Assembly: GCF_014698505.1 (NCBI RefSeq)
Contig: NZ_JACJTD010000016.1
Span: 62,001 to 126,000, forward strand
Direction: 5' to 3'
DNA: 64,000 nt
Source: Nostoc foliaceum FACHB-393
GTDB lineage: Bacteria; Cyanobacteriota; Cyanobacteriia; Cyanobacteriales; Nostocaceae
A model generated the notes under the pieces. That model was not told the DNA's origin and ran no database searches. It was given only the letters and a program-made list of their open reading frames with translations. Below are positions 1-64,000 of the stretch, piece by piece. Position 1 is the stretch's first letter; the number at the start of each line of letters is the position of its first letter. The position numbers and the translations under genes were made by a program.

Positions 1-384
1 ACTAATTTATTTTATTCATACAACGTTAATTCCAACACTATTACTTTGAAAATGAAAGTTGAGGAGGTTTTTCTAGCTATTGATGCAGCTATTCCTTGCG
101 GTTTGATTATCAATGAACTTATTTCGAATTCTCTAAAATATGCCTTTCCTGAAAGAGAACTGGGAGAAATTTGTATTGACTTTTGCTCTATAGAACCCAA
201 TTTATTTACACTTACTATTAGTGATGATGGTGTCGGTCTTGCCCAAGATTTTGACTTTCAAGCTACCGAATCATTAGGTCTACGATTAGTAAAAGGTCTC
301 ACACAACAACTCCAAGGCAATATCGATTTTATCAGCGATAACGGAGTGAAGTATACAATTCAATTTTCGACTAAAGATTTCTAA
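1..384 (+). CDS. Sensor histidine kinase, C-terminal ATPase domain (5' end outside window)
   Basis: The reading frame is open from base 1, so only the last ~127 residues are present. The N-box (GLIINELISNSLKYAF), the G1 box (DDGVGL) and the G2-like stretch (SLGLRLVKGL) are visible, which makes this the ATP-binding HATPase_c domain of a histidine kinase. The short layout with an N-box of this type resembles the HisKA_2/HWE group often found behind PAS or GAF sensors. It ends 21 bases before a response-regulator gene on the same strand, so the two are probably a cognate pair in one operon. Sensor input domains and the phospho-accepting His lie outside the window. Confidence 0.85.
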   Translation, partial: TNLFYSYNVNSNTITLKMKVEEVFLAIDAAIPCGLIINELISNSLKYAFPERELGEICIDFCSIEPNLFTLTISDDGVGLAQDFDFQATESLGLRLVKGLTQQLQGNIDFISDNGVKYTIQFSTKDF

Positions 385-405
385 ATTTAAAATTTAAATA
401 AAATC

Positions 406-2880
406 ATGAATCGAGTAAATATATTAGTTGTTGAAGATGAAATGATTGTGGCAATGGATATACAAAGCCGACTAAAAAAATTTGGATATACTGTTTTGGG
501 GCTTGCCGATTCTGGAGAAGAAGCAATTAAGAAAGCAGCAGATAATTCTCTAGATTTAGTTTTAATGGATATTCATCTCAAAGGAAAGATGGACGGTGTG
601 GAGGCCGCTCAGATAATTCATAATATTTTTAATGTTCCAATAATATATCTTACTGCTAATGCAGATGAATCAACATTGGATCGAGCAAAGGAAACAGAGC
701 CATTTGGCTACATTCTCAAGCCTTTCAAAGAAAAGGAATTAAAATTCACTATTGAAATTACCCTTTCCAAACATCGAACGGAAAAAAAATTAAAGCAGAA
801 TGAACAATGGCTGACTACTGTACTGAAAAGTATTGGAGATGCTGTGATTACTAGCGACGCATCTGGATCTGTGACTTTTATGAATCCGATTGCGGAGGTA
901 ATGACGGGTTGGAATTATTCAGATGCGTTTGGTAAAGAAGCAACAGAAGTATTCAATATTGCTCATGAAAAAACTCGTGTAATAATTGAAAGTCCGATAA
1001 CGCAAGTCCTTCAGTCTGGCGTTACTGTCGGTCTACCAGAACAGACAATACTTATTGCTAGAAACGGTGCAGAAATACCAATTGATGATAGTATTGCACC
1101 TATTAAAGATGACAACGGTAACATCACGGGTGCAGTTTTGGTCTTTCAAGATATCACCGAGCGTAAGCAGATATTGGAGGCACTAGCGCGTCGCCAGCAA
1201 GAATTCAAAGCACTAGTTGAAAATGCACCCGATATTATTTCCAGATTTAACCCTCAATTGCGCTATGTTTACGTTAATCCAGCTATTGAAAAGGTTACAG
1301 GGATATCAGCCGAAACATTTATCGGCAAAACAAACGCAGAGTTAAATCTGCCGGAAGAATTTTGCCGGATATGCGATCGCAAGCTCCAGCAAGTTTTCCA
1401 AACTAAGCAAGAAACCGAGTTTGAATGCAGTCTAGCGATCGCTTCCCAAACAAGACATTACCATACCCGGCTTGTGCCTGAATTGGCTAACGATGGTTCA
1501 GTATATTTTGTCTTGAGTATCGCTCGCAACATTACTGCTCTAAAACTTGCAGAGGCGCAATTAATTTATGATGCCTTTCACGATATATTAACCGGTCTGC
1601 CAAACCGCGCCTTATTTCTTGAACGGCTAGAGCGTGCGCTCATGCTGGCAAAACGACGTACAGACTATACATTCGCTGTTCTCTTTCTAGACCTAGATCG
1701 CTTCAAAGTTGTCAACGACAGTCTCGGCCATATGATTGGCGATCAACTACTAACTGCCCTGGCTCGCAGATTGGAGAATTGCCTGCGCTCTGGAGACACA
1801 GTTGCCCGTTTAGGGGGAGATGAGTTTACAATTCTGCTTGATGATCTCAACAACATCAATGACGTAACAGGTGTAGTGGAGCGGATACACGAAGCTCTGA
1901 CATCTGCGTTCCAACTCAGCGGGTACGAAGTATTTACCACCGTCAGCATTGGCATCACCCTGAGCAAGGGTAGTTATAACCATCCAGAGGAACTCCTGCG
2001 CGATGCTGACATTGCAATGTATCGCGCTAAGGCATTGGGTAAGGCACGCCATGAGATATTTGACTCAACCATGTACAGCCAAGTAACAAAACTATTAGAG
2101 TTAGAGATGGATCTACGACGGGCAGTTGAACGCCAGGAGTTTCAGGTTTACTACCAGCCAATTGTTTTGTTAGAAACTTGCAAGATTATTGGCTTCGAGG
2201 CTCTCGTTCGCTGGCAACACCCGCAACATGGATTAGTTCCTCCAGACAACTTTATTCCATTGGCGGAAGAAACTGGGCTGATTATCCCTATTGGTTATTG
2301 GGTACTGGGTGAGGCTTGTCGGCAGATGCGGGCTTGGCAAATACAATTTCCTACTGACCCACCCTTGACAATCAGTGTCAATCTTTCCACTAAACAGTTT
2401 TCACAACCCGGACTGATTGAGCAAATTAACCAAATTATCCAAGAGACTGGTCTGGAAGGCGGCAGTTTAAAGCTGGAAATTACCGAAAGCGTACTTATGG
2501 AAAATATTCAATCAGCAGCTTTTATGCTCTTGCAACTGCAACAGATGAATATTCAATTACATTTAGATGATTTTGGCATAGGTTATTCATCCTTGAGTTA
2601 CCTGCACCGCTTTCCAAGTAATGCCTTGAAGATTGATCGTTCGTTTATTACTAAGATTAGTGCTGATGGAGAAAACCTGGAAATTGTTCAAGCGATCATC
2701 ACCCTAGCACATAGTCTAAATATAGATGTAATAGGAGAGGGCCTAGAAACTGTAGAGCAACTGACACAACTTAGAGCGATGAAATGCAAATACGCACAGG
2801 GATATTTTTTCTCCCAACCCCTTGATAGCAATTCGATAGAGACATTAATTGCATCTGGCATTCAGCCAAGACAAGGATAG
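406..2880 (+). CDS. Response regulator with PAS, GGDEF and EAL domains (c-di-GMP turnover)
   Basis: An 824-residue cytoplasmic signalling protein. Order: REC receiver (1-120, acceptor Asp55 in LVLMDIHL, conserved Lys in LKPF), PAS (~135-250), PAS (~265-380), GGDEF (~390-550) and EAL (~570-815). The cyclase motif RLGGDEF and the phosphodiesterase motif FEALVRW are both intact, so both synthesis and hydrolysis of cyclic di-GMP are possible; which dominates cannot be read from sequence. It follows the histidine kinase by 21 bases and is probably its phosphorylation target. No transmembrane segment is seen. Confidence 0.93.
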   Translation: MNRVNILVVEDEMIVAMDIQSRLKKFGYTVLGLADSGEEAIKKAADNSLDLVLMDIHLKGKMDGVEAAQIIHNIFNVPIIYLTANADESTLDRAKETEPFGYILKPFKEKELKFTIEITLSKHRTEKKLKQNEQWLTTVLKSIGDAVITSDASGSVTFMNPIAEVMTGWNYSDAFGKEATEVFNIAHEKTRVIIESPITQVLQSGVTVGLPEQTILIARNGAEIPIDDSIAPIKDDNGNITGAVLVFQDITERKQILEALARRQQEFKALVENAPDIISRFNPQLRYVYVNPAIEKVTGISAETFIGKTNAELNLPEEFCRICDRKLQQVFQTKQETEFECSLAIASQTRHYHTRLVPELANDGSVYFVLSIARNITALKLAEAQLIYDAFHDILTGLPNRALFLERLERALMLAKRRTDYTFAVLFLDLDRFKVVNDSLGHMIGDQLLTALARRLENCLRSGDTVARLGGDEFTILLDDLNNINDVTGVVERIHEALTSAFQLSGYEVFTTVSIGITLSKGSYNHPEELLRDADIAMYRAKALGKARHEIFDSTMYSQVTKLLELEMDLRRAVERQEFQVYYQPIVLLETCKIIGFEALVRWQHPQHGLVPPDNFIPLAEETGLIIPIGYWVLGEACRQMRAWQIQFPTDPPLTISVNLSTKQFSQPGLIEQINQIIQETGLEGGSLKLEITESVLMENIQSAAFMLLQLQQMNIQLHLDDFGIGYSSLSYLHRFPSNALKIDRSFITKISADGENLEIVQAIITLAHSLNIDVIGEGLETVEQLTQLRAMKCKYAQGYFFSQPLDSNSIETLIASGIQPRQG

Positions 2881-3031
2881 CGTTACCTATACCACTCTGC
2901 TGTTCGGTTAAGGTTTATTTGATGAAAATCACAAAGACGGCGAGTTATCGCGTCTCTTCTTTTTCCCATCTCAGTTGTGGTCTAAATACCTAAATGCTGT
3001 AACAATTCAAAAACACTGAAGTTCAGGCGCG

Positions 3032-3496
3032 TCATTGACTCTTTTTTTCTCCTCCGGCTCGTTCCCGTGTCAAGCTATCAATTGCATCACCCAAGGCAGT
3101 AGTCAGGCTATTGCGGGTTTGGGCATGGTTATCCTGCTCAGTTTTCAAAGCTTGCAAGAGGCGATCGCGTTCTTTGATTACGGCGATGAGTTTAGCTTGC
3201 AAGTCCTCCACAGATTGTAGTTGTTCTATTTCTTGTTGGATCGCAATTACTGGTGTCCCAGCAGCCAATGTGTCGACCTCATGACCCTGGAGTTTATGTA
3301 GGTCTGCCTTGAGCGATGCGATCGCCTGTTGGGACAGTTGGGCATCTGTACGCCGTTGTTCTGCTTCTGTGTTATAAAGCTGACGCCATTTTTGGGCACT
3401 TTCCCAAGCCGCATCGCGATCGCCCTGAAGTCCCGCCATCTGCTCTTTGAGTACCTGGATCTCTGTCAACCACTGTTGTGTTAAATCTTGATTCAT
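3032..3496 (-). CDS. Conserved cyanobacterial coiled-coil protein
   Basis: A 154-residue protein made almost entirely of charged, heptad-rich helix, for example LKEQMAGLQGDRDAAWESAQ and LQAKLIAVIKERDRLLQALK. There is no signal peptide, membrane segment or catalytic motif. Similar short coiled-coil proteins are common hypothetical proteins in filamentous cyanobacteria; function unknown. It is transcribed on its own, opposite both neighbours, and a tandem CATTAGT repeat lies directly upstream of its ATG in the likely promoter region. Confidence 0.7.
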   Translation of the reverse strand: MNQDLTQQWLTEIQVLKEQMAGLQGDRDAAWESAQKWRQLYNTEAEQRRTDAQLSQQAIASLKADLHKLQGHEVDTLAAGTPVIAIQQEIEQLQSVEDLQAKLIAVIKERDRLLQALKTEQDNHAQTRNSLTTALGDAIDSLTRERAGGEKKSQ

Positions 3497-3503
3497 AAAT
3501 AAA

Positions 3504-3563
3504 TAGTCATTAGTTATTAGTCAATGTTCATTAGTCATTAGTCATTAGTCAAGAGTCATTAGA
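3504..3563. repeat. Short tandem repeat, CATTAGT heptad type
   Basis: Imperfect tandem copies of the heptamer CATTAGT (variants TTATTAGT, CAAGAGT) lie between the divergent coiled-coil and YihY genes. This is the short tandemly repeated repetitive (STRR) class known from heterocystous cyanobacteria. A second short array of the same heptamer occurs at 63274-63300. Confidence 0.8.
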
Positions 3564-3661
3564 CTCCCCACTCGGTGTTGTTGCGGTAAAAAGATAAATG
3601 CGATCGCTACGCAAAATTTGGCAAAGTAGTTAATAAAGTCAACCAGTTTTAACTCTAAATC

Positions 3662-4567
3662 ATGCCAAAGCCTCGTTTTTTTCGCTTCTTTCGCCACCTC
3701 AATTGGCGCACACTCAAAAAAACTTTTGCCAGGACAATCGAAAGACGACTGATGGGACTGGCCTCAGAAATCGCCTTCAACGCCATGCTATCGTTGTTTC
3801 CAGCAATTCTTGCTGTCCTCACAGCCATTGGTTTATTGGCAGAATCTTTGCAAGCCACCTTTAAACAATTGGCGATTCAACTCAGTCAAGTCCTACCTGA
3901 AGAAGCCCTGATTCTGATTCGTGATTTTGCCACCACAGAAATTACCAATTCTAGAAATAGTGGTTTATTTTCTCTAAGCTTTGTATTGGCAATTTGGACT
4001 GCTTCTGGGGCGGTGAGTACCGCGATGACCGCCTTTGACCAAATCCATCAAATTCCTTCAGAAAAGATTCGTCCCTTTTGGAAAGCCAAGCTCGTCTCTC
4101 TGGGATTAACAGTCGGTACTATGCTGCTTTTAGTGCTAGCTTCTTTCTTAGTGTTTACCAGTGACCTACTGTTGGGAATGGTAGTACGCGGAAATGGTTC
4201 TTTGATTTTCTTGTTGCATCTTTGGCAGCTGTTACGCTGGCCTTTAGCTTTAAGTATTGTTGCTGTCGCCTTTAGCTTTGTCTATCGCTATGGCCCAAGC
4301 CAGTGGAACCCAGGCACGCCAATGATGCCTGGAGCAATTTTAGCAGCTGTTTTCTGGGCAATGTTGTCTGCTCTATTTCGGCTTTATGTGGCGAATTTTG
4401 GTAATTATAATAAAGTCTATGGTGCTGTAGGGGCTGTGATAGTTTTAATGCTCTGGCTGTCGATGAGCGCCGCTGTTTTATTAATTGGTGACCAGTTGAA
4501 CGTAACTGTGGGCGAAGATATGCGCTCAAAAGCACAGTCACAATCTAACGAAAAATATATTAATTAG
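3662..4567 (+). CDS. YihY/UPF0761 family inner-membrane protein
   Basis: A 301-residue integral membrane protein with about six hydrophobic segments. The family stretches are clear: SEIAFNAMLSLFPAILAVLTA near the N-terminus, the RYGPSQWNPGTPMMPGAILA loop and YGAVGAVIVLMLWL near the C-terminus. The family was once called ribonuclease BN, but that assignment was withdrawn and the role is still unclear. The length is typical. The gene ends a few bases before an IS5 remnant whose end overlaps its downstream region, so any native terminator may have been lost. Confidence 0.9.
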   Translation: MPKPRFFRFFRHLNWRTLKKTFARTIERRLMGLASEIAFNAMLSLFPAILAVLTAIGLLAESLQATFKQLAIQLSQVLPEEALILIRDFATTEITNSRNSGLFSLSFVLAIWTASGAVSTAMTAFDQIHQIPSEKIRPFWKAKLVSLGLTVGTMLLLVLASFLVFTSDLLLGMVVRGNGSLIFLLHLWQLLRWPLALSIVAVAFSFVYRYGPSQWNPGTPMMPGAILAAVFWAMLSALFRLYVANFGNYNKVYGAVGAVIVLMLWLSMSAAVLLIGDQLNVTVGEDMRSKAQSQSNEKYIN

Positions 4568-4571
4568 AACC

Positions 4572-4912
4572 TATCCCACTAATAATATTTTGTTAATCCA
4601 GATGTGAATGGTAGCGAGGTCAATGAATGCGTCAAAATAAACCTTTTGACGTTCCCATCTAACAACGAGACGACGGTATTTGCGTTGATACCAAGCAAAA
4701 CACTGCTCCTGCTGAAATCTCGGAACGGAGATTTTAATGGGTCAACCGAGTGTTTTTCTTAGTTTTCCAGACTAGTTTTGGGATTTGAGGACGAATACTC
4801 GGAAAGCGTAGGTCAGCACGTTTTTGCTTTGAGTCGTAACCTTTGTCGGCAACCAGTACCTTGATTCGCTTACGTGGTCGACCGCGCTTCAAAGTTTTTA
4901 ATGTCAAAAATT
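4572..4912 (-). pseudogene. IS5-family transposase, C-terminal remnant
   Basis: Reading the minus strand gives the C-terminal part of an IS5-type DDE transposase: KRGRPRKRIKVLVADKGYD, then RPQIPKLVWKTKK, a frameshift near 4740, then FQQEQCFAWYQRKYRRLVV and IHIWINKILLVG before the stop at 4572. The N-terminal half is missing, so the element is dead. Its end (GAACCTATCCCACTA) recurs as the terminal repeat of the MITE at 40781-41041. Confidence 0.85.
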
Positions 4913-5033
4913 ATATGTTTCAGCTGAGGCCACTTGAGACTAAAGACTGATTTCTCAATTGATTTCCACCAATAGGATTAGAAAATACTTACATTTTTTT
5001 GTCTAGAAAATAACAGATTTTTCAATTGTTACC

Positions 5034-6464
5034 ATGCCCAATAGTGTTTTACCTCAAGAGGGTTCTCAACAACAAGTAACATCCCAAACCAGAGTAGTAC
5101 AAGAGGACTCTGCTGGTGGACTAGATCCAGATAGATTCGATTGGCAGGAAGTTTGGTATCCTGTTTGTTACATTGAAGACTTAAACAAATCTCAGCCAAC
5201 TCGCTTCACCTTGCTAGAGCAGGATATTGTTCTGTGGTGGGATAAAAATGAACAGACATGGCGAGCATTTATAGATCAATGCCCACACCGTTTAGCGCCT
5301 CTTTCCGAAGGCAGAATTAATCATCAGGGATGGCTAGAATGTCCTTATCATGGTTGGGCTTTTTCGGGAACAGGTAAGTGTGAGTTTATACCGCAGCAAA
5401 CACAACGAACAAAAGCAGAAGTTTCTCAACGGGCTTGTGTAGCAACACTAGCCACCGCAGTTCGTCAAGGAATGTTGTTCGTCTATCCTGGTCGAGCAGA
5501 GAATGCAGCTAAAACTAAAGTTCCTATTGTTGAACCACTAGAACTTGACCCAGATGGGTGGATTTGCCTTAACACCTTTAGAGATGTACCCTACGATGCC
5601 CTGACATTAATGGAAAACGTTCTTGACGCCAGCCATATTCCTTACACTCATCACCGTACTGTTGGGAATCGGGCTAACGTGTCTCCAATAGATTTAGAGA
5701 TTATAGAATCGGGGAAATGGGGGTTTAAAGGGACTTGGGCAGAAGGTCCGCGCAAAGGAACTTTAGGGCGACAGGATACTACATTTATTGCTCCGGGATT
5801 GATGTGGCACGACCTCACCTCCAAGCAGTATGGCAGGACACTAACAGTGGTCTACGCAACTCCGATTCGCAAGGGAGAATGCCGCTTATTTGCCCGTTTT
5901 CCCTTCAAGTTCTCTTCTATTTTACCAGGGCTATTTCTGAAGCTGACTCCGCGCTGGTATGCTCATATTGGTCAAAATCGTGTCCTTGAAGACGATCAGA
6001 TTTTTTTACATTATCAAGAACGCTATCTGGAAAAGCTTGGTGGTAGCACCAACTTTACTAAAGCGTATTATTTACCAACCAAAGCAGACCTTTTCGTATC
6101 TGGGTTACGTTCTTGGGTAAACCAATACAAGGCTGAACCGTTTAAAGAAGTAGAGTGTCTACCACCACCGTTATCAAAAGAAATGTTACTCGATAGGTAT
6201 CATTCCCATACAAAGAAATGCGCCAGTTGTAGAACTGCTTTAACTCGGGTGCAGCGCTTGAGAGTAGGAATAGCGGTGTTGGTAGCTTTAATTTGGGGGT
6301 TGCTTCCTTTATTGATGTTGATTCAGAATCAGATTTCTATTATCACTATTGTTGTTTCAAGCCTAGTTATGATAATTGGCCTTTTGATCTGGCTTGGTTT
6401 GGGCAAGTTAGAGCAACAGTTTTATCTAGGAGGGGAAATCCCACCTAGAAATCTGCCAGGGTAA
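5034..6464 (+). CDS. Rieske non-haem oxygenase, pheophorbide a oxygenase-like (PaO/Tic55/CAO group)
   Basis: A 476-residue oxygenase. The Rieske [2Fe-2S] ligands are Cys83-x-His85 and Cys103-x2-His106 (CPHRLAPL and CPYHGWAF). The mononuclear iron motif N195-x2-D198-x2-H201-x4-H206 is intact. Near residue 395 there is a CxxC pair (KKCASCRTAL), as in PaO and Tic55 relatives, and two hydrophobic helices close the protein, suggesting membrane anchoring. In plants PaO opens the chlorophyll-derived ring; cyanobacterial members mostly lack a proven substrate. A monogenic unit between two IS remnants. Confidence 0.88.
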   Translation: MPNSVLPQEGSQQQVTSQTRVVQEDSAGGLDPDRFDWQEVWYPVCYIEDLNKSQPTRFTLLEQDIVLWWDKNEQTWRAFIDQCPHRLAPLSEGRINHQGWLECPYHGWAFSGTGKCEFIPQQTQRTKAEVSQRACVATLATAVRQGMLFVYPGRAENAAKTKVPIVEPLELDPDGWICLNTFRDVPYDALTLMENVLDASHIPYTHHRTVGNRANVSPIDLEIIESGKWGFKGTWAEGPRKGTLGRQDTTFIAPGLMWHDLTSKQYGRTLTVVYATPIRKGECRLFARFPFKFSSILPGLFLKLTPRWYAHIGQNRVLEDDQIFLHYQERYLEKLGGSTNFTKAYYLPTKADLFVSGLRSWVNQYKAEPFKEVECLPPPLSKEMLLDRYHSHTKKCASCRTALTRVQRLRVGIAVLVALIWGLLPLLMLIQNQISIITIVVSSLVMIIGLLIWLGLGKLEQQFYLGGEIPPRNLPG

Positions 6465-6550
6465 GACATATTTTTGCCTCAAGTAATAGAATTTTTCCAC
6501 TACCGAATTTTTCAAATGGTTGAAGTCAACTTTAATGTTTGGGGTAACGT

Positions 6551-7746
6551 AGAACTTACGCATTGACAAGCAAGACAAAAAGTACATAAGGAAAATACAG
6601 AAAAAAACAGCGATCGCTAGTTACCAGAGGCGTTAAAAACAGATAATTTACTTGGCCGTGTTTAGGGTTCGGACAATCAGAGCAATTACTAAACCATCAA
6701 CCGCTAAATGTGACTTGAACACTTATACTCTGTTTCTACTGGCAGAATCAAAGTATCCAGGTTGCACACGTCTGGCAAAGATAATGGAAAATTTATCTCA
6801 TGATAGCGTCAATAGATTTTTGCTACGTGAACGGTACGAACCCTGCATACTTATTTGAAGAAATCAAGCTCAATATCAATCTAGTTGGAGGTACTTTAAG
6901 CGGAGATGATACGGTAATTGATAAGCCTCATAGTGACCCGAAAATAGCAGAATTAATCGGTTATTACTAGTCAGGTAGACATCATCGTGCCGTTAAGGGA
7001 GTTCAGTTAATTACCTTGTATTACACCGATTTATCAGGTAAATCTGTACCTGTAAATTATCGCATTTATAACAAACAAGATAACAAGACTAAAAATGATT
7101 ATTTACGAGAAATGATTACTGAGGTAATGGATTGGGGTTTAGAGCCTAAAACAATGACAACTGACGCAAGGTAAATCCAGCCAAGAAAACCTGAAGTTAC
7201 TGAAAAACAAGCAATTAGGGTTTTTAACTGGTGTAGCTAAAAATCGCTCATGTGCAGTTGATGGCAAGAATTATACCCAAGTCCAAAATCTAGAAATTCC
7301 CGAATCTGGTTTAATAGTGTATCTGAAAAATTTTGGTTGGGTGAAGGTATTCCGCAAAAGTTTCAAAAACGAAACTTCCAGATATTACATTATTAGAACT
7401 TACGCATTGACAGAAAACTAGCTATGTGAATTCAAGCCCACCTTTTGTTTAAGGTGTTCTAGGATGAAGTCACGAGCGACCTGAAGAGATAAATTTCTTT
7501 GGAGTTCATACCAGTTTTCAATTAACTCTTCAGAACGCATCAATTCCAATTGGGTAAAAGCCCGGATTGAACTAAAAAAGTGAGTTTTAATTGCTTCGGT
7601 TGTTCTTACCATAAATCGGTCAATGCCACAGACTTGCTTGATAGCTCTGTGGTAGCACTCAATCCCCCAATGGATTGAATGTAATTCTTGAAATTTTGCT
7701 CTATCAATTGAAGAGAGTGCATCTTTTTCAGGGCTGTACATAATCA
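6551..7746 (+). mobile_element. IS701-type element with its 3' half inverted (inactive)
   Basis: From 6651 the plus strand encodes the N-terminal and central parts of an IS701-like transposase with frameshifts and stops (CTRLAKIMENLSHDSVNRF; VIDKPHSDPKIAELIGYY; MTTDA), up to ETSRYYI at ~7389. The missing C-terminus is on the minus strand at 7418-7745 (MYSPEKDALSSIDRAKFQEL, IHWGIECYHRAIKQVCGIDR). The terminal sequence AGAACTTACGCATTGACA occurs at 6551 and again in the same orientation at 7395, where a normal right end would be inverted. The break lies in ATTAT, present at both junctions. Confidence 0.8.
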
Positions 7747-7920
7747 GAAGATACGCTGCAATTGTCTGGCTCCAACTCCACCTATAGCTTGGCAGCAGCG
7801 CCAACTGGTTTGGCTACAGGTACAGCCTTATTCCTGAATGAAACTAGTCCTGAACTAATTGCGATCATTCAAGGTTCTAGCAACCTCACCCTTAGTGCCA
7901 GCTATTTCCTAACTGTCTAA
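7747..7920 (+). pseudogene. C-terminal fragment of an RTX/hemolysin-type Ca-binding protein
   Basis: The frame is open from the IS junction to a stop at 7920 and reads DTLQLSGSNSTYSLAAAPTG, then ATGTALFLNETSPELIAIIQ and NLTLSASYFLTV. This is the typical closing module of large cyanobacterial calcium-binding repeat proteins. Everything upstream is gone, cut off at the IS701-type element. No start codon or ribosome site, so not expected to be expressed. Confidence 0.55.
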
Positions 7921-8157
7921 AACATATCTCAAATACAATCTAAAATTCTTTATCAAGTTTTAGACTTGCACTACTTAAAGTTTTTTATTTTTTTTTGATG
8001 CCCAGATAAGTAATTAAGAGTAGCTAATAAAAGCAGTAACTTTAGATTAATAACCCAAATTGCTAGTTAACTTGGTACTGCTCTTTAGTGGTAACTGGTC
8101 ATACACTAACATTGACTAAATCAACATCAGCAAGCCATATTGTTCTGCTTTGGGTAG
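7921..8157. other. Intergenic, nothing recognised
   Basis: AT-rich DNA between two truncated genes. No ORF of interest, no clear hairpin and no repeat was seen apart from homopolymer T near 7980. Confidence 0.4.
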
Positions 8158-8760
8158 ACACTCGTTTGGAATCAGTTAATCAATATTAGAGACAACATTG
8201 CCCCTGGTTTACGCAATCAGCTAAAAGTTGATTACGAGTCAGGGTTTGTTGATTACCAAGAACGGATTGACAAATTCCTCTCGCTAAATGCTTGGGAATT
8301 ACCCCACGACAAGCAAGAATCAGTCAAAGCCAACTTGCTAAGAGCATTTCCGACTCTGACCGATCTCGAAGACTATTTGCAAGTCGTTATTGGTCGTCCG
8401 GTAATTATTCCTGCCCTCTCTGAACAACTGAACCAGCAGCAAGCCGAATGTCTTGATCAGATTACCAAGTTCATCCAACAGTATGACCAAAATCTAGAGC
8501 AACGATTAAGGGAATCTGCTTTAGCTGGTGGTGAACAACTCGCTGTCCAGTTGCTTGAAGAGTTGGCTGATTGGGAGCCAGGACGCAAGCCCGTACAGTT
8601 TAAAAAGAAGATGGAACGCCATCTGTTGGTTCGTGCTAAAGCTGCCGAGTTACAAGAAAGGTTTGGTGAATGTGCGATCGCTGAATCAACTAACGCAAGT
8701 GTGCAAACCCTACGCCTAACCTTTGCCGGACATCAAGAAGTTAAACAATTTGCACGGTGA
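8158..8760 (+). CDS. Hypothetical helical protein, probably 5'-truncated, upstream of DUF2997/AAA genes
   Basis: The frame is open from 8158 after a TAG at 8155 and is protein-like throughout (LRNQLKVDYESGFVDYQERI, RAFPTLTDLEDYLQVVIGRP). No ATG or GTG start lies in the first part; the earliest TTG is at 8335, so either the gene starts there with ~141 residues or its 5' end has been lost. I do not recognise the family. Its stop overlaps the GTG start of the next gene (GTGA), so the two were translated together. The operon context is a small DUF2997-like protein and an AAA ATPase. Confidence 0.5.
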   Translation, partial: TLVWNQLINIRDNIAPGLRNQLKVDYESGFVDYQERIDKFLSLNAWELPHDKQESVKANLLRAFPTLTDLEDYLQVVIGRPVIIPALSEQLNQQQAECLDQITKFIQQYDQNLEQRLRESALAGGEQLAVQLLEELADWEPGRKPVQFKKKMERHLLVRAKAAELQERFGECAIAESTNASVQTLRLTFAGHQEVKQFAR

Positions 8761-8996
8761 TAAATATGGAACGTTCAATACCGATTCATTTCGACAATGC
8801 TACAGGTGAAGTTCAAGTGGAGGCTGAGGGATTCGAGGGTTTGAGTTGTTTATCAGCTACGCAACCATTTGAAGAAGCACTTGGAGTTGTGGGTGAGAGC
8901 GATGCCTACGGCGGTAAACTACGCACTTACAAGGATGAAGCCCAAACCCAACAGTTTCGGACTACGAACAGTAATCAAACACGTTTGCACCAGTAA
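8757..8996 (+). CDS. DUF2997-like small protein
   Basis: A 79-residue protein whose core (FDNATGEVQVEAEGFEGLSC) and following helix (FEEALG) match the pattern of DUF2997 proteins: an N-terminal beta hairpin, an invariant G-x-S/L-C turn and a short helix. The GTG start overlaps the upstream stop by four bases; an in-frame ATG at 8766 is an alternative. DUF2997 genes are often next to Ycf46-like AAA ATPases, as here. Function unknown. Confidence 0.6.
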   Translation: MINMERSIPIHFDNATGEVQVEAEGFEGLSCLSATQPFEEALGVVGESDAYGGKLRTYKDEAQTQQFRTTNSNQTRLHQ

Positions 8997-9004
8997 TCAG
9001 TCAT

Positions 9005-9035
9005 CAGTTACCAGTCTTAACTCGGCTGGTAACTG
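9005..9035. terminator. 10-bp perfect stem-loop downstream of the DUF2997 gene
   Basis: CAGTTACCAG at 9005-9014 pairs exactly with CTGGTAACTG at 9026-9035 around an 11-base loop. It lacks a following U-tract, so it may be a repeat or an RNA-processing site rather than a true terminator. Confidence 0.4.
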
Positions 9036-9086
9036 CTGATCATAAAGGCTTCGCCATTTCATAAGTGAAATATTTGAATAATTGAC

Positions 9087-10209
9087 ATGAAACTCTCAAA
9101 TCTTCTCTCCACGCTTGATTCACAAATTCCCATTGCTGCGGTTGATGTCCTGTCGCCCGATGAAGCGACGATTATTCAGTGGCTGACTACAGAGGCATCG
9201 AGCAAGCTCTCAAGTCCAGTGTTCTTCTGGAATCTGGGAGTATCAACCTTGGAGCAATGTTTAATTGCAGCAGATGGGGGATTGGATTTACTGCGAGAGT
9301 GGTTGACTCGGCGGCGGCGGCTATTCACGCAAGAAGCGCGTGAGCTGCACCTGCCTCAACCGAAAGGTGTGTTGCTTGCAGGGCCGCCCGGTACAGGTAA
9401 AACATTACTGGCTAAAAACATTGCTAATATCCTTAATCTACCATTGCTTCAGCTAGACATTGCATCCCTCTTGGGCAGTCTGGTCGGTGAGTCTGAGGGG
9501 AATGTCAGACGTGCTTTGAAAACTGCCGAAGCGATCGCACCCTGCGTTTTATGGGTGGACGAGATAGAAAAAGCGCTTTCGGGGACTGGTGACACTAGTG
9601 GAGTCTCACAGAGGATTCTGGGCAATATTCTCACGTTTATGTCGGAATCTCGGTGTGGTGTGTTTGTCGTGGCTACTTGCAATGACCCCTCTGCACTGCC
9701 AAGTGATACCAATTCGCAATTCGCAATTCGCAATTAAAAAACTTAGATGCAGCAAAGTTTTCAGGGGTTACATCTGTATCAGGTTTTTCGTGAAATGGTA
9801 TGAGCTAAAGAGGAAGGGAAGATTTGACGAAAATTTCTTTGTTGATCTGCCCACAGAGCCAGAGCGTGTACAGATTCTGGGGATTCATCTACAACGTTTT
9901 GGCATTCACCTCGAATCGGAGTATTTGGAGGCGATCGCAGCTAATACCGCGAAATTCTCCGGCGCAGAACTGGAAACCCTTGCTTCGGAAACTGCTCTGC
10001 TGGCATTCGATGAGGGTAGACCGCAGCTCTTAACGCTTGCTGACCTCGAAGCTTGCCGTCAAACCATTACCCCGCTTGCCATTCAGGATGCTGCGGCAGT
10101 TGAGCGTATGCAGGCTTGGGCATCCACCGCACGACGCGCTAGTAGTCCTGTAGTTGCAGCGAAAACTCAATCTTTGCGTGCTGCTAAGTTTCGCAACATG
10201 AACTTATGA
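9087..10209 (+). pseudogene. Ycf46-like AAA ATPase, interrupted by a 94-bp insertion
   Basis: The first part (9087-9706) carries Walker A (GPPGTGKT, ~residue 99), Walker B (VLWVDEIEKA) and the sensor region (VVATCNDPSALPS). The frame then stops inside an insertion. From 9801 the expected continuation resumes in another frame: KRKGRFDENFFVDLP, then the C-terminal helical AAA lid to the stop at 10209. Removing 97 bases (94 plus a 3-bp duplication) restores one frame of 341 residues, the usual length for this group. The ATPase is thus probably inactivated, unless the N-terminal fragment works alone. Confidence 0.8.
9707..9800. mobile_element. 94-bp MITE-like insertion in the AAA ATPase gene
   Basis: The insertion begins TACCAATTC and ends GAAATGGTA, giving a short inverted terminal repeat, and is flanked by TGA on both sides (9704-9706, 9801-9803). 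It contains a tandem AATTCGC array (9711-9737). It has no coding capacity. The net addition of 97 bases explains the frame change in the host gene. Confidence 0.7.
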
Positions 10210-10353
10210 GAAAGCGATTGTCTCTTGATTCTATGGGGCGATCGCCACCGGAAAGGGCAGGTACGCCATCGCTCTTTCTTTTGCTAATTGATAACAGCCT
10301 TTTAATAGTTAATAAGACGAACAAACACGACAACAGACTTAGTTACTTAAAGA

Positions 10354-10877
10354 CCATTTATAAAGTAAATATTTAGACGGCTAGACGGCGTAACATAATA
10401 CGAGTCATAACGGCATATATAGCAGCTTCGCTCATTTCAGTCAGACGTTTGTAATCCTTACCGACTGACTGTCTGCGGCGAGCGCGCTTGGTTGTGTTGA
10501 TTTACCTAGTTTTGCGCGAACTTGACCGCGCAGTGTATGGTTTAATTTTTCCCAGACCCCCTTACACTGCCATTTACGGTAGTAGCTGTATACCGTTGAA
10601 CTTGGTGGAAAATCGCCTGGAAGCATATTCCATTGGCATCCAGTTTTCAAATGATAATAGATCGCATTGCATATTTCACGCATATCTGTTGTGCGTGGAT
10701 GTCCTCCAGTTTTTGCTGGTGGAATCAAGGGAGCCAGGATTTCCCACTCTATATCAGTTAAGTCTGTGGGGTAAGACTTTCGAGCCATGAACAACTATGT
10801 AAATACACTGTATATGAGGTATTTTAATCCTTAAGAGCATCCTCTCCTACTCGCCTTTAGATTTACTTTATAAATAG
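10354..10877 (-). mobile_element. IS5-family element, internally deleted
   Basis: Terminal repeats CCATTTATAAAGTAAAT (10354) and its inverse at 10861-10877 bound 524 bp. The minus strand encodes the transposase N-terminus (from ATG at ~10794: SYPTDLTDIEWEILAPLIPP, YYRKWQCKGVWEKLNHTLRG) up to ADSQSV. After a deletion it jumps to the C-terminal tail in another frame (DYKRLTEMSEAAIYAVMTRI then MLRRLAV). The central catalytic part is missing, so it is a non-autonomous deletion derivative that might be moved only by a related transposase. Confidence 0.8.
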
Positions 10878-11098
10878 CCTCTGAACTCGAAGATTATGCC
10901 ATAGACTATCAATCCATATCAGACGAAAGTGCTAAACCAAAAAATCAGTTGATTATCCTTTGCTGCTATGGCTGTCTTTGGGGCGCAGTTATTGGAATTG
11001 CGACGTTGTTTTTCAAGCCTAATGTGACTTTGGCAGCGATTGGGTTGGGTTTTACGGCTGGGGTGTCTGGGAAATTGTTGGTTCAAAAAGGGGAATAA
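10878..11098 (+). pseudogene. C-terminal fragment of a membrane protein next to the IS5 element
   Basis: Directly beyond the IS end the frame is open for ~72 residues: a polar stretch (ELEDYAIDYQSISDESAKPK) followed by two hydrophobic segments (LIILCCYGCLWGAVIGIATL, TLAAIGLGFTAGVSG), then a stop at 11098. No start codon with a ribosome site precedes it. The IS appears to have cut off the 5' part, although I cannot identify that part on the other side. Family not recognised. Confidence 0.45.
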
Positions 11099-11161
11099 GT
11101 CGAAGTAGTTGAAGATTGGTTTTAATTGTTTAGCTGAACTCTTGGATTCATTGGAGTAAAT

Positions 11162-11353
11162 ATGTCTTGGTCGAAATCTATTTCTCTTGATGTTGCTAAC
11201 AAGCTTTTTGACGTAATTGGAGTTTCTTTTGAGCAGAACGAATTAGAGGGCGGTTACATCGCTAAACATGAAAGTAAAACCTTAAGAAGAGCAACCTTAA
11301 CCGCTTGCTGTATGGCTGTTTTAACTGACTGGGTAACAATTAAGGAAAGTTGA
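11162..11353 (+). CDS. Small hypothetical protein (63 aa)
   Basis: ATG start, mixed polar composition, Cys-Cys near the C-terminus (LTACCMAVLTDW), no recognised domain. It sits between a membrane-protein remnant and an IS630 remnant, so it may be a decayed gene end rather than a functional protein. Confidence 0.35.
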   Translation: MSWSKSISLDVANKLFDVIGVSFEQNELEGGYIAKHESKTLRRATLTACCMAVLTDWVTIKES

Positions 11354-11371
11354 ATTTATGTCAGAAGAGCC

Positions 11372-11518
11372 AGTTTCAAGAGTCAGGATGATCTCAAAAC
11401 TAGAATTCTTGCTTTTATTGACTACTTTAATCAAACAATGGCTAAACCTTTAAAGTGGACATATAAGGGTAAAGTTTTGGCTGTTTAATACTCGGTTTAT
11501 CTACGCCGTGCTGTACTA
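11372..11518 (+). pseudogene. IS630-family transposase, C-terminal remnant with element end
   Basis: The plus strand reads QDDLKTRILAFIDYFNQTMA then KPLKWTYKGKVLAV to the stop at 11486-11488, which is the classic C-terminus of IS630-type transposases. The following 25 bases (11494-11518, TTTATCTACGCCGTGCTGTA core) recur with one mismatch at 60318-60342, marking them as the element's terminal sequence. The rest of the transposase is missing. Confidence 0.75.
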
Positions 11519-11706
11519 GCCTCGAAAACTTTTGAGGATGAATTAGACCTTGCTTATGCTGTCATCGATGGAATTCAAACAAGAGGAGAAAAAGGAAACT
11601 ACAGTACGCAACGTATAAGATTTAACTCTAATTCTTCTGCTTAATTTTTTGTTACATACTTATAAATTTCCTCCCAGACTTACTTAGTAATTATTCGGTC
11701 AGTACT

Positions 11707-13107
11707 TTACGAATGAATGATAGGCAAACGAATCTGAAAGCGTGTCTGGCCAGGTTCAGAAAAACAGCGAATTTCTCCGTAATGCTGAGTCACTACAATT
11801 CGATATGAAATTTCCAAACCTAACCCAGTACCAGCACCAACCTCCTTGGTTGTAAAAAATGGCTCAAAAATTCGAGATTGAATTGCAAGGGGAATTCCTG
11901 GCCCGTTATCTATAATCTCGACAACAATATAGTCTTTGTCTTTGCAAGTACGTATTAAAATGTCGCCTTGTTCACCTAAGGCATCGATTGCATTATCAAT
12001 CAGATTAGTCCACACTTGATTCAATGCACTGCCATGAGCTTGAATTGATGGTAGATTTTTGTCATACTCGCGTGTCACCACAATATTGTGCTTCCGCAAT
12101 TTATAGTGCAGAATTGTCAAAGTATTTTCCAGACCCTCATGTACATCTATCTTCAATAGTGAAGCCCGATCCATGTACGAGTAGTCTTTAATCGCCTTGA
12201 CTATTTCGGAGACACGAGTAGTACCCTGTTCCAGTACCTTCAACTGCCCGATTATTGACAGCGTTGCTTCCAGCCAAACTAGCACATCAGTAAAGGTCTT
12301 AGTTGTTAAATGCTCACTAATGGCTTCTAACTTCTGATCGTTGACTCCCGCAGCAACGAGGGTAGGAACAAGTTTCCACCCGTCAGTCACATTATGTAAC
12401 TCCAACCATTGCGTTAATTCATCTTCTTGATCAATCTGAAACAGTGTGTCGGAAGAATTTTGTGTATCAGTGTGTGCAATGTGTTCAATAGCATCTTGCC
12501 TAAAGCTTAAGAGATGTTTGAGTTGACTTTCTGTGAGATTTTGCCCAATCATTTTGAAAGTAACATCATCCAATGACTTAACTGTGTCTTGCAATTGACT
12601 TGCAGCTCTATGTGCTGCGGATACTGGATTATTTAGTTCATGGGCAAGACCAGCAGACAAAGTACCTAAAGCAACGAGCTTTTCGTGTTGCTGAGATAAC
12701 AACTGTAACTCTTGCATTCGAGAAGCCATATGGCCGAGAACAATTTTTCTAATATTTGGGCAAATAGTAATCATTTGCCAAAAATCATTCTCGTGCAGAC
12801 AATACATATGACTTCTACGCACTACTTCACCGCTTGCAAGGTGAGGTGTACCTGCAAGTAGAGGAACTTCACCAAAGAATGAACTACTACCGTATGTAGC
12901 TAATAGGATTTTTTGGTTAACAATCTCTCGTGAAAGCTGGATTGCTCCTTCAAATACTATATAGAAATACTCTACAGGATCTCCTTGGTGAAACAGCATA
13001 TGTCCTGAATCGAGCCATAATTCCGTACCATTGAGAAAACACTTGAGTTCGTTTTCATTCAAGTGTTCAAAAACCGATATCTTACGCAATGTCTCAAACA
13101 TGGTCAT
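11707..13107 (-). CDS. Histidine kinase with N-terminal cyclic-nucleotide-binding domain
   Basis: A 466-residue soluble kinase. Residues ~8-130 form a cNMP-binding jelly-roll (FHQGDPVEYFYIVFEGAIQL, SSFFGEVPLLAG). The H-box follows with phospho-accepting His156 (GTLSAGLAHELNNP). The ATPase domain shows the N-box NQVWTNLIDNAIDAL, G1 DNGPGIP and G2 GAGTGLGLEIS. It is the second gene of an operon, 14 bases after a REC/thioredoxin-reductase-like gene; the two are probably partners, with the kinase phosphorylating the REC domain. The ligand of the cNMP domain cannot be told from sequence. Confidence 0.9.
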   Translation of the reverse strand: MTMFETLRKISVFEHLNENELKCFLNGTELWLDSGHMLFHQGDPVEYFYIVFEGAIQLSREIVNQKILLATYGSSSFFGEVPLLAGTPHLASGEVVRRSHMYCLHENDFWQMITICPNIRKIVLGHMASRMQELQLLSQQHEKLVALGTLSAGLAHELNNPVSAAHRAASQLQDTVKSLDDVTFKMIGQNLTESQLKHLLSFRQDAIEHIAHTDTQNSSDTLFQIDQEDELTQWLELHNVTDGWKLVPTLVAAGVNDQKLEAISEHLTTKTFTDVLVWLEATLSIIGQLKVLEQGTTRVSEIVKAIKDYSYMDRASLLKIDVHEGLENTLTILHYKLRKHNIVVTREYDKNLPSIQAHGSALNQVWTNLIDNAIDALGEQGDILIRTCKDKDYIVVEIIDNGPGIPLAIQSRIFEPFFTTKEVGAGTGLGLEISYRIVVTQHYGEIRCFSEPGQTRFQIRLPIIHS

Positions 13108-13121
13108 TACCCGAAATATCG

Positions 13122-14783
13122 CTACACAGATGCTAAATATTGGTGAATTAATTGAACAGCGATCGCTCCCTCACCCACTGCGGAAGCGACTCGTTTAACT
13201 GAGTTACAACGCACGTCGCCGATGGCAAAAATACCAGGCACGTTAGTCTCCAAAAAGAAAGGATCGCGCTCTATTGTCCATCCTTTCGGTGACATTCCAT
13301 TGCGGATTGTGTGAGTTCCGGTAAGAATAAAGCCATGTTCATCACGCTCTACAATATGTTGTAACCAATCGGTACGCGGCTTGGCACCAATAAAGCTAAA
13401 CAAAGCATTGGTGGGAATAGTTTCAATTTCACCTGTTACTGAATTAAAAATGGTTATCGCCTCCAACTTATCTTCTCCGATAAATTCTTTCACCTCAGTC
13501 AATAGCTTGACGTTGATATTATCAATCTCTTCAATCTGAGCAATCAAATATTGAGACATACTTTTTTTCAGTGAGTCGCCCCGAACTATCAGGTTAACGG
13601 AGCCTGCGTACTTAGAAAGATAAACAGCTGCTTGTCCAGCCGAGTTACCCGCACCCACAATAAACACATCTTCGCCTTTGCAAGTCAGTGCTTCGGTCAT
13701 AGCAGCGCCATAGTAGATACCAGCACCTGTGAGTTTTTCACTTCCAGGGATGTTGAACTTGCGATAAGATACCCCTGTTGCAATAATCAAGGTGTGGGTG
13801 CTAAGTTCGGAACCATCTGCTAGCGTGATCAATCGATATTGACCATTCACACGAACATTAGTCACTTCTTGCGGTGAAAGAATTTCTGTTCCAAACTTTT
13901 GAGCTTGTGTGACAGCACGTTTAGCTAAATCTCCCCCATGCACACCACCCGGAAAACCAAGATAATTTTCGATCCGAGAACTAGTACCTGCTTGTCCTCC
14001 TGGTGCCTCTCGTTCAATCAACACAGTGCGAAGTCCTTCAGAGGCCCCATAAACAGCTGCTGCCAAACCAGCAGGCCCAGCACCCACAATGGTTAAGTCA
14101 TAAAACGGCATCTTGGGGCGTGTTTTTAGCCCTACTTTTTCGGCAATTTCCATATTTGTCGGCTCTACAAGATGTGAACCGTCAGGGAAAATAACTAACG
14201 CCTGACATCTAGTATCAGAATTAATAGCGCAACTAACAAGGCGATCGCCCTCATCTGACTCAATATTTAGCCACTGATAAGGAACATGATTGCGGGCTAA
14301 GAAATCTTTGATTTGATGCAATCTAGGCGACCAACGAGAACCAACAACGCGCACACCTTCAAAAGGTGGACGGAAAGAAGCTTGCCAAACCTCTAGCAAA
14401 TCGTTAAGTATGGGATATAAACGCTCTTGAGGAGGGTTCCAAGGCTTCAACAGGTAATAATCAATCTTGGCCTTGTTGATAGCATGGATAGCTGCGTTAG
14501 TGTCTGCATATGCTGTGAGTAAGACACGTTTGGTCAAAGGAAAGATTTCAATTGCCTGTTCTAGAAATTCCACACCGCTCATTTGTGGCATTCGCTGATC
14601 TACAAGAAACAGCGCTGCTGATTCGTTACGCAACTTTAACTTTTGCAGTACCTCTAAAGCCGTCTTAGGCGAGTTGGAGCGTACCACCCGGAAGCGATTG
14701 CCATACTCTTTACGTAAGTCAAGCTCGATCGCTTGCAAAACTTCCAAGTCATCATCTAATGCCACTATCACAGGTTTAGCCAT
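13122..14783 (-). CDS. Response regulator fused to a thioredoxin-reductase-like flavoprotein
   Basis: A 553-residue fusion. REC domain 1-125 with acceptor Asp62 (FLVDQRMPQMSG) and conserved Lys in LLKPW. Residues ~228-550 are a pyridine-nucleotide oxidoreductase: FAD motif TIVGAGPAGLAAAVYG, NAD(P)H motif VFIVGAGNSAGQAAVYL and the closing FAIGDVR. The redox-active CxxC expected in thioredoxin reductase is absent: the region reads GIYYGAAMTEALTCKGEDV. It is therefore unlikely to reduce thioredoxin directly and may use FAD/NAD(P)H as a redox sensor or act on another substrate. First gene of the operon with the cNMP histidine kinase. Confidence 0.9.
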   Translation of the reverse strand: MAKPVIVALDDDLEVLQAIELDLRKEYGNRFRVVRSNSPKTALEVLQKLKLRNESAALFLVDQRMPQMSGVEFLEQAIEIFPLTKRVLLTAYADTNAAIHAINKAKIDYYLLKPWNPPQERLYPILNDLLEVWQASFRPPFEGVRVVGSRWSPRLHQIKDFLARNHVPYQWLNIESDEGDRLVSCAINSDTRCQALVIFPDGSHLVEPTNMEIAEKVGLKTRPKMPFYDLTIVGAGPAGLAAAVYGASEGLRTVLIEREAPGGQAGTSSRIENYLGFPGGVHGGDLAKRAVTQAQKFGTEILSPQEVTNVRVNGQYRLITLADGSELSTHTLIIATGVSYRKFNIPGSEKLTGAGIYYGAAMTEALTCKGEDVFIVGAGNSAGQAAVYLSKYAGSVNLIVRGDSLKKSMSQYLIAQIEEIDNINVKLLTEVKEFIGEDKLEAITIFNSVTGEIETIPTNALFSFIGAKPRTDWLQHIVERDEHGFILTGTHTIRNGMSPKGWTIERDPFFLETNVPGIFAIGDVRCNSVKRVASAVGEGAIAVQLIHQYLASV

Positions 14784-14982
14784 AATTTCTTCAAAATGCT
14801 GCTTCTAGCAACATCCAGCAAACGACACAATTGTTTTTTATAGTTCGTGTTTATTGAGTTTCCTCACAGTTATTTATGTGAGTTTAAGTTCATGAACTTT
14901 TAAGTTGCATAGGATAAACAAGCTCTAAAACCAAATCCACAAAAATTTTCTTTGAATACAATATGCAAATTAAAGGTGTCAG

Positions 14983-15112
14983 CTAGTGAACTATCGCACT
15001 AATGTTAAGGAAAAATGCGTTTGTAGTAAAAACTTTAGTTCTGAAATATTCTCAATTCCAATCTTTATATTCTTACTACAAACCTATCAAAACTTTGGCG
15101 ATAGTCCACTAG
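14983..15112. repeat. MITE-like inverted-repeat element (130 bp)
   Basis: The ends CTAGTGAACTATCGC (14983) and its imperfect inverse GCGATAGTCCACTAG (15098-15112) bound a 130-bp palindromic element with a second inner inverted repeat (TTTGTAGTAA / TTACTACAAA). It lies in the 358-bp gap between the REC gene's 5' end and the AGE-like gene's 3' end. No coding capacity. Confidence 0.6.
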
Positions 15113-15141
15113 TGGCAAGCTAAAAAAGGTTTTGTGCTTAC

Positions 15142-17313
15142 CTAGACAGTGGCTAATTCAACAGTCTCATACTGCTCTACAACAGTGACACCTTCACAGA
15201 ATGCGCCTTTCCTCAAGAAACCCAATACATTCTCATTCGCGCCGACTAAATAGATATCAACCTTACTACCCAGTTTTTGCTTGGTGAAAATGAGATATCG
15301 TAAACCAGCCGCACTTATACATTTCAAATCCTCTAGTTGCAACACTAGGCGTTTGATAGATTGGGCTGTTGCTCTTTGCAATTCTTCCTCAAGTAGTCCA
15401 ATAGCATTAGCGTCAAGTAAACCACTTAAAGATAGTTTGGCAGTACCTCCGCTGACTTCTAACAAAGTTGCATTGAAAAATACTTGCGTGGGAAGCAGTC
15501 GAACTCTAATTTTGATTTCGTCCTGAGTTGATGGCAGTTTGACTGTTAGGTTTTCGGCATCAAAATCGGCATAAGGCTGGCCATTAATCCAAACTTCGCC
15601 AATTTGGACACTGCCTGGTGGTAAGATATCTGGCTGAACCCGGAGGATGTTATCTTTAAAAGCTCCTGGTTTTGGCTTGAAATACAAATCCATTGGCTTC
15701 TTAGTCACCAATAAATTAGTATACACACAAGCTAAATACGCCAGTTCAAACGAGTGGTAACCACTCATGGAGTGACTACCCTTGCCCCTTTCAGTTCCTA
15801 GCAAATAGGGAATTCCATTAGCCAAAACATTGAAGTAGATACCGCCATCTGCGTAATCGAGGAACCAAGCGTTATAGAAAGCTGCTGATTCCCGCGCTAG
15901 TTTTTGATACTCAGATTTGTTAAGTGAACCAGCCAGGATCAGATAGGCTAGTATGGCTTGTTCTTGCTGCCACCAAGCTTTGCGATCGTGCCAAACAAAG
16001 CGGTGTGTTTTTTGGCCTGGTTCTAATATCCGCTCTACAACATCATACCACCCTCCACGTTGTTGGTCACTGCCAACAGCAGGCATGATGTCTGCAATTT
16101 TTTCAGCTAAGGCAACATACTTCTCTTTTGGTTTGAGGTGGTGCATCCGCATCAGGTTCCAAGAGATTTTGAGGTTGTGACCTACAACTGCTCGGTTCTG
16201 TTGCCATCCCCATGTTGTATCATGACTCCAATCTTCATGAAAACGCTCTTGCACAAATGAACTAGAGTCGTAGTCAGGAAAATGCTTTTCAATTGTGTCA
16301 AAAGTATACTCAAGTAAATCAGCATACTCTTTCTTACCACTCGCCAGCCAAAGATTGATTAAGTATGCTGGGGCATGGTCACCTACCGAATTCCAATTCT
16401 TTTTCGCCCGGTTATGGCCCAAGGTACTACTGTGGGGACTCAGAGTAATCGGATCAATGTGTGAGTAAAATCCTCCTTTGTCTGTTTTGTCTAGAAAATA
16501 GCGATTGAACAGATTTAAAGTCAATTCAATGTCATTCAAGATACTGGGATCGCCTGTCACCCGATAAGTCTGGGTTGGGCCAGCTAGTGCATAAATCTGT
16601 TCATAAGCTGGTATGGCATCATAATCATCCCCAAATTCTGAGGAAAATATTTTTTGTTCTCTACCATCTGGTTGAACATCAATTGCGTGATACCAATAGC
16701 AAATTCCTTCACCTTCATCCAGAAAACGCAAGTGGTCGCGCAAGTATTCAGTGCCTTTTTCAGCAGCTTCTAGGTAACGGTCATCCCCAGTCATCAAAAA
16801 GGCTGTAGCAAAACCATAAACCAGACGCGAAATCGTGTCAGTTTCTTGTCTAGTACTGATTTCTTTTGTACCAACTAAGCCTAAATTAGTGCGATATTTT
16901 CCATAGTCAATTTCTCCATCTTCAAACTGCACTTTTAAGTAAAAATTGGCGAGATTTCGTACTTGGTTCACCCACCAGTCTTGCTTTTCAAATGCATACT
17001 CATTTTCGGTTTTGCCAAGGAACACAATATGTTTACCTTCAAAATTGTGTTCACCATCCTCTGGATAAAAAGTGCCATATACAAAAAGGTAGCGATCTGC
17101 AACTAACATTTCTCTCATTTGCAGAGTGCAATCGTAGTAAGGCTCACCCAAGTTCCGCACTAGTTCTGCATAGGTGTTTGCGGACAGTGCTACCTCAAAT
17201 TTTCTGCCATCGGTGGTTTTCAGATTGAAACTTCCAAAAGCTCCCTTTTGAGAATTAAATTTAGTAACATACCCAGCGATTAAATCTGAAAATGGAAAAC
17301 TTACTTGGTTCAT
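15142..17313 (-). CDS. AGE-like (N-acylglucosamine 2-epimerase fold) protein fused to a STAS domain
   Basis: A 723-residue protein. Residues ~1-110 are beta-rich and unassigned. Residues ~115-520 match the (alpha/alpha)6-barrel epimerase/cellobiose-epimerase family, with the His/Trp-rich active-site stretches SVGDHAPAYLINLW, WGWQQNRAVVGHNLKISWNL and HDRKAWWQQEQAILAYL. The last ~100 residues are a STAS domain (LVLQLEDLKCISAAGLRYL); the serine normally phosphorylated in anti-sigma antagonists is replaced (SAAG). It lies 39 bases downstream of glgX and is probably cotranscribed. I infer sugar isomerisation or binding tied to a partner-switching signal; substrate unknown. Confidence 0.8.
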   Translation of the reverse strand: MNQVSFPFSDLIAGYVTKFNSQKGAFGSFNLKTTDGRKFEVALSANTYAELVRNLGEPYYDCTLQMREMLVADRYLFVYGTFYPEDGEHNFEGKHIVFLGKTENEYAFEKQDWWVNQVRNLANFYLKVQFEDGEIDYGKYRTNLGLVGTKEISTRQETDTISRLVYGFATAFLMTGDDRYLEAAEKGTEYLRDHLRFLDEGEGICYWYHAIDVQPDGREQKIFSSEFGDDYDAIPAYEQIYALAGPTQTYRVTGDPSILNDIELTLNLFNRYFLDKTDKGGFYSHIDPITLSPHSSTLGHNRAKKNWNSVGDHAPAYLINLWLASGKKEYADLLEYTFDTIEKHFPDYDSSSFVQERFHEDWSHDTTWGWQQNRAVVGHNLKISWNLMRMHHLKPKEKYVALAEKIADIMPAVGSDQQRGGWYDVVERILEPGQKTHRFVWHDRKAWWQQEQAILAYLILAGSLNKSEYQKLARESAAFYNAWFLDYADGGIYFNVLANGIPYLLGTERGKGSHSMSGYHSFELAYLACVYTNLLVTKKPMDLYFKPKPGAFKDNILRVQPDILPPGSVQIGEVWINGQPYADFDAENLTVKLPSTQDEIKIRVRLLPTQVFFNATLLEVSGGTAKLSLSGLLDANAIGLLEEELQRATAQSIKRLVLQLEDLKCISAAGLRYLIFTKQKLGSKVDIYLVGANENVLGFLRKGAFCEGVTVVEQYETVELATV

Positions 17314-17352
17314 GGAATTATCTCCAAAAATTTAATTTCGTTGACCAGGAAA

Positions 17353-19470
17353 CTATTTGGAAATCAAAACAACACTACTACGACCTTGAACTAAAGAGAA
17401 ATTCTCTGGAATTAAAATCTCTTGCCCAGGTTCCATAATATCCATAGGAGAAGGCTGAGCAGTGTCGATAACTTTGTACCATTTTCTATCTGAAAGAGAA
17501 GGAATTTCAAATTTCAGAGTATCCCAGTACATGTTAAACATGACGTGGATATCTGCTGCTCCTTTAAAGCCTGCTAATGTAAAAGCGAGAACTCTAGCAT
17601 GAGAATCTCCCCAAGCAGGTTTATGCAGATGTAAGCCATGCCAAGAGATGTCTGCCAAACCCCGCTCATTAACTTCACCATTGAAGAAGTGGCGGCGGTG
17701 CAAGGATTCATGACAATAGCATTTACGAAAACTAATTAACAGTTTGTAGAACCTGTATATATCAATATTTTTGTCTACAAGATTCCAATCAAACCAACTG
17801 ATTTCATTATCTTGGCAGTAGGCATTGTTATTGCCGTTTTGAGTACGCCTGACTTCATCACCATATGTAATCATCGGCACACCCTGGGAGAGCAAAAGAA
17901 TAGTTGTAAAATTCTTAATTTGTCGCCGCCGCAGTGCATCAATATGTAAGTTGTCAGTCTCTCCTTCAGCACCACAATTCCAACTTAAATTGTCACTAAT
18001 TCCATCCCGATTGTTTTCGCCATTAGCTTCATTGTGCTTGTGATTGTAAGAAACTAAATCATTGAGAGTGAATCCATCGTGGCAAGTAATAAAGTTGACG
18101 CTATTAATTGGTAGGTGTCCGCTTGATTGGTAAAGGTCAGCACTTCCAGACATGCGCCAAGCCACTGCCCCTACCAGTCCTGGATCTCCTTTGATAAAGC
18201 GCCGAACATCGTCTCGGAAGCGTCCGTTCCATTCTGCCCAACGATAGCCTGGAAAGTAACCAATCTGATACAATCCAGCAGCATCCCAAGCTTCAGCAAT
18301 AATTTTTGTCTCCGCCAAGACTTCGGATGTTTCAATTTGCCAAACTACTGGCGGATGAACCATTGGAACTCCACTTTGGTCGCGGGATAAGATAGAGGCT
18401 TCGTCAAACCGGAAGCCATCAACGTGCATCTCTTGCACCCAAAACTCTAAACAATCAACAATTAACTTCTGGATTAAGGGATGGTTGCAGTTAATCGTGT
18501 TCCCACACCCTGAGTAATCCATGTAGTATTGTTTATCGAATGGTACAAGGTGATAGAATATGCTATTGAAAAATCCCTTAAAGTTAATAGTTGGGCCTTG
18601 ATGGTTTCCTTCACTAGTGTGGTTAAAGACTACATCTAGGATGACCTCAATTCCTGCCTTATGCAAGGCTTTAACCATATCCCGAAACTCTGTAATTGGG
18701 TTTTTCTCATGGGGAGAAGCACAATATGAAGTTTCTGGAGCAAAAAAACTGTGTGGGTTATATCCCCAGTAATCTTTGAGTTGTTTGCCATTGACTTCTC
18801 GCAAAACTTCTGTTTCATCAAAGTCAAATACTGGTAATAATTCAACAGCTGTAATTCCTAATTCTTGTAGGTAAGGAATTTTTTCGATCACTCCAGAAAA
18901 AGTACCAGGATGCTTGCAGCCAGAGGAAGGTGATTTAGTAAACCCGCGAACATGTAGTTCATAAATGATGGTTTCATTCATGGGTCGGTTCAAAGGGCGA
19001 TCGCCTTCCCAGTCATAATCTGATATATCTATGACTACACTACGCATTGAAGTAGTCAAGTTATCTATAGACCCTAAAGCATCAGTGCGCTTCCACAGCG
19101 TAGTACTATTTCCTTTTGAGTAAGGATCAATCAGTACTTTATTTTTGTTAAAGCGATGTCCTTTGCCGTGTAAATCCTTAGGTCCATCAATGCGATAAGC
19201 ATAAGCAGCACCAGCTTTTAAGCCTCTGACATAGATATGCCACAAAAAGAAAGTTTTATTCAGCTTTGGGTCTAACTCAATGATTTGTATCGGTTCTGCG
19301 TCGTCAGGTGTCTCAAATAACAAAAGTTCCACAGATGTGGCATGTTCTGAAAAGATTGAGAAATTGACTCCATATTTGTCGGGTTTTGCACCCAAAGGAT
19401 ATGTGCGTCCCAACTCTAGTTGGTAATTGGTTGTAGTTTCTGCTTGATATTGAAATGTTGTTGCAATCAT
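17353..19470 (-). CDS. glgX: Glycogen debranching enzyme GlgX (isoamylase type)
   Basis: A GH13 debranching enzyme of ~705 residues that cleaves alpha-1,6 branches of glycogen. An N-terminal CBM48-like domain (GRTYPLGAKPDKYGVNFSIF) precedes the catalytic barrel. Visible GH13 motifs: DVVFNHT, the nucleophile region DGFRFDEAS, the acid in IIAEAWDAAG and NFITCHDGFTL. The frame extends to 19569, but the ATG at 19470 has a ribosome site (GAGAAGAAAGAG) just upstream and starts where homologues begin (MIATTFQYQ), so I chose it. First gene of a two-gene operon with the AGE/STAS fusion. Confidence 0.93.
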   Translation of the reverse strand: MIATTFQYQAETTTNYQLELGRTYPLGAKPDKYGVNFSIFSEHATSVELLLFETPDDAEPIQIIELDPKLNKTFFLWHIYVRGLKAGAAYAYRIDGPKDLHGKGHRFNKNKVLIDPYSKGNSTTLWKRTDALGSIDNLTTSMRSVVIDISDYDWEGDRPLNRPMNETIIYELHVRGFTKSPSSGCKHPGTFSGVIEKIPYLQELGITAVELLPVFDFDETEVLREVNGKQLKDYWGYNPHSFFAPETSYCASPHEKNPITEFRDMVKALHKAGIEVILDVVFNHTSEGNHQGPTINFKGFFNSIFYHLVPFDKQYYMDYSGCGNTINCNHPLIQKLIVDCLEFWVQEMHVDGFRFDEASILSRDQSGVPMVHPPVVWQIETSEVLAETKIIAEAWDAAGLYQIGYFPGYRWAEWNGRFRDDVRRFIKGDPGLVGAVAWRMSGSADLYQSSGHLPINSVNFITCHDGFTLNDLVSYNHKHNEANGENNRDGISDNLSWNCGAEGETDNLHIDALRRRQIKNFTTILLLSQGVPMITYGDEVRRTQNGNNNAYCQDNEISWFDWNLVDKNIDIYRFYKLLISFRKCYCHESLHRRHFFNGEVNERGLADISWHGLHLHKPAWGDSHARVLAFTLAGFKGAADIHVMFNMYWDTLKFEIPSLSDRKWYKVIDTAQPSPMDIMEPGQEILIPENFSLVQGRSSVVLISK

Positions 19471-19637
19471 TTTCTCTTTCTTCTCACCTGAAAAATTAAT
19501 TGATAATTGACTGAACAATTCCGCAACAGTTTGTGAGGAACAAGCATATGTTCTAAAACATAAATTCATTAATCATAGAAACCTAGTTTTTACCAATAGG
19601 AGTAACTAAGCTTCGGCTTGAGAAATGAATTGATGTT

Positions 19638-19892
19638 CTAGCTAATGCGTAAGCGATCGCACTGAATCTTATCTGAGAGAATTGCACTAGCTATAGTGCC
19701 CGTATGAATTTCCAGATCGGCATCGGCAGGTGCTTCAAAACGAAAACGTTGTTTTGGGAAAAGAACTCGCTCAAAGTACCAATTAGGAATATTTGCGATC
19801 CGAAGTACCTGAATCTGGCTAGTAGCGTTAACGTAATTGCAGACAATCCAACCAGACTGGTCAGAAATTAGCAGCGCTTTTCTTTCCCACAT
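19638..19892 (-). CDS. DUF1830 domain protein
   Basis: An 84-residue protein of a cyanobacterial family: VCNYVNATSQIQVLRIANIP, NWYFERVLFPKQRFRFEAP and the end ILSDKIQCDRL are the conserved blocks I recognise. No signal peptide or membrane segment. It lies 29 bases after the DJ-1-like gene on the same strand, so the two are likely cotranscribed. Function unknown. Confidence 0.8.
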   Translation of the reverse strand: MWERKALLISDQSGWIVCNYVNATSQIQVLRIANIPNWYFERVLFPKQRFRFEAPADADLEIHTGTIASAILSDKIQCDRLRIS

Positions 19893-19921
19893 GACAGACT
19901 CGAATTTTTCATCCTAGTTGC

Positions 19922-20551
19922 TTACTTGGTAGCTAGCTGCAATCTCTGCTCATTAATTGCTTTTAAGAAAACTTCCATGAATTCGAAAACTACATTCGGA
20001 TGTTTTGCTGTAATCAGATTGCCATTAATATGTATATTCGTAGTTCCATCGCCATCAAAAATAATTATGCCTCCAGCATTTTTGACATCACAAATGATGT
20101 TATGGGCACAAGTTACTTCCCGATTCTTCAACAATTCTGGATCAGCACAAAATAACCAAAGACTATGACAAATAGTTCCAATATTTAATTTTCCAGCATC
20201 CATAGCCTTTACAGCTTTGCGGAGAAATTTGACAGCGGGAGATTGATTGGATTGCCCTTGTTGAGGATATTCTTCATAGCGCAGACGATCCATAGCATAT
20301 GCACCAATGAGAATAATGCCTTGATAATCAGTAGGTTGAATATCGTTTACTTCTACTGTAACAGTGACTTCTTCTGTTAAGTCAACGCCCTTAAAAGTCA
20401 ATTGTTCTTGATTCCAAAGATGAGAAATATATTCGATCTCGTATCCATGAGATGGGAAAAAACTATTAAAAGCTCGAAACTCAATTTCATCAAAGTGTTC
20501 TTCAATGAGTACACCTATCTTACCCTGATTTTTCGTACCAGTAGTTACCAT
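19922..20551 (-). CDS. DJ-1/PfpI family protein
   Basis: A ~209-residue class-I glutamine-amidotransferase-like protein. The nucleophile elbow is LNIGTICHSLWLFC with Cys in the DJ-1 position; CHS replaces the more common CHG. The oxyanion-side stretch IILIGAYAMDRLRYEE and the closing ITAKHPNVVFEF fit the family. Members include glyoxalases, chaperones and isocyanide hydratases, which sequence alone does not separate. A Met at 20566 also opens the frame, but GAGAGG sits 7 bases before the ATG at 20551, favouring that start. Confidence 0.8.
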   Translation of the reverse strand: MVTTGTKNQGKIGVLIEEHFDEIEFRAFNSFFPSHGYEIEYISHLWNQEQLTFKGVDLTEEVTVTVEVNDIQPTDYQGIILIGAYAMDRLRYEEYPQQGQSNQSPAVKFLRKAVKAMDAGKLNIGTICHSLWLFCADPELLKNREVTCAHNIICDVKNAGGIIIFDGDGTTNIHINGNLITAKHPNVVFEFMEVFLKAINEQRLQLATK

Positions 20552-20704
20552 GATTTTGCCTCTCATTTGATTTGTACATATTTACAACATAGAAGTTGTA
20601 CTGTTAGAATTAACGTACACTTTCTACTTACTAATCAAAAACTCAATACCTGAAATAAAGTGTAATTTGGCGCTCAAGTTATTGTCTGGCACTACATCAG
20701 TGTG

Positions 20705-21097
20705 CTATTGATTGGAATTAAGAATATCGTTTAGAGTACCAAAACAGCCCGCGGCCTTATTAAATCCTGCGTAAACGCACATGAACAAAAAAAGTTCTTC
20801 TATTTCTGCACGTGTAGCACCTTGTTGCATAGCCATCTTGACGTGCGCTGCAAAAGGACTACCAGTCCCGACTTGATCTTGATTGACAACATCAATAGCA
20901 ATTGTGATTAAAGCCTTGGTTTTTTGGTCGATTAACGGCAGACCCCATGCTTCACCTGCTACACGAGTACAAAAATCCCCAAACTTCGGATTGATACTAT
21001 TTAAAGCATCTTGAAGTTTTATATCATCTAAAACAGCATTTTTATATAGTGTTGCTTTACCATTTTGCTCCAATGCTGTATGATTCGTTGGACTCAT
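20705..21097 (-). CDS. Carboxymuconolactone-decarboxylase-like (CMD/AhpD fold) protein
   Basis: A ~130-residue all-helical CMD-family protein. The core (NPKFGDFCTRVAGEAWGLPL, HVKMAMQQGATRAEIEELFL) is almost the same as the N-terminal domain of the large fusion at 22645. The AhpD CxxC redox motif is absent; one Cys lies in FMCVYAG and another in AGCFG. The frame runs to 21160, but the ATG at 21097 has GGAG at a good distance and gives the usual length. It is divergent from the fusion gene across a 1.5-kb gap containing a repeat element. Confidence 0.85.
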   Translation of the reverse strand: MSPTNHTALEQNGKATLYKNAVLDDIKLQDALNSINPKFGDFCTRVAGEAWGLPLIDQKTKALITIAIDVVNQDQVGTGSPFAAHVKMAMQQGATRAEIEELFLFMCVYAGFNKAAGCFGTLNDILNSNQ

Positions 21098-21933
21098 AGT
21101 TTTTCTCCATTTATTACACAAATTTTGTTCTTGTACTGCAAAATTTTTTTGAGAATGCAAAGATCCACTCAGTGCTATGCTTGTGTAATACAGCAGTCCC
21201 AGATAAATCGTGAACGAAAAAAATCAGGATAAACCGTAAAGTATCGAAAGTATATGTTCCCTCAGCGTCTCGTAGAGAAAAAAGACAACAGAGAAGTGTT
21301 CACAAAAAATTGAGGATTGCTGTAATACCAACAACTTTGATGAATAGCTTAATTTAGATTTCCATCGATTGAACTAATGGAATTATACTGATAATTTTTC
21401 TGGTTATTCAGTACGAATTATCCTAAATTGTTTCATCATTATTCACAATGCACTAATAGCAGGCGTCTCAGCTAATATTCTCTCTTAAATTCTCTGGAAC
21501 GCATTGTCTCGCCTTTGTGTGATACTAGATTCATACTCTTAATTAGCAACACAACCTTAGGACGCAACAAGCTAATAATTAGCATAATATAGGACTCCAA
21601 TTTGATTTTTGAAAAAATACTGAGACTGAAAAGCCTGTTTGATCAGGGTTTCATCTCAAATCCTGTTGAGAAATCAGATAGGATTCCTATAGGTACTTAA
21701 GAAGCACTCTTCTTTGTACTGGATTCTGATGAATCAAGGAAACTTGTTTCTTTATTTCTTTTTAACAATTTCAGAAAGTATCAGCCAGCTAATATCTTTA
21801 AGTTAAGACTAAACTTAAGCTTTTATACTACCTACAGGGATAATTTTGTAAAAATACTCTTGCTCAAGGCACTATCCGTAAAATATAATCACTGGCTTAT
21901 AGCTGTACTTGTTTTCAGCAAATTAAGGCACTT

Positions 21934-22056
21934 ATGACTGTAGAAAACAAAGTCAGCAAGTCCACCCGCATGATTTATGTAGGGCAAACGTATCCAAAGT
22001 ATAAAGCCGAAGGGAAAAGGGATAAACTCAACGCGGCCACAATTCTACTAGCTTAA
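21934..22056 (+). CDS. Small ORF (40 aa), doubtful
   Basis: ATG to TAA with a basic, soluble composition (MTVENKVSKSTRMIYVGQTY). No recognised family and no strong ribosome site. It lies inside the long-inverted-repeat element, so it may be the 5' fragment of a captured gene. Confidence 0.25.
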   Translation: MTVENKVSKSTRMIYVGQTYPKYKAEGKRDKLNAATILLA

Positions 22057-22113
22057 AACCTTTTCCCCTTCCCCCTGAGCCTTCTTGATAAAAATCGTTT
22101 ATTGCAATTTGCA

Positions 22114-22145
22114 GTAGGGGCGCACAGCTAGCTGTGTGCCCCTAC
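22114..22145. repeat. 32-bp near-perfect palindrome
   Basis: GTAGGGGCGCACAG is followed by its inverse with one mismatch. The same arm forms the perfect palindrome at 45922-45949, so it belongs to a dispersed palindromic family. Confidence 0.75.
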
Positions 22146-22165
22146 AATGCCAAAAAGGAAGCCCA

Positions 22166-22204
22166 AGAAGTGATTTTTGGAATCCCACGCCTTGAAGCTG
22201 TGGG
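22166..22204 (+). mobile_element. IS200/IS605-type right-end hairpin remnant
   Basis: The sequence GGAATCCCACGCC followed by GTGGGAGGATGTTAAAA folds as a CCCAC/GTGGG hairpin and resembles the 3' ends of cyanobacterial IS605-type elements. No tnpA or tnpB is present. Confidence 0.4.
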
Positions 22205-22644
22205 AGGATGTTAAAACTTTCTCCGGTGATACTCTTAAATTGATCCTTAATTTATCGATCTTCTATACTCAAATCTTAAAAAAAAGTAAACAATTATTTC
22301 GTACTGAAACATTTGAACAGACTCTGACTAACAACTGGTTAGCAGATGTGCGTTTATCACTTTCTTCGTGTTGACAAATAAATTTAATAAGATATAGGAA
22401 TTCTATCTGATTTTTGAACAAGATTAGAGGCTAAACTTTCTTCAAACAGGCTTTTGAGTCTAAGTATATTTCGCAAAAATAAATACCTAGACCTATATAA
22501 TCACTAAGCGATCGCTAACATGAATGTAATTCATAATTAGATATGGACAAAGAAATGTTTGCTATCTCAGAACCGGATATCTGACTTAATTTCGTGAGAT
22601 TTTTGCCCCTAACTAATTACTGAAGTTAATGGTTGCAGCCTAAA

Positions 22645-25600
22645 ATGACATATGAAAAGGTGTACGAAAATGCAGTTCTGGATGATCAAGAACTCCAAGA
22701 GAGTTTAAAAGGTATCAATCCCAAGTTTGGTGATTTTGTTACTCGTGTAGCAGGAGAAGCATGGGGTTTACCATTAATTAACCAAAAGACTAAGGCTTTA
22801 ATCACACTTGCAGTTGATGTAGCCAATCAAGACCATATAGGTTCAGGAAATCCTTTTTCAGCACATGTGAATATGGCTCTCAAACAAGGAGCAACTTCCG
22901 CAGAAATTGAAGAACTTTTTTTATTCATGTGCGTTTATGCAGGATTCAATAAGGTTGCAGGTTGTTTTGGTACTCTTAATCAAATTATTGAACAAAGTAG
23001 AGTTGGACAAATGATCTCAGCAATCAGAAAGGCCGATTATGCAATCCGCGATCAAAAAGGCAAATTAGTATTTTACGTTCTTTTATGGAAAAAAAAGGGA
23101 ATAAAGCTAGACCTTTTTAATGACTATTGGAGAAATGTTCATGGTCCAGTCTGCGCTAGACTACCAGGCCAACATCAATACTGGCAGTTTCATTTATCTC
23201 ATAATCAGGGTGATTTGTGGGCAGTGAGTAATGGTATAGACTACAACTCCCAGCCAGAAGATCAATTTGATGGTATTGCCGAATTAACCTTTGAGACAGA
23301 AGCAGACCGGCAGAAATGGTTTCAGGCTGCGGCTGTGTTAATGGATGATGAACATAACTTATTTCACAAAGCAATTGGATATAACACTAGCTTTGGTAAT
23401 TCCAAAACTTATGTTGATACCATTACCACAGGAGACCCTAACGGAGAACCGGGTATTCTAAAGTTCCACGTCATGGTGAAAAAATCTGATGACGTGAGTG
23501 TGGAGGAGTTCCGTAAATATATGAGAGATAGCTTTGCCTCAGCTATCGTCAAGAATGATTTGGTACTCAAATTTAGACTGCATTTATTTGAGGAAGTAGA
23601 TAATTCGCGTCCTGATGCAGCAGGAGTAGTTCATAATGAACCACCAAAGCAACAGTATCAGGCGGCTTTTGAAATTGCATTCTCTAATCCTTTGGAAATG
23701 GAAAGATTCTTTGCCTCGAAAGAGTATGCAATAGCAGTCAAAGAACAGGCAAAATATGTTAGACAAATCAATTCATTTGCAGAACGGAGTGTTTACACTT
23801 TTGTCTACAACGGTCAGATGACCTTAGCAGGTCAGCGGAGTTCTAAAGTGGCACAATTAATCACAAAAATCGGAGCAACCAATCAATTGCAGGAGAATAT
23901 AGTTTCTCTCATGAATGGTAAGCAAAATGTTAAGTCTGGATTGGGTCATTATCTGCAAGGAATGCAACATGTCGGGGTTACGGTTCAAGACATGGAAAAA
24001 TCCCTCGAATTTTATTTAGAAGTGTTAGGAGGGAAATTAGTTCTTTCAGAAAATGGTTTGATGGGTGATGGGATGCAAAACACTCTTTTTCAAAAAGAAG
24101 AGATAGATGCAATTTTTCAAGGAATTGACCCGGAAAATTTTGACATTCCCAACCTCAGAGATGAAAAAGATGCATTGGATATTAAATTTATCTCTTTTGG
24201 TAACACTTGTATTGAACTGATATATTTCCGAGATGCTGCGACACCAAATGCTTTAGTTTCTTCTAAAAACAGCATTCCTTCTCACATTGGTAATGTGAAT
24301 GCAATGCATATCTCTTTCCATGTGAAAGATGATATCGACTTGAATGTTTTCGCCAAAATGTTGGAAGACGAGTGTCAAAAACGAGGGCTAACTAATGTTG
24401 TTTTTAATCGTGTAATTCGAGTAAAATCCGCAGAAGAAAGAAGAAATATTGCCCTGAAATACAATTCTAATAAATTTTGGAATGAGCCAGATTTATTAGC
24501 AGAGGGTGAAGCAGAAACAGAATTTGGTGAATTTGAAGGCTGGGCATTGTTTTATTGTAAAGGCCCCAATGGAGAACAGCTTGAATTCAATCAAGTCACC
24601 CGTAAGGCTAAAGAACATTTTGATAAAGCACAGGAGGAATATAATATGTCGAATGGAATATCTATCCCTGTTTCCAATGGGAAAGCAGAAACTGCGATCG
24701 CCAATTTCAACCAAGCTAATATAGAAAGACTTCCAGGTACAACAACAGACTTGGTAAAACGCTTGTTCTCAAGAGGCGAAGCCTTTGATGCTGAAGGATT
24801 TATTACTTTCTTTACTGACACACCAGTTTATCAGTTCGGTAACTTTGAAGTGTGTTTGGATAAAGCTGCAATTAAGAAATCTGCGGAAAATTTCTTCAGC
24901 CAAATCTCTGCTGTATACCACGATATCAAGATGATTCGGGAAATCGAAGATGTGGTATTTGTGGAAATGGATGTGATTTACTGGCGAAAGGATGGTTCTG
25001 TAGTCACACTACCTTGCTCTGATATATTCCGCGTAGAGGGCGATAAATTCTCGGAACTGCGAATTTTTATGGATGTAAATCCTGTATTTAACCCAACAAT
25101 TTTTGTCCCTCCCACAGCTTCGGTATTTACTATCAGCCAAGGCAAAAAACTTGCTGGATCAAGTATCATGAGGAAGCATTTTGCAGAACATCCTGAAGGT
25201 AAAAAAAGGGTGGAAGCTGGATTTGTTCCTAAATGGTCAATAGATGGGCCGAAATGGTCCATAGGTCAGCAAGAAGTAAATTTATCAGAACAGTTACAAG
25301 CTGTTGTGCAACTGTCTGAGTTCGTACTCAAGGAAAATTGGGAACAAGCTAAGAATTTTCTGACTGATGATATCTTTTATAAGGTTGGTTCATCTGAGCC
25401 AGTTTACGGAAAGCAAGCTGTTGTGAATTTCTTGTCTTCTTTGTTTACAAATACCGCCAAATTTATCAATCATGAAGTCAGAAAAATCTGGCAAGAACCA
25501 GGCATTGTTGTTGTAGAAATGGATGCCAAATACATCACTATCCAGGATAAAAGACATTTGACGATCGCCTGTTGTGATATTTATCGCTTGAGGGGCAACC

Positions 25601-25722
25601 AGGTGAGTGAATGGCGGGTTTATGCAGATATTCTGCCATTTTATCAAACTAGCCCCCAAGAACAACCAACTCCAACCAATGGTAATGGAAATAAATATAC
25701 TTCCAGTGTTGGATTGAAATAG
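22645..25722 (+). CDS. Multidomain fusion: CMD-EthD-EthD-VOC-SnoaL-SnoaL
   Basis: A ~1025-residue protein; residue numbers count from a TTG at 22633. Order: CMD-like (7-122), two EthD-like alpha+beta barrels (~135-250, ~270-400; NDYWRNVHGPVCARLPGQ), a vicinal-oxygen-chelate/glyoxalase domain (~440-657; possible metal ligands His446, Glu528, His559, Glu651) and two SnoaL/NTF2-like domains (~705-830, ~885-1003). A linker (RKHFAEHPEGKKRV) joins the last two. I use the ATG at 22645 (MTYEKVYEN), as in the stand-alone CMD gene, but no strong ribosome site is seen. Each domain type recurs in neighbouring genes. No signal peptide. I infer a multi-step enzyme or scaffold acting on a small hydrophobic compound; substrate unknown. 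Confidence 0.85.
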   Translation: MTYEKVYENAVLDDQELQESLKGINPKFGDFVTRVAGEAWGLPLINQKTKALITLAVDVANQDHIGSGNPFSAHVNMALKQGATSAEIEELFLFMCVYAGFNKVAGCFGTLNQIIEQSRVGQMISAIRKADYAIRDQKGKLVFYVLLWKKKGIKLDLFNDYWRNVHGPVCARLPGQHQYWQFHLSHNQGDLWAVSNGIDYNSQPEDQFDGIAELTFETEADRQKWFQAAAVLMDDEHNLFHKAIGYNTSFGNSKTYVDTITTGDPNGEPGILKFHVMVKKSDDVSVEEFRKYMRDSFASAIVKNDLVLKFRLHLFEEVDNSRPDAAGVVHNEPPKQQYQAAFEIAFSNPLEMERFFASKEYAIAVKEQAKYVRQINSFAERSVYTFVYNGQMTLAGQRSSKVAQLITKIGATNQLQENIVSLMNGKQNVKSGLGHYLQGMQHVGVTVQDMEKSLEFYLEVLGGKLVLSENGLMGDGMQNTLFQKEEIDAIFQGIDPENFDIPNLRDEKDALDIKFISFGNTCIELIYFRDAATPNALVSSKNSIPSHIGNVNAMHISFHVKDDIDLNVFAKMLEDECQKRGLTNVVFNRVIRVKSAEERRNIALKYNSNKFWNEPDLLAEGEAETEFGEFEGWALFYCKGPNGEQLEFNQVTRKAKEHFDKAQEEYNMSNGISIPVSNGKAETAIANFNQANIERLPGTTTDLVKRLFSRGEAFDAEGFITFFTDTPVYQFGNFEVCLDKAAIKKSAENFFSQISAVYHDIKMIREIEDVVFVEMDVIYWRKDGSVVTLPCSDIFRVEGDKFSELRIFMDVNPVFNPTIFVPPTASVFTISQGKKLAGSSIMRKHFAEHPEGKKRVEAGFVPKWSIDGPKWSIGQQEVNLSEQLQAVVQLSEFVLKENWEQAKNFLTDDIFYKVGSSEPVYGKQAVVNFLSSLFTNTAKFINHEVRKIWQEPGIVVVEMDAKYITIQDKRHLTIACCDIYRLRGNQVSEWRVYADILPFYQTSPQEQPTPTNGNGNKYTSSVGLK

Positions 25723-25902
25723 TCACATCAAATTGATTTCCACTATCAGGCGAAGATTTTTCGGGTCATGAATTATGTTCTCCTTGGTTAATTTTTCTAG
25801 ACAGCGAATGCAGCGATCGCTACATATATAGTCATCCGCTTTGATTTGTGAAATTATTTGCGTAGTCCGGGAGTGCGGAGTGCAAAGTGGGGAGTAGGAA
25901 TA

Positions 25903-25958
25903 AAGGCTGTTTGAGTGTACGCAGTTTTTTCACACAATCAAATATGAGTCCTATATTT
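25903..25958. repeat. Degenerate copy of the GAGTCCTATAT repeat arm
   Basis: GGCTGTTTGAGTG, a T-rich stretch and AAATATGAGTCCTATATT align with the repeat arm at 54245-54298. It lies in the 357-bp gap between the fusion gene and the Nif11-like/SnoaL gene; nothing else is recognised there apart from a HIP1 site at 25814. Confidence 0.4.
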
Positions 25959-26079
25959 TTAGTTCTTCGGTGTATAGGTTTCAATCAACCATCTGCTCAT
26001 AGAAAGCTTAACCAAAGAGATTTTTCTCAAAAATTGGCTATGAATTCCACAAAATATAGAAACAAAATGAGGTTAGATC

Positions 26080-27267
26080 ATGTCACAGAAAGTAATTAGT
26101 TTATTAGCATCGGCGTTTGAAAATCCTAGCTTGCAACAGAAACTTCACTCAGCTAATACTCCCGAAAGCTTCGTCAAAATAGCATCGGAAAATGGCTATG
26201 AAATTACTAAAGAAGAATTAGCCAAATCACTTGGTACAGTACATGTGGTTTTTGGTGAAGTCGTTCTATCAATGATGGATGAGTTAATGGCAGGAGCATC
26301 TGCTTCAAACGATAAAACCCCGACAATAGAAAAAGTTTCTGGAACCAATGTAGACTTAGTAAAGTGCTTGTTTTCTAGAGGTGAAGCTTTTGATTCAGAA
26401 GGATTTATTACGTTCTTTACAGATAACCCAGTATATCAATTTGGCAATTTTGAAGTTTGTTTAGATAAACAAGCGATTAAAAAATCGGCGGACAACTTCT
26501 TCAATCAAATCTCGGCGGTGTATCACGAGATCAAAGTGATATGGGAACTAGGAGATTTGGTCTTTGTAGAAATGGATGTTCTCTACTGGCGCAAAGATGG
26601 CTCGCTGGTTTCTCTTCCTTGCACAGACATTTTCCGCGTCGAAGGGGATAAGTTCAGTGAACTGCGGATTTTTATGGATGTGAATCCCGTGTTTGATCCT
26701 ACCCTTCCTGTTCCTCAATCTGCTTCTGTGTTGACTGCAAAAGAAGGAAAGCAATTATTACCTCCTGGAACAATGAGGAAGCACTTCGCAGAACATCCCG
26801 AAGGAAAAGAAAGGGTCAAAAATGGATTTGTCCCAAAATGGTCAATCGCTGGACAAAAATGGTCAATTGATTCTGAAAATAAAGCTAATGACCAATCATC
26901 AGAACAGTTAAAAGCTGTGGGTGAATTAGCTCAGTCCGTTATGAATCAAGATTGGGAAAAGGTCAAAACTTACTTAACTCCTGACATCTTTTACAAAGTA
27001 GGTTCAGGTGAACCTGTTTATGGCCCTCAAGCTGTTGTAAATTTCTTTAAACAAGTATTTAACAATACTGCGGTGTTTTATGGTCATGAAGTCCGGAAAG
27101 TTTGGCAAGAGCCAGGCATCATCACCATAGAAATGGATGCCCAATACCAGTTAGTTGGAAGTAAAAAGCATGTTACTATCGCCTGCTGCGACATCTATCG
27201 TCTGAGAGGAAACCAGGTGAGTGAATGGCGGGTTTATGCAGATATGTCTCCGTGGAACACCCTGTGA
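26080..27267 (+). CDS. Nif11-like N-terminal domain fused to two SnoaL-like domains
   Basis: A 395-residue protein. Residues 1-50 fit the Nif11 pattern: LASAFENPSLQQKL, then TPESFVKIASENGYEITKEE. Nif11 domains are small helical modules of diazotrophic cyanobacteria that also gave rise to RiPP leader peptides. Residues ~90-220 and ~270-392 are SnoaL/NTF2-like and align with the last two domains of the fusion gene, including the same linker (MRKHFAEHPEGKERV). A strong ribosome site (GAGG) precedes the ATG. No metal site or signal peptide is seen. Whether the Nif11 part is a docking module, leader or relic is open. Confidence 0.82.
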   Translation: MSQKVISLLASAFENPSLQQKLHSANTPESFVKIASENGYEITKEELAKSLGTVHVVFGEVVLSMMDELMAGASASNDKTPTIEKVSGTNVDLVKCLFSRGEAFDSEGFITFFTDNPVYQFGNFEVCLDKQAIKKSADNFFNQISAVYHEIKVIWELGDLVFVEMDVLYWRKDGSLVSLPCTDIFRVEGDKFSELRIFMDVNPVFDPTLPVPQSASVLTAKEGKQLLPPGTMRKHFAEHPEGKERVKNGFVPKWSIAGQKWSIDSENKANDQSSEQLKAVGELAQSVMNQDWEKVKTYLTPDIFYKVGSGEPVYGPQAVVNFFKQVFNNTAVFYGHEVRKVWQEPGIITIEMDAQYQLVGSKKHVTIACCDIYRLRGNQVSEWRVYADMSPWNTL

Positions 27268-27333
27268 GGCTGAAAGGGTGACATTTTTAGGTCAGCAACA
27301 ACTTGTCAATAAGTAATCATGCTTAAAATCTCG

Positions 27334-27365
27334 TTAAAAATCGTGTTTACAACTTCGATTTTTAA
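27334..27365 (+). terminator. Stem-loop terminator candidate
   Basis: TTAAAAATCG (27334-27343) pairs exactly with CGATTTTTAA (27356-27365) around a 12-base loop, 67 bases after the Nif11-like/SnoaL gene. The T-rich 3' arm is compatible with intrinsic termination. Confidence 0.5.
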
Positions 27366-27502
27366 GCCAGCAATGCCCAAGGGCAAGCCTCTAAGTGTCC
27401 ACACCCCATCTTGAAAAACATGGTTCAGTTCATCCTTTGTCAGTGCAACCTTAACTTAGCAGTAGTGAAACAAAGTTAGATAGCCAAAGGAAAATAAAAA
27501 TC

Positions 27503-28627
27503 ATGATGAGACGACTAACCTCGCTTTTCGCATCAGTGGCGCTGGGAGTGAGCCTGATGCCCTTGCCGAGCTTTGCTCAGAACGTAATTAGCAGTGAGCA
27601 GATAGGCGGTGGCAATATTACAAGCGAGCCTGAGAACTCTGATGCGACGTTCACCCATCATACAGCTGATGTCAACGGCGTACGTCTACACTATGTGATG
27701 GGTGGACAAGGCGATCCCCTCGTCTTGCTGCATGGCTGGACGCAAACTTCATATGCGTGGAATCGCATCATGCCTGCTCTGGCCGAACGCTACACGGTGA
27801 TTGCACCAGACACGCGGGGTCTTGGTGATTCCTCGAAGCCGGACAGCGGCTATGACAAACGAACGATGGCTGAAGACATCTACCAGCTCGTCCAGCATCT
27901 CGGTTTTGATGATATCTCTCTCGTTGGGCACGACATAGGCGGACAGATCGCCTACGCCTACGCCAATGCTTATTCGGAAGACGTAAACCATCTGGCGATC
28001 CTGGAAGTCCCGATTCCGGGTCTCGAAGGTTGGGAAAATGTTTCAAGCGAACAAAGTGCTTGGCACTTCCAGTTTCATGCCGTCCCCGACCTCCCGGAGG
28101 CTTTAGTCACGGGGCGAGAGCGGATTTATTTTTCCCATTTCTACGAAAATTATGCCTACGACCCGACAGCAATCACCGAGGCTGACATCAACGAGTATCT
28201 TCGGACTTATTCTAACCCAGATGCCCTGCACGCTGGATTCGAGTACTACCGAGCTTTCCCTGAGGACACGAGGTACAACAGAGAACACATTAAAATGCTC
28301 GATATGCCAGTGTTAGCGCTGGGGGGCGAAAGCACCTTAGGAGACTTTCCCTTGATACAGTTGCAAACGGTGGCCAAGAACATTCGCGGTGGCACGATGC
28401 AGGGCTGCGGACATTACATACCGGATGAGTGTGCAGAGGCTCTGACTGAAGAGCTTCTGAGCTTCTTAGGCGACTCTGATCACCCTGTATCTCAACCTCC
28501 TTTGGTTAATATTCCTGAACCGAGTTCTACATTGAGCATACTCGCCTTTGGCGCTTTCAGTGCTGGTGTGCTGTTAAAGCACAGACAGCGACAGACAGAA
28601 ACCTCAAAGTTGTTTCGAGCAAAGTAG
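27503..28627 (+). CDS. Exported alpha/beta hydrolase (epoxide-hydrolase-like) with PEP-CTERM tail
   Basis: A 374-residue hydrolase with a Sec signal peptide (RRLTSLFASVALGVSLMPLP then SFAQ). The nucleophile elbow VGHDIGGQIAY has Asp as nucleophile, as in epoxide hydrolases and haloalkane dehalogenases; the oxyanion motif is HGWTQT and the catalytic His is in GCGHYIPDE. The C-terminus is a PEP-CTERM sorting signal (IPEPSSTLSILAFGAFSAG, then basic HRQRQ), so it is probably processed by an exosortase. A strong AAGGA site precedes ATG. Base composition is higher in G+C than its neighbours (32 of 60 at 27721-27780 versus 22 of 60 at 28741-28800), which suggests later acquisition. Confidence 0.88.
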   Translation: MMRRLTSLFASVALGVSLMPLPSFAQNVISSEQIGGGNITSEPENSDATFTHHTADVNGVRLHYVMGGQGDPLVLLHGWTQTSYAWNRIMPALAERYTVIAPDTRGLGDSSKPDSGYDKRTMAEDIYQLVQHLGFDDISLVGHDIGGQIAYAYANAYSEDVNHLAILEVPIPGLEGWENVSSEQSAWHFQFHAVPDLPEALVTGRERIYFSHFYENYAYDPTAITEADINEYLRTYSNPDALHAGFEYYRAFPEDTRYNREHIKMLDMPVLALGGESTLGDFPLIQLQTVAKNIRGGTMQGCGHYIPDECAEALTEELLSFLGDSDHPVSQPPLVNIPEPSSTLSILAFGAFSAGVLLKHRQRQTETSKLFRAK

Positions 28628-28689
28628 AAACTGATTTTGTTTCGTCAATAGCTAGCTTCAAATAATTAATAGACAAAAAAGGAGTAATT

Positions 28690-29148
28690 ATGTCAGAACA
28701 GTTACTTTCGGAACAGTTAGAAGCTGTTGTACAACTGTCAAGCTTTGTACTTAATGAAAATTGGGAACAAGCCAAGCGATTTCTCACTGATGACATCTTT
28801 TATAAAGTTGGTTCATCGGAACCTGTTTATGGTAAACAAGCTGTGGTGAATTTTTTATCTTCTATGTTTACAAATACAGCCAAATTTACAGGGCATAGCG
28901 TCCGAAAAATTTGGAATGAACCAGGCATTATTGTTGTAGAAATGGATGCGAAATACATCACTGTGCAGGATAAAAGACATTTGACCATAGCCTGTTGTGA
29001 TATTTACCGCTTGAGAGGCAACCAAGTGAGTGAATGGCGAGTTTATGCAGATATTTTGCCTTTTTATCAAACTAACTCCCAAGAACAACCAACCCAAACA
29101 AATGGCAATAGAAATAAAGATTCTTCCAGTGCTATTTTGAGCAGGTAA
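28690..29148 (+). CDS. Single-domain SnoaL-like protein
   Basis: A 152-residue SnoaL/NTF2-fold protein. From SEQLEAVVQLSSFVLNENWE to the end it is nearly identical to the last domain and tail of the large fusion (shared DDIFYKVGSSEPVYGKQAVV, HLTIACCDIYRLRGNQVSEW and the Asn/Gly-rich tail). This points to a recent copy of that module into a free-standing gene. AAGGAG precedes the ATG. SnoaL-fold enzymes include polyketide cyclases and limonene-epoxide hydrolases; the activity here is not known. Confidence 0.85.
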   Translation: MSEQLLSEQLEAVVQLSSFVLNENWEQAKRFLTDDIFYKVGSSEPVYGKQAVVNFLSSMFTNTAKFTGHSVRKIWNEPGIIVVEMDAKYITVQDKRHLTIACCDIYRLRGNQVSEWRVYADILPFYQTNSQEQPTQTNGNRNKDSSSAILSR

Positions 29149-29216
29149 CAGTGAGTTAACAGAGTCGTTGTTAGGATGTCAAAACTGTAGATTTTTAGTT
29201 AAAGAGTCACCTGTAT

Positions 29217-30296
29217 ATGGTTACTAAAAAAAAGTTATCAATGCTTGTCGCTGGAGCAGTGATTTCAGGTTTTTGTTTAGGGCTACAAGCTGCATACGCA
29301 CACGGTGGGCAGGAACATAGTGGGCATGAAGAAGAACCAGAGAATGTTTTAGTTGTACCACCAGAAGCCCCAGGTCGTGAGGCATTCTACGCATCGGGCG
29401 ACCTGTATACCTTTTTAGCAACTGGCAAAGAAACCAAGCAACTGTTCTCGCTATTCAATTTTGACGTTCCATCTGGGGGCGGGCCTGATCTACACGTCCA
29501 CGGTCGTGAAGCTGAGTCGTTCTTTATTCTACAGGGAGAGTTGACGGTTCAGATGGGAGACCGTAACAACAGCATGGTTGCGACCCCCGGAACCTTCATT
29601 TACCTTCCTAAAGGTAGACCTCACTCATTTATAAACAATACATCAACGCTGGTGAGGACGCTATCGCTCACTACTCCCGCCGGACTTGAGAATTTATTCA
29701 TTAACTTAGGCATACCAGTTACCGACAGAAATGTTCCGCCACCTCCCATCACTGAAGAGGATCTCCGAAGATTTGCCGAAGAAGGCCCGAATTACGGTCT
29801 ACAACCTATACCACCTGGAACCACACTCCCCCCAACAGATGGACTTTTAGATTTCGTAGTAGTGCCGCCTGGGGCACCAAATCGTGAGTCATTTTTAATT
29901 GGGGGTAACAGGTATACTTCTTTAGCAACTGGCAACGAGACTGGCGGTCTGTTCTCGCTATTTGATGTTTCCGTTCAACCGCAAGCTGAGGGTGGACTGC
30001 TACAGAGCAACTCTAAGGATGCTGAATCGTTCTATGTGCTAGCAGGGGAGCTGACATTCGAGTTGGAAAACCAAAGCTTTGTTGCCAAGCCCGGAACCTT
30101 TGTTTATCTTCCCGAAGACACACCTTACAGCTTTCAAAACCTTGGAACCACCCAGGCAAGGACGCTGTTCCTTCGCACCCCGACTCCTGTCCCCGAACCA
30201 TCTTCTTGGTTGGGTGTATTGGGATTTGGTACGGTTTTAGTGTTGAAACAGAAGCAGAAACAGCAGAAATTAGCCAGTTTTTCAAACCCAGAGTAA
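29217..30296 (+). CDS. Exported bicupin protein with PEP-CTERM tail
   Basis: A 359-residue protein with a signal peptide ending in AAYA, followed by a His-rich start of the mature protein (HGGQEHSGHEEE). The first cupin keeps the metal ligands (LHVHGREAESFFILQGEL and PKGRPHSF: His-x-His, Glu, His). The second has lost them (SNSKDAESFYVLAGEL, PEDTPYSF), so only one metal site is expected. The C-terminus is a PEP-CTERM signal (VPEPSSWLGVLGFGTVLVL plus Lys/Gln tail). Possibly a quercetinase-like dioxygenase acting outside the inner membrane; substrate unknown. Confidence 0.85.
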   Translation: MVTKKKLSMLVAGAVISGFCLGLQAAYAHGGQEHSGHEEEPENVLVVPPEAPGREAFYASGDLYTFLATGKETKQLFSLFNFDVPSGGGPDLHVHGREAESFFILQGELTVQMGDRNNSMVATPGTFIYLPKGRPHSFINNTSTLVRTLSLTTPAGLENLFINLGIPVTDRNVPPPPITEEDLRRFAEEGPNYGLQPIPPGTTLPPTDGLLDFVVVPPGAPNRESFLIGGNRYTSLATGNETGGLFSLFDVSVQPQAEGGLLQSNSKDAESFYVLAGELTFELENQSFVAKPGTFVYLPEDTPYSFQNLGTTQARTLFLRTPTPVPEPSSWLGVLGFGTVLVLKQKQKQQKLASFSNPE

Positions 30297-30472
30297 CTAA
30301 GAATCTGTGATGAACCGAACTTAATTACTTGAGGACTTGCCCAACTCTGATGCCTGAAACCTCTTTGTTTTAAACTCAGCGTTGGTAAGTAGTTTCTTGT
30401 TGCTTAGTCTAAACTCCAGTCATCTATAGAGATTCAGCTAAACTGATCAGCGAAATCAAGGAGAATAACAAT

Positions 30473-31207
30473 ATGGGAACACTTGTCGGAAAAGTCGCAA
30501 TTGTGACTGGAGCATCACGGGGTATTGGAAGGGCGATCGCAGAACGCTTAGCTCAAGACGGTGCGTCCGTTGTGGTAAACTATGCTAACAGTTCTGCCAA
30601 AGCGAAAGAAGTGATCGCAGGTATCGAAGCTAGAGGTGGACAAGCCCTTGCCTTACAAGCTGACATCAGCAAAGTTAACGATATCCGCCACTTGTTCCAG
30701 GCAACAATCGATCACTTCGGTCACTTGGATATCTTAGTCAACAATGCAGGACTTGCCATTTATAAGCCATTCGTGCAACTGACGGAGGAAGAATTTGATA
30801 CGGTCTTTACGGTCAACACTCGGGGTACTTTCTTCGCCTTGCAGGAAGCAGCGCGGTGGATGGCGGACAACGGTCGCATCGTCAGCATTTCAACAGGTGG
30901 CACTGTTTCGCCTAGCCCTACCGCTTCCATCTACGCTGGAAGTAAAGCAGCAGTCGAGCAGTTTACAAAAGTACTTGCTAAGGAGATAGGAGAACGGGGT
31001 ATTACAGTTAACGCTGTTTCACCAGGATTTACGGATACGGAAATGCTCGCTAGCAATCCCCAATTGAAAGAAAAGGGACTGAAGATGTCTCCCTTGGGTA
31101 GATTGGGGCAACCTGCTGACGTAGCCGATGTCGTTGCGTTCTTGGTCAGTGAAGAAGCACGCTGGCTCACAGGACAAAACATCCAAGCTGGCGGCGGAGC
31201 GGTATAG
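30473..31207 (+). CDS. Short-chain dehydrogenase/reductase (SDR, FabG-like)
   Basis: A 244-residue classical SDR: cofactor motif GASRGIGRAIAERL, NNAG at ~87-90, catalytic Ser in VSISTGG and Y-x3-K in IYAGSKAAVEQF. The Asn in VVVNYAN after beta-2 is typical of NADPH-preferring members. AAGGAG precedes ATG. It lies between the exported bicupin and the porin and probably supplies a ketone/alcohol step in the cluster's pathway. Confidence 0.9.
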   Translation: MGTLVGKVAIVTGASRGIGRAIAERLAQDGASVVVNYANSSAKAKEVIAGIEARGGQALALQADISKVNDIRHLFQATIDHFGHLDILVNNAGLAIYKPFVQLTEEEFDTVFTVNTRGTFFALQEAARWMADNGRIVSISTGGTVSPSPTASIYAGSKAAVEQFTKVLAKEIGERGITVNAVSPGFTDTEMLASNPQLKEKGLKMSPLGRLGQPADVADVVAFLVSEEARWLTGQNIQAGGGAV

Positions 31208-31261
31208 ATTCATACGCTTGGGCAAAGAAATTGATTTGTTAAAGTATTTTACAAATTACCA

Positions 31262-32986
31262 GTGGTGAGAAGAATTTATTTGCACTTGATCAGTAGCCTC
31301 AGCATCCTGGGACTAATTGCCCAGAGTACTTTTGCATTAGCTGGAGTGTCTGAGTCTACTGCTGTTAGCCGAGAATGGTTAATTACTCCTGAGGCAGTAT
31401 CTGCTGCAAACTTTGACCTTTGGGGAACAACAGACAAAACCACGACAGCTACAACCATTCCACCTACCACCACTTTCATAGCCCAACTAGCCCCAGATGC
31501 TACTCTCCAGGGTGAAACTCTTTCCACGCCTGCCTCAATGGATTCAGTCACCTCTGTATCCCAGTTTGCAGATGTGCAGCTTACTGACTGGGCTTTTCAA
31601 GCATTGCAGTCCTTAATTCAACGCTATGGTTGTATCACCGGTTATGCCGATGGCACTTATCGTGGCAACCAAGCTTTGACCCGCTATGAATTTGCTGCTA
31701 ATTTAAATGCTTGTTTAGAGCGAGTTAATCAGCAGATTGCCACAGCGACAGCAGACTCAGTAACACAAGAAGAATTAGTTACTTTGCAACGTTTGCAAAC
31801 TGAATTTTCACCAGAACTCGCCACCTTGCGAGGTCGTGTGGATAGTTTAGAAGCACGCACGGCAGAGGTAGCAGCTAGTCAATTTTCTACCACTACAAAG
31901 CTCATTGGTCAAGCAATTTTTGCCGTGAATATGGGCGGATTTAGTGGCGATCGCATCATTGCTCCCACAGGGGCAGTGATTGCCGATGAAAACCCGAATG
32001 CTACCTTTATCTATCGGGCTTCTCTAAATCTGAACACCAGTTTTAACGGCACCGATCTGTTACAAATCCGCTTACTTTCAGGCAGCGATGGTTCCAATGA
32101 TAACGCCGCCGGATTTTTGGAACCCAACTTTGGCAGTGTCCTAGACTTTTCTGTTCCTGGTAGGAACGACCAGTTGGGTATCGGTCGTCTGTTCTACACT
32201 TTCACCCCTGTTAAGGATCTGAGTGTAACTCTGGGAGCAGCGATCGTTGCTACAGACTTTGTAGATAAAAACGCCTACGCTAATACAAGTTTTCTGGACT
32301 TTTCAACCCAAGCATTAATCAATAACTTTATCCTATTCCCCCGTCCGGCTGGATCTGGTGCAGTCATTAACTGGAATCCGGGAGGAGGCGCATTTAAGCT
32401 ACGGGCAGTGTATGTAGCTGCAAATGGAGCTAGTTTAAACTCTGATAGCCAGAGATTTATTGGTGGACCATCAGCTCCTATATTGATATTTCCTAACCGT
32501 GGTGGTGATGGTGGTTTGTTCGCAGATCCTTACCAAGGCATCATTGAACTAGAGTACTCTGAGGGCAAAGCTTTTGCTGTGCGTCTCCAATACGCTGGCG
32601 GTGAAGTATTAGATAGCCGCTTTAATGCTTTCGGAGTCAACTTTGAACTAGCACTCTCACAAACAATAGGTGTCTTTGGTCGTTATGGTTATGGCGACTA
32701 CAGCAACACATTCCAAGGTGACATTAACCCCAACTATTGGATGGCTGGTATCGCTTTCCGAGATTTGTTTGTACCAGGAGGTTTAGCGGGTATTGCTGCT
32801 GGTCAACCGTTCATTGAAAATACAGTAGGAAATGCCACCCAAACTAATATTGAAGCGTTTTATAACTTACCAATTAGCGACAACATCAGAGTTACGCCAT
32901 TGGTACAGGTAATCATCGACCCTGGTAATCAGAACATTAACGGCACGATTATCACTGGTACAGTGCGGACTGTCTTTTCCTTCTAG
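31262..32986 (+). CDS. Iron-uptake-porin family outer-membrane protein with SLH domain
   Basis: A 574-residue porin starting at GTG, with a signal peptide (LISSLSILGLIAQSTFALAG). A single SLH domain follows (FADVQLTDWAFQALQSLIQR, GYADGTYRGNQALTRYEFAA), then a short coiled coil (LATLRGRVDSLEARTAEVA) and an OprB-type beta barrel ending in aromatic TVFSF. The family is annotated as iron-uptake porins, but members carry diverse solutes. Its place 54 bases after the SDR suggests it serves the cluster as the outer-membrane channel. A homologue lies at 58043. Confidence 0.9.
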   Translation: MVRRIYLHLISSLSILGLIAQSTFALAGVSESTAVSREWLITPEAVSAANFDLWGTTDKTTTATTIPPTTTFIAQLAPDATLQGETLSTPASMDSVTSVSQFADVQLTDWAFQALQSLIQRYGCITGYADGTYRGNQALTRYEFAANLNACLERVNQQIATATADSVTQEELVTLQRLQTEFSPELATLRGRVDSLEARTAEVAASQFSTTTKLIGQAIFAVNMGGFSGDRIIAPTGAVIADENPNATFIYRASLNLNTSFNGTDLLQIRLLSGSDGSNDNAAGFLEPNFGSVLDFSVPGRNDQLGIGRLFYTFTPVKDLSVTLGAAIVATDFVDKNAYANTSFLDFSTQALINNFILFPRPAGSGAVINWNPGGGAFKLRAVYVAANGASLNSDSQRFIGGPSAPILIFPNRGGDGGLFADPYQGIIELEYSEGKAFAVRLQYAGGEVLDSRFNAFGVNFELALSQTIGVFGRYGYGDYSNTFQGDINPNYWMAGIAFRDLFVPGGLAGIAAGQPFIENTVGNATQTNIEAFYNLPISDNIRVTPLVQVIIDPGNQNINGTIITGTVRTVFSF

Positions 32987-33034
32987 AATCTGCGCTCCTA
33001 CTATTAGAAATATCCACAAATTAACCTCAAAGTT

Positions 33035-33205
33035 GGCGTTGCTGAATTTGAATATGAAATTCAAAAATCAACTCTTCTCAACTCTTACTCTGGAGCAACT
33101 CTGCGCCTCTGCGTGAACAAATTTGCGTAAAATCGTAGCGAAATGAGGGTTGAAATTTAAACGCACAGGAGCGCAGAGGTAAGCGCAAAGTTACGCAGAG
33201 AATTC
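33035..33205. repeat. Dispersed repeat with GGCGTTGCTGAATT end
   Basis: Starts GGCGTTGCTGAATTTGAATA and holds an inverted repeat of the form CTCTGCGCCTCTGCG / GCGCAGAGG. The first ~80 bases are closely related to 53326-53410. It fills the gap between porin and MFS genes; no ORF. Confidence 0.55.
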
Positions 33206-33294
33206 GCTATAAATTAATAAAATTTTGTACTTAGATACAGGGAGAAATACAACACTTGTTTACTGTTCATTGTTAATAATAAGGAAGCCTAAAT

Positions 33295-34488
33295 ATGGAT
33301 TCAATTGAACATATCAGTCACGGTAAAAACCGTAGTCCAGTCTATCTTGATCAAAATCTTCTGATTATTTTCGGTATTACTTTGATGGGTATACTAGGAG
33401 TTTCCAGTGTGACTCCGGCTTTTCCAAAGCTAGCCCAAGAATTAAATGTACCACCTCAAAATGTTGGATTACTGGTGACGGTATTCACCTTTCCTAGTAT
33501 CTTACTCACTCCTGTTCTTGGTGTCCTGGCAGACCGATTAGGCAGAAAAAAAATACTTGTTCCCTCACTGATGTTATTTGGAATTGCCGGAGTAGCATGT
33601 GCCTTTGTTCGTGATTTTAATCTGTTATTAATATTACGTTTCATTGAGGGTATGGGTGCAGCTTCCTTAAATTCTCTGAATGTGACGCTGATTGGCGATT
33701 TATATTCAGGTAAAGAACGCACCACTGCTATGGGCTACAACGCCAGTGTCAGTAGTGTAGGTACTGCAACTTATCCAACTATTGGCGGAGCAACTGCGGT
33801 GATGGGATGGAATTATCCTTTTATGCTTCCCATATTGGCCATACCTATAGGACTGCTTGTTTTGTTTTCACTCAAAAATCCGGAACCAAAAAGCAAGCAG
33901 AATTTTCTTGAATATGTGAGAAATGCATGGGGAAGTGTGAGAAATAGACAATTTTTTGGAATTTTTTTCAGCACGGTTGCAACTTTCATGCTCCTCTATG
34001 GAGCCTATGTAACCTATTTGCCAATTGTGATGAAAAATTCCTTCAATGCCTCTGCTTTTACGATTGGCATTATTCTCTCAAGTATGTCTGTTACAATTAC
34101 ACTCACATCACTGCAATTGGGAAAATTAACAAAAAAGTTCTCAAAAAAAAGTTTGGTGAGAGCATCATTTGTATTCTTTGCGATCGCTCTAGCAATAATT
34201 CCCTTGATTCACAGTCTTTGGTTCCTGTTAATTTCAACAATGATTTTTGGCGTAGGCCTTGGCATCGGCTTCCCTAGTATTCAAACTCTCTTAGCAGAGA
34301 TGGCACCCAAGGAATATCTAGCTGCAATTATGTCGATAAATGGAACCTTTTTAGGATTTGGGCAAACTTTAGGGCCACTATTAATGGGAATAGCTTTTGG
34401 CATGTTTGGAATTAGTAGTGTTTTTTATGTGGCTGCAATCTTTTCACTTGCCACTCTTTTAGTTTTTAAACGTTGCACATGCATGTAA
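33295..34488 (+). CDS. Major facilitator superfamily transporter
   Basis: A 397-residue, 12-helix inner-membrane transporter. The loop 2-3 signature is LGVLADRLGRKKILVPSLML and the helix-4/5 region (RFIEGMGAASLNSLNVTLIG, MGYNASVSSVGTATYPTIGG) fits drug/H+ antiporter-type MFS proteins. AAGGA precedes the ATG. Between the porin and the EthD/SnoaL gene, it is the likely inner-membrane importer or exporter of the cluster's compound. Confidence 0.9.
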   Translation: MDSIEHISHGKNRSPVYLDQNLLIIFGITLMGILGVSSVTPAFPKLAQELNVPPQNVGLLVTVFTFPSILLTPVLGVLADRLGRKKILVPSLMLFGIAGVACAFVRDFNLLLILRFIEGMGAASLNSLNVTLIGDLYSGKERTTAMGYNASVSSVGTATYPTIGGATAVMGWNYPFMLPILAIPIGLLVLFSLKNPEPKSKQNFLEYVRNAWGSVRNRQFFGIFFSTVATFMLLYGAYVTYLPIVMKNSFNASAFTIGIILSSMSVTITLTSLQLGKLTKKFSKKSLVRASFVFFAIALAIIPLIHSLWFLLISTMIFGVGLGIGFPSIQTLLAEMAPKEYLAAIMSINGTFLGFGQTLGPLLMGIAFGMFGISSVFYVAAIFSLATLLVFKRCTCM

Positions 34489-34587
34489 TCAATTAAGGTT
34501 ATTCTGGAAAACTTGAAACATCAAACAAGTTTAAGGATTAAGTTTTCATCTCAATCAAAACAGTAGATGTAGCAAAGGAAAGCAGTA

Positions 34588-36135
34588 ATGTTAGCAACAA
34601 GTAGAAAATTCGATTATGCAGTCAGGGATCAAAAAGGTAAAGTATCCTTCTATGTTCTCTTGTGGAAACGTAAAGGAATTTCTCTAGAACTTTTTGATGA
34701 CTATTGGAGAGACGTTCACGGCCCAGTTTGCGCCAGACTACCAGGACAGAATCAATACTGGCAGTTTCACGTAGCTGCAAATGAAGGTGGTCTATGGCCA
34801 ACCATTAACGGCATTGAATACACTTGTCCAGAAGAAGATCAATTTAATGGTATTGCCGAATTAACCTTTGAGACAGCAGCCGAACGGGATCTCTGGTTTA
34901 AATCTGCTGCCATCCTCATGGATGATGAGCATAATGTATTCAGGAAAGCCATCGGTTACAACACTAGTTTTGGTAATTCTCAAACTTATTTTGATAGCAT
35001 TCCCACAGGAGATCCTAACGGTCAATTAGGTGTAATTAAGTTTCACGTTATGGTGGAAAAATCTGATGCCGTGAGTGTGGAAGATTTTCGCCGATATCTC
35101 ACAAATAGCTTTGCACCAGCTGTTATCGAGAGTGATTCTGTTTTCAAATTCCGCCTACATTTGTTCGAGCAAGTAGATAACTCTCGTCCAGATGCGGCTG
35201 GGGTTTCTCATTACGAATCCCCAGAAAAACAGTATCAAGCTGCGTTTGAAATTGCTTTTGCTAATCCTTTGGAAATGGAAACATTTTTTGCTTCCAAAGA
35301 ATATGCGATCGCTGTTAAAGACCAAGCTAAATATGTGCAGCGGCTTTTACCATTTCCCGAACGAAGTGCTTACACTTTTGTTTACGACGGCAAAATGACT
35401 CTAGCAGGTCAGCGCAGTTCTACAGTAGCAGAATTGATTGCAAATATTGGCGCAACTAATCAACTCAAGGAGGACGTAGTTAGTCTTATGTTAGAGCAGA
35501 AACTCATTTCTTACTCAAATGGTCAGTCGAATGGTCACCAAAACACCAACACAACCAACACATTGATTAATAAACGAACTAACTACTACAAAGATTTAGC
35601 CGCAGATTATTCTCGACCAGGACTTGTGAGTGCTTATGTAGCAAAAAAACTCATAGAGGATGCTGAAAAAATTGTGGCAATGAAAGAAAGAACTTTGCCA
35701 GAAATTAGTCCTTATTACACTCTAAAACAAATTGAACAAGAAAATAAAGAATGGTGGCCTACCCATTGTGAGGCATTGAGACAGGGACGTGGCGATATAT
35801 TAACAGGTGAATATCGAGATGATTTAGTTTATTTCTGTCAGGATGGACCCTATCAAGGCTTAGAACAACAAAAAGAGCGCGAACAGCATTGGTGGGCATT
35901 AATTGCTCAACCAGGTGTGACCATGTGCTGGCCAATTGTCATGTTTCATGATGAAGTTACCTACTTTGAATGGAAGTGTGTCGATGATGAAACCAACGAA
36001 ACACTCGCCAAGGGAAATGTTACCTGGATTCGACGTGGCCATCGAGGCGGATGCTATCTCAAAACAGAACAATTGACGTTCTACCGCGATGTTTTTGCTC
36101 CCAGTGAACTGCTGAAGTTAATCAAGACTGCCTAA
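34588..36135 (+). CDS. Tandem EthD domains plus C-terminal SnoaL-like domain
   Basis: A 515-residue protein. Residues 1-300 are two EthD-like alpha+beta barrels that align closely with residues ~128-430 of the large fusion (VRDQKGKVSFYVLLWKRKG, DDYWRDVHGPVCARLPGQ, AYTFVYDGKMTLAGQRSS). A low-complexity linker rich in Asn/Thr (~315-340) leads to a helical part and a SnoaL/NTF2-like domain (~395-510; GEYRDDLVYFCQDGPYQGLE, WECVDDE-type core). This SnoaL is divergent from the others in the cluster. No signal peptide. Probably acts on the same substrate as the fusion. Confidence 0.85.
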   Translation: MLATSRKFDYAVRDQKGKVSFYVLLWKRKGISLELFDDYWRDVHGPVCARLPGQNQYWQFHVAANEGGLWPTINGIEYTCPEEDQFNGIAELTFETAAERDLWFKSAAILMDDEHNVFRKAIGYNTSFGNSQTYFDSIPTGDPNGQLGVIKFHVMVEKSDAVSVEDFRRYLTNSFAPAVIESDSVFKFRLHLFEQVDNSRPDAAGVSHYESPEKQYQAAFEIAFANPLEMETFFASKEYAIAVKDQAKYVQRLLPFPERSAYTFVYDGKMTLAGQRSSTVAELIANIGATNQLKEDVVSLMLEQKLISYSNGQSNGHQNTNTTNTLINKRTNYYKDLAADYSRPGLVSAYVAKKLIEDAEKIVAMKERTLPEISPYYTLKQIEQENKEWWPTHCEALRQGRGDILTGEYRDDLVYFCQDGPYQGLEQQKEREQHWWALIAQPGVTMCWPIVMFHDEVTYFEWKCVDDETNETLAKGNVTWIRRGHRGGCYLKTEQLTFYRDVFAPSELLKLIKTA

Positions 36136-36277
36136 GACAGGAGTGGGGAGATGGGGAGACAAATTGTAAGAAGTCTTTGGTGTTGTCTCCAGTCGCCAGT
36201 CGCTAGTCGCCTCCCCATTCCCCAGTTCCAGGAAATATTTGATCAACGTAGATTTGGCTTAACCATAGGGTCTTGAT

Positions 36278-37798
36278 ATGCCTTTTCCTAGATCTAGCGG
36301 TATTTTATTACACCCCACTTCTTTTCCAAGTCGGTTTGGTATTGGTGACTTGGGATTTGAAGCTTATCGGTTTGTTGACTTTTTGGCAGACAGTGGACAG
36401 CGGCTTTGGCAAATATTGCCATTAGGACCTACGGGAGATAGTAATTCTCCCTATGCATCTTATTCAGCAATGGCAGGAAATCCATTGTTACTTAGTCCCG
36501 AACTCCTGGTAGAAAAGGGTTTGCTAGCTAAAGAAGACCTTTTCGATCTGCCAGAATATAGCACTGTAACAGTAGATTTTGAGCGGGTCATCCAAACCAA
36601 GATGCCTTTGCTGCAAAAAGCCTTTAAGAACTTTAAAGCCTATGCTTCATCTATTCAGCACAAGGAATTTGAACAGTTTTGTCAAACTAGGGCTTACTGG
36701 CTAAATGACTATGCGTTATTTATGGCGCTGAAGTATGTTCATGGGGATGCCAAATGGAATAGTTGGGAACCAGCTTTAGCCGAACGTGAACCAGATACAG
36801 TTCAACAATGGCAACAACGATTAAGCCATGAAATTTCTTACTACAAATATCTTCAGTTTGAGTTTTTCTATCAATGGTCAAACTTAAAGCGTTATGCCAA
36901 TCAACATGGCATCCAAATCATCGGAGATATTGCAATTTATGTGGCTTACGATAGCGCTGATGTTTGGTCTCATCCCCAAATCTTTTGTCTTGATGAACAA
37001 ACAGGTTCACCTGCATTGATGGCAGGAACACCGCCAGACTACTTCAGTACCACTGGTCAATTATGGGGTAACCCGGTCTATAATTGGGCGCAGTTACAAA
37101 AAGAAGACTTTGATTGGTGGGTACAGCGTTTCCAAACCATCCTTGATTATGTAGACTTGATTCGAATTGACCATTTCCGGGGCTTCCAAGCATACTGGGC
37201 GGTAAAACAAGGGGAAACAACGGCTGTTAATGGTGAGTGGATTCAAGCTCCTGGGGAGATTTTCTTTGAAGTACTCAACCAAAAGTTAGGCAAGTTACCA
37301 ATCATCGCCGAGGATTTGGGAGAAATCACACCCGATGTAGAAGCTTTGCGTGACCAGTTTGAATTTCCTGGGATGAAAATTTTGCAGTTTGCTTTTGATT
37401 CTGGCGCTGATAATCCGTTTTTACCATTCAATTATCCCCGCAACTGTGTGGTTTATACTGGCACTCACGACAATGACACAACAGTAGGCTGGTTTAATCA
37501 ACTAGCAGACCAAGATTCAAAAGCAGTTTTTCACTATTTAGGTTGTACCAATTCTGCGGATATCTACTGGGATTTAATTCGTTTAGCATATAGTTCTGTA
37601 GCTAATCAAGCGATTATTCCTCTACAAGATATTTTGGGATTGAATACTTCTGCTCGGATGAATTTACCTGGCCAAAGTGTAGGTAATTGGGGATGGCGTT
37701 ATGAATCTGCGGCTTTAACAAAACAGCTGCGCGATCGCCTGAAAACCATGACTGAAATTTATGGACGAGCTGTTTCTCACAGCAACTTACAAGCATAA
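36278..37798 (+). CDS. malQ: 4-alpha-glucanotransferase (amylomaltase)
   Basis: A 506-residue GH77 enzyme of usual length that transfers maltosyl units between alpha-1,4-glucans. Visible motifs: N-terminal RSSGILLHPTSFPSRFGIGD, nucleophile DLIRIDHFRGFQAYW, acid/base IIAEDLGEITPDV and GTHDNDTTVGWF. Together with glgX and the GH63-like gene it fits glycogen or maltodextrin turnover. The 140-bp upstream gap has an inverted repeat made of GGGGAG / CTCCCC tracts. Confidence 0.95.
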   Translation: MPFPRSSGILLHPTSFPSRFGIGDLGFEAYRFVDFLADSGQRLWQILPLGPTGDSNSPYASYSAMAGNPLLLSPELLVEKGLLAKEDLFDLPEYSTVTVDFERVIQTKMPLLQKAFKNFKAYASSIQHKEFEQFCQTRAYWLNDYALFMALKYVHGDAKWNSWEPALAEREPDTVQQWQQRLSHEISYYKYLQFEFFYQWSNLKRYANQHGIQIIGDIAIYVAYDSADVWSHPQIFCLDEQTGSPALMAGTPPDYFSTTGQLWGNPVYNWAQLQKEDFDWWVQRFQTILDYVDLIRIDHFRGFQAYWAVKQGETTAVNGEWIQAPGEIFFEVLNQKLGKLPIIAEDLGEITPDVEALRDQFEFPGMKILQFAFDSGADNPFLPFNYPRNCVVYTGTHDNDTTVGWFNQLADQDSKAVFHYLGCTNSADIYWDLIRLAYSSVANQAIIPLQDILGLNTSARMNLPGQSVGNWGWRYESAALTKQLRDRLKTMTEIYGRAVSHSNLQA

Positions 37799-37927
37799 TA
37801 AGTCTTGATCATAGAGGCTATTTCTCTAAAAACTCTATATCTGCACTCACAAAACAAAACTGTTGCGATCGCTTTTGTCGTAGCAACAACCGTATAATTC
37901 ACGAGCACTCTGTTACAACTAATACTT

Positions 37928-38506
37928 ATGACATCTACACCTAAAATTCTGGCCTTTGCTGGCAGCACCCGCGTTGATTCCTACAATAAAAAATTGGTCA
38001 AAATTGCGGCAGCTGGCGCTCAAGCAGCAGAAGTAGAAGTGACTTATTTAGACCTACGCGATTTACCACTACCTCTTTTTGATGAGGATTTGGAAGCTCA
38101 AGAAGGTTTACCTGTAAACGCCCGCACTCTCAAGGATTTGCTGATTTCTCATCAAGGATTGCTGATTGCTTCGCCTGAATACAACAGTTCACTCACACCA
38201 GTTTTGAAGAATGCCATTGACTGGGCATCCCGTCCATCTGCAAATGAAGCTCCATTGACTGCTTTTGCAGATAAGGTTGCTGCAATTATGAGTGCTTCAC
38301 CTGGCGGTCTTGGTGGTTTGCGGGGGTTGTCCCACCTGCGGGCTATCCTGCAAAACATAGGAGTTTTGGTACTTCCCGCTCAGGTAGCCGTACCTAAAGC
38401 TTATGAAGCCTTCAACACCGATGGCAGCTTAAGAGATCCCCAACAGCAAGAATCTATTGAGAAACTAGGTAAGAATGTAGCAAACATATTGCTGAAGCTT
38501 TACTAA
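37928..38506 (+). CDS. NAD(P)H-dependent FMN reductase
   Basis: A 192-residue flavodoxin-fold reductase: N-terminal phosphate-binding loop FAGSTRVDSYNKKL, LIASPEYNSSLTPVLKNAID (the hallmark S-P-E-Y-N) and SASPGGLGGLRGLSHLRAIL. The family reduces FMN, quinones or azo compounds. Monogenic, 130 bases after malQ. Confidence 0.92.
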   Translation: MTSTPKILAFAGSTRVDSYNKKLVKIAAAGAQAAEVEVTYLDLRDLPLPLFDEDLEAQEGLPVNARTLKDLLISHQGLLIASPEYNSSLTPVLKNAIDWASRPSANEAPLTAFADKVAAIMSASPGGLGGLRGLSHLRAILQNIGVLVLPAQVAVPKAYEAFNTDGSLRDPQQQESIEKLGKNVANILLKLY

Positions 38507-38658
38507 ATTTTTGATAATTTTCTAAACCGGATGCACTAAGGCTACTAATACTATTTGGGATTGGGAATTGCTTTATGCATCTGGGTTTTATAAATCTATC
38601 TGTGTTAATCATTTTCATCTGAATTAAATTTGATAGCAATTTGGTGGCGGTTTATTAA

Positions 38659-39028
38659 GAGGTTGTTTGAAAAGTGGTTAGCTGTATCTTTGCACCTATT
38701 GATCCCCCTTTCAAAAGCAGGGCTGTTTCATTCCCTAAAAGGCGCTGATTTACAAGCGTTTCAAGCAAAAAAAAACAGGTGACTAAAAAATCTGATTGGG
38801 CAAGAAAATGGTGAACGCACTAAAGAATGCTGGTTGAGGTGGTAGTTTTTCTTTTTCCCACTCAAGCAAATTTCTGACTCATACTCTTGACAAAATCCCT
38901 AAGAAATCGAATGAATCAGCCCTGCCATCCAAAAGGGGGGGGAACTTCTTAAAGTCCCCCTTCAAAAGGGGGATTTAGGGGGATCTAAAACTTTTTGCTA
39001 CCAACAACAAGACTTTTCAAACATCCTC
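38659..39028. mobile_element. MITE (370 bp) with GAGGTTGTTTGAAAAG ends
   Basis: Left end GAGGTTGTTTGAAAAG and right end CTTTTCAAACATCCTC are inverted repeats, flanked by TAA on both sides (38656-38658, 39029-39031). The left end continues TGGTTAGCTGTATCTTTGCA, which is found in inverse in the MITE at 40797. The interior has poly-C/G tracts and no ORF. A 3-bp TAA duplication is compatible with an IS5-type transposase. Confidence 0.75.
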
Positions 39029-39061
39029 TAAGTCCACTTTGATTTTTGAACTTATAAACTT

Positions 39062-39871
39062 ATGAATAGCTTCATAAATTGGAAAAGTTTTAATTGGTCT
39101 GAATATGGTGCAGAATTCCTTGGAACTGCATTCAATCTGTTGGTTGGATTCAGTATAATTACTTTCAATTTTGGTAAAGGTTTACCTATGGAGCGCCTCA
39201 TCCCTCCAGAGAGTCCTCGTTTACTGATTAATGGCTTAATCTTTGCTGGAAGTGGGGCACTGTTTACTATTTCCCCATTGGGAAAACTAAGTGGCGCTCA
39301 TCTCAATCCTTGCGTATCACTGGCTTTTTGGATACAAGGAAAAATGCATGGACGTGACCTAATTGGATATATAATTAGTCAATTTTTGGGTGCAATTATT
39401 GGCACATTTTTAGTAACAAAATTGTGGGGTGAGTATGCTCTGAGTGTGAATAATTACATCACCTTGCCTAATAAAATTTACCCCCTTTGGTATGTATTTT
39501 TGGCTGAGGTTTTCATGACCTTTCTGTTAGTGTTGTGTGTATTTATTTTCTTAAGCCATCATCAGTTATTACGCTGGACACCTTTAATGGTGTGGCTTCT
39601 TGTAGCAACTATGGTTTGGTTAGGAGCGCCAATTTCTGGTACTAGTTTGAATACGGCACGCAGCATGGGGCCTGCTTTAATTTCATGGTTCTGGCAAGAC
39701 CAGTGGCTTTATTGCATTGCACCACCATTAGGGGCATTGATTGGTGTAGGAGTATTTCGATTAATAGCTATGGGTGAACGCGAAGTTTTAACAGGTAAAC
39801 TTTTTCACGTTCCCCATTATCCTTGCATTTTCAAAAACGTTAAAGTGCCACATCTGAAGAAACAGCACTAG
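39062..39871 (+). CDS. Aquaporin/MIP family channel with altered NPA motifs
   Basis: A 269-residue, six-helix MIP channel. Loop B reads SGAHLNPCVSLAFW and loop E reads SGTSLNTARSMGPAL: the two canonical NPA boxes are NPC and NTA. The ar/R-filter Arg after the second box is kept. N-terminal AEFLGTAFNLLVGFS and the C-terminal cytoplasmic tail (~30 residues) complete the fold. Altered NPA boxes occur in plant SIPs and some bacterial channels and may change selectivity. Followed by an SDR gene 86 bases on, and flanked by MITEs. Confidence 0.88.
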   Translation: MNSFINWKSFNWSEYGAEFLGTAFNLLVGFSIITFNFGKGLPMERLIPPESPRLLINGLIFAGSGALFTISPLGKLSGAHLNPCVSLAFWIQGKMHGRDLIGYIISQFLGAIIGTFLVTKLWGEYALSVNNYITLPNKIYPLWYVFLAEVFMTFLLVLCVFIFLSHHQLLRWTPLMVWLLVATMVWLGAPISGTSLNTARSMGPALISWFWQDQWLYCIAPPLGALIGVGVFRLIAMGEREVLTGKLFHVPHYPCIFKNVKVPHLKKQH

Positions 39872-39957
39872 ATTTAACGTTACACCTATTCACAGAATTT
39901 ACTTTATTTTCATGCAAGGATTCAGGTCAAACAAATATCAAAATCAAGAGAAAGTCA

Positions 39958-40731
39958 ATGAATAAACTTCAAGGTAAGGTAGCTTTAGTAACTGGCAGCA
40001 GCAGCGGAATTGGTCAAGCTATTGCTGTGCGTCTTGCTCAAGAAGGTGCAGATGTTGTGATTGACTATCGCTCTCATCTCGAAGGGGCTGAAGAAACTCT
40101 ATCAAAAGTAGAAGCTTCTGGACGCAAAGGTTTAATTTTCAAAGCTGACTTAAGTGTCATTAGCGACATCCGCCAACTGATAAACGAAGGTATTCAATAC
40201 TTTGGTAAACTCGATATTTTAGTAAATAATGCCGGTATTGACGGCAAGAATGCAGATTTCTGGGACATCACTGAAGCTGACTATGATGCGGTGCTAAATC
40301 TCAACCTGAAAGGCACATTTTTTGCTACTCAAGCGATAGTACAGCACTTGATCGAAACCAAACGAACTGGCAAAATTATCAACATTAGCTCTACCCATGA
40401 GGAAATAGCGTTTCCTCACTTCACTTCCTACTGTGCTAGTAAGGGTGGTGTGAAGATGATGATGCGTAATTTAGCAGTTGAACTTGGGCCTTTGGGAATC
40501 ACAATCAACAATGTGGCTCCAGGAGCAATTGAGACACCAATCAATAGTAAGCTATTAAACGATCCTGAAAAATTAGGGGCGCTGTTGAAGAACATTCCCT
40601 TGGCTCGCTTAGGCAAGCCGGAGGATATCGCACCGATAGTTGCTTTTTTAGCCTCATCTGATGCCGACTATATCACAGGCGCAACCTTTTATGTAGATGG
40701 GGGGCTTAGCCGGAACTATCACGAACAGTAG
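39958..40731 (+). CDS. Short-chain dehydrogenase/reductase (glucose 1-dehydrogenase-like)
   Basis: A 257-residue classical SDR: TGSSSGIGQAIAVRL, NNAGIDG, ISSTHEEI with the catalytic Ser and Y-x3-K in SYCASKGGVKMM. The closing FYVDGGLSRNYHEQ resembles glucose 1-dehydrogenase annotations. It follows the aquaporin by 86 bases and may be cotranscribed. Substrate not determinable by eye. Confidence 0.9.
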   Translation: MNKLQGKVALVTGSSSGIGQAIAVRLAQEGADVVIDYRSHLEGAEETLSKVEASGRKGLIFKADLSVISDIRQLINEGIQYFGKLDILVNNAGIDGKNADFWDITEADYDAVLNLNLKGTFFATQAIVQHLIETKRTGKIINISSTHEEIAFPHFTSYCASKGGVKMMMRNLAVELGPLGITINNVAPGAIETPINSKLLNDPEKLGALLKNIPLARLGKPEDIAPIVAFLASSDADYITGATFYVDGGLSRNYHEQ

Positions 40732-40780
40732 GTAAGCTTTTACGCATTTAAATCCCATATAGCAGTCCGATTTGATTTAG

Positions 40781-41041
40781 GAACCTATCCCACTAAGAGG
40801 ATGTTTGAAAAATCCTCTTGTCGGTAAACGTTTTACATCCGCCTAAATCCCCCGATAAATTGGGGGACTTTGATTCTATTTCCCCCCCCTTTTTTTTAAG
40901 GGGGGATCAACAAGTGCAAAGATACAGCTAACCACTTTTCAAACATCCTCTAATAAGATTTGTGCTAAAAATAAAAAATCAAGATTTTCAAGCACATTTT
41001 CCCAAAAGAAGTAGGAATTTTTAGAATAGTGGGATAGCTTC
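40781..41041. mobile_element. MITE with GAACCTATCCCACTA ends, itself interrupted by another MITE
   Basis: GAACCTATCCCACTA (40781-40795) and its inverse TAGTGGGATAGCTTC (41027-41041) bound the element. The same end lies at the 3' terminus of the IS5 remnant at 4572. Taking out the inner MITE and one TAA leaves about 104 bp. No coding capacity. Confidence 0.7.
40797..40950. mobile_element. Inner MITE (154 bp), related to 38659-39028
   Basis: GAGGATGTTTGAAAA and TTTTCAAACATCCTC are inverted ends with TAA on both sides (40794-40796, 40951-40953). The right arm GTGCAAAGATACAGCTAACC matches the left arm of the MITE at 38659 in inverse. It sits inside the outer element, so it arrived later. Confidence 0.78.
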
Positions 41042-41117
41042 ATATTTTTGTTCATCTACTTCAAGATAAGGCACTCAAAAGTCTTTCAACTCCCAAAATT
41101 CAATACACAAAATAGCT

Positions 41118-43775
41118 ATGACCCAAGAAGAAGCAAGATTAGCAGCAGACCGCGATCGCACTGCATACTGGAAACGATGGGGTTCCTATCTGAGTGAACG
41201 CCAGTGGGGAACGGTGCGAGAAGACTATAGCGCTGATGGTAGCGCCTGGGACTTTTTCCCCCACGACCATGCCCGCTCCCGCGCCTATCGTTGGGGAGAG
41301 GATGGAATTGCTGGAATTTCTGATAATCATCAGCGATTGTGTTTTGCGATCGCTCTCTGGAATAGTAACGATGCAATTCTCAAAGAGAGACTCTTCGGTC
41401 TCACAGGGAATGAGGGTAATCACGGTGAAGATGCTAAAGAATACTACTTCTACCTGGATAACACCCCTACTCATTCCTATATGAAATATCTTTATAAATA
41501 TCCCCAAGGTGCTTTCCCCTACACCCAACTGGTAGAAGAAAATCGGCGCAGAGGCCGCCAAAGTCCTGAGTTTGAATTAATCGATACTGGTATATTCGAC
41601 CAAGACCGCTACTTTGATGTATTCGTTGAGTATGCTAAAGCTTCACCGGAAGACATTTTGATTCAAATCAGTGTAATTAATCGAGGACCGGAAGCAAAAA
41701 CGCTGCATTTACTACCAACGCTCTGGTTTCGCAATACCTGGTCTTGGACTTCTGGTGAAGAAAAGCCGTGGTTGAAAATTAGCCAATCTAACTCTGAACT
41801 CAGTACCATCGAAGCTTATCACCCTTCTTTAGAAACCCAATGGTTGTATTGTAATCAAACTCCAGAACTACTATTTACAGAAAATGAGACTAATAATCAA
41901 AGATTGTTTGGGGTCAGCAATGCTTCGCCATACGTTAAAGATGGAATAAATAATTATGTAGTGAATGGGCAAAAAGATGCTGTCAATCCCAATCGAATTG
42001 GCACTAAGTTTGCTGCTGTTTATAAATTGGATATCGGTGCAGGCGAAACTAAGATAGTACGATTGCGCTTAAGTGACGTGCAAAATTTAATTGCACCATT
42101 TGGGACTGAATTTGACACAATTTGCCAACAACGTAAGCGTGAAGCAGATGAATTTTATCAGCGAATCTGCCCGTTTCCTTTATTAGAAGATAGGCAGAAT
42201 GTGCAGCGGCAAGCATTTGCTGGAATGCTATGGAGCAAACAATTTTACTACTATGTAGCTGACCAATGGCTCAAAGGCGATCCGGCTGGACTGCAACCGC
42301 CAGCATCACGACTTCATGGCAGAAATCATGAGTGGGTTCATCTATTTAACGATGACATACTTTCCATGCCTGACAAATGGGAATATCCTTGGTTTGCAGC
42401 TTGGGATTTAGCTTTTCACGTAATTCCACTCTCCATGATTGACCCGGATTTTGCCAAACTGCAACTCAGCCGCTTGACACGGGAGTGGTATATGCATCCT
42501 AACGGTCAACTACCAGCTTATGAATGGGCTTTTGGTGATGTGAATCCACCGGTTCATGCTTGGGCTGCATGGCAAGTTTATCAGATTGAGCAAAAAATCT
42601 ATGGTCGTGCGGATAAAAAATTTCTGGAGAGTGTTTTCCAGAAATTACTGCTGAATTTTACTTGGTGGGTTAACCGGAAAGATTTTGAGGGCAAAAATAT
42701 CTTTCAAGGTGGCTTTTTAGGTATGGATAATATTGGTGTGTTTGACCGTAGTGTTCAACTACCAACTGGTGGATATTTGCAACAAGCAGATGGCACAAGT
42801 TGGATGGCAATGTATTGTCTGAATATGCTGACCATCGCCTTAGAGTTAGCAAAGGAAAATTCCACCTATGAAGACATCGCCAGCAAGTTTTTCGAGCATT
42901 TTTTATACATTGCTGATGCCATGAATGGCGTTGGTGATGCCCAAATAGCACTTTGGGACGAAACTGATGGCTTTTACTACGATGCTCTACATTTACCCGA
43001 TGGTCATCAATTCCCGATGAAAGTGCGATCGCTGGTGGGGTTAATTCCATTATGTGCTGTGAGCATTTTAGAACCAGAAATCTTGGATCAGCTACCAGGC
43101 TTTAGACAACGGACGCAATGGTTTTTGCAAAATCGCCCTGACTTGACCCGAAATATCGCTTGTATGCAGAAACAAGGAATTGGTGAGCGTCGGCTGTTAG
43201 CGATCGCTTATCCAGATAAACTCCGTCGCATCTTAGAGAAAATGTTAGATGCAACAGAATTTTTCAGTCCTTATGGTATTCGTTCTGTTTCTAAAGTTCA
43301 TGAGTCCCATCCTTACGTTTTGACCGTAGATGGTCAGCAGTATCGAGTAGATTACGAACCTGCTGAGTCTAGCACAGCTATGTTTGGCGGTAATTCCAAC
43401 TGGCGGGGACCAATTTGGTTTCCGATTAATTATTTACTGTTAGAATCGCTGCAAAAGTTTTATCGCTACTTTGGTGACGATTTCAAAGTTGAGTGTCCTA
43501 CTGGTTCTGGACAAATGATGACACTCAAGGAAGTAGCAATTGAATTAGCTCAAAGGCTGATCCAAATTTTTCTCACAGATGCTTCTGGTAAACGACCTTT
43601 TTATGGTGGAGTCGAAAAATTCCAAACTGACCCGAATTGGCGCGACCTGATTTTGTTCAATGAATACTTTCACGGAGATAATGGCGCTGGTATTGGTGCT
43701 AGCCATCAAACTGGTTGGACAGGTTTAATTGCCAAATTAATCCAGCAGTGTGCAGAACAGGTGTTGTCAGATTAA
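41118..43775 (+). CDS. GH63-like (MGH1-type) glucosidase
   Basis: An 885-residue cytosolic glycosidase. N-terminal beta domain ([37 protein letters not shown]) and a C-terminal (alpha/alpha)6 barrel of the GH63/mannosylglycerate-hydrolase type ([54 protein letters not shown]). Proteins of this length and order in cyanobacteria are annotated simply as glucosidase. With malQ and glgX it suggests metabolism of glucans or compatible solutes such as glucosylglycerate; the exact bond is not known. Monogenic. Confidence 0.85.
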
Positions 43776-44184
43776 TTGCAAGCTTCTGTTTGGGGGAGAT
43801 AAAAATTCCACCTTGGGTGTTCGGTTCTAGTTTTCGCTACTGCTATCGTTACGAACAGCCCTCAGTTTTTGGGGGTTTTCGCTATGCGGCTAGTAAATTT
43901 CTCAGTACACCTTACCATCAATCAGCTACAAAATTAACTTTTAAAATTTACAGTGTCTGGTGCGATCGCAATTTTGATTTCCGACCGCTTTTTGCGCTGA
44001 GGTCTACTAAGTTCATTCTTAATTTGTCTTTCTTCCCTTGTCAAAATATTTTAAATATCTCAACATAGATAAAATTGATAACCGTGCGATGATCAAAATT
44101 CCAGTAAATCCCAAACTTCGGGAAAACTACGGATAAATAACAATCAACTATTTAAACATTAATTTTTAGATAAGTGGTAATTTC
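43776..44184. other. Intergenic, no gene supported
   Basis: A 409-bp gap with one HIP1 site (43962) and a short inverted repeat around CCCTCAGTTTTTGGGGG (43859-43876). A frame overlapping the glucosidase end exists but has no family resemblance. Confidence 0.45.
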
Positions 44185-44550
44185 GTGGCGAAAAATAAAA
44201 GTGAAGAAATTGTAGTTATTAAGGGAGCTATACCGAAAGCTTTAAAGCTTCAATTTAAGGTTGTTTGTGTACAAAAAGAGTTGGAGATGAGTGAAGTATT
44301 GGAGAATTTAATCAAGCGTTGGATACAAACAGATACCCCTGTTATTGAATTGTCTGTAGATTGGTTGAATCAGGAATTGGAAGATGTTAAAGCATATGTA
44401 CCAAAATCTTTAAAACATCAATTTAAATTGCTCTGTACTAAGAAACGAATCACGATACGTTCTACTTTACATGTACTCATCGAGCAATGGCTACAAATGG
44501 AGGTAGCATCTCAATTTTATATAAATGCTGACAGAAAAAATAGTTTGTGA
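44185..44550 (+). CDS. Tandem ribbon-helix-helix-like protein
   Basis: A 121-residue protein made of two similar halves: AIPKALKLQFKVVCVQKELE and VPKSLKHQFKLLCTKKRITI, each followed by a helix ending in W-hydrophobic-Q (LIKRWIQ, LIEQWLQ). Each half looks like a ribbon-helix-helix DNA-binding unit, so one chain could replace the usual dimer. It starts at GTG. RHH proteins are often antitoxins or plasmid-copy regulators, but no toxin gene is seen; only a 34-codon ORF overlaps its end. Confidence 0.65.
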   Translation: MAKNKSEEIVVIKGAIPKALKLQFKVVCVQKELEMSEVLENLIKRWIQTDTPVIELSVDWLNQELEDVKAYVPKSLKHQFKLLCTKKRITIRSTLHVLIEQWLQMEVASQFYINADRKNSL

Positions 44551-44629
44551 TTTGGAAGGCATCACCGAGTTGGAATCCCGAATTAAGGAGAAACCACCTG
44601 GTTCATGCAGAATTGGTCTAAGGCTTTAA
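44525..44629 (+). CDS. Overlapping 34-aa ORF, doubtful
   Basis: ATG at 44525 lies inside the end of the RHH gene in another frame and runs to TAA at 44629 (MLTEKIVCDLEGITELESRI). The overlap would fit translational coupling, but the length is too short to judge and no family is recognised. Confidence 0.2.
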   Translation: MLTEKIVCDLEGITELESRIKEKPPGSCRIGLRL

Positions 44630-44647
44630 GTTTTATATCACGTCAAA

Positions 44648-45862
44648 TTAAATTTCTGGATCGACTAAGCGGGTACTGGGACGTGCCTGATATAAATCCT
44701 GAACGACCTGCACAGCAGAAACTACAGCTACAAGACTGATGACTACAACAGGTAACAAACCTTGACCCAAAATAGCGATCGCTAGTAGTACTCCCGCACT
44801 CGCAAGTCGATATTGGGAACGAATTTGACAATAGCGTAGCACCCCATATATATGGAGAATACTGATAGATAGCGAGCATAATCCCACTGAACCACAAATT
44901 AACCATCGCAGGGAATCAGGTAGTGGTAGAGTTGGATTATTTAACAAAATTTGTTCTACACCAACTCCAGCTGCAACAATCCCAATTACTAGGGGTAAAT
45001 GAGTGTAAAGCCAGAGATTGACAACACCAATTCTTCCATGTGTCCGCGCTATCTCAATCGGTCTGCCACCCAGATTATCAAAATAGACCCACCACCAGCT
45101 AAAAGCAATAAGTAGACCAAACACGGCGGTAATCACGGTTAAAACATCCCATTTCTGCTGAGACATACCATCGACCACCGCGATGATTGCTTCGCCTAAG
45201 ACAATAATGGTAAATAGCCCAAAGCGTTCAGGTAAGTGGGATGCGTGGGGGAGTAACTTGATTTGGAACTTACTTCCGATTAAGGGTGTGACAAAGTCAA
45301 TAATCATTCCCAATGTCCAGAGTCCGAACCGCCAAGGAATTGGTATAGCTGCTGATATTAACCAGAAAAATGCTGCGATCGCAAAACCTATGGCATATTG
45401 AGTAGTCAAAGGACGTGCTGAAGGGATATGTATTCCAGCACGGACATACTCTATCACCAAGACAGCACGACCAAGAGCATAGGAAAGAGCAAAACCAGCA
45501 GAACTCTCAGTCAAACCGTGGTGGATATTGATAGCCATTGCTGCTGCTGTCAGCATTTGTAGACCAATTAATAGCCGATGTCCCACATCATCGCTATCAA
45601 AGCGGTTGGCATAAAGTGTGGTTCCAATCCATGACCACCAAACCGGTATAAATAGAACTACAAAGCCAAATAATCCTGATAGCGAAATATCTTCTTTGAG
45701 ATTGTGGGCGAGTTGAGAAACTGCAACCACAAATACCAAATCATAAAAAAGTTCTAGCCAGGTGGTGCGTCGTTCTTCTTCGATGTCTTCACCAACCCGT
45801 AATCTTGGTGGTTCGAGAAAATTCGTCATATTGGCAATTATTTCTAAAGTAAAGTGGATCAA
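44648..45862 (-). CDS. Low-temperature-requirement A (LtrA) family membrane protein
   Basis: A 404-residue, ~10-helix membrane protein. The LtrA signature is near the N-terminus (TTWLELFYDLVFVVAVSQLA) and again in the middle (HLPERFGLFTIIVLGEAIIA). The family is named from a Listeria mutant and its biochemical role is not settled. The frame opens at 45862, but the Met at 45829 (MTNFLEPPRLR) begins the conserved part and may be the real start. It runs toward the RHH gene. Confidence 0.85.
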   Translation of the reverse strand: MIHFTLEIIANMTNFLEPPRLRVGEDIEEERRTTWLELFYDLVFVVAVSQLAHNLKEDISLSGLFGFVVLFIPVWWSWIGTTLYANRFDSDDVGHRLLIGLQMLTAAAMAINIHHGLTESSAGFALSYALGRAVLVIEYVRAGIHIPSARPLTTQYAIGFAIAAFFWLISAAIPIPWRFGLWTLGMIIDFVTPLIGSKFQIKLLPHASHLPERFGLFTIIVLGEAIIAVVDGMSQQKWDVLTVITAVFGLLIAFSWWWVYFDNLGGRPIEIARTHGRIGVVNLWLYTHLPLVIGIVAAGVGVEQILLNNPTLPLPDSLRWLICGSVGLCSLSISILHIYGVLRYCQIRSQYRLASAGVLLAIAILGQGLLPVVVISLVAVVSAVQVVQDLYQARPSTRLVDPEI

Positions 45863-45921
45863 ATCAAATGCAAGATTTTCATCTTGTAATTAAGGGACTT
45901 CCAACAAAAAAATATTCCATA

Positions 45922-45949
45922 GTAGGGGCGCACAGTTGTGCGCCCCTAC
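45922..45949. repeat. 28-bp perfect palindrome (13-bp arms)
   Basis: GTAGGGGCGCACA and TGTGCGCCCCTAC flank a 2-base centre. It lies just upstream of the LtrA gene and belongs to the same dispersed family as 22114-22145. Confidence 0.8.
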
Positions 45950-46180
45950 AAATGTGCAAATAATTTGGGATAATTTATTTTCTGGAAGTACCTTAACGCA
46001 GCATGAGCAGCAGATTTCTGAAGCTATTATACTCAATACATGCTCTACTAATTTAACATTGGCTGAATCAAAAGTATTACAGACAACAATATTTCTGAAC
46101 CTTGGCTTTAGGGAAAAAACTTTTCGATCTATTGCATTATTATTCTTCCATCGAATTTTATTCATTAGACTTCTTGCATC

Positions 46181-46254
46181 AGACTTCTTGTATAAATAGT
46201 CAACAAAAGGGTGATAAGTAGTAAATGACATGTAAAAACTCACTTTTGCAAGAG
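46181..46254 (+). repeat. 74-bp dispersed repeat, plus-orientation copy
   Basis: Reads GACTTCTTGTATAAATAGTC, then AACAAAAGGGTGATAAGTAG and ends CTTTTGCAAGAG. An inverted copy with about six mismatches lies at 50820-50893, on the other side of the NB-ARC/WD40 gene. Confidence 0.75.
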
Positions 46255-46313
46255 ACTCCATCAGTTGCACTCACAACAAGCAATAAAAATTTCTTTTCCC
46301 TACTCCCCACTCC

Positions 46314-46341
46314 GTAGAGACGCGATTAATCGCGTCTCTAC
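46314..46341. repeat. 28-bp perfect palindrome
   Basis: GTAGAGACGCGATT followed exactly by its reverse complement, set among ACTCCCC/CTATTCCC tandem tracts. The surrounding stretch (CAAGAGACTCCAT, then CCCTATTTTGAAGGCAGG) recurs upstream of the multicopper oxidase gene at 54152-54228. Confidence 0.8.
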
Positions 46342-46405
46342 CCACTCCCTATTCCCTATTTTGAAGGCAGGTCTATTGTTTCAGATTACAACAGCCCCCT
46401 ACTCA

Positions 46406-46438
46406 TAAGATCGTCTTAAACTTTTTAAGATCGTCTTA
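46406..46438 (+). promoter_or_regulatory. Paired operator-like inverted repeats upstream of the NB-ARC/WD40 gene
   Basis: TAAGATCGTCTTA occurs at 46406 and 46426, exactly 20 bases apart, each copy having TAAGA/TCTTA arms. Two helical turns of spacing suits cooperative binding of a dimeric regulator. They lie ~200 bases before the start of the gene, whose own product has an N-terminal HTH; autoregulation is a guess. Confidence 0.45.
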
Positions 46439-46637
46439 AATTTTTTTTGTTTAAGTCCTTAGAGCCGCAAGTACTTTTTGTGATATATTTTTGATGTATT
46501 ATCCATAATTACGTGATTTTACAGCTCTTGTATTAAAGATATTCAGTTGTAGTGAAAAAGCAACTGAAAAATTGTAATTCCTAAAAAAAGCGCATTGAAA
46601 GTAAATGAATTAATCATATACCAAAGTCGTTAATTTG

Positions 46638-49600
46638 ATGGCTTCAAAGGTGGCTTTAATGAAACTTACAAAGCAGAAACGTAAACGTGGTCTTATTCTA
46701 ACTCTAGAAGGATTACAAAAACTTCAATCCGCTAAACTTACTGCCGAATTCAACGAAAATTATGGAAACAGGTATACCCTTGAAGATTTAAGTGAGCGGA
46801 TTGGAATAAACACTGCGACAATCTCCAAGGTGCTGTCTCGTGAAGACGGAGTTGACAAACGAACAATTGAGCTTTTCTTCCAAGCTTTTAATCTAAAATT
46901 GGATAAAGATTGTTATACAAATTCCGACCAATGTCACCACCAAGATTGGGGAGAAGCGACTAACGTTTCAAATTTTTATGGTCGAACAAAAGAAATAGCT
47001 ACATTAGAACAGTTGGTTGTTCAGGAGCGTTGCAAGTTAGTGGCAGTTTTAGGAATGGGAGGAATCGGTAAATCGGCTTTAGCTATTAAGGTGACGGAGC
47101 AGATTAAAGGTAATTTTGAGTGTATCATATGGCGATCGCTGCGGGAAGCTCCGCCCATCAAAAATATTTTAGCTAGCCTGATCCAGTTTTTATCCGATGA
47201 GCAAGAAACAGAAGCTTCTTTACCAGAAAATATAGGTGAGAGAATATCCCGACTGATTGATTATCTGCGGCAGCATCGCTGTCTTTTAATATTAGATAAT
47301 ATCGAGTCAATTCTGCAAAGTGGTAGTCGAGCCGGACTTTACCGAGAAGGATATGAAGGATATGGTGATCTGCTCAGACGAGTGGGAGAAGTAACTCACC
47401 AAAGCTGCTTGCTTTTAACAGGTAGAGAAAAACCGAAAGAAGTAGCAGCATTAGAAGGAGAAACGCTATGTGTACGTTCATTTCTTCTTGGTGGTTTGCA
47501 GGCGGTGGATGGGCAAGAAATTTTAAAAGTCAAGGGAGTTTTTGCTTCTGAGTCAGAATCTGGGCAACTGGTAGAGCGTTATGCAGGCAATCCTTTGGCT
47601 TTGAAGGTGGTTGCTACGACTATTCAAGATGTATTTTGTGGTGATACATCGAATTTTTTACAACAAGAAAGTATTGTTTTTGGTGATATTCATGAGCTTT
47701 TAGAGCAGCAGTTTACACGGTTGTCAAATTTAGAAAAGGATGCAATGTATTGGCTAGCAATTAATCGTGAGCCAGTTTCGCTATCAGAAATACGCGAAGA
47801 TATCGTATCACAAATACCGCCACAAAAATTGCTAGAATCTTTGGAGTCTTTGGTGAGGCGATCGCTCATCGAAAAAAGCGCAGGGCTATTCACGCTACAA
47901 CCTGTAGTGATGGAGTATGTGACTCAGCGATTGATAGATCAAGTTTGTGAAGAAATTGCCACTGAGAATATTGATTTGTTCAGGTGTCATGCCTTGATGA
48001 AGGCTACGGCCAAAGACTACGTGAGGGATATTCAAATTCGCCTGATTGTCCAACCAGTTATAGATGGGTTGCTTGGTATTTTTAGAAGCAAGAAAAATCT
48101 AAAATATCAGCTAACCCAAATCTTGGCAAATCTCCGACAAACATCACCCCTAGAACAAAGTTATACAGCAGGCAATGTCCTGAATCTGCTTTGCCATCTG
48201 GGGACTGACCTCAGCGGCTATAATTTTTCTGATCTGAGTATTTGGCAAGTAGACCTACGGTGTATGAAATTGCACGATGTCAATTTTCAAAACGCAAATT
48301 TTGAAAGGTCTGTTTTTGCTGAAACCTTCGGCGGTGTTATGTCGGTAGCCTTTAGCCCTGATGGCAAACTTTTGGCTTTAGCTGATACCAATGGTGACAT
48401 TCGCCTATACCAAGTTTCAGAGTGTAAACAACTATTAACCTGTAAGGGTCACACGAATTGGGTTTTGTCGCTTGCCTTTAGTCCTGATGGCAGAAGTTTT
48501 GCCAGCAGTAGTACTGACTATACTGTAAAGTTGTGGGATGTCAGTACTGGTGAATGCCTCAAAACTTTCCACGGACATAATCATGAGGTTTGGTCAGTTG
48601 TCTTTAGTCCGGACGGTAACACATTAGCTAGTGCTAGTGATGACCAAACGATAAAATTATGGAGTGTTCAAACTGGTGAACGCCTCAGAACTTTCCAGGG
48701 ACACACTAGTTGGGTATGCTCTATTGCCTTCAGTCTAGATGGGCAAATGCTGCTAAGTGGTAGTGATGATAACACAATAGGGGTGTGGGATCTCAGTACT
48801 GGTGAATGCCTCAAAACTTTCCACGGACATCATGACGGCATACGATCAGTTGCCGTCAGCCCTGATGGTCAGGTACTGGCAAGTGGCAGTGAAGACAAGA
48901 CGGTGAAGTTATGGGATATTAATACTGGTGAATGCCTCAAAACTTTCTACGGACATTCTAGTGAAGTATATTCAGTTGCCTTTAGTCCACAGGGCGATCT
49001 TCTGGCTAGTGGCAGTTTTGACCGGACAGTGAAGGTGTGGAGTGTTAGCACTAGTGAATGCCAATGCCTAAAAACTTTCCAGGGACATTCTAGTTGGGTA
49101 TTCTCTATTGCCTTTAGTCCACAGGGTGACCTCCTTGCTAGTGGCAGTTACGATCAAACGGCAAGGCTATGGAGCGTTTACACTGGTCAAAGCCTCAAAA
49201 CGCTTCAAGGATATACAGATCAGGTACTCTCAGTCGTCTTCAGTCCCGATGGGCAGACGCTTGCAAGTGGCAGCCATGACTCTTGTCTAAGGTTGTGGGA
49301 TGTCAGTACAGGTCAATGCCTGAAAACCTTCCGGGGACATCGTGCTGCCCTCCAGTCAGTAGTCTTCAGCCCAGATGGACAGACGCTTGCAAGTGGTAGT
49401 GAAGACCAAATACTCAGGCTATGGGATGTCAGTACAGGTCAATGCCTGAAAACCTTCCAAGGGCATCGTGCTACGATTCGGTCAGTCGCTTTTAGTCCTA
49501 ACGGTCAGATCCTGGCGAGTGGTAGTGAAGACCAAACACTCAGGCTATGGGATGTCAGTACAGGCCAATGGCTGAAAACATTGCAGGGACATAAAGCTCA

Positions 49601-50198
49601 GGTTTGGTCAGTAGACTTCAGTCCTCAAGGGCTGATTCTAGCCAGCGGTGGATTGGAGCAGACAGTCAAATTGTGGGATGTCAGCACTGGTGAGTGCATT
49701 AAGACCTTGGAGGGACATACCAGTTGGGTTTGGTCTGTTGCTTTTAGTCCGGATGGTGAACTGTTGGCGAGTACTAGCACAGACAAAACCTTAAGGTTAT
49801 GGAGTGTCAGCACTGGTGAATGCCTTAAAACCTTGCAAGTGGATACAGGATGGTTACTATCAATTACCTTTAGTCCAGACAGCCGAACAGTAGCGAGTAG
49901 TAGTCAAGATCAGACAGTCAAGTTGTGGGATGTTAGCACTGGTGAATGCGTTAAAACTTTGCAAGGACATGCGGGGGGTTGGCTCAGGTCAGTCGCCTTT
50001 TGTCCAGATAATCAAACTCTGGCTAGCGGCGGTGAAGATGAGACAATTAGACTTTGGAACTTAACAACAGGCGAGTGCTTAAAAATTCTGCAAACTGAGA
50101 AACCCTATGAGCGCATGAATATCATGGGAGTTACAGGTTTAACTACAGCAATTATTGCTACGCTGAAAGTTTTGGGGGCGGTTGTTGGTGAAAAATAG
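46638..50198 (+). CDS. STAND protein: HTH, NB-ARC ATPase and 14 WD40 repeats
   Basis: A ~1186-residue protein (numbering from TTG 46635; the ATG at 46638 is the likely start). Residues ~42-95 form an HTH-like domain (YTLEDLSERIGINTATISKV), the NB-ARC domain starts at ~115 with Walker A GMGGIGKS (140-147) and Walker B RCLLILDNIES, and a winged-helix part follows. A short pentapeptide-like link (DLSGYNFSDLSIWQVDL) leads to 14 WD40 units from ~575, enough for two seven-bladed propellers. Repeats 8-10 are nearly identical, as in fast-evolving sensors. STAND proteins act as signal-triggered switches and some are antiphage; no effector domain beyond the HTH is seen. Confidence 0.9.
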   Translation: MASKVALMKLTKQKRKRGLILTLEGLQKLQSAKLTAEFNENYGNRYTLEDLSERIGINTATISKVLSREDGVDKRTIELFFQAFNLKLDKDCYTNSDQCHHQDWGEATNVSNFYGRTKEIATLEQLVVQERCKLVAVLGMGGIGKSALAIKVTEQIKGNFECIIWRSLREAPPIKNILASLIQFLSDEQETEASLPENIGERISRLIDYLRQHRCLLILDNIESILQSGSRAGLYREGYEGYGDLLRRVGEVTHQSCLLLTGREKPKEVAALEGETLCVRSFLLGGLQAVDGQEILKVKGVFASESESGQLVERYAGNPLALKVVATTIQDVFCGDTSNFLQQESIVFGDIHELLEQQFTRLSNLEKDAMYWLAINREPVSLSEIREDIVSQIPPQKLLESLESLVRRSLIEKSAGLFTLQPVVMEYVTQRLIDQVCEEIATENIDLFRCHALMKATAKDYVRDIQIRLIVQPVIDGLLGIFRSKKNLKYQLTQILANLRQTSPLEQSYTAGNVLNLLCHLGTDLSGYNFSDLSIWQVDLRCMKLHDVNFQNANFERSVFAETFGGVMSVAFSPDGKLLALADTNGDIRLYQVSECKQLLTCKGHTNWVLSLAFSPDGRSFASSSTDYTVKLWDVSTGECLKTFHGHNHEVWSVVFSPDGNTLASASDDQTIKLWSVQTGERLRTFQGHTSWVCSIAFSLDGQMLLSGSDDNTIGVWDLSTGECLKTFHGHHDGIRSVAVSPDGQVLASGSEDKTVKLWDINTGECLKTFYGHSSEVYSVAFSPQGDLLASGSFDRTVKVWSVSTSECQCLKTFQGHSSWVFSIAFSPQGDLLASGSYDQTARLWSVYTGQSLKTLQGYTDQVLSVVFSPDGQTLASGSHDSCLRLWDVSTGQCLKTFRGHRAALQSVVFSPDGQTLASGSEDQILRLWDVSTGQCLKTFQGHRATIRSVAFSPNGQILASGSEDQTLRLWDVSTGQWLKTLQGHKAQVWSVDFSPQGLILASGGLEQTVKLWDVSTGECIKTLEGHTSWVWSVAFSPDGELLASTSTDKTLRLWSVSTGECLKTLQVDTGWLLSITFSPDSRTVASSSQDQTVKLWDVSTGECVKTLQGHAGGWLRSVAFCPDNQTLASGGEDETIRLWNLTTGECLKILQTEKPYERMNIMGVTGLTTAIIATLKVLGAVVGEK

Positions 50199-50269
50199 AC
50201 TATTTAGTAGTTTTATGAAACAAGTGCAAACTTGTCTAAAACATCAGGTTGATGAATAGAAGATTTTTT

Positions 50270-50360
50270 GGCATTGCATAAATGCGGGATGAATTGGCGG
50301 TTGAAACTATTGAAAATTAGTTCCAAATTGGACAAAATCATCCCATGATTCAGCAACGCC
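50270..50360. mobile_element. MITE (91 bp) with GGCATTGC ends
   Basis: The left 23 bases (GGCATTGCATAAATGCGGG then ATGA) and the right 23 bases (TCATCCCATGATTCAGCAAC then GCC) are imperfect inverted repeats. The end is related to those at 33035 and 53326-53528. No coding capacity; located in the 328-bp gap after the WD40 gene. Confidence 0.65.
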
Positions 50361-50526
50361 GATTTTTTCTGTCGAAGTAGAGTTAATCCCTGAGTGTCTA
50401 GCTTTTACGTGAGCCAGGGCTAAGCCGCTTTAAAGCTGCTTTGACTCTTAACTTCACAGGTACTAGACAATCAGGGCTATCGACAGTTGAATCTTAAGTC
50501 ATTAAATGCAGAATTATAGATAAATT

Positions 50527-50796
50527 CTACATCACACCAAATTCTGTGTCACTTGGCAATCCTTGCGCGAATTCAGTTGTCATGATACTTTCCAAATCGT
50601 CAAATTCGATGTTATTCAATATATAAAAACTAGTCTCAAGGTGTTTGCTGGTAACATCCAACCTCGAAGACTGCAACCCAATAGTTGCAGTTTTAATTCT
50701 ATTTGGAAACATCTGTGAAAAAACAGCCTCATTGCAAAAACCCAACACTAGCGATATTACAATCGAAAATCCAAAATCTAAAATCTGAGATAGCAT
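50527..50796 (-). CDS. Small hypothetical protein (89 aa)
   Basis: The ATG at 50796 has a strong ribosome site (AAGGAG). The start encodes a hydrophobic segment (LDFGFSIVISLVLGFC), possibly a signal peptide or anchor, followed by a polar region (LQSSRLDVTSKHLETSFYIL). The first codons overlap a GATTTTA-type tandem repeat, so the N-terminus may have been rewritten by repeat insertion. Family not recognised. Confidence 0.4.
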   Translation of the reverse strand: MLSQILDFGFSIVISLVLGFCNEAVFSQMFPNRIKTATIGLQSSRLDVTSKHLETSFYILNNIEFDDLESIMTTEFAQGLPSDTEFGVM

Positions 50797-50819
50797 CTTT
50801 ATTCTCCTTGTAGTTTAGA

Positions 50820-50893
50820 CCTCTTGCAAAAGACAGTTTTTACATGTCAGTTACTACTTATCACCCTTTTGTTGACCATTTATACAAGAAGTC
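50820..50893 (-). repeat. 74-bp dispersed repeat, inverted copy
   Basis: Reverse complement of the repeat at 46181-46254 with a few mismatches (CTCTTGCAAAAG and TACTACTTATCACCCTTTTG at its plus-strand left side). It lies upstream of the 89-aa gene. Confidence 0.75.
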
Positions 50894-51094
50894 TTTTGAA
50901 CAATACAGTTAAAGGTGTCTGAAAAAAGCCCTTCTTGCTTACGAGGTCATTTCTTTAGCTTTTGAAAATTAGTTCACACTCGTAGGGAAGTATTCACAGC
51001 GCTTTTCATATAGATGAAGTACAGCCCGCCCCAACCCTCTCCTTGGCAAGGGGAAGGTGCGCTCTGGGCGCGGGTGGGGTATTTTTGTACCTCA

Positions 51095-51943
51095 CTAAGT
51101 TGAAATCTGCTGTAACTCTAGTGGTTTCAATACATTCTGAAGTTCTTCATCTGATATGTAGTCTTCTTTGGGTGGAGTAAAGCGCAGCAACGCAGTTTCA
51201 TAAGAAGCTTTCGCTATACGGATAAGCTCTTTGCAAGTTAGATGTGCAACAACTTCAACTGTCTCCTCTACATGCTTCACTTCGGCACCAACACCGCTGT
51301 GTATGCGTAGCCAACGTGTGGCATGAGTACCTGGTGGCAACAAAGCTTGTACACTCTGGATGTACTCCTCCCCTTGAAATATCCCTAAGCGTTCGCTTGT
51401 ATAGAAAAACCCAACGCAATCAATTGGATCAGTCGTTTGCACACTTTGGATGAAGTAATTTATCAAAGTCTTTACAGTAGGAGGAACCAGCGCTTTTACG
51501 ACAGCTTCAGCGTCATATCCCATCGATTGAATATCAAGTAAGGCGAGTCGGTCGTGACCGGCTTCTTCTTTGGCTTTCTGTGCAGCCCACTGTGCTAAAT
51601 TCTGACGACCAGATGCAGCAAAGCGCCCAGCCGCTTCTTCCATCAGTCGTGTAGTATGACAGCTTGAATGGTATGCACCTGCAAGCCGCCATACCCAACG
51701 TATAGGGGTCAGTTTTGGTGGTCTGCGATCGCTCTTGACTGTATGCCAAGCATAGGCGATCGCTCTATCTAAAAGCTTCTGGGTTCTAGCTATGGTGTCT
51801 GCATGACTGATGTTTGAGGTGATGCGATCGCCACTTCCCACAAAACCACGTTGAGAGATTCTATTACCGTTGCTACTTTTTACCGCCAGATCCTCAAGCA
51901 GAATACAGCCCGATTCAGTATTAATTAAAAAGTCATTACGCAT
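51095..51943 (-). CDS. Haem-oxygenase-fold protein, possibly a diiron oxidase (HDO-like)
   Basis: A 282-residue all-helical protein. Candidate metal ligands appear in the expected spacing: KEEAGHDRLALLD (Glu127, His130), SERLGIFQGEEY (Glu193 region) and HSGVGAEVKHVEE (His215, Glu221, His224). This pattern resembles haem-oxygenase-like diiron oxidases/oxygenases, used in specialised metabolism. The first ~50 residues are polar and may be disordered. It is alone, with a 0.3-kb repeat-rich region before and a 2.3-kb repeat desert behind. Family call is tentative; substrate unknown. Confidence 0.6.
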   Translation of the reverse strand: MRNDFLINTESGCILLEDLAVKSSNGNRISQRGFVGSGDRITSNISHADTIARTQKLLDRAIAYAWHTVKSDRRPPKLTPIRWVWRLAGAYHSSCHTTRLMEEAAGRFAASGRQNLAQWAAQKAKEEAGHDRLALLDIQSMGYDAEAVVKALVPPTVKTLINYFIQSVQTTDPIDCVGFFYTSERLGIFQGEEYIQSVQALLPPGTHATRWLRIHSGVGAEVKHVEETVEVVAHLTCKELIRIAKASYETALLRFTPPKEDYISDEELQNVLKPLELQQIST

Positions 51944-53195
51944 GATTAGTTTCCTCTGTTGTGATTACTACAGATAGGATGAAAGAAAGTTATTCCCAGC
52001 AATAATCAAGTTGTTAGTAAATTATCTGAATAATCGCTCAAATCGACTTACAGCAAGCATTTTTGGTTAGTTTCAAACATTTGTATAACTGAAGCCAAAA
52101 CCGACCTATCCGATCAACTTTATGAGACCTACAAAGGAATGCAGGTTTCAAAGCCTCTCAGAAGTGTGGGATCCAGTCCGTTGACTATTTTCCGCCCGTT
52201 GTAACAACTAGCGTGAGAGTTTTGGAGAGGGAATTGTAATATACTTTGTGGCTTTTTAAACATACTCTAAAACAAATCTTGGTGAGGTAGTTTCTAAAAT
52301 TGTTGAAAAAGTACTTTAGCTGCTTTCTAAGGGTTTTAGCCCAAAAGTCCAAAAGTACTTTTTTAAAGTCTTTAGTCCAAAAGTTCTTTACTACTGACTA
52401 TGAGACTTTGATGGCTCTATTTTCCCTAGATACCTCCAAAATCGGGCGAATTTTAATTCTTGATAAGGATTTTGGTGTTGCTGAATTCATACTGTTAATC
52501 ACCAATACCCGAATTTTTATATCCGCAAGCACTAGCAATCATATCTGCAAGTAAGTCTAGAACACCAAACTTTATCTGCAATAGCAAGATAGAATATGTT
52601 CCAGCAATCAGCAAATTAATAGCTGAACTTCAGGACAGCTTTTCAACCTTCTTGGAGGTTATTTTAAAAGTGGTGACTGAGTTATCCAAAACTTTAGATT
52701 CTCCTAAATCCTCATATTAAAGGAGGACTTTGAGGAGATTATTCCCACCTTGAAAAAATTTTGTAGACTAAGCATAAGAGGTTTAACTACTAAAATTTTA
52801 ATTCAAGTTGATGTAAACTTTGTTTGTGATTTGTACTTTCTCACTTATTGATATTATCATAACTTTACAATTTCTGGAAGTAAGTTGTAAACATTTTATT
52901 TTTTTGCAACTTTAGCTACGTTATTGCGAAGCAAATCTATGCTGTTCAAGATATTGCAAAATAACAAATCTTCAACTGCAAAGTTAGTAAATCTCAAACA
53001 GACCTTGAATAATTAATGTTTTGTTAACGTTAATATAAGAATGTAATGACCTTTTTGAAGGGTAGAACTCACCATTTATAAGATAGAATAATACGATTCA
53101 TAATCTTTGATAAATAAACTGAAGTTTGTTGATACTGAGTCTTGCAGTCGTACAAGATTTTGTGAAATCAAGATCGATAACTTAAGGACTAACTT
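51944..53195. other. Long AT-rich intergenic region, no gene supported
   Basis: About 1.25 kb without a convincing gene. It has short direct repeats of CCAAAAGTYC (52340-52390) and poly-A/T tracts. A TTG-started frame at 52300-52554 lacks family resemblance and a ribosome site. Confidence 0.5.
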
Positions 53196-53215
53196 AAGAG
53201 GTTGTTTAAAGTCCA
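53196..53215. repeat. Solo MITE end (AGAGGTTGTTT)
   Basis: TTAAGAGGTTGTTTAAAG resembles the left end of the MITE at 38659, but no partner end is seen downstream; a remnant. Confidence 0.4.
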
Positions 53216-53325
53216 TCCAAAACAGAGGTGCTTGAAAGCCAGATTCAAAGCTGATTTCTTAGGATTGTATTCCCAAGAGAAAATCAATGACTCTTCAGGC
53301 TTTTGGAAAATTTTCCAGTATACTG

Positions 53326-53528
53326 GACGCTGCCGAATTGAAGTATGAAATTTCAAAATTCGATATCTCAAACTCTTACTCTCTGTGTTTCTGCGCGACG
53401 CTACTTGCTTGCGCAAAGGCGAGACGCTCTTGCTACCTTGCTTCCCCATAGGGGTAAAAGTTTCTTAACCTGCTCAAGGCAGTGGCTGCTCTGCATCAGA
53501 TAAATTTATACCCGAATTCAGCAACGCC
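53326..53528. mobile_element. MITE (~203 bp) with GGCGTTGCTGAATT-type ends
   Basis: Left GGACGCTGCCGAATTGAAG and right GAATTCAGCAACGCC are imperfect inverted ends. The inner part shares AACTCTTACTCT and the CTGCG-rich stretch with 33035-33205 and holds a small dispersed repeat (GCGAGACGCTCTTGCTACC) like that at 60190. Confidence 0.55.
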
Positions 53529-53794
53529 CTCTACTGAATCTGTTTTGTCAGCTTCATCCTGCCCTCCCAGAGTCCAGATGCAACGCCAAAATTCGCTACT
53601 AACTTGTGAAAATCTCTGCTAAGTTTTTCCCTAAAATCAGGATCTTATCTGGTCAAAAATTTTTTGAAAGTGAAAACTATATTCAAATCTAATTCACATC
53701 AGGTGCGAACTGAAAACGCCTTTTCTCCTTTAACAGGGCAAACGCATCTAAAATTAACAAAACTAAATCCACAAAAGTCCTTGTTTGTGTAGTG

Positions 53795-53981
53795 ACTTAC
53801 GCACTGTACAAATGAACCCTAATGTGTTTTAGGGTATTTGGTTGTTTCAAGCGCTTTGCATAACCCTAATTTCTTCGCATATTTATATTTGCGTAGGCGT
53901 AGCCCGTCTTAGATATCGCTGGATGCTAAAAATGGCTGAAATAACCAAATTGCCTATATTACTTATGTACAATGCGTAAAT
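53795..53981. mobile_element. MITE (~187 bp) with TTACGCAYTGTACA ends
   Basis: ACTTACGCACTGTACAAATG and the inverse of ACTTATGTACAATGCGTAAA form the ends; TTTGGTTGTTTCA / TGAAATAACCAAA form an inner pair. It includes the dispersed repeat GCGTAGGCGTAGCCCGTC. The ends resemble those of the IS701-type element at 6551. Confidence 0.6.
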
Positions 53982-54151
53982 TCTATGTGTGTTCAACGCA
54001 GAAATCAGATTTTTCGTTCATCTTATTTTTTAACCGTATATGGAAGCTAAAAAAATCATGTCATGTATTCTCAATTAGTAGTATTTATAGCGAAAAAATA
54101 GAACCTTATTGAGAAAATGGCATTTTTGAGGAATCCTACCTGATTCCTCAA

Positions 54152-54298
54152 GAGACTCCATGAGTTGTAATCACTTGGAGCAATGAAGATTTATTTTCCC
54201 TATTCCCTATTTTCAAGGCAGGATTTCAGATCAAACTCTGATCAAACAGGCTTTTCAGTCTCAGTATTTTTTCAAAAATCAAATCTGAGTCCTATATT
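54152..54298. repeat. Repeat block running up to the multicopper oxidase start codon
   Basis: The first part (CAAGAGACTCCATGAGTTG, then CCCTATTTTCAAGGCAGG) matches 46247-46370. The second (54245-54298: CAGGCTTTTCAGTCTCAGTA, then AAATCTGAGTCCTATATT) is the inverse of the arm at 21592-21640. The last repeat base abuts the ATG at 54299. Confidence 0.7.
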
Positions 54299-56065
54299 AT
54301 GTATCCCCATACAAAAAAAGTACCAATATTAACCAGAAGACAGTTTATCTTTGCAAGTGCAGCCAGTGGAACAGCATTCCTTGCTACTGCCATGCTTAAA
54401 GCAAATAGAACTCATGCAAGCATCCCTGCGGAGATCACAAAGTTTACCGAACCTCTACCCATCCCATTCGCAGCTTCTCCACCCAGCACTTTGACCATCG
54501 CCCGGAGTTCGCATTCGTTCCACAGCAACTTAGGGGCAGGCCCAACCTTGGCTTATGGTGGTTTATCTATTCTTGGGCCAACTATCGAAGTTACAAGAAA
54601 CACACCCCTTAGCATCAACGTATTTAACAATGTTGTTGGAGACCATCCGTTTTTGCAAGCAGTTGACACGGGGTTGCATGGTACTCTAGAGTCTGACAAA
54701 ACCAGCCCAAGAATGTCGTTGCATCTGCATGGTAGCAACACTGAAGCTAAAAGTGATGGATACCCAAAGGATACCTTTACACCAGGGCAGACTTACCTGT
54801 ACAACTTCAACAACAATCAGGAAGCAGCCACGCTGTGGTATCACGACCATGCGATGGGAATTACTGGTTTGAATGTCTTAGCCGGTCTTGCTGGGTTTTA
54901 CTTCATCAGGGACATTGACGATCCTGTGGGTGGCAATGGACCACTGGGCTTGCCAGCTGGCGCTCCCTATGAAATACCGCTGGTAATACAAGACCGTTCT
55001 TTCAACAGCGATGGCTCCGTGTCTCACCCCAATCAGCCACCCTGGTTAGTAGAGTATGTCGTTGATGTCGCTACTGTCAATGGTAAAGCGTGGCCGAATC
55101 TGAATGTAGACCGTACTTTATACCGATTTCGGATTGTCAATGGCTCAAGCGCACGGACTTACAATCTCAAGCTGTCATCAAAACAGCCAATCATCCAAAT
55201 CGGTACCGACCAGGGTATGCTCAATGCTCCGGTGTATTTATCCCGTCTGCTGCTCTCTCCTGGTGAACGGGCTGATGTGTTGATCGATTTCTCCAAAAGT
55301 CTGCCGGGAGACAAAATTGTCCTAGAAAATGATGCCATTTCACCATATCCATTTGGCAGGGCAAATTTCATCATATTTAGTCCCGAATTGCCCGAAATTA
55401 TGCAATTCACAGTGAACGCGGGTGCTGCTGCTCCCAAGCCAGTCCCTAATATACTGCGACTGTATAAGCCACCGATAAAACCAATTGCTGTTAAACCTAC
55501 ACGGCAAAGGTTCCTGACACTGGTAGAGATTGCAGGGCCAGATGGGCCGATTGTATTGTTGATGAACTATCTCTACTGGGATGAGCCACTCAAAAACCCG
55601 GAACTCATGGAGCGGCCGAAAGTGGACACCGTGGAGCAGTGGAACATCATCAATCTTCAGCCTGTTGCCCACCCAATGCACTTGCATCTAGTGCCATTCC
55701 AGATATTGAATCGACAAAAGATTAATCCCACCAAGTATCTCAAAGCATACTATGCTACCGGGCCTCGTACAGTCATTTCAAGTCATGGAATGGGTGGCTC
55801 CACGATGCCAGGTGGTTATCCACCACCTGATCCTACGTCTTTTGCGATCGGGCCGGCAAGACCGCCAGCAGCAAACGAAGCCGGATGGAAAGATACAGTA
55901 CTAGTCAATCCCTATGAGGTCACCCGCCTGATCGTTCCATTTGGAGCTCAAGCAGCAGAGAACTTACCGTTCGGCAACTCGTTTGTTGGAACCTACGTTT
56001 GGCACTGCCATATGCTTGGACATGAGGACAATGAGATGATGTTGCCTTACGAGGTAATAGCTTAG
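54299..56065 (+). CDS. Tat-exported multicopper oxidase
   Basis: A 588-residue three-domain laccase-like enzyme. A twin-arginine signal (LTRRQFIFASAASGTAFLA) directs the folded protein to the periplasm. All four copper motifs are intact: HLHGSNTEAKSDG, LWYHDHAMGIT, HPMHLHLVPFQIL and the type-1 region YVWHCHMLGHEDNEMM with axial Met. It resembles the CotA/bilirubin-oxidase group; substrates may be phenols, bilirubin or Mn/Cu ions. No ribosome site precedes the ATG, since a dispersed repeat ends directly at it, but the Tat motif needs this start. Monogenic. Confidence 0.93.
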   Translation: MYPHTKKVPILTRRQFIFASAASGTAFLATAMLKANRTHASIPAEITKFTEPLPIPFAASPPSTLTIARSSHSFHSNLGAGPTLAYGGLSILGPTIEVTRNTPLSINVFNNVVGDHPFLQAVDTGLHGTLESDKTSPRMSLHLHGSNTEAKSDGYPKDTFTPGQTYLYNFNNNQEAATLWYHDHAMGITGLNVLAGLAGFYFIRDIDDPVGGNGPLGLPAGAPYEIPLVIQDRSFNSDGSVSHPNQPPWLVEYVVDVATVNGKAWPNLNVDRTLYRFRIVNGSSARTYNLKLSSKQPIIQIGTDQGMLNAPVYLSRLLLSPGERADVLIDFSKSLPGDKIVLENDAISPYPFGRANFIIFSPELPEIMQFTVNAGAAAPKPVPNILRLYKPPIKPIAVKPTRQRFLTLVEIAGPDGPIVLLMNYLYWDEPLKNPELMERPKVDTVEQWNIINLQPVAHPMHLHLVPFQILNRQKINPTKYLKAYYATGPRTVISSHGMGGSTMPGGYPPPDPTSFAIGPARPPAANEAGWKDTVLVNPYEVTRLIVPFGAQAAENLPFGNSFVGTYVWHCHMLGHEDNEMMLPYEVIA

Positions 56066-56178
56066 ACCACTACTGATTCAAAAAATCAAGTAGTAAAATT
56101 CGGCGTAAATAAGCTACGCATTTTAAATGTCTCAAAGTCTTAATGGGGCATGAATTAAAAATTGCGAATTACCGAAAC

Positions 56179-56268
56179 AGTGCTGAGTGCCCAGTTAGAG
56201 TGCTGAGTAAAAACAATAAAAATCGCACTGGTTCAACGCCCTAAAGATTGCTAACAGCACTCAGCACT
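56179..56268 (+). terminator. Long stem-loop behind the multicopper oxidase
   Basis: AGTGCTGAGTGC (56179-56190) pairs exactly with GCACTCAGCACT (56257-56268); a second copy of GTGCTGAGT lies inside the loop. It may act as terminator or be a dispersed GTGCTGAGT repeat. Confidence 0.35.
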
Positions 56269-56486
56269 CCTGAAGAATTACGCAAAGCGATACTAGCTTC
56301 TAGAACACTGATTCAATAATCCCAAAAACCAAGCGGATGTGGTTGGAAAGAGCGAAAATTGCTGACTTAAATTTCAAGAAAGCCAGGTTTTTAATCCGTA
56401 TTTTAAATGCTGAATCAGAGTTCTAGAAAAAAGTTGTGAAAGTGTACATCTTATGTATAACAGCATTTAGCTTCCAGGTAAATTTC

Positions 56487-57611
56487 ATGAAAGTACTCTC
56501 CACGCTAGCTATTAATAGTTATTCTATTTCCGTCTGTTTTCTTGGTATTGTTTCACCTGTTTATGCAGTATCCCTAAGCAAAAATGATAATTATTTTACT
56601 ACCGAAAACACTCTCTCATCTGCTATCAGTAGTGTAGAAGGACAACTAGAAAATGAAAACGTTGACTTTTACAATTTTTCAAATTTGGATACTGGAAATT
56701 TATTTACTGTAGAGGTAGATTCACAATCATTCGATCCACTTCTAGGCCAGTTGGATGATTTTGGTAATATCATCGCAATCAACGATGATCAATCTGATAG
56801 CAATGTTCTACCGATACTAACCGGAGAGATACCCACTAGCGGCAGCCTGAACTTTGCCGTATCTGGTTTGAGAGACATTTTCCTTAGAGGAGACCACTTT
56901 GAATCTGGTTCATATACATTCTCATTAAAAACATTTCCTTTTCCCAGCACTTCAACGAATGTAACACTGGCCAACAGTGGCTTTGAAAGTGGCAATTTTA
57001 CGGGATGGACAACACTAGGATCTACTAGTATTGAAACCATAACATTCGGTAGTGGTTCAACAGAGGGAAATTTTCAAGCTTTATTGTCAACTGGTGGTGC
57101 TACATTTGATGGTTCAATTATAGAAAAACTTCTGGTATTAGAAGATAATTCGTTGAATAATTTTGACGAAAAAGAAGTGATTAAAGGCTCCGCTATTCAA
57201 CAAAAATTCACAGCTAAATCTGGAGATGTTTTGAGCTTTGATTGGAATTTCTTGACCAATGAGGTCTTACCACCAGTTACTTTTTCAGACTTCTCTTTTG
57301 TTTCAATCAGTTCCTCAGATAATTCAGTTAGTTCATTATTAGAATTAGCTGATGTAACTGATACCACATCGGAATTTTCTCTGACAGATTTTTTTCAAGA
57401 GACTGGTTTTGGCACTTTTTCCTTAAAGTTGCCCACCACAGCAACATACACCTTAGGACTTGGGGTTATAGATGTGGGAGATAACGATTTTGATTCTGGA
57501 CTTTTAGTTGACAATTTTAAATTAACCTCTGTTCCTGAACCCACTAATGAGCTAGGTTTATTGGGCTTTAGTACCTTAGTCCTATTAAGATTCTGGAGAA
57601 AAATCTTGTAG
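56487..57611 (+). CDS. PEP-CTERM exported protein with pre-peptidase C-terminal-like domain
   Basis: A ~374-residue secreted protein. The frame opens at a GTG (56436), but the ATG at 56487 begins a clean signal peptide (TLAINSYSISVCFLGIVSPV, cleavage after YA). Residues ~30-150 resemble the DVUA0089/pre-peptidase C-terminal domain (NVDFYNFSNLDTGNLFTVEV, GQLDDFGNIIAINDDQS). A jelly-roll-like domain with NSGFESGNFTGWTTLG follows and the tail is PEP-CTERM (VPEPTNELGLLGFSTLVLL plus RFWRKIL). Probably a cell-surface or exopolysaccharide-associated protein; no enzyme motif. The third PEP-CTERM protein in the window. Confidence 0.8.
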   Translation: MKVLSTLAINSYSISVCFLGIVSPVYAVSLSKNDNYFTTENTLSSAISSVEGQLENENVDFYNFSNLDTGNLFTVEVDSQSFDPLLGQLDDFGNIIAINDDQSDSNVLPILTGEIPTSGSLNFAVSGLRDIFLRGDHFESGSYTFSLKTFPFPSTSTNVTLANSGFESGNFTGWTTLGSTSIETITFGSGSTEGNFQALLSTGGATFDGSIIEKLLVLEDNSLNNFDEKEVIKGSAIQQKFTAKSGDVLSFDWNFLTNEVLPPVTFSDFSFVSISSSDNSVSSLLELADVTDTTSEFSLTDFFQETGFGTFSLKLPTTATYTLGLGVIDVGDNDFDSGLLVDNFKLTSVPEPTNELGLLGFSTLVLLRFWRKIL

Positions 57612-57675
57612 CTTCGTAGATAAAGGTGACTATTTTTGGGCGACTGGGTAATTAAACAGGGTAAGAGCATCTCAA

Positions 57676-57942
57676 TTAGGCTTGACATAAGGGCTGAGAG
57701 GAATTTAATGTAGAGTCAATGAAACCGGAACTGAGAATTCGAATCATGTAATCGTTATCCATATCAGTCCGTTTCATTTTTTGTCGGAGACTACGTTTGT
57801 AAGCTTCATGTTTCTTATGTGACATTAAATCAATCAAAGTTTGGAAACTTCGTTTAACTTCAATTGCATCAAGACCTGTTTTGTTGTCAAGAATCTCAGC
57901 GGCTTGATGAACCCAGTGATAAGCAACAGTAATTGGAGTGAA
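57676..57942 (-). pseudogene. Orphan C-terminal coding fragment, family not recognised
   Basis: The minus strand is open for ~88 codons (TPITVAYHWVHQAAEILDNK, TGLDAIEVKRSFQTLIDLMS, then KKHEAYKRSLRQKMKRTDMD) ending at 57676. No start codon with a ribosome site is found upstream, where a hairpin repeat begins. Helical, basic composition. It looks like the 3' remnant of a lost gene. Confidence 0.35.
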
Positions 57943-57956
57943 TAAAGTTCAAAGCT

Positions 57957-57981
57957 GTCCCTCTCCGGCTCGGAGAGGGAC
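57957..57981 (-). terminator. 11-bp perfect stem-loop downstream of the porin gene
   Basis: GTCCCTCTCCG pairs with CGGAGAGGGAC around a 3-base loop, 62 bases beyond the porin stop. Very stable but without a U-tract on either strand; it could also be a dispersed repeat. Confidence 0.45.
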
Positions 57982-58042
57982 GATTTTGCGTAGTAAAATC
58001 AGGGAGAAATCTTTTTGATTGAGCTTCAGCAAAGACTTTGGG

Positions 58043-59683
58043 TTAGAAAGTAAAAGTAGTACGCACTACTCCCAGATAGATATTAGAGTTGTTGCTGTTA
58101 CCCTCAGGATTGAAGATGGTGATTAATCCTGGGGTAATAGCAATATTGTCATTCAGCCTATATCTATAAAAAGCCTCTAAATGATAGGAGATATCATCGT
58201 CTTGACGGCGATTATTATCACTGACGAATTGATTGTCAGCAACGTAAGGCGGTACACCAAAGACAAGACCACCAAAATTTCCTTTCCTACCCAAATCAGG
58301 AAAGCCTAGCTGAACGGCCCAGTTCCAAATATCTGCATTACTCCTAGCAACAGCTGTATTTTCAGCTTGGGCATTGGCGTAACTGCCCCAAGCAGTGATG
58401 GTAAACTTAGGACTAAGTTTGTAATTTGCAGTCACACTATAGTTATTTACAGAAGTTCGCGCCCCGTTGAATGGGTTGTTGGCAAAACCAGTACCAGTGC
58501 TACCAGTAACTCCGCTACCATCAGTGTAATAGGCATTGACATAAGTGAAAGCCAAACTTAATTCTGAGGTTGGTTGGAAAGTCAGTTGACCTAATGCTGA
58601 GTAACTACCATTAAACATACCTCTACCGTTACTGGGGTCATTACCAACACCCGATGGCACAACGTAACCAGCAGTTAAGGTGAGAGCATCATTGAACTTT
58701 TGATTAATGATGATACCTGGCCCTTCTGCTGCCCGGTAAATTGGGTTATAACGCCCAAAACGAGATAGCGCACCGGAACCACTAGAATCAAAGTTGCGAC
58801 TGAGAGCAGGTACTTCATCAATGTATTCCAATCCTTCGGTTGCGATGTTGAATGTTGTGGAGTTGCCTACAGGGAAACGGTAAAACAGAGCTGATACGCT
58901 GACATTGTTGGATTCATTGCCATCAAACCCTAAACGAGTTTGGTTAGTACCAGTTACGGCTGTATTGAATGAAGTGATATTTCTCGCTTGTAACCTAACT
59001 CTAAGGCGGTCTTTACCAGTGAAGCTACTATCAAAGTTTAACCGGACGCGATCGGCAAAAATCACATTTTCATCGAGTTCTGGTCTGGTATCACCACGAT
59101 TTTGAGCATCGGTGTTGATTGCTCTATCGGAGCCAAATGCACCAGCCAGTGCAAAAACTGCTTCTCCCCGCAATTGAGTAGTTGTGGAGAATTGTTGCGA
59201 CTCTAAAGTGGCGCTACGAGCTTCTAGAGCATCTACTCGACCTCGCACAGTTTGCAACTCAGCAGTATACTCTTCTTGCAGCTTTTGCAGCGTTGCTAGG
59301 TCTTCTTTGTTCACCAGATCAGCCGTACTAGTAGCTATAAGTTGGTTGATCTGATCTAAACAAGCATTCAAACCAGCAGCAAACTCATAGCGAGTCAAAG
59401 CACGATTACCCCCATAAGTTTGGTTAGGATAACCTGTAATGCAGCCGTATCGCTCAACCAAGGATTGCAAAGCTTGAAAAGCCCAGTCTGTAGGTTTGAC
59501 ATCAGAAAGCTGTGAAACTGAAGTTACTTGTCCGATATTCTCAGCACTGCTAAAACTGGACGGTTGATTTCTTGCAGGTGCTTGATTTAAAGGTACTTCA
59601 GAACCCATCGCTGGTAGCGCAACTATAAATAAGCCCAAAATCGCTGGACTAAATAACAAAGAATTCAACCAAAACTTCTGCAC
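58043..59683 (-). CDS. Iron-uptake-porin family outer-membrane protein with SLH domain
   Basis: A 546-residue porin starting at GTG with a signal peptide (LNSLLFSPAILGLFIVALPA). SLH domain (LSDVKPTDWAFQALQSLVER, GYPNQTYGGNRALTRYEFAA), coiled coil (LQTVRGRVDALEARSATLE) and OprB-type barrel ending in RTTFTF. It has the same architecture as the porin at 31262. Monogenic, followed by a stem-loop and preceded by ~0.9 kb of AT-rich DNA before the phn genes. Confidence 0.92.
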   Translation of the reverse strand: MQKFWLNSLLFSPAILGLFIVALPAMGSEVPLNQAPARNQPSSFSSAENIGQVTSVSQLSDVKPTDWAFQALQSLVERYGCITGYPNQTYGGNRALTRYEFAAGLNACLDQINQLIATSTADLVNKEDLATLQKLQEEYTAELQTVRGRVDALEARSATLESQQFSTTTQLRGEAVFALAGAFGSDRAINTDAQNRGDTRPELDENVIFADRVRLNFDSSFTGKDRLRVRLQARNITSFNTAVTGTNQTRLGFDGNESNNVSVSALFYRFPVGNSTTFNIATEGLEYIDEVPALSRNFDSSGSGALSRFGRYNPIYRAAEGPGIIINQKFNDALTLTAGYVVPSGVGNDPSNGRGMFNGSYSALGQLTFQPTSELSLAFTYVNAYYTDGSGVTGSTGTGFANNPFNGARTSVNNYSVTANYKLSPKFTITAWGSYANAQAENTAVARSNADIWNWAVQLGFPDLGRKGNFGGLVFGVPPYVADNQFVSDNNRRQDDDISYHLEAFYRYRLNDNIAITPGLITIFNPEGNSNNSNIYLGVVRTTFTF

Positions 59684-60317
59684 GAATGTACCCTCACACC
59701 TGATAGAAATTAGTGAAAAATCAAAGTTTTTCTAACATTAAAAATCTGCTAATTGTTAAAACACAAATATTAGCAAGATTGATTTAATTAAGGCGTGGTT
59801 TTAACCTTTACATAAGAAAAGCTAATGTTAGATATAGAAAAAATGAATCTTTTATAAGAAAATTTTTTCAAATCAACTTTAACAATATCAAAGCACAACT
59901 ATGTACCACAATATAAAGATTATTATGAAATCAAAACATTGTCATTTGTTTACCTATTCTTAACTCAATGGATATTGATATATTAAAGATTGTCTGTGTT
60001 TCCTAGCTCAATCAATAACCAATATTTAAAATCCAGCCAATAATATATTATTAATGTTTTTTATAGCAACAAAGCTTATTTACTAGGACTTACGTATTGA
60101 CAACAAATGCCAAATATAGATGCTTTAAAAAAGTACATATGTGGTAAGGGCAATACTCTGCGGGTGACGCTCCTTCTCTGCGAGACGCTACGCGAACGTC
60201 GCTACCGCTGAAAGCGTTCTCGTAAAAGTAGCCGCTTTGCGTTGCGTACACATGAATTGTCCCTACCAAAATTCAAACAGCTATACAGTAGAAGCATTTT
60301 ATTGATTTGGAATGGGT
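59684..60317. other. Intergenic with IS ends and a small dispersed repeat
   Basis: AT-rich promoter region of the porin, then a solo IS end at 60086 (GGACTTACGTATTGACAACA, compare 6551) and a GC-rich dispersed repeat at 60158-60240 (TGCGAGACGCTACGCGAACG), a type common in Nostoc genomes. No ORF supported. Confidence 0.55.
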
Positions 60318-60342
60318 GGTTTATTTACGCCGTGCTGTACTA
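60318..60342. repeat. IS630-type end, solo copy
   Basis: Twenty-four of 25 bases equal 11494-11518 (core TACGCCGTGCTGTACTA), where they follow an IS630 transposase fragment. Here no transposase remains. Confidence 0.6.
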
Positions 60343-60518
60343 ATTCCTAGCGGGTTAATTGCCTTTTTACCAAAAATTAGCTTTTTGTTAATTAAATTTT
60401 AATCAAAAAATGGATGTCAGTCTATGTATTATAAGCCTTACATTATATTGATGTATATCTAGAATTGGCTCATTCATTAGGCTGATAACTTAAAAATTAA
60501 ATCAGTAATTATCCTTTT

Positions 60519-60537
60519 CTTAATTAGTTCTTAACTC
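60519..60537 (+). promoter_or_regulatory. Putative Pho box upstream of the phn transporter genes
   Basis: CTTAATTA (60519-60526) and CTTAACTC (60530-60537) are two copies of the cyanobacterial Pho-box half-site (YTTAAYYW) with the expected 3-base spacer, 45 bases before phnC. The second copy misses the last position. Phosphate-starvation control through the PhoB/SphR type regulator would fit the genes. Confidence 0.5.
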
Positions 60538-60581
60538 AAAAATATTATTCAAGTTAATCATAGACATCTCAATGTCAAAAA

Positions 60582-61379
60582 ATGGCAAATACAGTGGCTA
60601 TCGAAGTTAGTAATCTCTCGAAGGCTTTCAAAGGTAAGACAGCACTTAAAAACGTAACTTGCACAATTCATGAGGGAGAACTGGTTGCGCTAATAGGTGC
60701 ATCTGGCTCAGGCAAATCTACCCTTTTACGGCATATTAATGGCTTGCATATTTCAGATGCAGGAACTGTTTATATTTTTGGCTCAATACTACAGAGCGAG
60801 GGCAAAACACACTCTAAAATTAGGTCTTTACGAAGCCAGATAGGTTGTATTTTTCAACAGTTTAATTTAGTCAATCGGCTAACAGTTATCGAAAATGTAC
60901 TCGTTGGTAACTTATCAAGATTGTCTATCTTACGTTCAACATTCCATTTATTCACCAAAGAAGAAAAAATCCAAGCTCTTGCTGCATTAGAGCGAGTAGG
61001 CATTCTTCAACACGCTTATAAACGGGCATCTATGCTTTCTGGAGGGCAACAACAACGAGTTGCGATCGCTCGTTGTTTAGTGCAAGGAGCGAAAATCATC
61101 CTCGCAGACGAACCAATCGCCTCTCTCGATCCTGAATCGGCACGTAAAGTCATGGAATTACTTGTGCAGTTGAATCGCCAAAGCGGTATTACTGTAGTCG
61201 CTTCTTTACATCAGGTTCAAATGGTGCGTAGTTACTTTGATCGAGCGATCGCTCTCAAAGATGGAGAAGTGATGTTTGATGGTGCAACCACAGAGATGAA
61301 TGATAAAAAGCTCAATGAACTTTATGGCACAGCTGCCGAAGAACTCATTATGAGAGGACACGGAGAACTGGTAGTGTAA
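60582..61379 (+). CDS. phnC: Phosphonate/phosphite ABC transporter ATP-binding protein
   Basis: A 265-residue ABC ATPase of the PhnC group: Walker A GASGSGKST, Q-loop QQFNLVNRLTVIENVLVG, signature LSGGQQQRV, Walker B IILADEPIASLDP and switch His in ASLHQVQ. The QQFNLVNRL stretch is typical of phosphonate importers. First gene of a phnCDE-type operon, 43 bases before phnD, behind a putative Pho box. Confidence 0.92.
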   Translation: MANTVAIEVSNLSKAFKGKTALKNVTCTIHEGELVALIGASGSGKSTLLRHINGLHISDAGTVYIFGSILQSEGKTHSKIRSLRSQIGCIFQQFNLVNRLTVIENVLVGNLSRLSILRSTFHLFTKEEKIQALAALERVGILQHAYKRASMLSGGQQQRVAIARCLVQGAKIILADEPIASLDPESARKVMELLVQLNRQSGITVVASLHQVQMVRSYFDRAIALKDGEVMFDGATTEMNDKKLNELYGTAAEELIMRGHGELVV

Positions 61380-61422
61380 CCCAAAAATACAGAATTTTCA
61401 CTCACATATCACAACTAAACTT

Positions 61423-62424
61423 ATGGACAGAAGATTATTTATTCAACAGGCTTCTTTATTTACTATAACTTTGGCAAGTACTAAGATCCTTTCAGCTTGT
61501 ACTTCTAATGCTGATAATAGTACAGCAGCAATTAAAGAAATTAACTTTGGCGTTCTGTCTACAGAATCTCAAGCTAATCAAAAACCAATTTGGGAACCTT
61601 TTGCTGCTGCTATGTCTCAGCAAATTGGTATTCCCATAAAACCCTTCTATGTTACACAGTATGCAGCAGTTATAGAAGCGATGCGTTTTGGTAAGGTTCA
61701 AGCAGCTTGGTTAGGTGGTAAATCTTATATTGAAGCAGCAAAAATTGCTGATGCAGAAGCCTTTGCTCAAGTTGTGAGTGCAGATGGTACTAGAGGATAC
61801 TATTCTCATTTAATTACTAATAAAGAGAATCCTCTCGCAGCAGAAGCTATAGCAGTAGGTGGCGATAAATATGTGATTAAAAATGCAGCCAAGCTCACCT
61901 TTGCCTTTAATGAGCCTAATTCTACCTCTGGGTTTTTAGTTCCCAGTTACTATATTTTTACTAAAAACAATGTTGACCCTAAGAAAGCTTTTGAACGCTT
62001 GATTTTTGCTGGTAATCATGAAGCTTGCGCTCTAGCTGTAGCTAATAAACAGGTAGATGTAGCTACTGTCAGTAGTGAAGCATTAAGTCGTCTAGAAAGT
62101 ACTAATCCTACAGCCAGGCAGAAGATTGAAATTATTTGGAAATCACCTATAATTCCCAGCGATCCGATTGTTTATCGTCGAGATTTATCTGATGATATCA
62201 AAAAGAAGTTGCAAAACTTTTTCTATAACTACAAAGATGCAAAAGTTTTAACACCATTTAAAATTTCTGGCTTTGTACAGGCTGAAGATAAAAATTGGCA
62301 TACAATTCGAGAACTAGAAATTGCTAAAAAAATACAAGAGACTCAAGATAAAGAAAATCTTAGTGATAAAGAAAAACAGCAAACAATAGCAGAACTCAAC
62401 CAGCAACTTAAAGAAATTCGATAA
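61423..62424 (+). CDS. phnD: Phosphate/phosphite/phosphonate-binding lipoprotein
   Basis: A 333-residue periplasmic binding protein. The N-terminus has RRLFIQQ and a lipobox-like TKILSACTS, so it is probably lipid-anchored. The PhnD core is clear: FYVTQYAAVIEAMRFGKVQA, AWLGGKSYIEAA, NEPNSTSGFLVPSYY and VATVSSEALSRL. The Ser/Thr cluster in NSTSG usually binds the phospho group. A highly charged C-terminal helix (KIQETQDKENLSDKEKQQ) extends beyond the usual fold. Phosphonate versus phosphite cannot be decided by eye. Confidence 0.9.
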   Translation: MDRRLFIQQASLFTITLASTKILSACTSNADNSTAAIKEINFGVLSTESQANQKPIWEPFAAAMSQQIGIPIKPFYVTQYAAVIEAMRFGKVQAAWLGGKSYIEAAKIADAEAFAQVVSADGTRGYYSHLITNKENPLAAEAIAVGGDKYVIKNAAKLTFAFNEPNSTSGFLVPSYYIFTKNNVDPKKAFERLIFAGNHEACALAVANKQVDVATVSSEALSRLESTNPTARQKIEIIWKSPIIPSDPIVYRRDLSDDIKKKLQNFFYNYKDAKVLTPFKISGFVQAEDKNWHTIRELEIAKKIQETQDKENLSDKEKQQTIAELNQQLKEIR

Positions 62425-62448
62425 AACTAGAGCTATAGGGAGAAAAAA

Positions 62449-63273
62449 GTGCGCCCACGAAATCAGATAATTACTTACGCATCTCCTAATGTAGTAGCAA
62501 TGTTAGAGAAAGAAGCAAAGCTTGTGACTACCCAAAAAGTTCTGTTTCTTTTAGTGATTGCTGCTGTATTGATTTTCGCCTATACTCAAAGTGAGTTAAA
62601 TTTCCCTGTACTTCTGCAACGGGGAGACAACATGGTGGAATATATACGTTCATATTTCCCGCCAGACTTTAGCGATTGGAATTATTATTTCTCAGAAACA
62701 CTGGTTACTATATCGATGGGAATTTGGGGAACTTTAATGGCTGCGATCGCAGCTGTTCCTTTATCTATTTTAGCATCTAATAATATTTGTCCAATATGGG
62801 TTGTTCAACCAACACGTCGCTTATTAGATGCTATGCGTGCGATTAACGAAATCGTCTTTGCACTAATCTTTGTAGTTGCTGTTGGGTTGGGGCCATTTGC
62901 TGGAGTTTTGGCATTATTTATTCATACTGCCGGTATTCTGGGTAAGCTGTTCTCAGAAGCAGTAGAATCAATTGAGTCAGGCCCGGTAGAAGGAATTAGA
63001 GCTACTGGTGCAAGCCAGATTCAAGAAGTAATTTATGGAGTGATTCCCCAAGTAATGCCTTTGTGGACCTCTTTCACTCTCTACAGATTTGAGTCAAATG
63101 TGCGTTCTGCTTCTGTATTAGGAATTGTTGGGGCTGGCGGTATTGGCGTTTCACTATATCAGAGTTTTGGTGCATTTGAATACCAAAAAGTCTGTACAAT
63201 TCTGATTATTTTGATTGCTACTACTGGTGCTATTGATTTATTGTCTGCAAAGGTAAGAGAGTGGCTAATTTAG
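62449..63273 (+). CDS. phnE: Phosphonate/phosphite ABC transporter permease
   Basis: A 274-residue inner-membrane permease starting at GTG, 24 bases after phnD. About six hydrophobic segments; the EAA-type cytoplasmic loop contacting the ATPase is EAVESIESGPVEGIRATGAS, and the C-terminal SASVLGIVGAGGIGVSLYQS is a PhnE hallmark. Its stop lies 10 bases from the stop of the convergent regulator gene. Confidence 0.92.
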   Translation: MRPRNQIITYASPNVVAMLEKEAKLVTTQKVLFLLVIAAVLIFAYTQSELNFPVLLQRGDNMVEYIRSYFPPDFSDWNYYFSETLVTISMGIWGTLMAAIAAVPLSILASNNICPIWVVQPTRRLLDAMRAINEIVFALIFVVAVGLGPFAGVLALFIHTAGILGKLFSEAVESIESGPVEGIRATGASQIQEVIYGVIPQVMPLWTSFTLYRFESNVRSASVLGIVGAGGIGVSLYQSFGAFEYQKVCTILIILIATTGAIDLLSAKVREWLI

Positions 63274-63300
63274 TCATTAGTTACTAGTCATTAGTTGTAA
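63274..63300. repeat. Short CATTAGT tandem repeat between convergent genes
   Basis: Two CATTAGT copies separated by TACTAGT lie between the phnE stop and the end of the GntR gene; the regulator's last residues (TTND) are encoded inside the repeat. Same family as 3504-3563. Confidence 0.65.
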
Positions 63301-64000
63301 CTCCACCCTTTTTCAAGTCATTTTCAAAAAATAACTCCATACGATCGCCCCGCAGTCGAGTTACACCATATTCAATAACATTACCTGTTTCATCGACGTT
63401 CACTGACTCCGCCAAAAGAATGGGTTGATTAAGGGGTATTTGTAGCCACTTAGCATCTTGAGGCTGGACTAGACGAGCAGAAACGCAGGTACTACGGCGG
63501 ATATGATCGCATCCATACACCTGTTGTAAAAACTGAGATATTGATTGCTGTTCTTGCAAAATCTTGATATTTTTTGGATCTAAAATATCAGGGAATTGCT
63601 TGAGGGGAAAATACCCAGTACCCATACTTATAGGTTCTTCATCTGCAAAACTTAAGCGTTCAATTAACGCTACCGACTCACCATAAGGAATTTCTAGCCC
63701 TTTGGCTACAGCATCATCGGCAGGTACTTCTAAAACACGCAGCAGTTGAAACCTCACTTGCCAACCCTGTGCTTTCAGCGTTTGGTTGTAACGCACTCGC
63801 TTACCAATCGCATAGCGGATGGTTTTAGCCGCTACAAAAGTTCCGCGTCCTCGGTCAACTCGCAACAATCCCTCGTCTTTTAGGAGAGCGATCGCTTGTC
63901 TAATGGTATGGCGATTAACTGCAAACTGTTCTGCTAACTTCGTTTCCGTTGGTAGTCGTTCTCCAAGCTGATAAACCCCCTGATGAATGTTTTGTCGCAG
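63284..64000 (-). CDS. GntR/UTRA family transcriptional regulator (5' end outside window)
   Basis: The frame is open to the window edge, giving ~238 residues. Near the edge the winged-helix GntR domain is visible (YQLGERLPTETKLAEQF, NRHTIRQAIALLKDEG, LLRVDRGRGTFVA), followed by a UTRA effector-binding domain (ALIERLSFADEEPISMGTGY, FLQQVYGCDHIRRSTC). This is the PhnF arrangement, and it faces phnCDE tail to tail, so it probably controls phosphonate uptake or breakdown genes. The start codon is not in the window. Confidence 0.88.
   Translation of the reverse strand: MRQNIHQGVYQLGERLPTETKLAEQFAVNRHTIRQAIALLKDEGLLRVDRGRGTFVAAKTIRYAIGKRVRYNQTLKAQGWQVRFQLLRVLEVPADDAVAKGLEIPYGESVALIERLSFADEEPISMGTGYFPLKQFPDILDPKNIKILQEQQSISQFLQQVYGCDHIRRSTCVSARLVQPQDAKWLQIPLNQPILLAESVNVDETGNVIEYGVTRLRGDRMELFFENDLKKGGVTTND

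Follow-up and report, generated by a model that had tools for sequence, protein, structure and literature searches.

The window (the whole 64,000-nucleotide stretch of Nostoc foliaceum FACHB-393 DNA analyzed here) contains, between positions 20705 and 36135, ten open reading frames, nine of which lie on the plus strand. The single minus-strand gene encodes a CMD-family protein (20705..21160; Pfam CMD, E 1.6e-12). The plus-strand genes encode a 1029-residue fusion of CMD, two EthD, one VOC/Glyoxalase and two SnoaL domains (22633..25722, with an ATG at 22645), a protein composed of a Nif11 and two SnoaL domains (26080..27267; Pfam and NCBIfam), an alpha/beta hydrolase (27503..28627), a single SnoaL protein (28690..29148), a bicupin with a PEP-CTERM tail (29217..30296), an SDR (30473..31207), an SLH-OprB porin (31262..32986; NF033921 at 313 bits, cut-off 100), an MFS transporter (33295..34488), and a protein in which two EthD domains recognized by Pfam are fused to a conserved C-terminal domain of 185 residues, here called ETHC (34588..36135). 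An initial annotation of this interval had described the one-strand bias and the hydrolase, bicupin, SDR, porin and MFS genes, whose reading frames are where it placed them and agree with Pfam; the four domain types CMD, EthD, VOC and SnoaL are likewise all present, distributed over five proteins rather than the four it had counted. That description had overlooked the Nif11 domain and, at the C-terminus of the 34588 product, the ETHC domain. Inspected by eye, the hydrolase has a GHD nucleophile elbow and a PEP-CTERM-like tail, and its N-terminus, like that of the bicupin, resembles a signal peptide, a likeness judged by eye on which the predicted export of both proteins rests. The PEP-CTERM match of the bicupin exceeds the NCBIfam cut-off (17.2 versus 16 bits) and falls below that of Pfam (16.9 versus 20.7).

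The probable unit is longer than this interval, whose boundaries left out its most constant members, the minus-strand genes for a DJ-1/PfpI family protein (19922..20566; Pfam and alignment), a GlgX-type glycogen debranching enzyme (17353..19569; TIGR02100, 708.3 bits over a cut-off of 640.9) and a protein of the AGE fold fused to a STAS domain (15142..17313; profiles, structure model and alignment). On the same strand follow a protein combining response-regulator and thioredoxin-reductase-like FAD domains (TRXR; 13122..14783; Pfam), which lacks a CxxC pair and has a single conserved cysteine (9/9 aligned), and a kinase-like protein with cNMP-binding and HATPase_c domains (11707..13107; Pfam). 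On the other side, plus-strand genes encode a MalQ-like 4-alpha-glucanotransferase (36278..37798), named from its sequence and not from the family scan, an NADPH-dependent FMN reductase family protein (37928..38506), an aquaporin (MIP; 39062..39871), a second SDR (39958..40731) and a GH63/MGH1-like glycosidase (41118..43775), the last four identified by Pfam; a minus-strand LtrA gene (44648..45862; Pfam) is a possible outer edge. The unit probably spans about 11707 to 40731 or beyond, perhaps reaching 45862. Several of the outer genes have counterparts elsewhere. The MalQ-like gene also adjoins EthD-ETHC in two other loci (L052 and G426), the glycosidase has homologues of an 885-886-residue family in two, and LtrA has homologues in three other regions. 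By annotation, LtrA genes lie near AGE, and "glucosidase" genes adjoin GlgX/AGE, on plasmids of Nostoc C052 and N. edaphicum, and the C052 plasmid carries a "glucose 1-dehydrogenase" at a place like that of the 39958 SDR, a correspondence of annotation and position rather than alignment. Among the sugar-enzyme partners, GlgX and the AGE fold are constant, and MalQ, the GH63-like glucosidase and the glucose-1-dehydrogenase-type SDR occur in a few loci.

ETHC has no Pfam family, and searches of Pfam and PDB sequences gave no convincing match; comparison with the SnoaL genes likewise gave no profile match (hhalign probability 0.1), and its structure model is poor (pLDDT 51), with no recognized fold. 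In many other cyanobacteria that possess it, ETHC is a separate gene of approximately 190-220 codons. Of 386 cyanobacterial genomes in an evenly drawn sample, 25 have it; with the genome under study counted, ETHC lies within 20 kb of CMD in 22, DJ-1 in 21, AGE in 20 and GlgX in 19 of these, all four partners being present in 19/25. For a span of 40 kb in a genome of 2-9 Mb, arithmetic on position alone gives a chance expectation well under one. The association has exceptions: in two genomes (G008 and G426) the stretch examined contains ETHC but none of the four partners, and in two more (G193 and G234) AGE is megabases away. In a draw of 194 genomes, ETHC occurred in 11, all of which also had AGE, and AGE in 14. 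The initial annotation had held that chance proximity would be the better account if homologues of its genes neither clustered elsewhere nor were co-expressed; they do cluster in further genomes, and the unit resembles a pathway, as that annotation had proposed.

EthD, VOC or SnoaL genes lie within 20 kb of ETHC in 13/25 genomes, and because they were not seen there in the other 12 we regard them as accessory. In two genomes (G251 and G302) ETHC has EthD and VOC nearby as independent genes, whereas in Nostocales these two are fused with SnoaL and often with CMD; nine EthD architectures were counted, and CMD/EthD/VOC/SnoaL fusions resembling the 22633 gene occur in many loci. These accessory genes could serve another pathway that has settled nearby. 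CMD, EthD, VOC and SnoaL-type folds are known from the tailoring of polyketides and the catabolism of aromatic compounds, and the interval might accordingly be a self-contained tailoring or aromatic-breakdown cluster acting on a hydrophobic compound whose scaffold comes from elsewhere, with the glycogen genes as mere neighbors. Consistent with this, a distant EthD relative (35% identity) lies among a dioxygenase and transporters on a Roseomonas plasmid, the copy in Gloeothece PCC 7822 is near KAS III, methyltransferase, hpaB and halogenase genes, and in eight loci (G009b, L044, L047, L052, L054, L058, G426 and G302) the stretch examined contains EthD or SnoaL genes and no AGE. We nevertheless consider such a cluster unlikely. 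The EthD part was present in five genomes of the 194-genome draw, and AGE was within 10 kb of it in all five; outside the cyanobacteria, too, AGE has EthD, VOC or SnoaL-type genes as neighbors. The absence of PKS, NRPS and terpene-synthase families, noted previously for the window, holds by Pfam among the 34 window proteins scanned, a set that leaves aside MalQ (36278) and other, mostly short, reading frames. The earlier suggestion of one small hydrophobic compound also fits poorly with partners of which the constant ones are glycogen and sugar enzymes and the porin, MFS transporter, hydrolase and bicupin are variable.

The AGE genes fall into two architectural forms. An AGE-STAS fusion, as in the window, is accompanied by TRXR in 9/12 regions, whereas unfused AGE is accompanied by TRXR in 1/36 and by IcfG or RsbW homologues in 23/36. 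In a tree of 34 rows, the ten fused proteins occupy one side of a branch with support 99/92. The kinase-like gene of the 11707 type, which with TRXR forms the regulator pair of the fused form, adjoins TRXR/AGE-STAS in other loci of that form. Two loci of the unfused form, G125 and G142, have the order ETHC-CMD-DJ1-AGE-STAS-GlgX-STAS-IcfG-RsbW. By gene content and order, although not by a named PCC 6803 sequence, these loci fit the slr1852-1862 (icfG) operon of Synechocystis, in which slr1853 and slr1854 are presumably CMD and DJ-1. Two papers describe this operon in PCC 6803 as containing Slr1855 of the AGE family, the STAS protein Slr1856, GlgX (slr1857), a second STAS protein (Slr1859), IcfG and Slr1861, and treat it mainly as regulatory (PMC12329169, PMC8670252). 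The operon is described as salt-repressed (PMC8670252), and work going back to 1994 has studied icfG as connecting the use of glucose with inorganic carbon and growth (Beuf et al., cited in PMC12329169). The window cluster thus shares AGE, STAS and GlgX genes with the icfG operon, and it has the DJ-1 and CMD genes that occupy the corresponding place in the G125 and G142 loci. It differs in having four genes with EthD, VOC or SnoaL domains, none of which was seen in the stretches examined of three minimal loci (G125, G142 and G148). In addition, the STAS domain of the window is fused to AGE and reads CISAAGLR where the unfused proteins compared read YMSSAGLR, YMASAGLR or FMSSAGLR. This substitution puts alanine, and no phosphorylatable serine, at what we take, by comparison with SpoIIAA, to be the phosphoacceptor position. 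Profiles for the SpoIIE-type phosphatase IcfG and the RsbW-type kinase had no match (E 1e-3) among window reading frames of at least 60 residues. Because STAS is fused, carries this alanine and is unaccompanied by phosphatase or kinase homologues in the window, the phosphorylation switch was probably lost in this lineage and replaced by the kinase and FAD-response-regulator pair.

The structure model of the AGE protein (pLDDT 80.7) has the (alpha/alpha)6 AGE fold, and Foldseek matched it to glucose 2-epimerase (8h1l, E 3.5e-14) and to cellobiose 2-epimerases such as 3wkf, with 17-18% identity to the top matches. Relative to the solved epimerases the model has extra N-terminal and C-terminal beta segments in addition to STAS. 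The first histidine of the HxxE motif and the K-x-W-W stretch align with the AGE enzyme 8bry. However, the window protein has GHNLK where 8bry has GHAIE, giving HxxK in place of HxxE, whose glutamate we take to be catalytic in 8bry, and a glutamine in place of the glutamate that follows WWPHN. The canonical HxxE/D motif of AGE sugar 2-epimerases is therefore absent, K382 standing at the glutamate position and, like H379, being invariant in 32/32 aligned rows; GHNLK was also found in 11/11 plasmid AGE proteins. Because it differs from its solved relative at this motif residue, the label "epimerase" may be wrong.

Three other core proteins have residues kept in every aligned sequence. In GlgX, D389, E426 and D498, which from their motifs may be read as the GH13 triad, are kept in 27/27 aligned proteins of 680-760 residues; C133, H134 and E22 of the DJ-1/PfpI protein are kept in 35/35. 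The CMD-family protein keeps E70 and H106 (33/33) and resembles the PcaC/AhpD family at the level of Pfam CMD (47.7 bits, cut-off 23), well short of PcaC itself (44.8 bits against 155.7). An AhpD-type alkylhydroperoxidase was rejected, the CMD proteins lacking the CxxC redox pair. DJ-1 and VOC folds include glyoxalases, and with the nucleophile cysteine of DJ-1 retained, the DJ-1, VOC and CMD proteins might form a set for the detoxification of reactive carbonyls or peroxides, protective during glycogen breakdown rather than leading to a product; HPS-PHI formaldehyde-fixation genes adjoin EthD-VOC-SnoaL genes in two loci (G023 and L047). This function appears improbable, since the missing CxxC pair argues against peroxidase activity, glyoxalase models score far below their cut-offs (16.9 versus 120 for the 22633 protein and 16.3 versus 131.25 for the DJ-1 protein), and the multi-domain fusions with two EthD and two SnoaL domains are left unexplained.

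The association extends beyond cyanobacteria. Plasmid records with the AGE protein numbered 22, coverage reaching 80% or more in 17, and twelve of these neighborhoods were examined (six from Cyanobacteriota, three from Actinomycetota and one each from Pseudomonadota, Deinococcota and Bacteroidota). Annotated among these twelve were DJ-1 in 10, GlgX and a TPP enzyme in 9 each, NTF2/ester-cyclase (SnoaL-type) in 6, EthD in 5 with a sixth recognized by sequence, VOC in 5 and GMC oxidoreductase in 4. The core is thus present on plasmids of four phyla besides Cyanobacteriota, where TPP, GMC, EthD and SnoaL-type genes recur.

Our preferred interpretation, which we hold to be reasonably probable, is that the genes at 20705-36135 belong, as accessory members, to a metabolic cluster that recurs and moves horizontally, with a core of GlgX, AGE-fold protein, DJ-1, CMD and ETHC, regulated through STAS and related to icfG. 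A glycogen- or sugar-linked small-molecule pathway is the best reading of this set, with chemical steps suggested by the folds. GlgX, together in this strain with MalQ and the glucosidase, would release glucan or glucose, and the AGE protein and the SDRs may isomerize or oxidize the sugar. The DJ-1, CMD, EthD, VOC and SnoaL domains, all of compact folds known from isomerases, cyclases, decarboxylases or dehydratases, would convert the resulting carbonyl or lactone compound, and the MFS transporter, the porin and the putatively exported cupin and hydrolase might move or finish product or substrate outside. The EthD/SnoaL part had been called undescribed, and our searches of the open-access literature also found no description of it. 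The metabolic genes of the icfG operon thus recur as a set, sporadically across cyanobacteria and in part on plasmids of four further phyla, repeatedly with EthD, SnoaL and VOC enzymes supplied, which raises the testable question of what the set makes from, or feeds into, glycogen. More tentatively, a cross-phylum, often plasmid-borne pathway may convert glycogen-derived sugar to a small compound through the HxxK AGE protein, TPP, GMC, DJ-1, CMD, EthD and SnoaL enzymes, under STAS partner-switch control; if so, this pathway, and not the regulatory circuit alone, would account in part for the icfG phenotypes of Synechocystis. New material includes a family of AGE-fold proteins whose motif is altered and, in ETHC, a domain outside Pfam.

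The Nif11 domain of the 26080 protein (TIGR03798 at 35.6 bits, cut-off 32.3) could instead mark its SnoaL pair as a carrier or modified precursor in a RiPP-type or peptide-linked system. Twelve Nif11-SnoaL2 proteins were found among the loci, and two free Nif11 leader peptides adjoin EthD and GMC genes on a plasmid of Nostoc ATCC 53789. Such a system is nonetheless very improbable here: Nif11 residues 3-47 are followed by the two SnoaL domains rather than by a short core peptide, RiPP-modifying families were not seen among the window proteins scanned, and Nif11 lies near ETHC in just 3/25 genomes. The single SnoaL protein at 28690 is 84% identical to the last SnoaL domain of the 22633 gene.

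The gene unit around the CMD, EthD, VOC and SnoaL proteins of Nostoc foliaceum FACHB-393 is real and recurring, with an outline and theme other than those of the self-contained pathway proposed in the initial annotation. ORF and domain scans of the window, which belongs to an 8.87-Mb genome, recovered the ORFs and domains listed there. The four domains do lie together in one cluster, where they are spread over five proteins rather than the four that had been counted: a CMD protein (20705), a 1029-residue protein with CMD, two EthD, VOC and two SnoaL domains (22633), a protein in which Pfam recognises a Nif11 leader-type domain joined to a pair of SnoaL domains (26080-27267), a SnoaL protein (28690), and a protein in which two EthD domains precede a C-terminal 185-residue domain that belongs to no Pfam family and is named ETHC in this text (34588). 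The Nif11 domain and ETHC had gone unmentioned. Within its own genome the 22633 protein has five matches, every one inside the cluster; the remaining domain copies share 65-84% identity with it and so resemble internal duplicates. Scanning the window for Rfam families and for tRNAs gave no hits, and predicted promoter and terminator sites were no commoner there than in shuffled sequence (37 versus 40.5 and 15 versus 15.1, respectively).

Genes of the 22633 type are sporadic within the genus, with strong EthD-bearing matches in 8 of 35 same-genus genomes and some match in 16 of 59 genomes, own genome included in both counts. A scan of genome contigs yielded 26 loci: one (L055) belongs to an Ignavibacteria MAG and the other 25 to cyanobacteria. 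Lest selection follow the answer, evenly drawn cyanobacterial genomes were searched. A draw of 194 genomes, own included, contained the AGE protein, which has a sugar-epimerase-like fold, in 14, ETHC in 11, any match to the 22633 protein in 13 and its EthD part in 5; AGE was present in all 11 genomes with ETHC and lay no more than 10 kb from EthD in 5/5 genomes with the EthD part. Among 386 genomes ETHC occurred in 25, of which four (G251, G302, G319 and G368) are small and come from a different family within the class. The stretch around ETHC was examined in all 25, the window itself serving for the own genome, and within 20 kb of ETHC we found CMD in 22, DJ-1 in 21, AGE in 20, GlgX in 19, all four in 19, and any EthD, VOC or SnoaL in 13, counts that are lower bounds because several stretches extend only about 9 kb on each side. 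Chance placement predicts well below one such co-location, which rejects the alternative of chance proximity and bears out the expectation that the homologues cluster in other genomes. The exceptions are two genomes with none of the four partners near ETHC (G008, G426), two with CMD only and AGE megabases away (G193, G234), one without AGE and GlgX (G302) and one without GlgX and CMD (G172).

Gene order across loci defines a core of CMD, ETHC, a DJ-1/PfpI protein (19922), GlgX (17353), the 606-residue AGE-fold protein (15142) and STAS. The interval 20705-36135 had been read as the complete unit, a reading that we reject; the most constant partners fall outside it, and the hydrolase and bicupin noted there as exported are variable members, as are the SDR, the porin and the MFS transporter. 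The loci used for gene order, for the AGE and EthD trees and for the tally of two forms described below were picked because they resemble window genes, and their tallies are therefore not prevalence figures; L033, L040 and L041 were dropped as lying on the same contigs as G022, G010 and G023. One example of a full order, that of L037, runs CMD, EthD2-ETHC, CMD-EthD2-VOC-SnoaL2, Nif11-SnoaL2, cupin, ABM, DJ1, AGE, STAS, GlgX, and in G114, L050 and L046 GlgX is followed by STAS and RsbW/IcfG. EthD and VOC are separate genes near ETHC in G251 and G302 and portions of a single chain in many Nostocales. Six of the similarity-chosen loci (G009b, L044, L047, L052, L054 and L058) carry EthD/SnoaL genes without AGE in the examined stretch, which counts against the co-location. 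EthD-VOC-SnoaL genes also adjoin a pair encoding 3-hexulose-6-phosphate synthase and 6-phospho-3-hexuloisomerase, the enzymes of RuMP formaldehyde fixation, in L077 of G023 (6298-7596, above NCBIfam cut-offs) and in L047 (6340-7638, by profile match).

The minimal order, ETHC-CMD-DJ1-AGE-STAS-GlgX-STAS-IcfG-RsbW, is found in G125 and G142, whose stretches gave no match to the EthD, VOC or SnoaL of the window. It can be set beside slr1852-1862 of Synechocystis, the icfG operon, in which we take slr1853 and slr1854 to be CMD and DJ-1. Two published accounts place in this operon Slr1855 (N-acetylglucosamine 2-epimerase), Slr1856 (STAS), GlgX (slr1857), slr1859 (STAS), IcfG (slr1860) and Slr1861 (kinase), link it to carbon/glucose control, describe it as salt-repressed, and mention that the other strand bears a further operon, sll1307-1304 and sll1784-1785 (PMC12329169, PMC8670252). 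The window cluster is related to the icfG operon yet differs from it in the phosphatase/kinase and in the phosphoacceptor Ser, and by these two tested features is a relative rather than a member. Divergent from the core in G125 (L079 14192-19913) are genes for an ABM protein, two cupin-like proteins, an alpha/beta hydrolase, a xylose-isomerase-like (epimerase-like) TIM barrel, a polysaccharide deacetylase and an HbpS-type protein; the cupin-like pair matches the profile of the window bicupin, and Pfam gave no family for the one that was scanned. Thus, cupin-like and hydrolase genes recur there too.

In the window AGE and STAS form one chain, as they do in 12 of 48 AGE regions, a total to which the own genome contributes two AGE fragments (C60, C63) and G234b a split gene. 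The fused form is accompanied by a response-regulator/thioredoxin-reductase-like gene (13122 in the window) in 9/12 regions and by an IcfG match in one (L035), within a 1691-residue ORF at the far end of the stretch; the unfused regions have the former gene in 1/36 and IcfG or RsbW homologues in 23/36, some stretches ending short of the place in question. An AGE tree of 34 rows, built without G296 and G368, sets its 10 fused proteins apart from the others with support of 99/92, and has L055 and G051 on long branches. Nostoc includes both forms, an argument for horizontal transfer. The fused STAS of the window has Ala at the phosphoacceptor place (CISAAGLR), so the phosphorylation switch has probably been lost in this cluster; the unfused STAS displayed read YMSSAGLR, YMASAGLR or FMSSAGLR, and by eye the residue in the 12 fused STAS is Ala five times, Ser three times, Asp twice, and Thr and Asn once each. 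Four short contigs of the own genome, C45, C60, C63 and C146 (L106-L109), carry another, incomplete set of ETHC, DJ-1 and AGE homologues (AGE 41-45% identical, ETHC pieces 57-71%); C146 has relaxase-like and ParA-like ORFs by eye and may be a plasmid.

Plasmid records carry the AGE protein in 22 cases, with coverage of at least 80% in 17, and include eight Streptomyces, Gemmobacter, Deinococcus and Runella. Neighbourhoods were examined in 12, with flanks of 9-22 kb; the other ten comprise five Streptomyces near-copies, three weak matches and two further records. Annotated in these 12 were GlgX (9), DJ-1 (10), a DJ-1-like 'type 1 glutamine amidotransferase' (7), a TPP-binding enzyme (9), NTF2 or ester-cyclase genes (6), VOC (5), GMC oxidoreductases (4) and EthD (5, with a sixth, NIES-3756, found by sequence). 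In Nostoc sp. NIES-3756 the plasmid with the cluster is pNOS3756_1. Two TPP enzymes were scanned, for which benzoylformate decarboxylase and acetolactate synthase were the best models, all of those displayed falling below cut-off. On the Runella plasmid, ester-cyclase and NTF2 genes stand in a row between a GMC gene and DJ-1. ETHC is present on five plasmids, all cyanobacterial. On a plasmid of Nostoc ATCC 53789 (L121 15164-15824), two free Nif11 peptides adjoin EthD and GMC genes.

Alignments of full-length proteins, restricted to set length limits with partial ORFs dropped, showed that GlgX keeps D389, E426 and D498 (27/27), CMD keeps E70 and H106 (33/33) and DJ-1 keeps C133, H134 and E22 (35/35). 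The 33 CMD proteins have no CxxC, and an AhpD-type peroxidase was therefore rejected. The predicted AGE model (pLDDT 80.7) matches glucose 2-epimerase 8h1l (E 3.5e-14) and other AGE enzymes. In a profile match to 8bry, its GHAIE, whose Glu is usually catalytic, corresponds to GHNLK, and its Glu after WWPHN to Gln. H379 and K382 are invariant in 32/32 aligned proteins (of 34), and GHNLK recurs in 11/11 plasmid AGE proteins. The AGE protein is perhaps not a standard epimerase, and its chemistry is perhaps new. Beyond the observed gene content, co-location and kept residues and the predicted AGE fold, we propose a route in which GlgX would open glycogen or maltodextrin, in this strain with MalQ (36278) and a GH63-like enzyme (41118), the AGE protein and SDRs would isomerise or oxidise the released sugar, and the compact folds CMD, EthD, VOC, SnoaL and DJ-1 would catalyse decarboxylation, isomerisation, dehydration or cyclisation.

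For ETHC, aligned in 34 of 38 proteins, kinship with SnoaL (hhalign probability 0.1) and with the CGDB C-glycoside deglycosidase (1/13 members, E 0.14) was too weak to accept, and the predicted EthD-ETHC model was too poor for use. In a short-search EthD tree, L046, L036 and L035 each have their two EthD copies side by side, and those of L050/G114/G123 fall among close kin, so that gene conversion or repeated duplication blurs the history. In these six regions the two EthD-pair genes of a locus are one another's closest relatives, or almost, as though homogenisation had taken place inside it. Elsewhere, the window encodes a Rieske/pheophorbide a oxygenase family protein (5034-6464), phosphonate-type ABC transporter genes (60582-63868) with a UTRA-domain regulator on the opposite strand, and a multicopper oxidase (54299-56065), homologues of which also occur in the G022, G026, G014, L051, L052 and G426 stretches.
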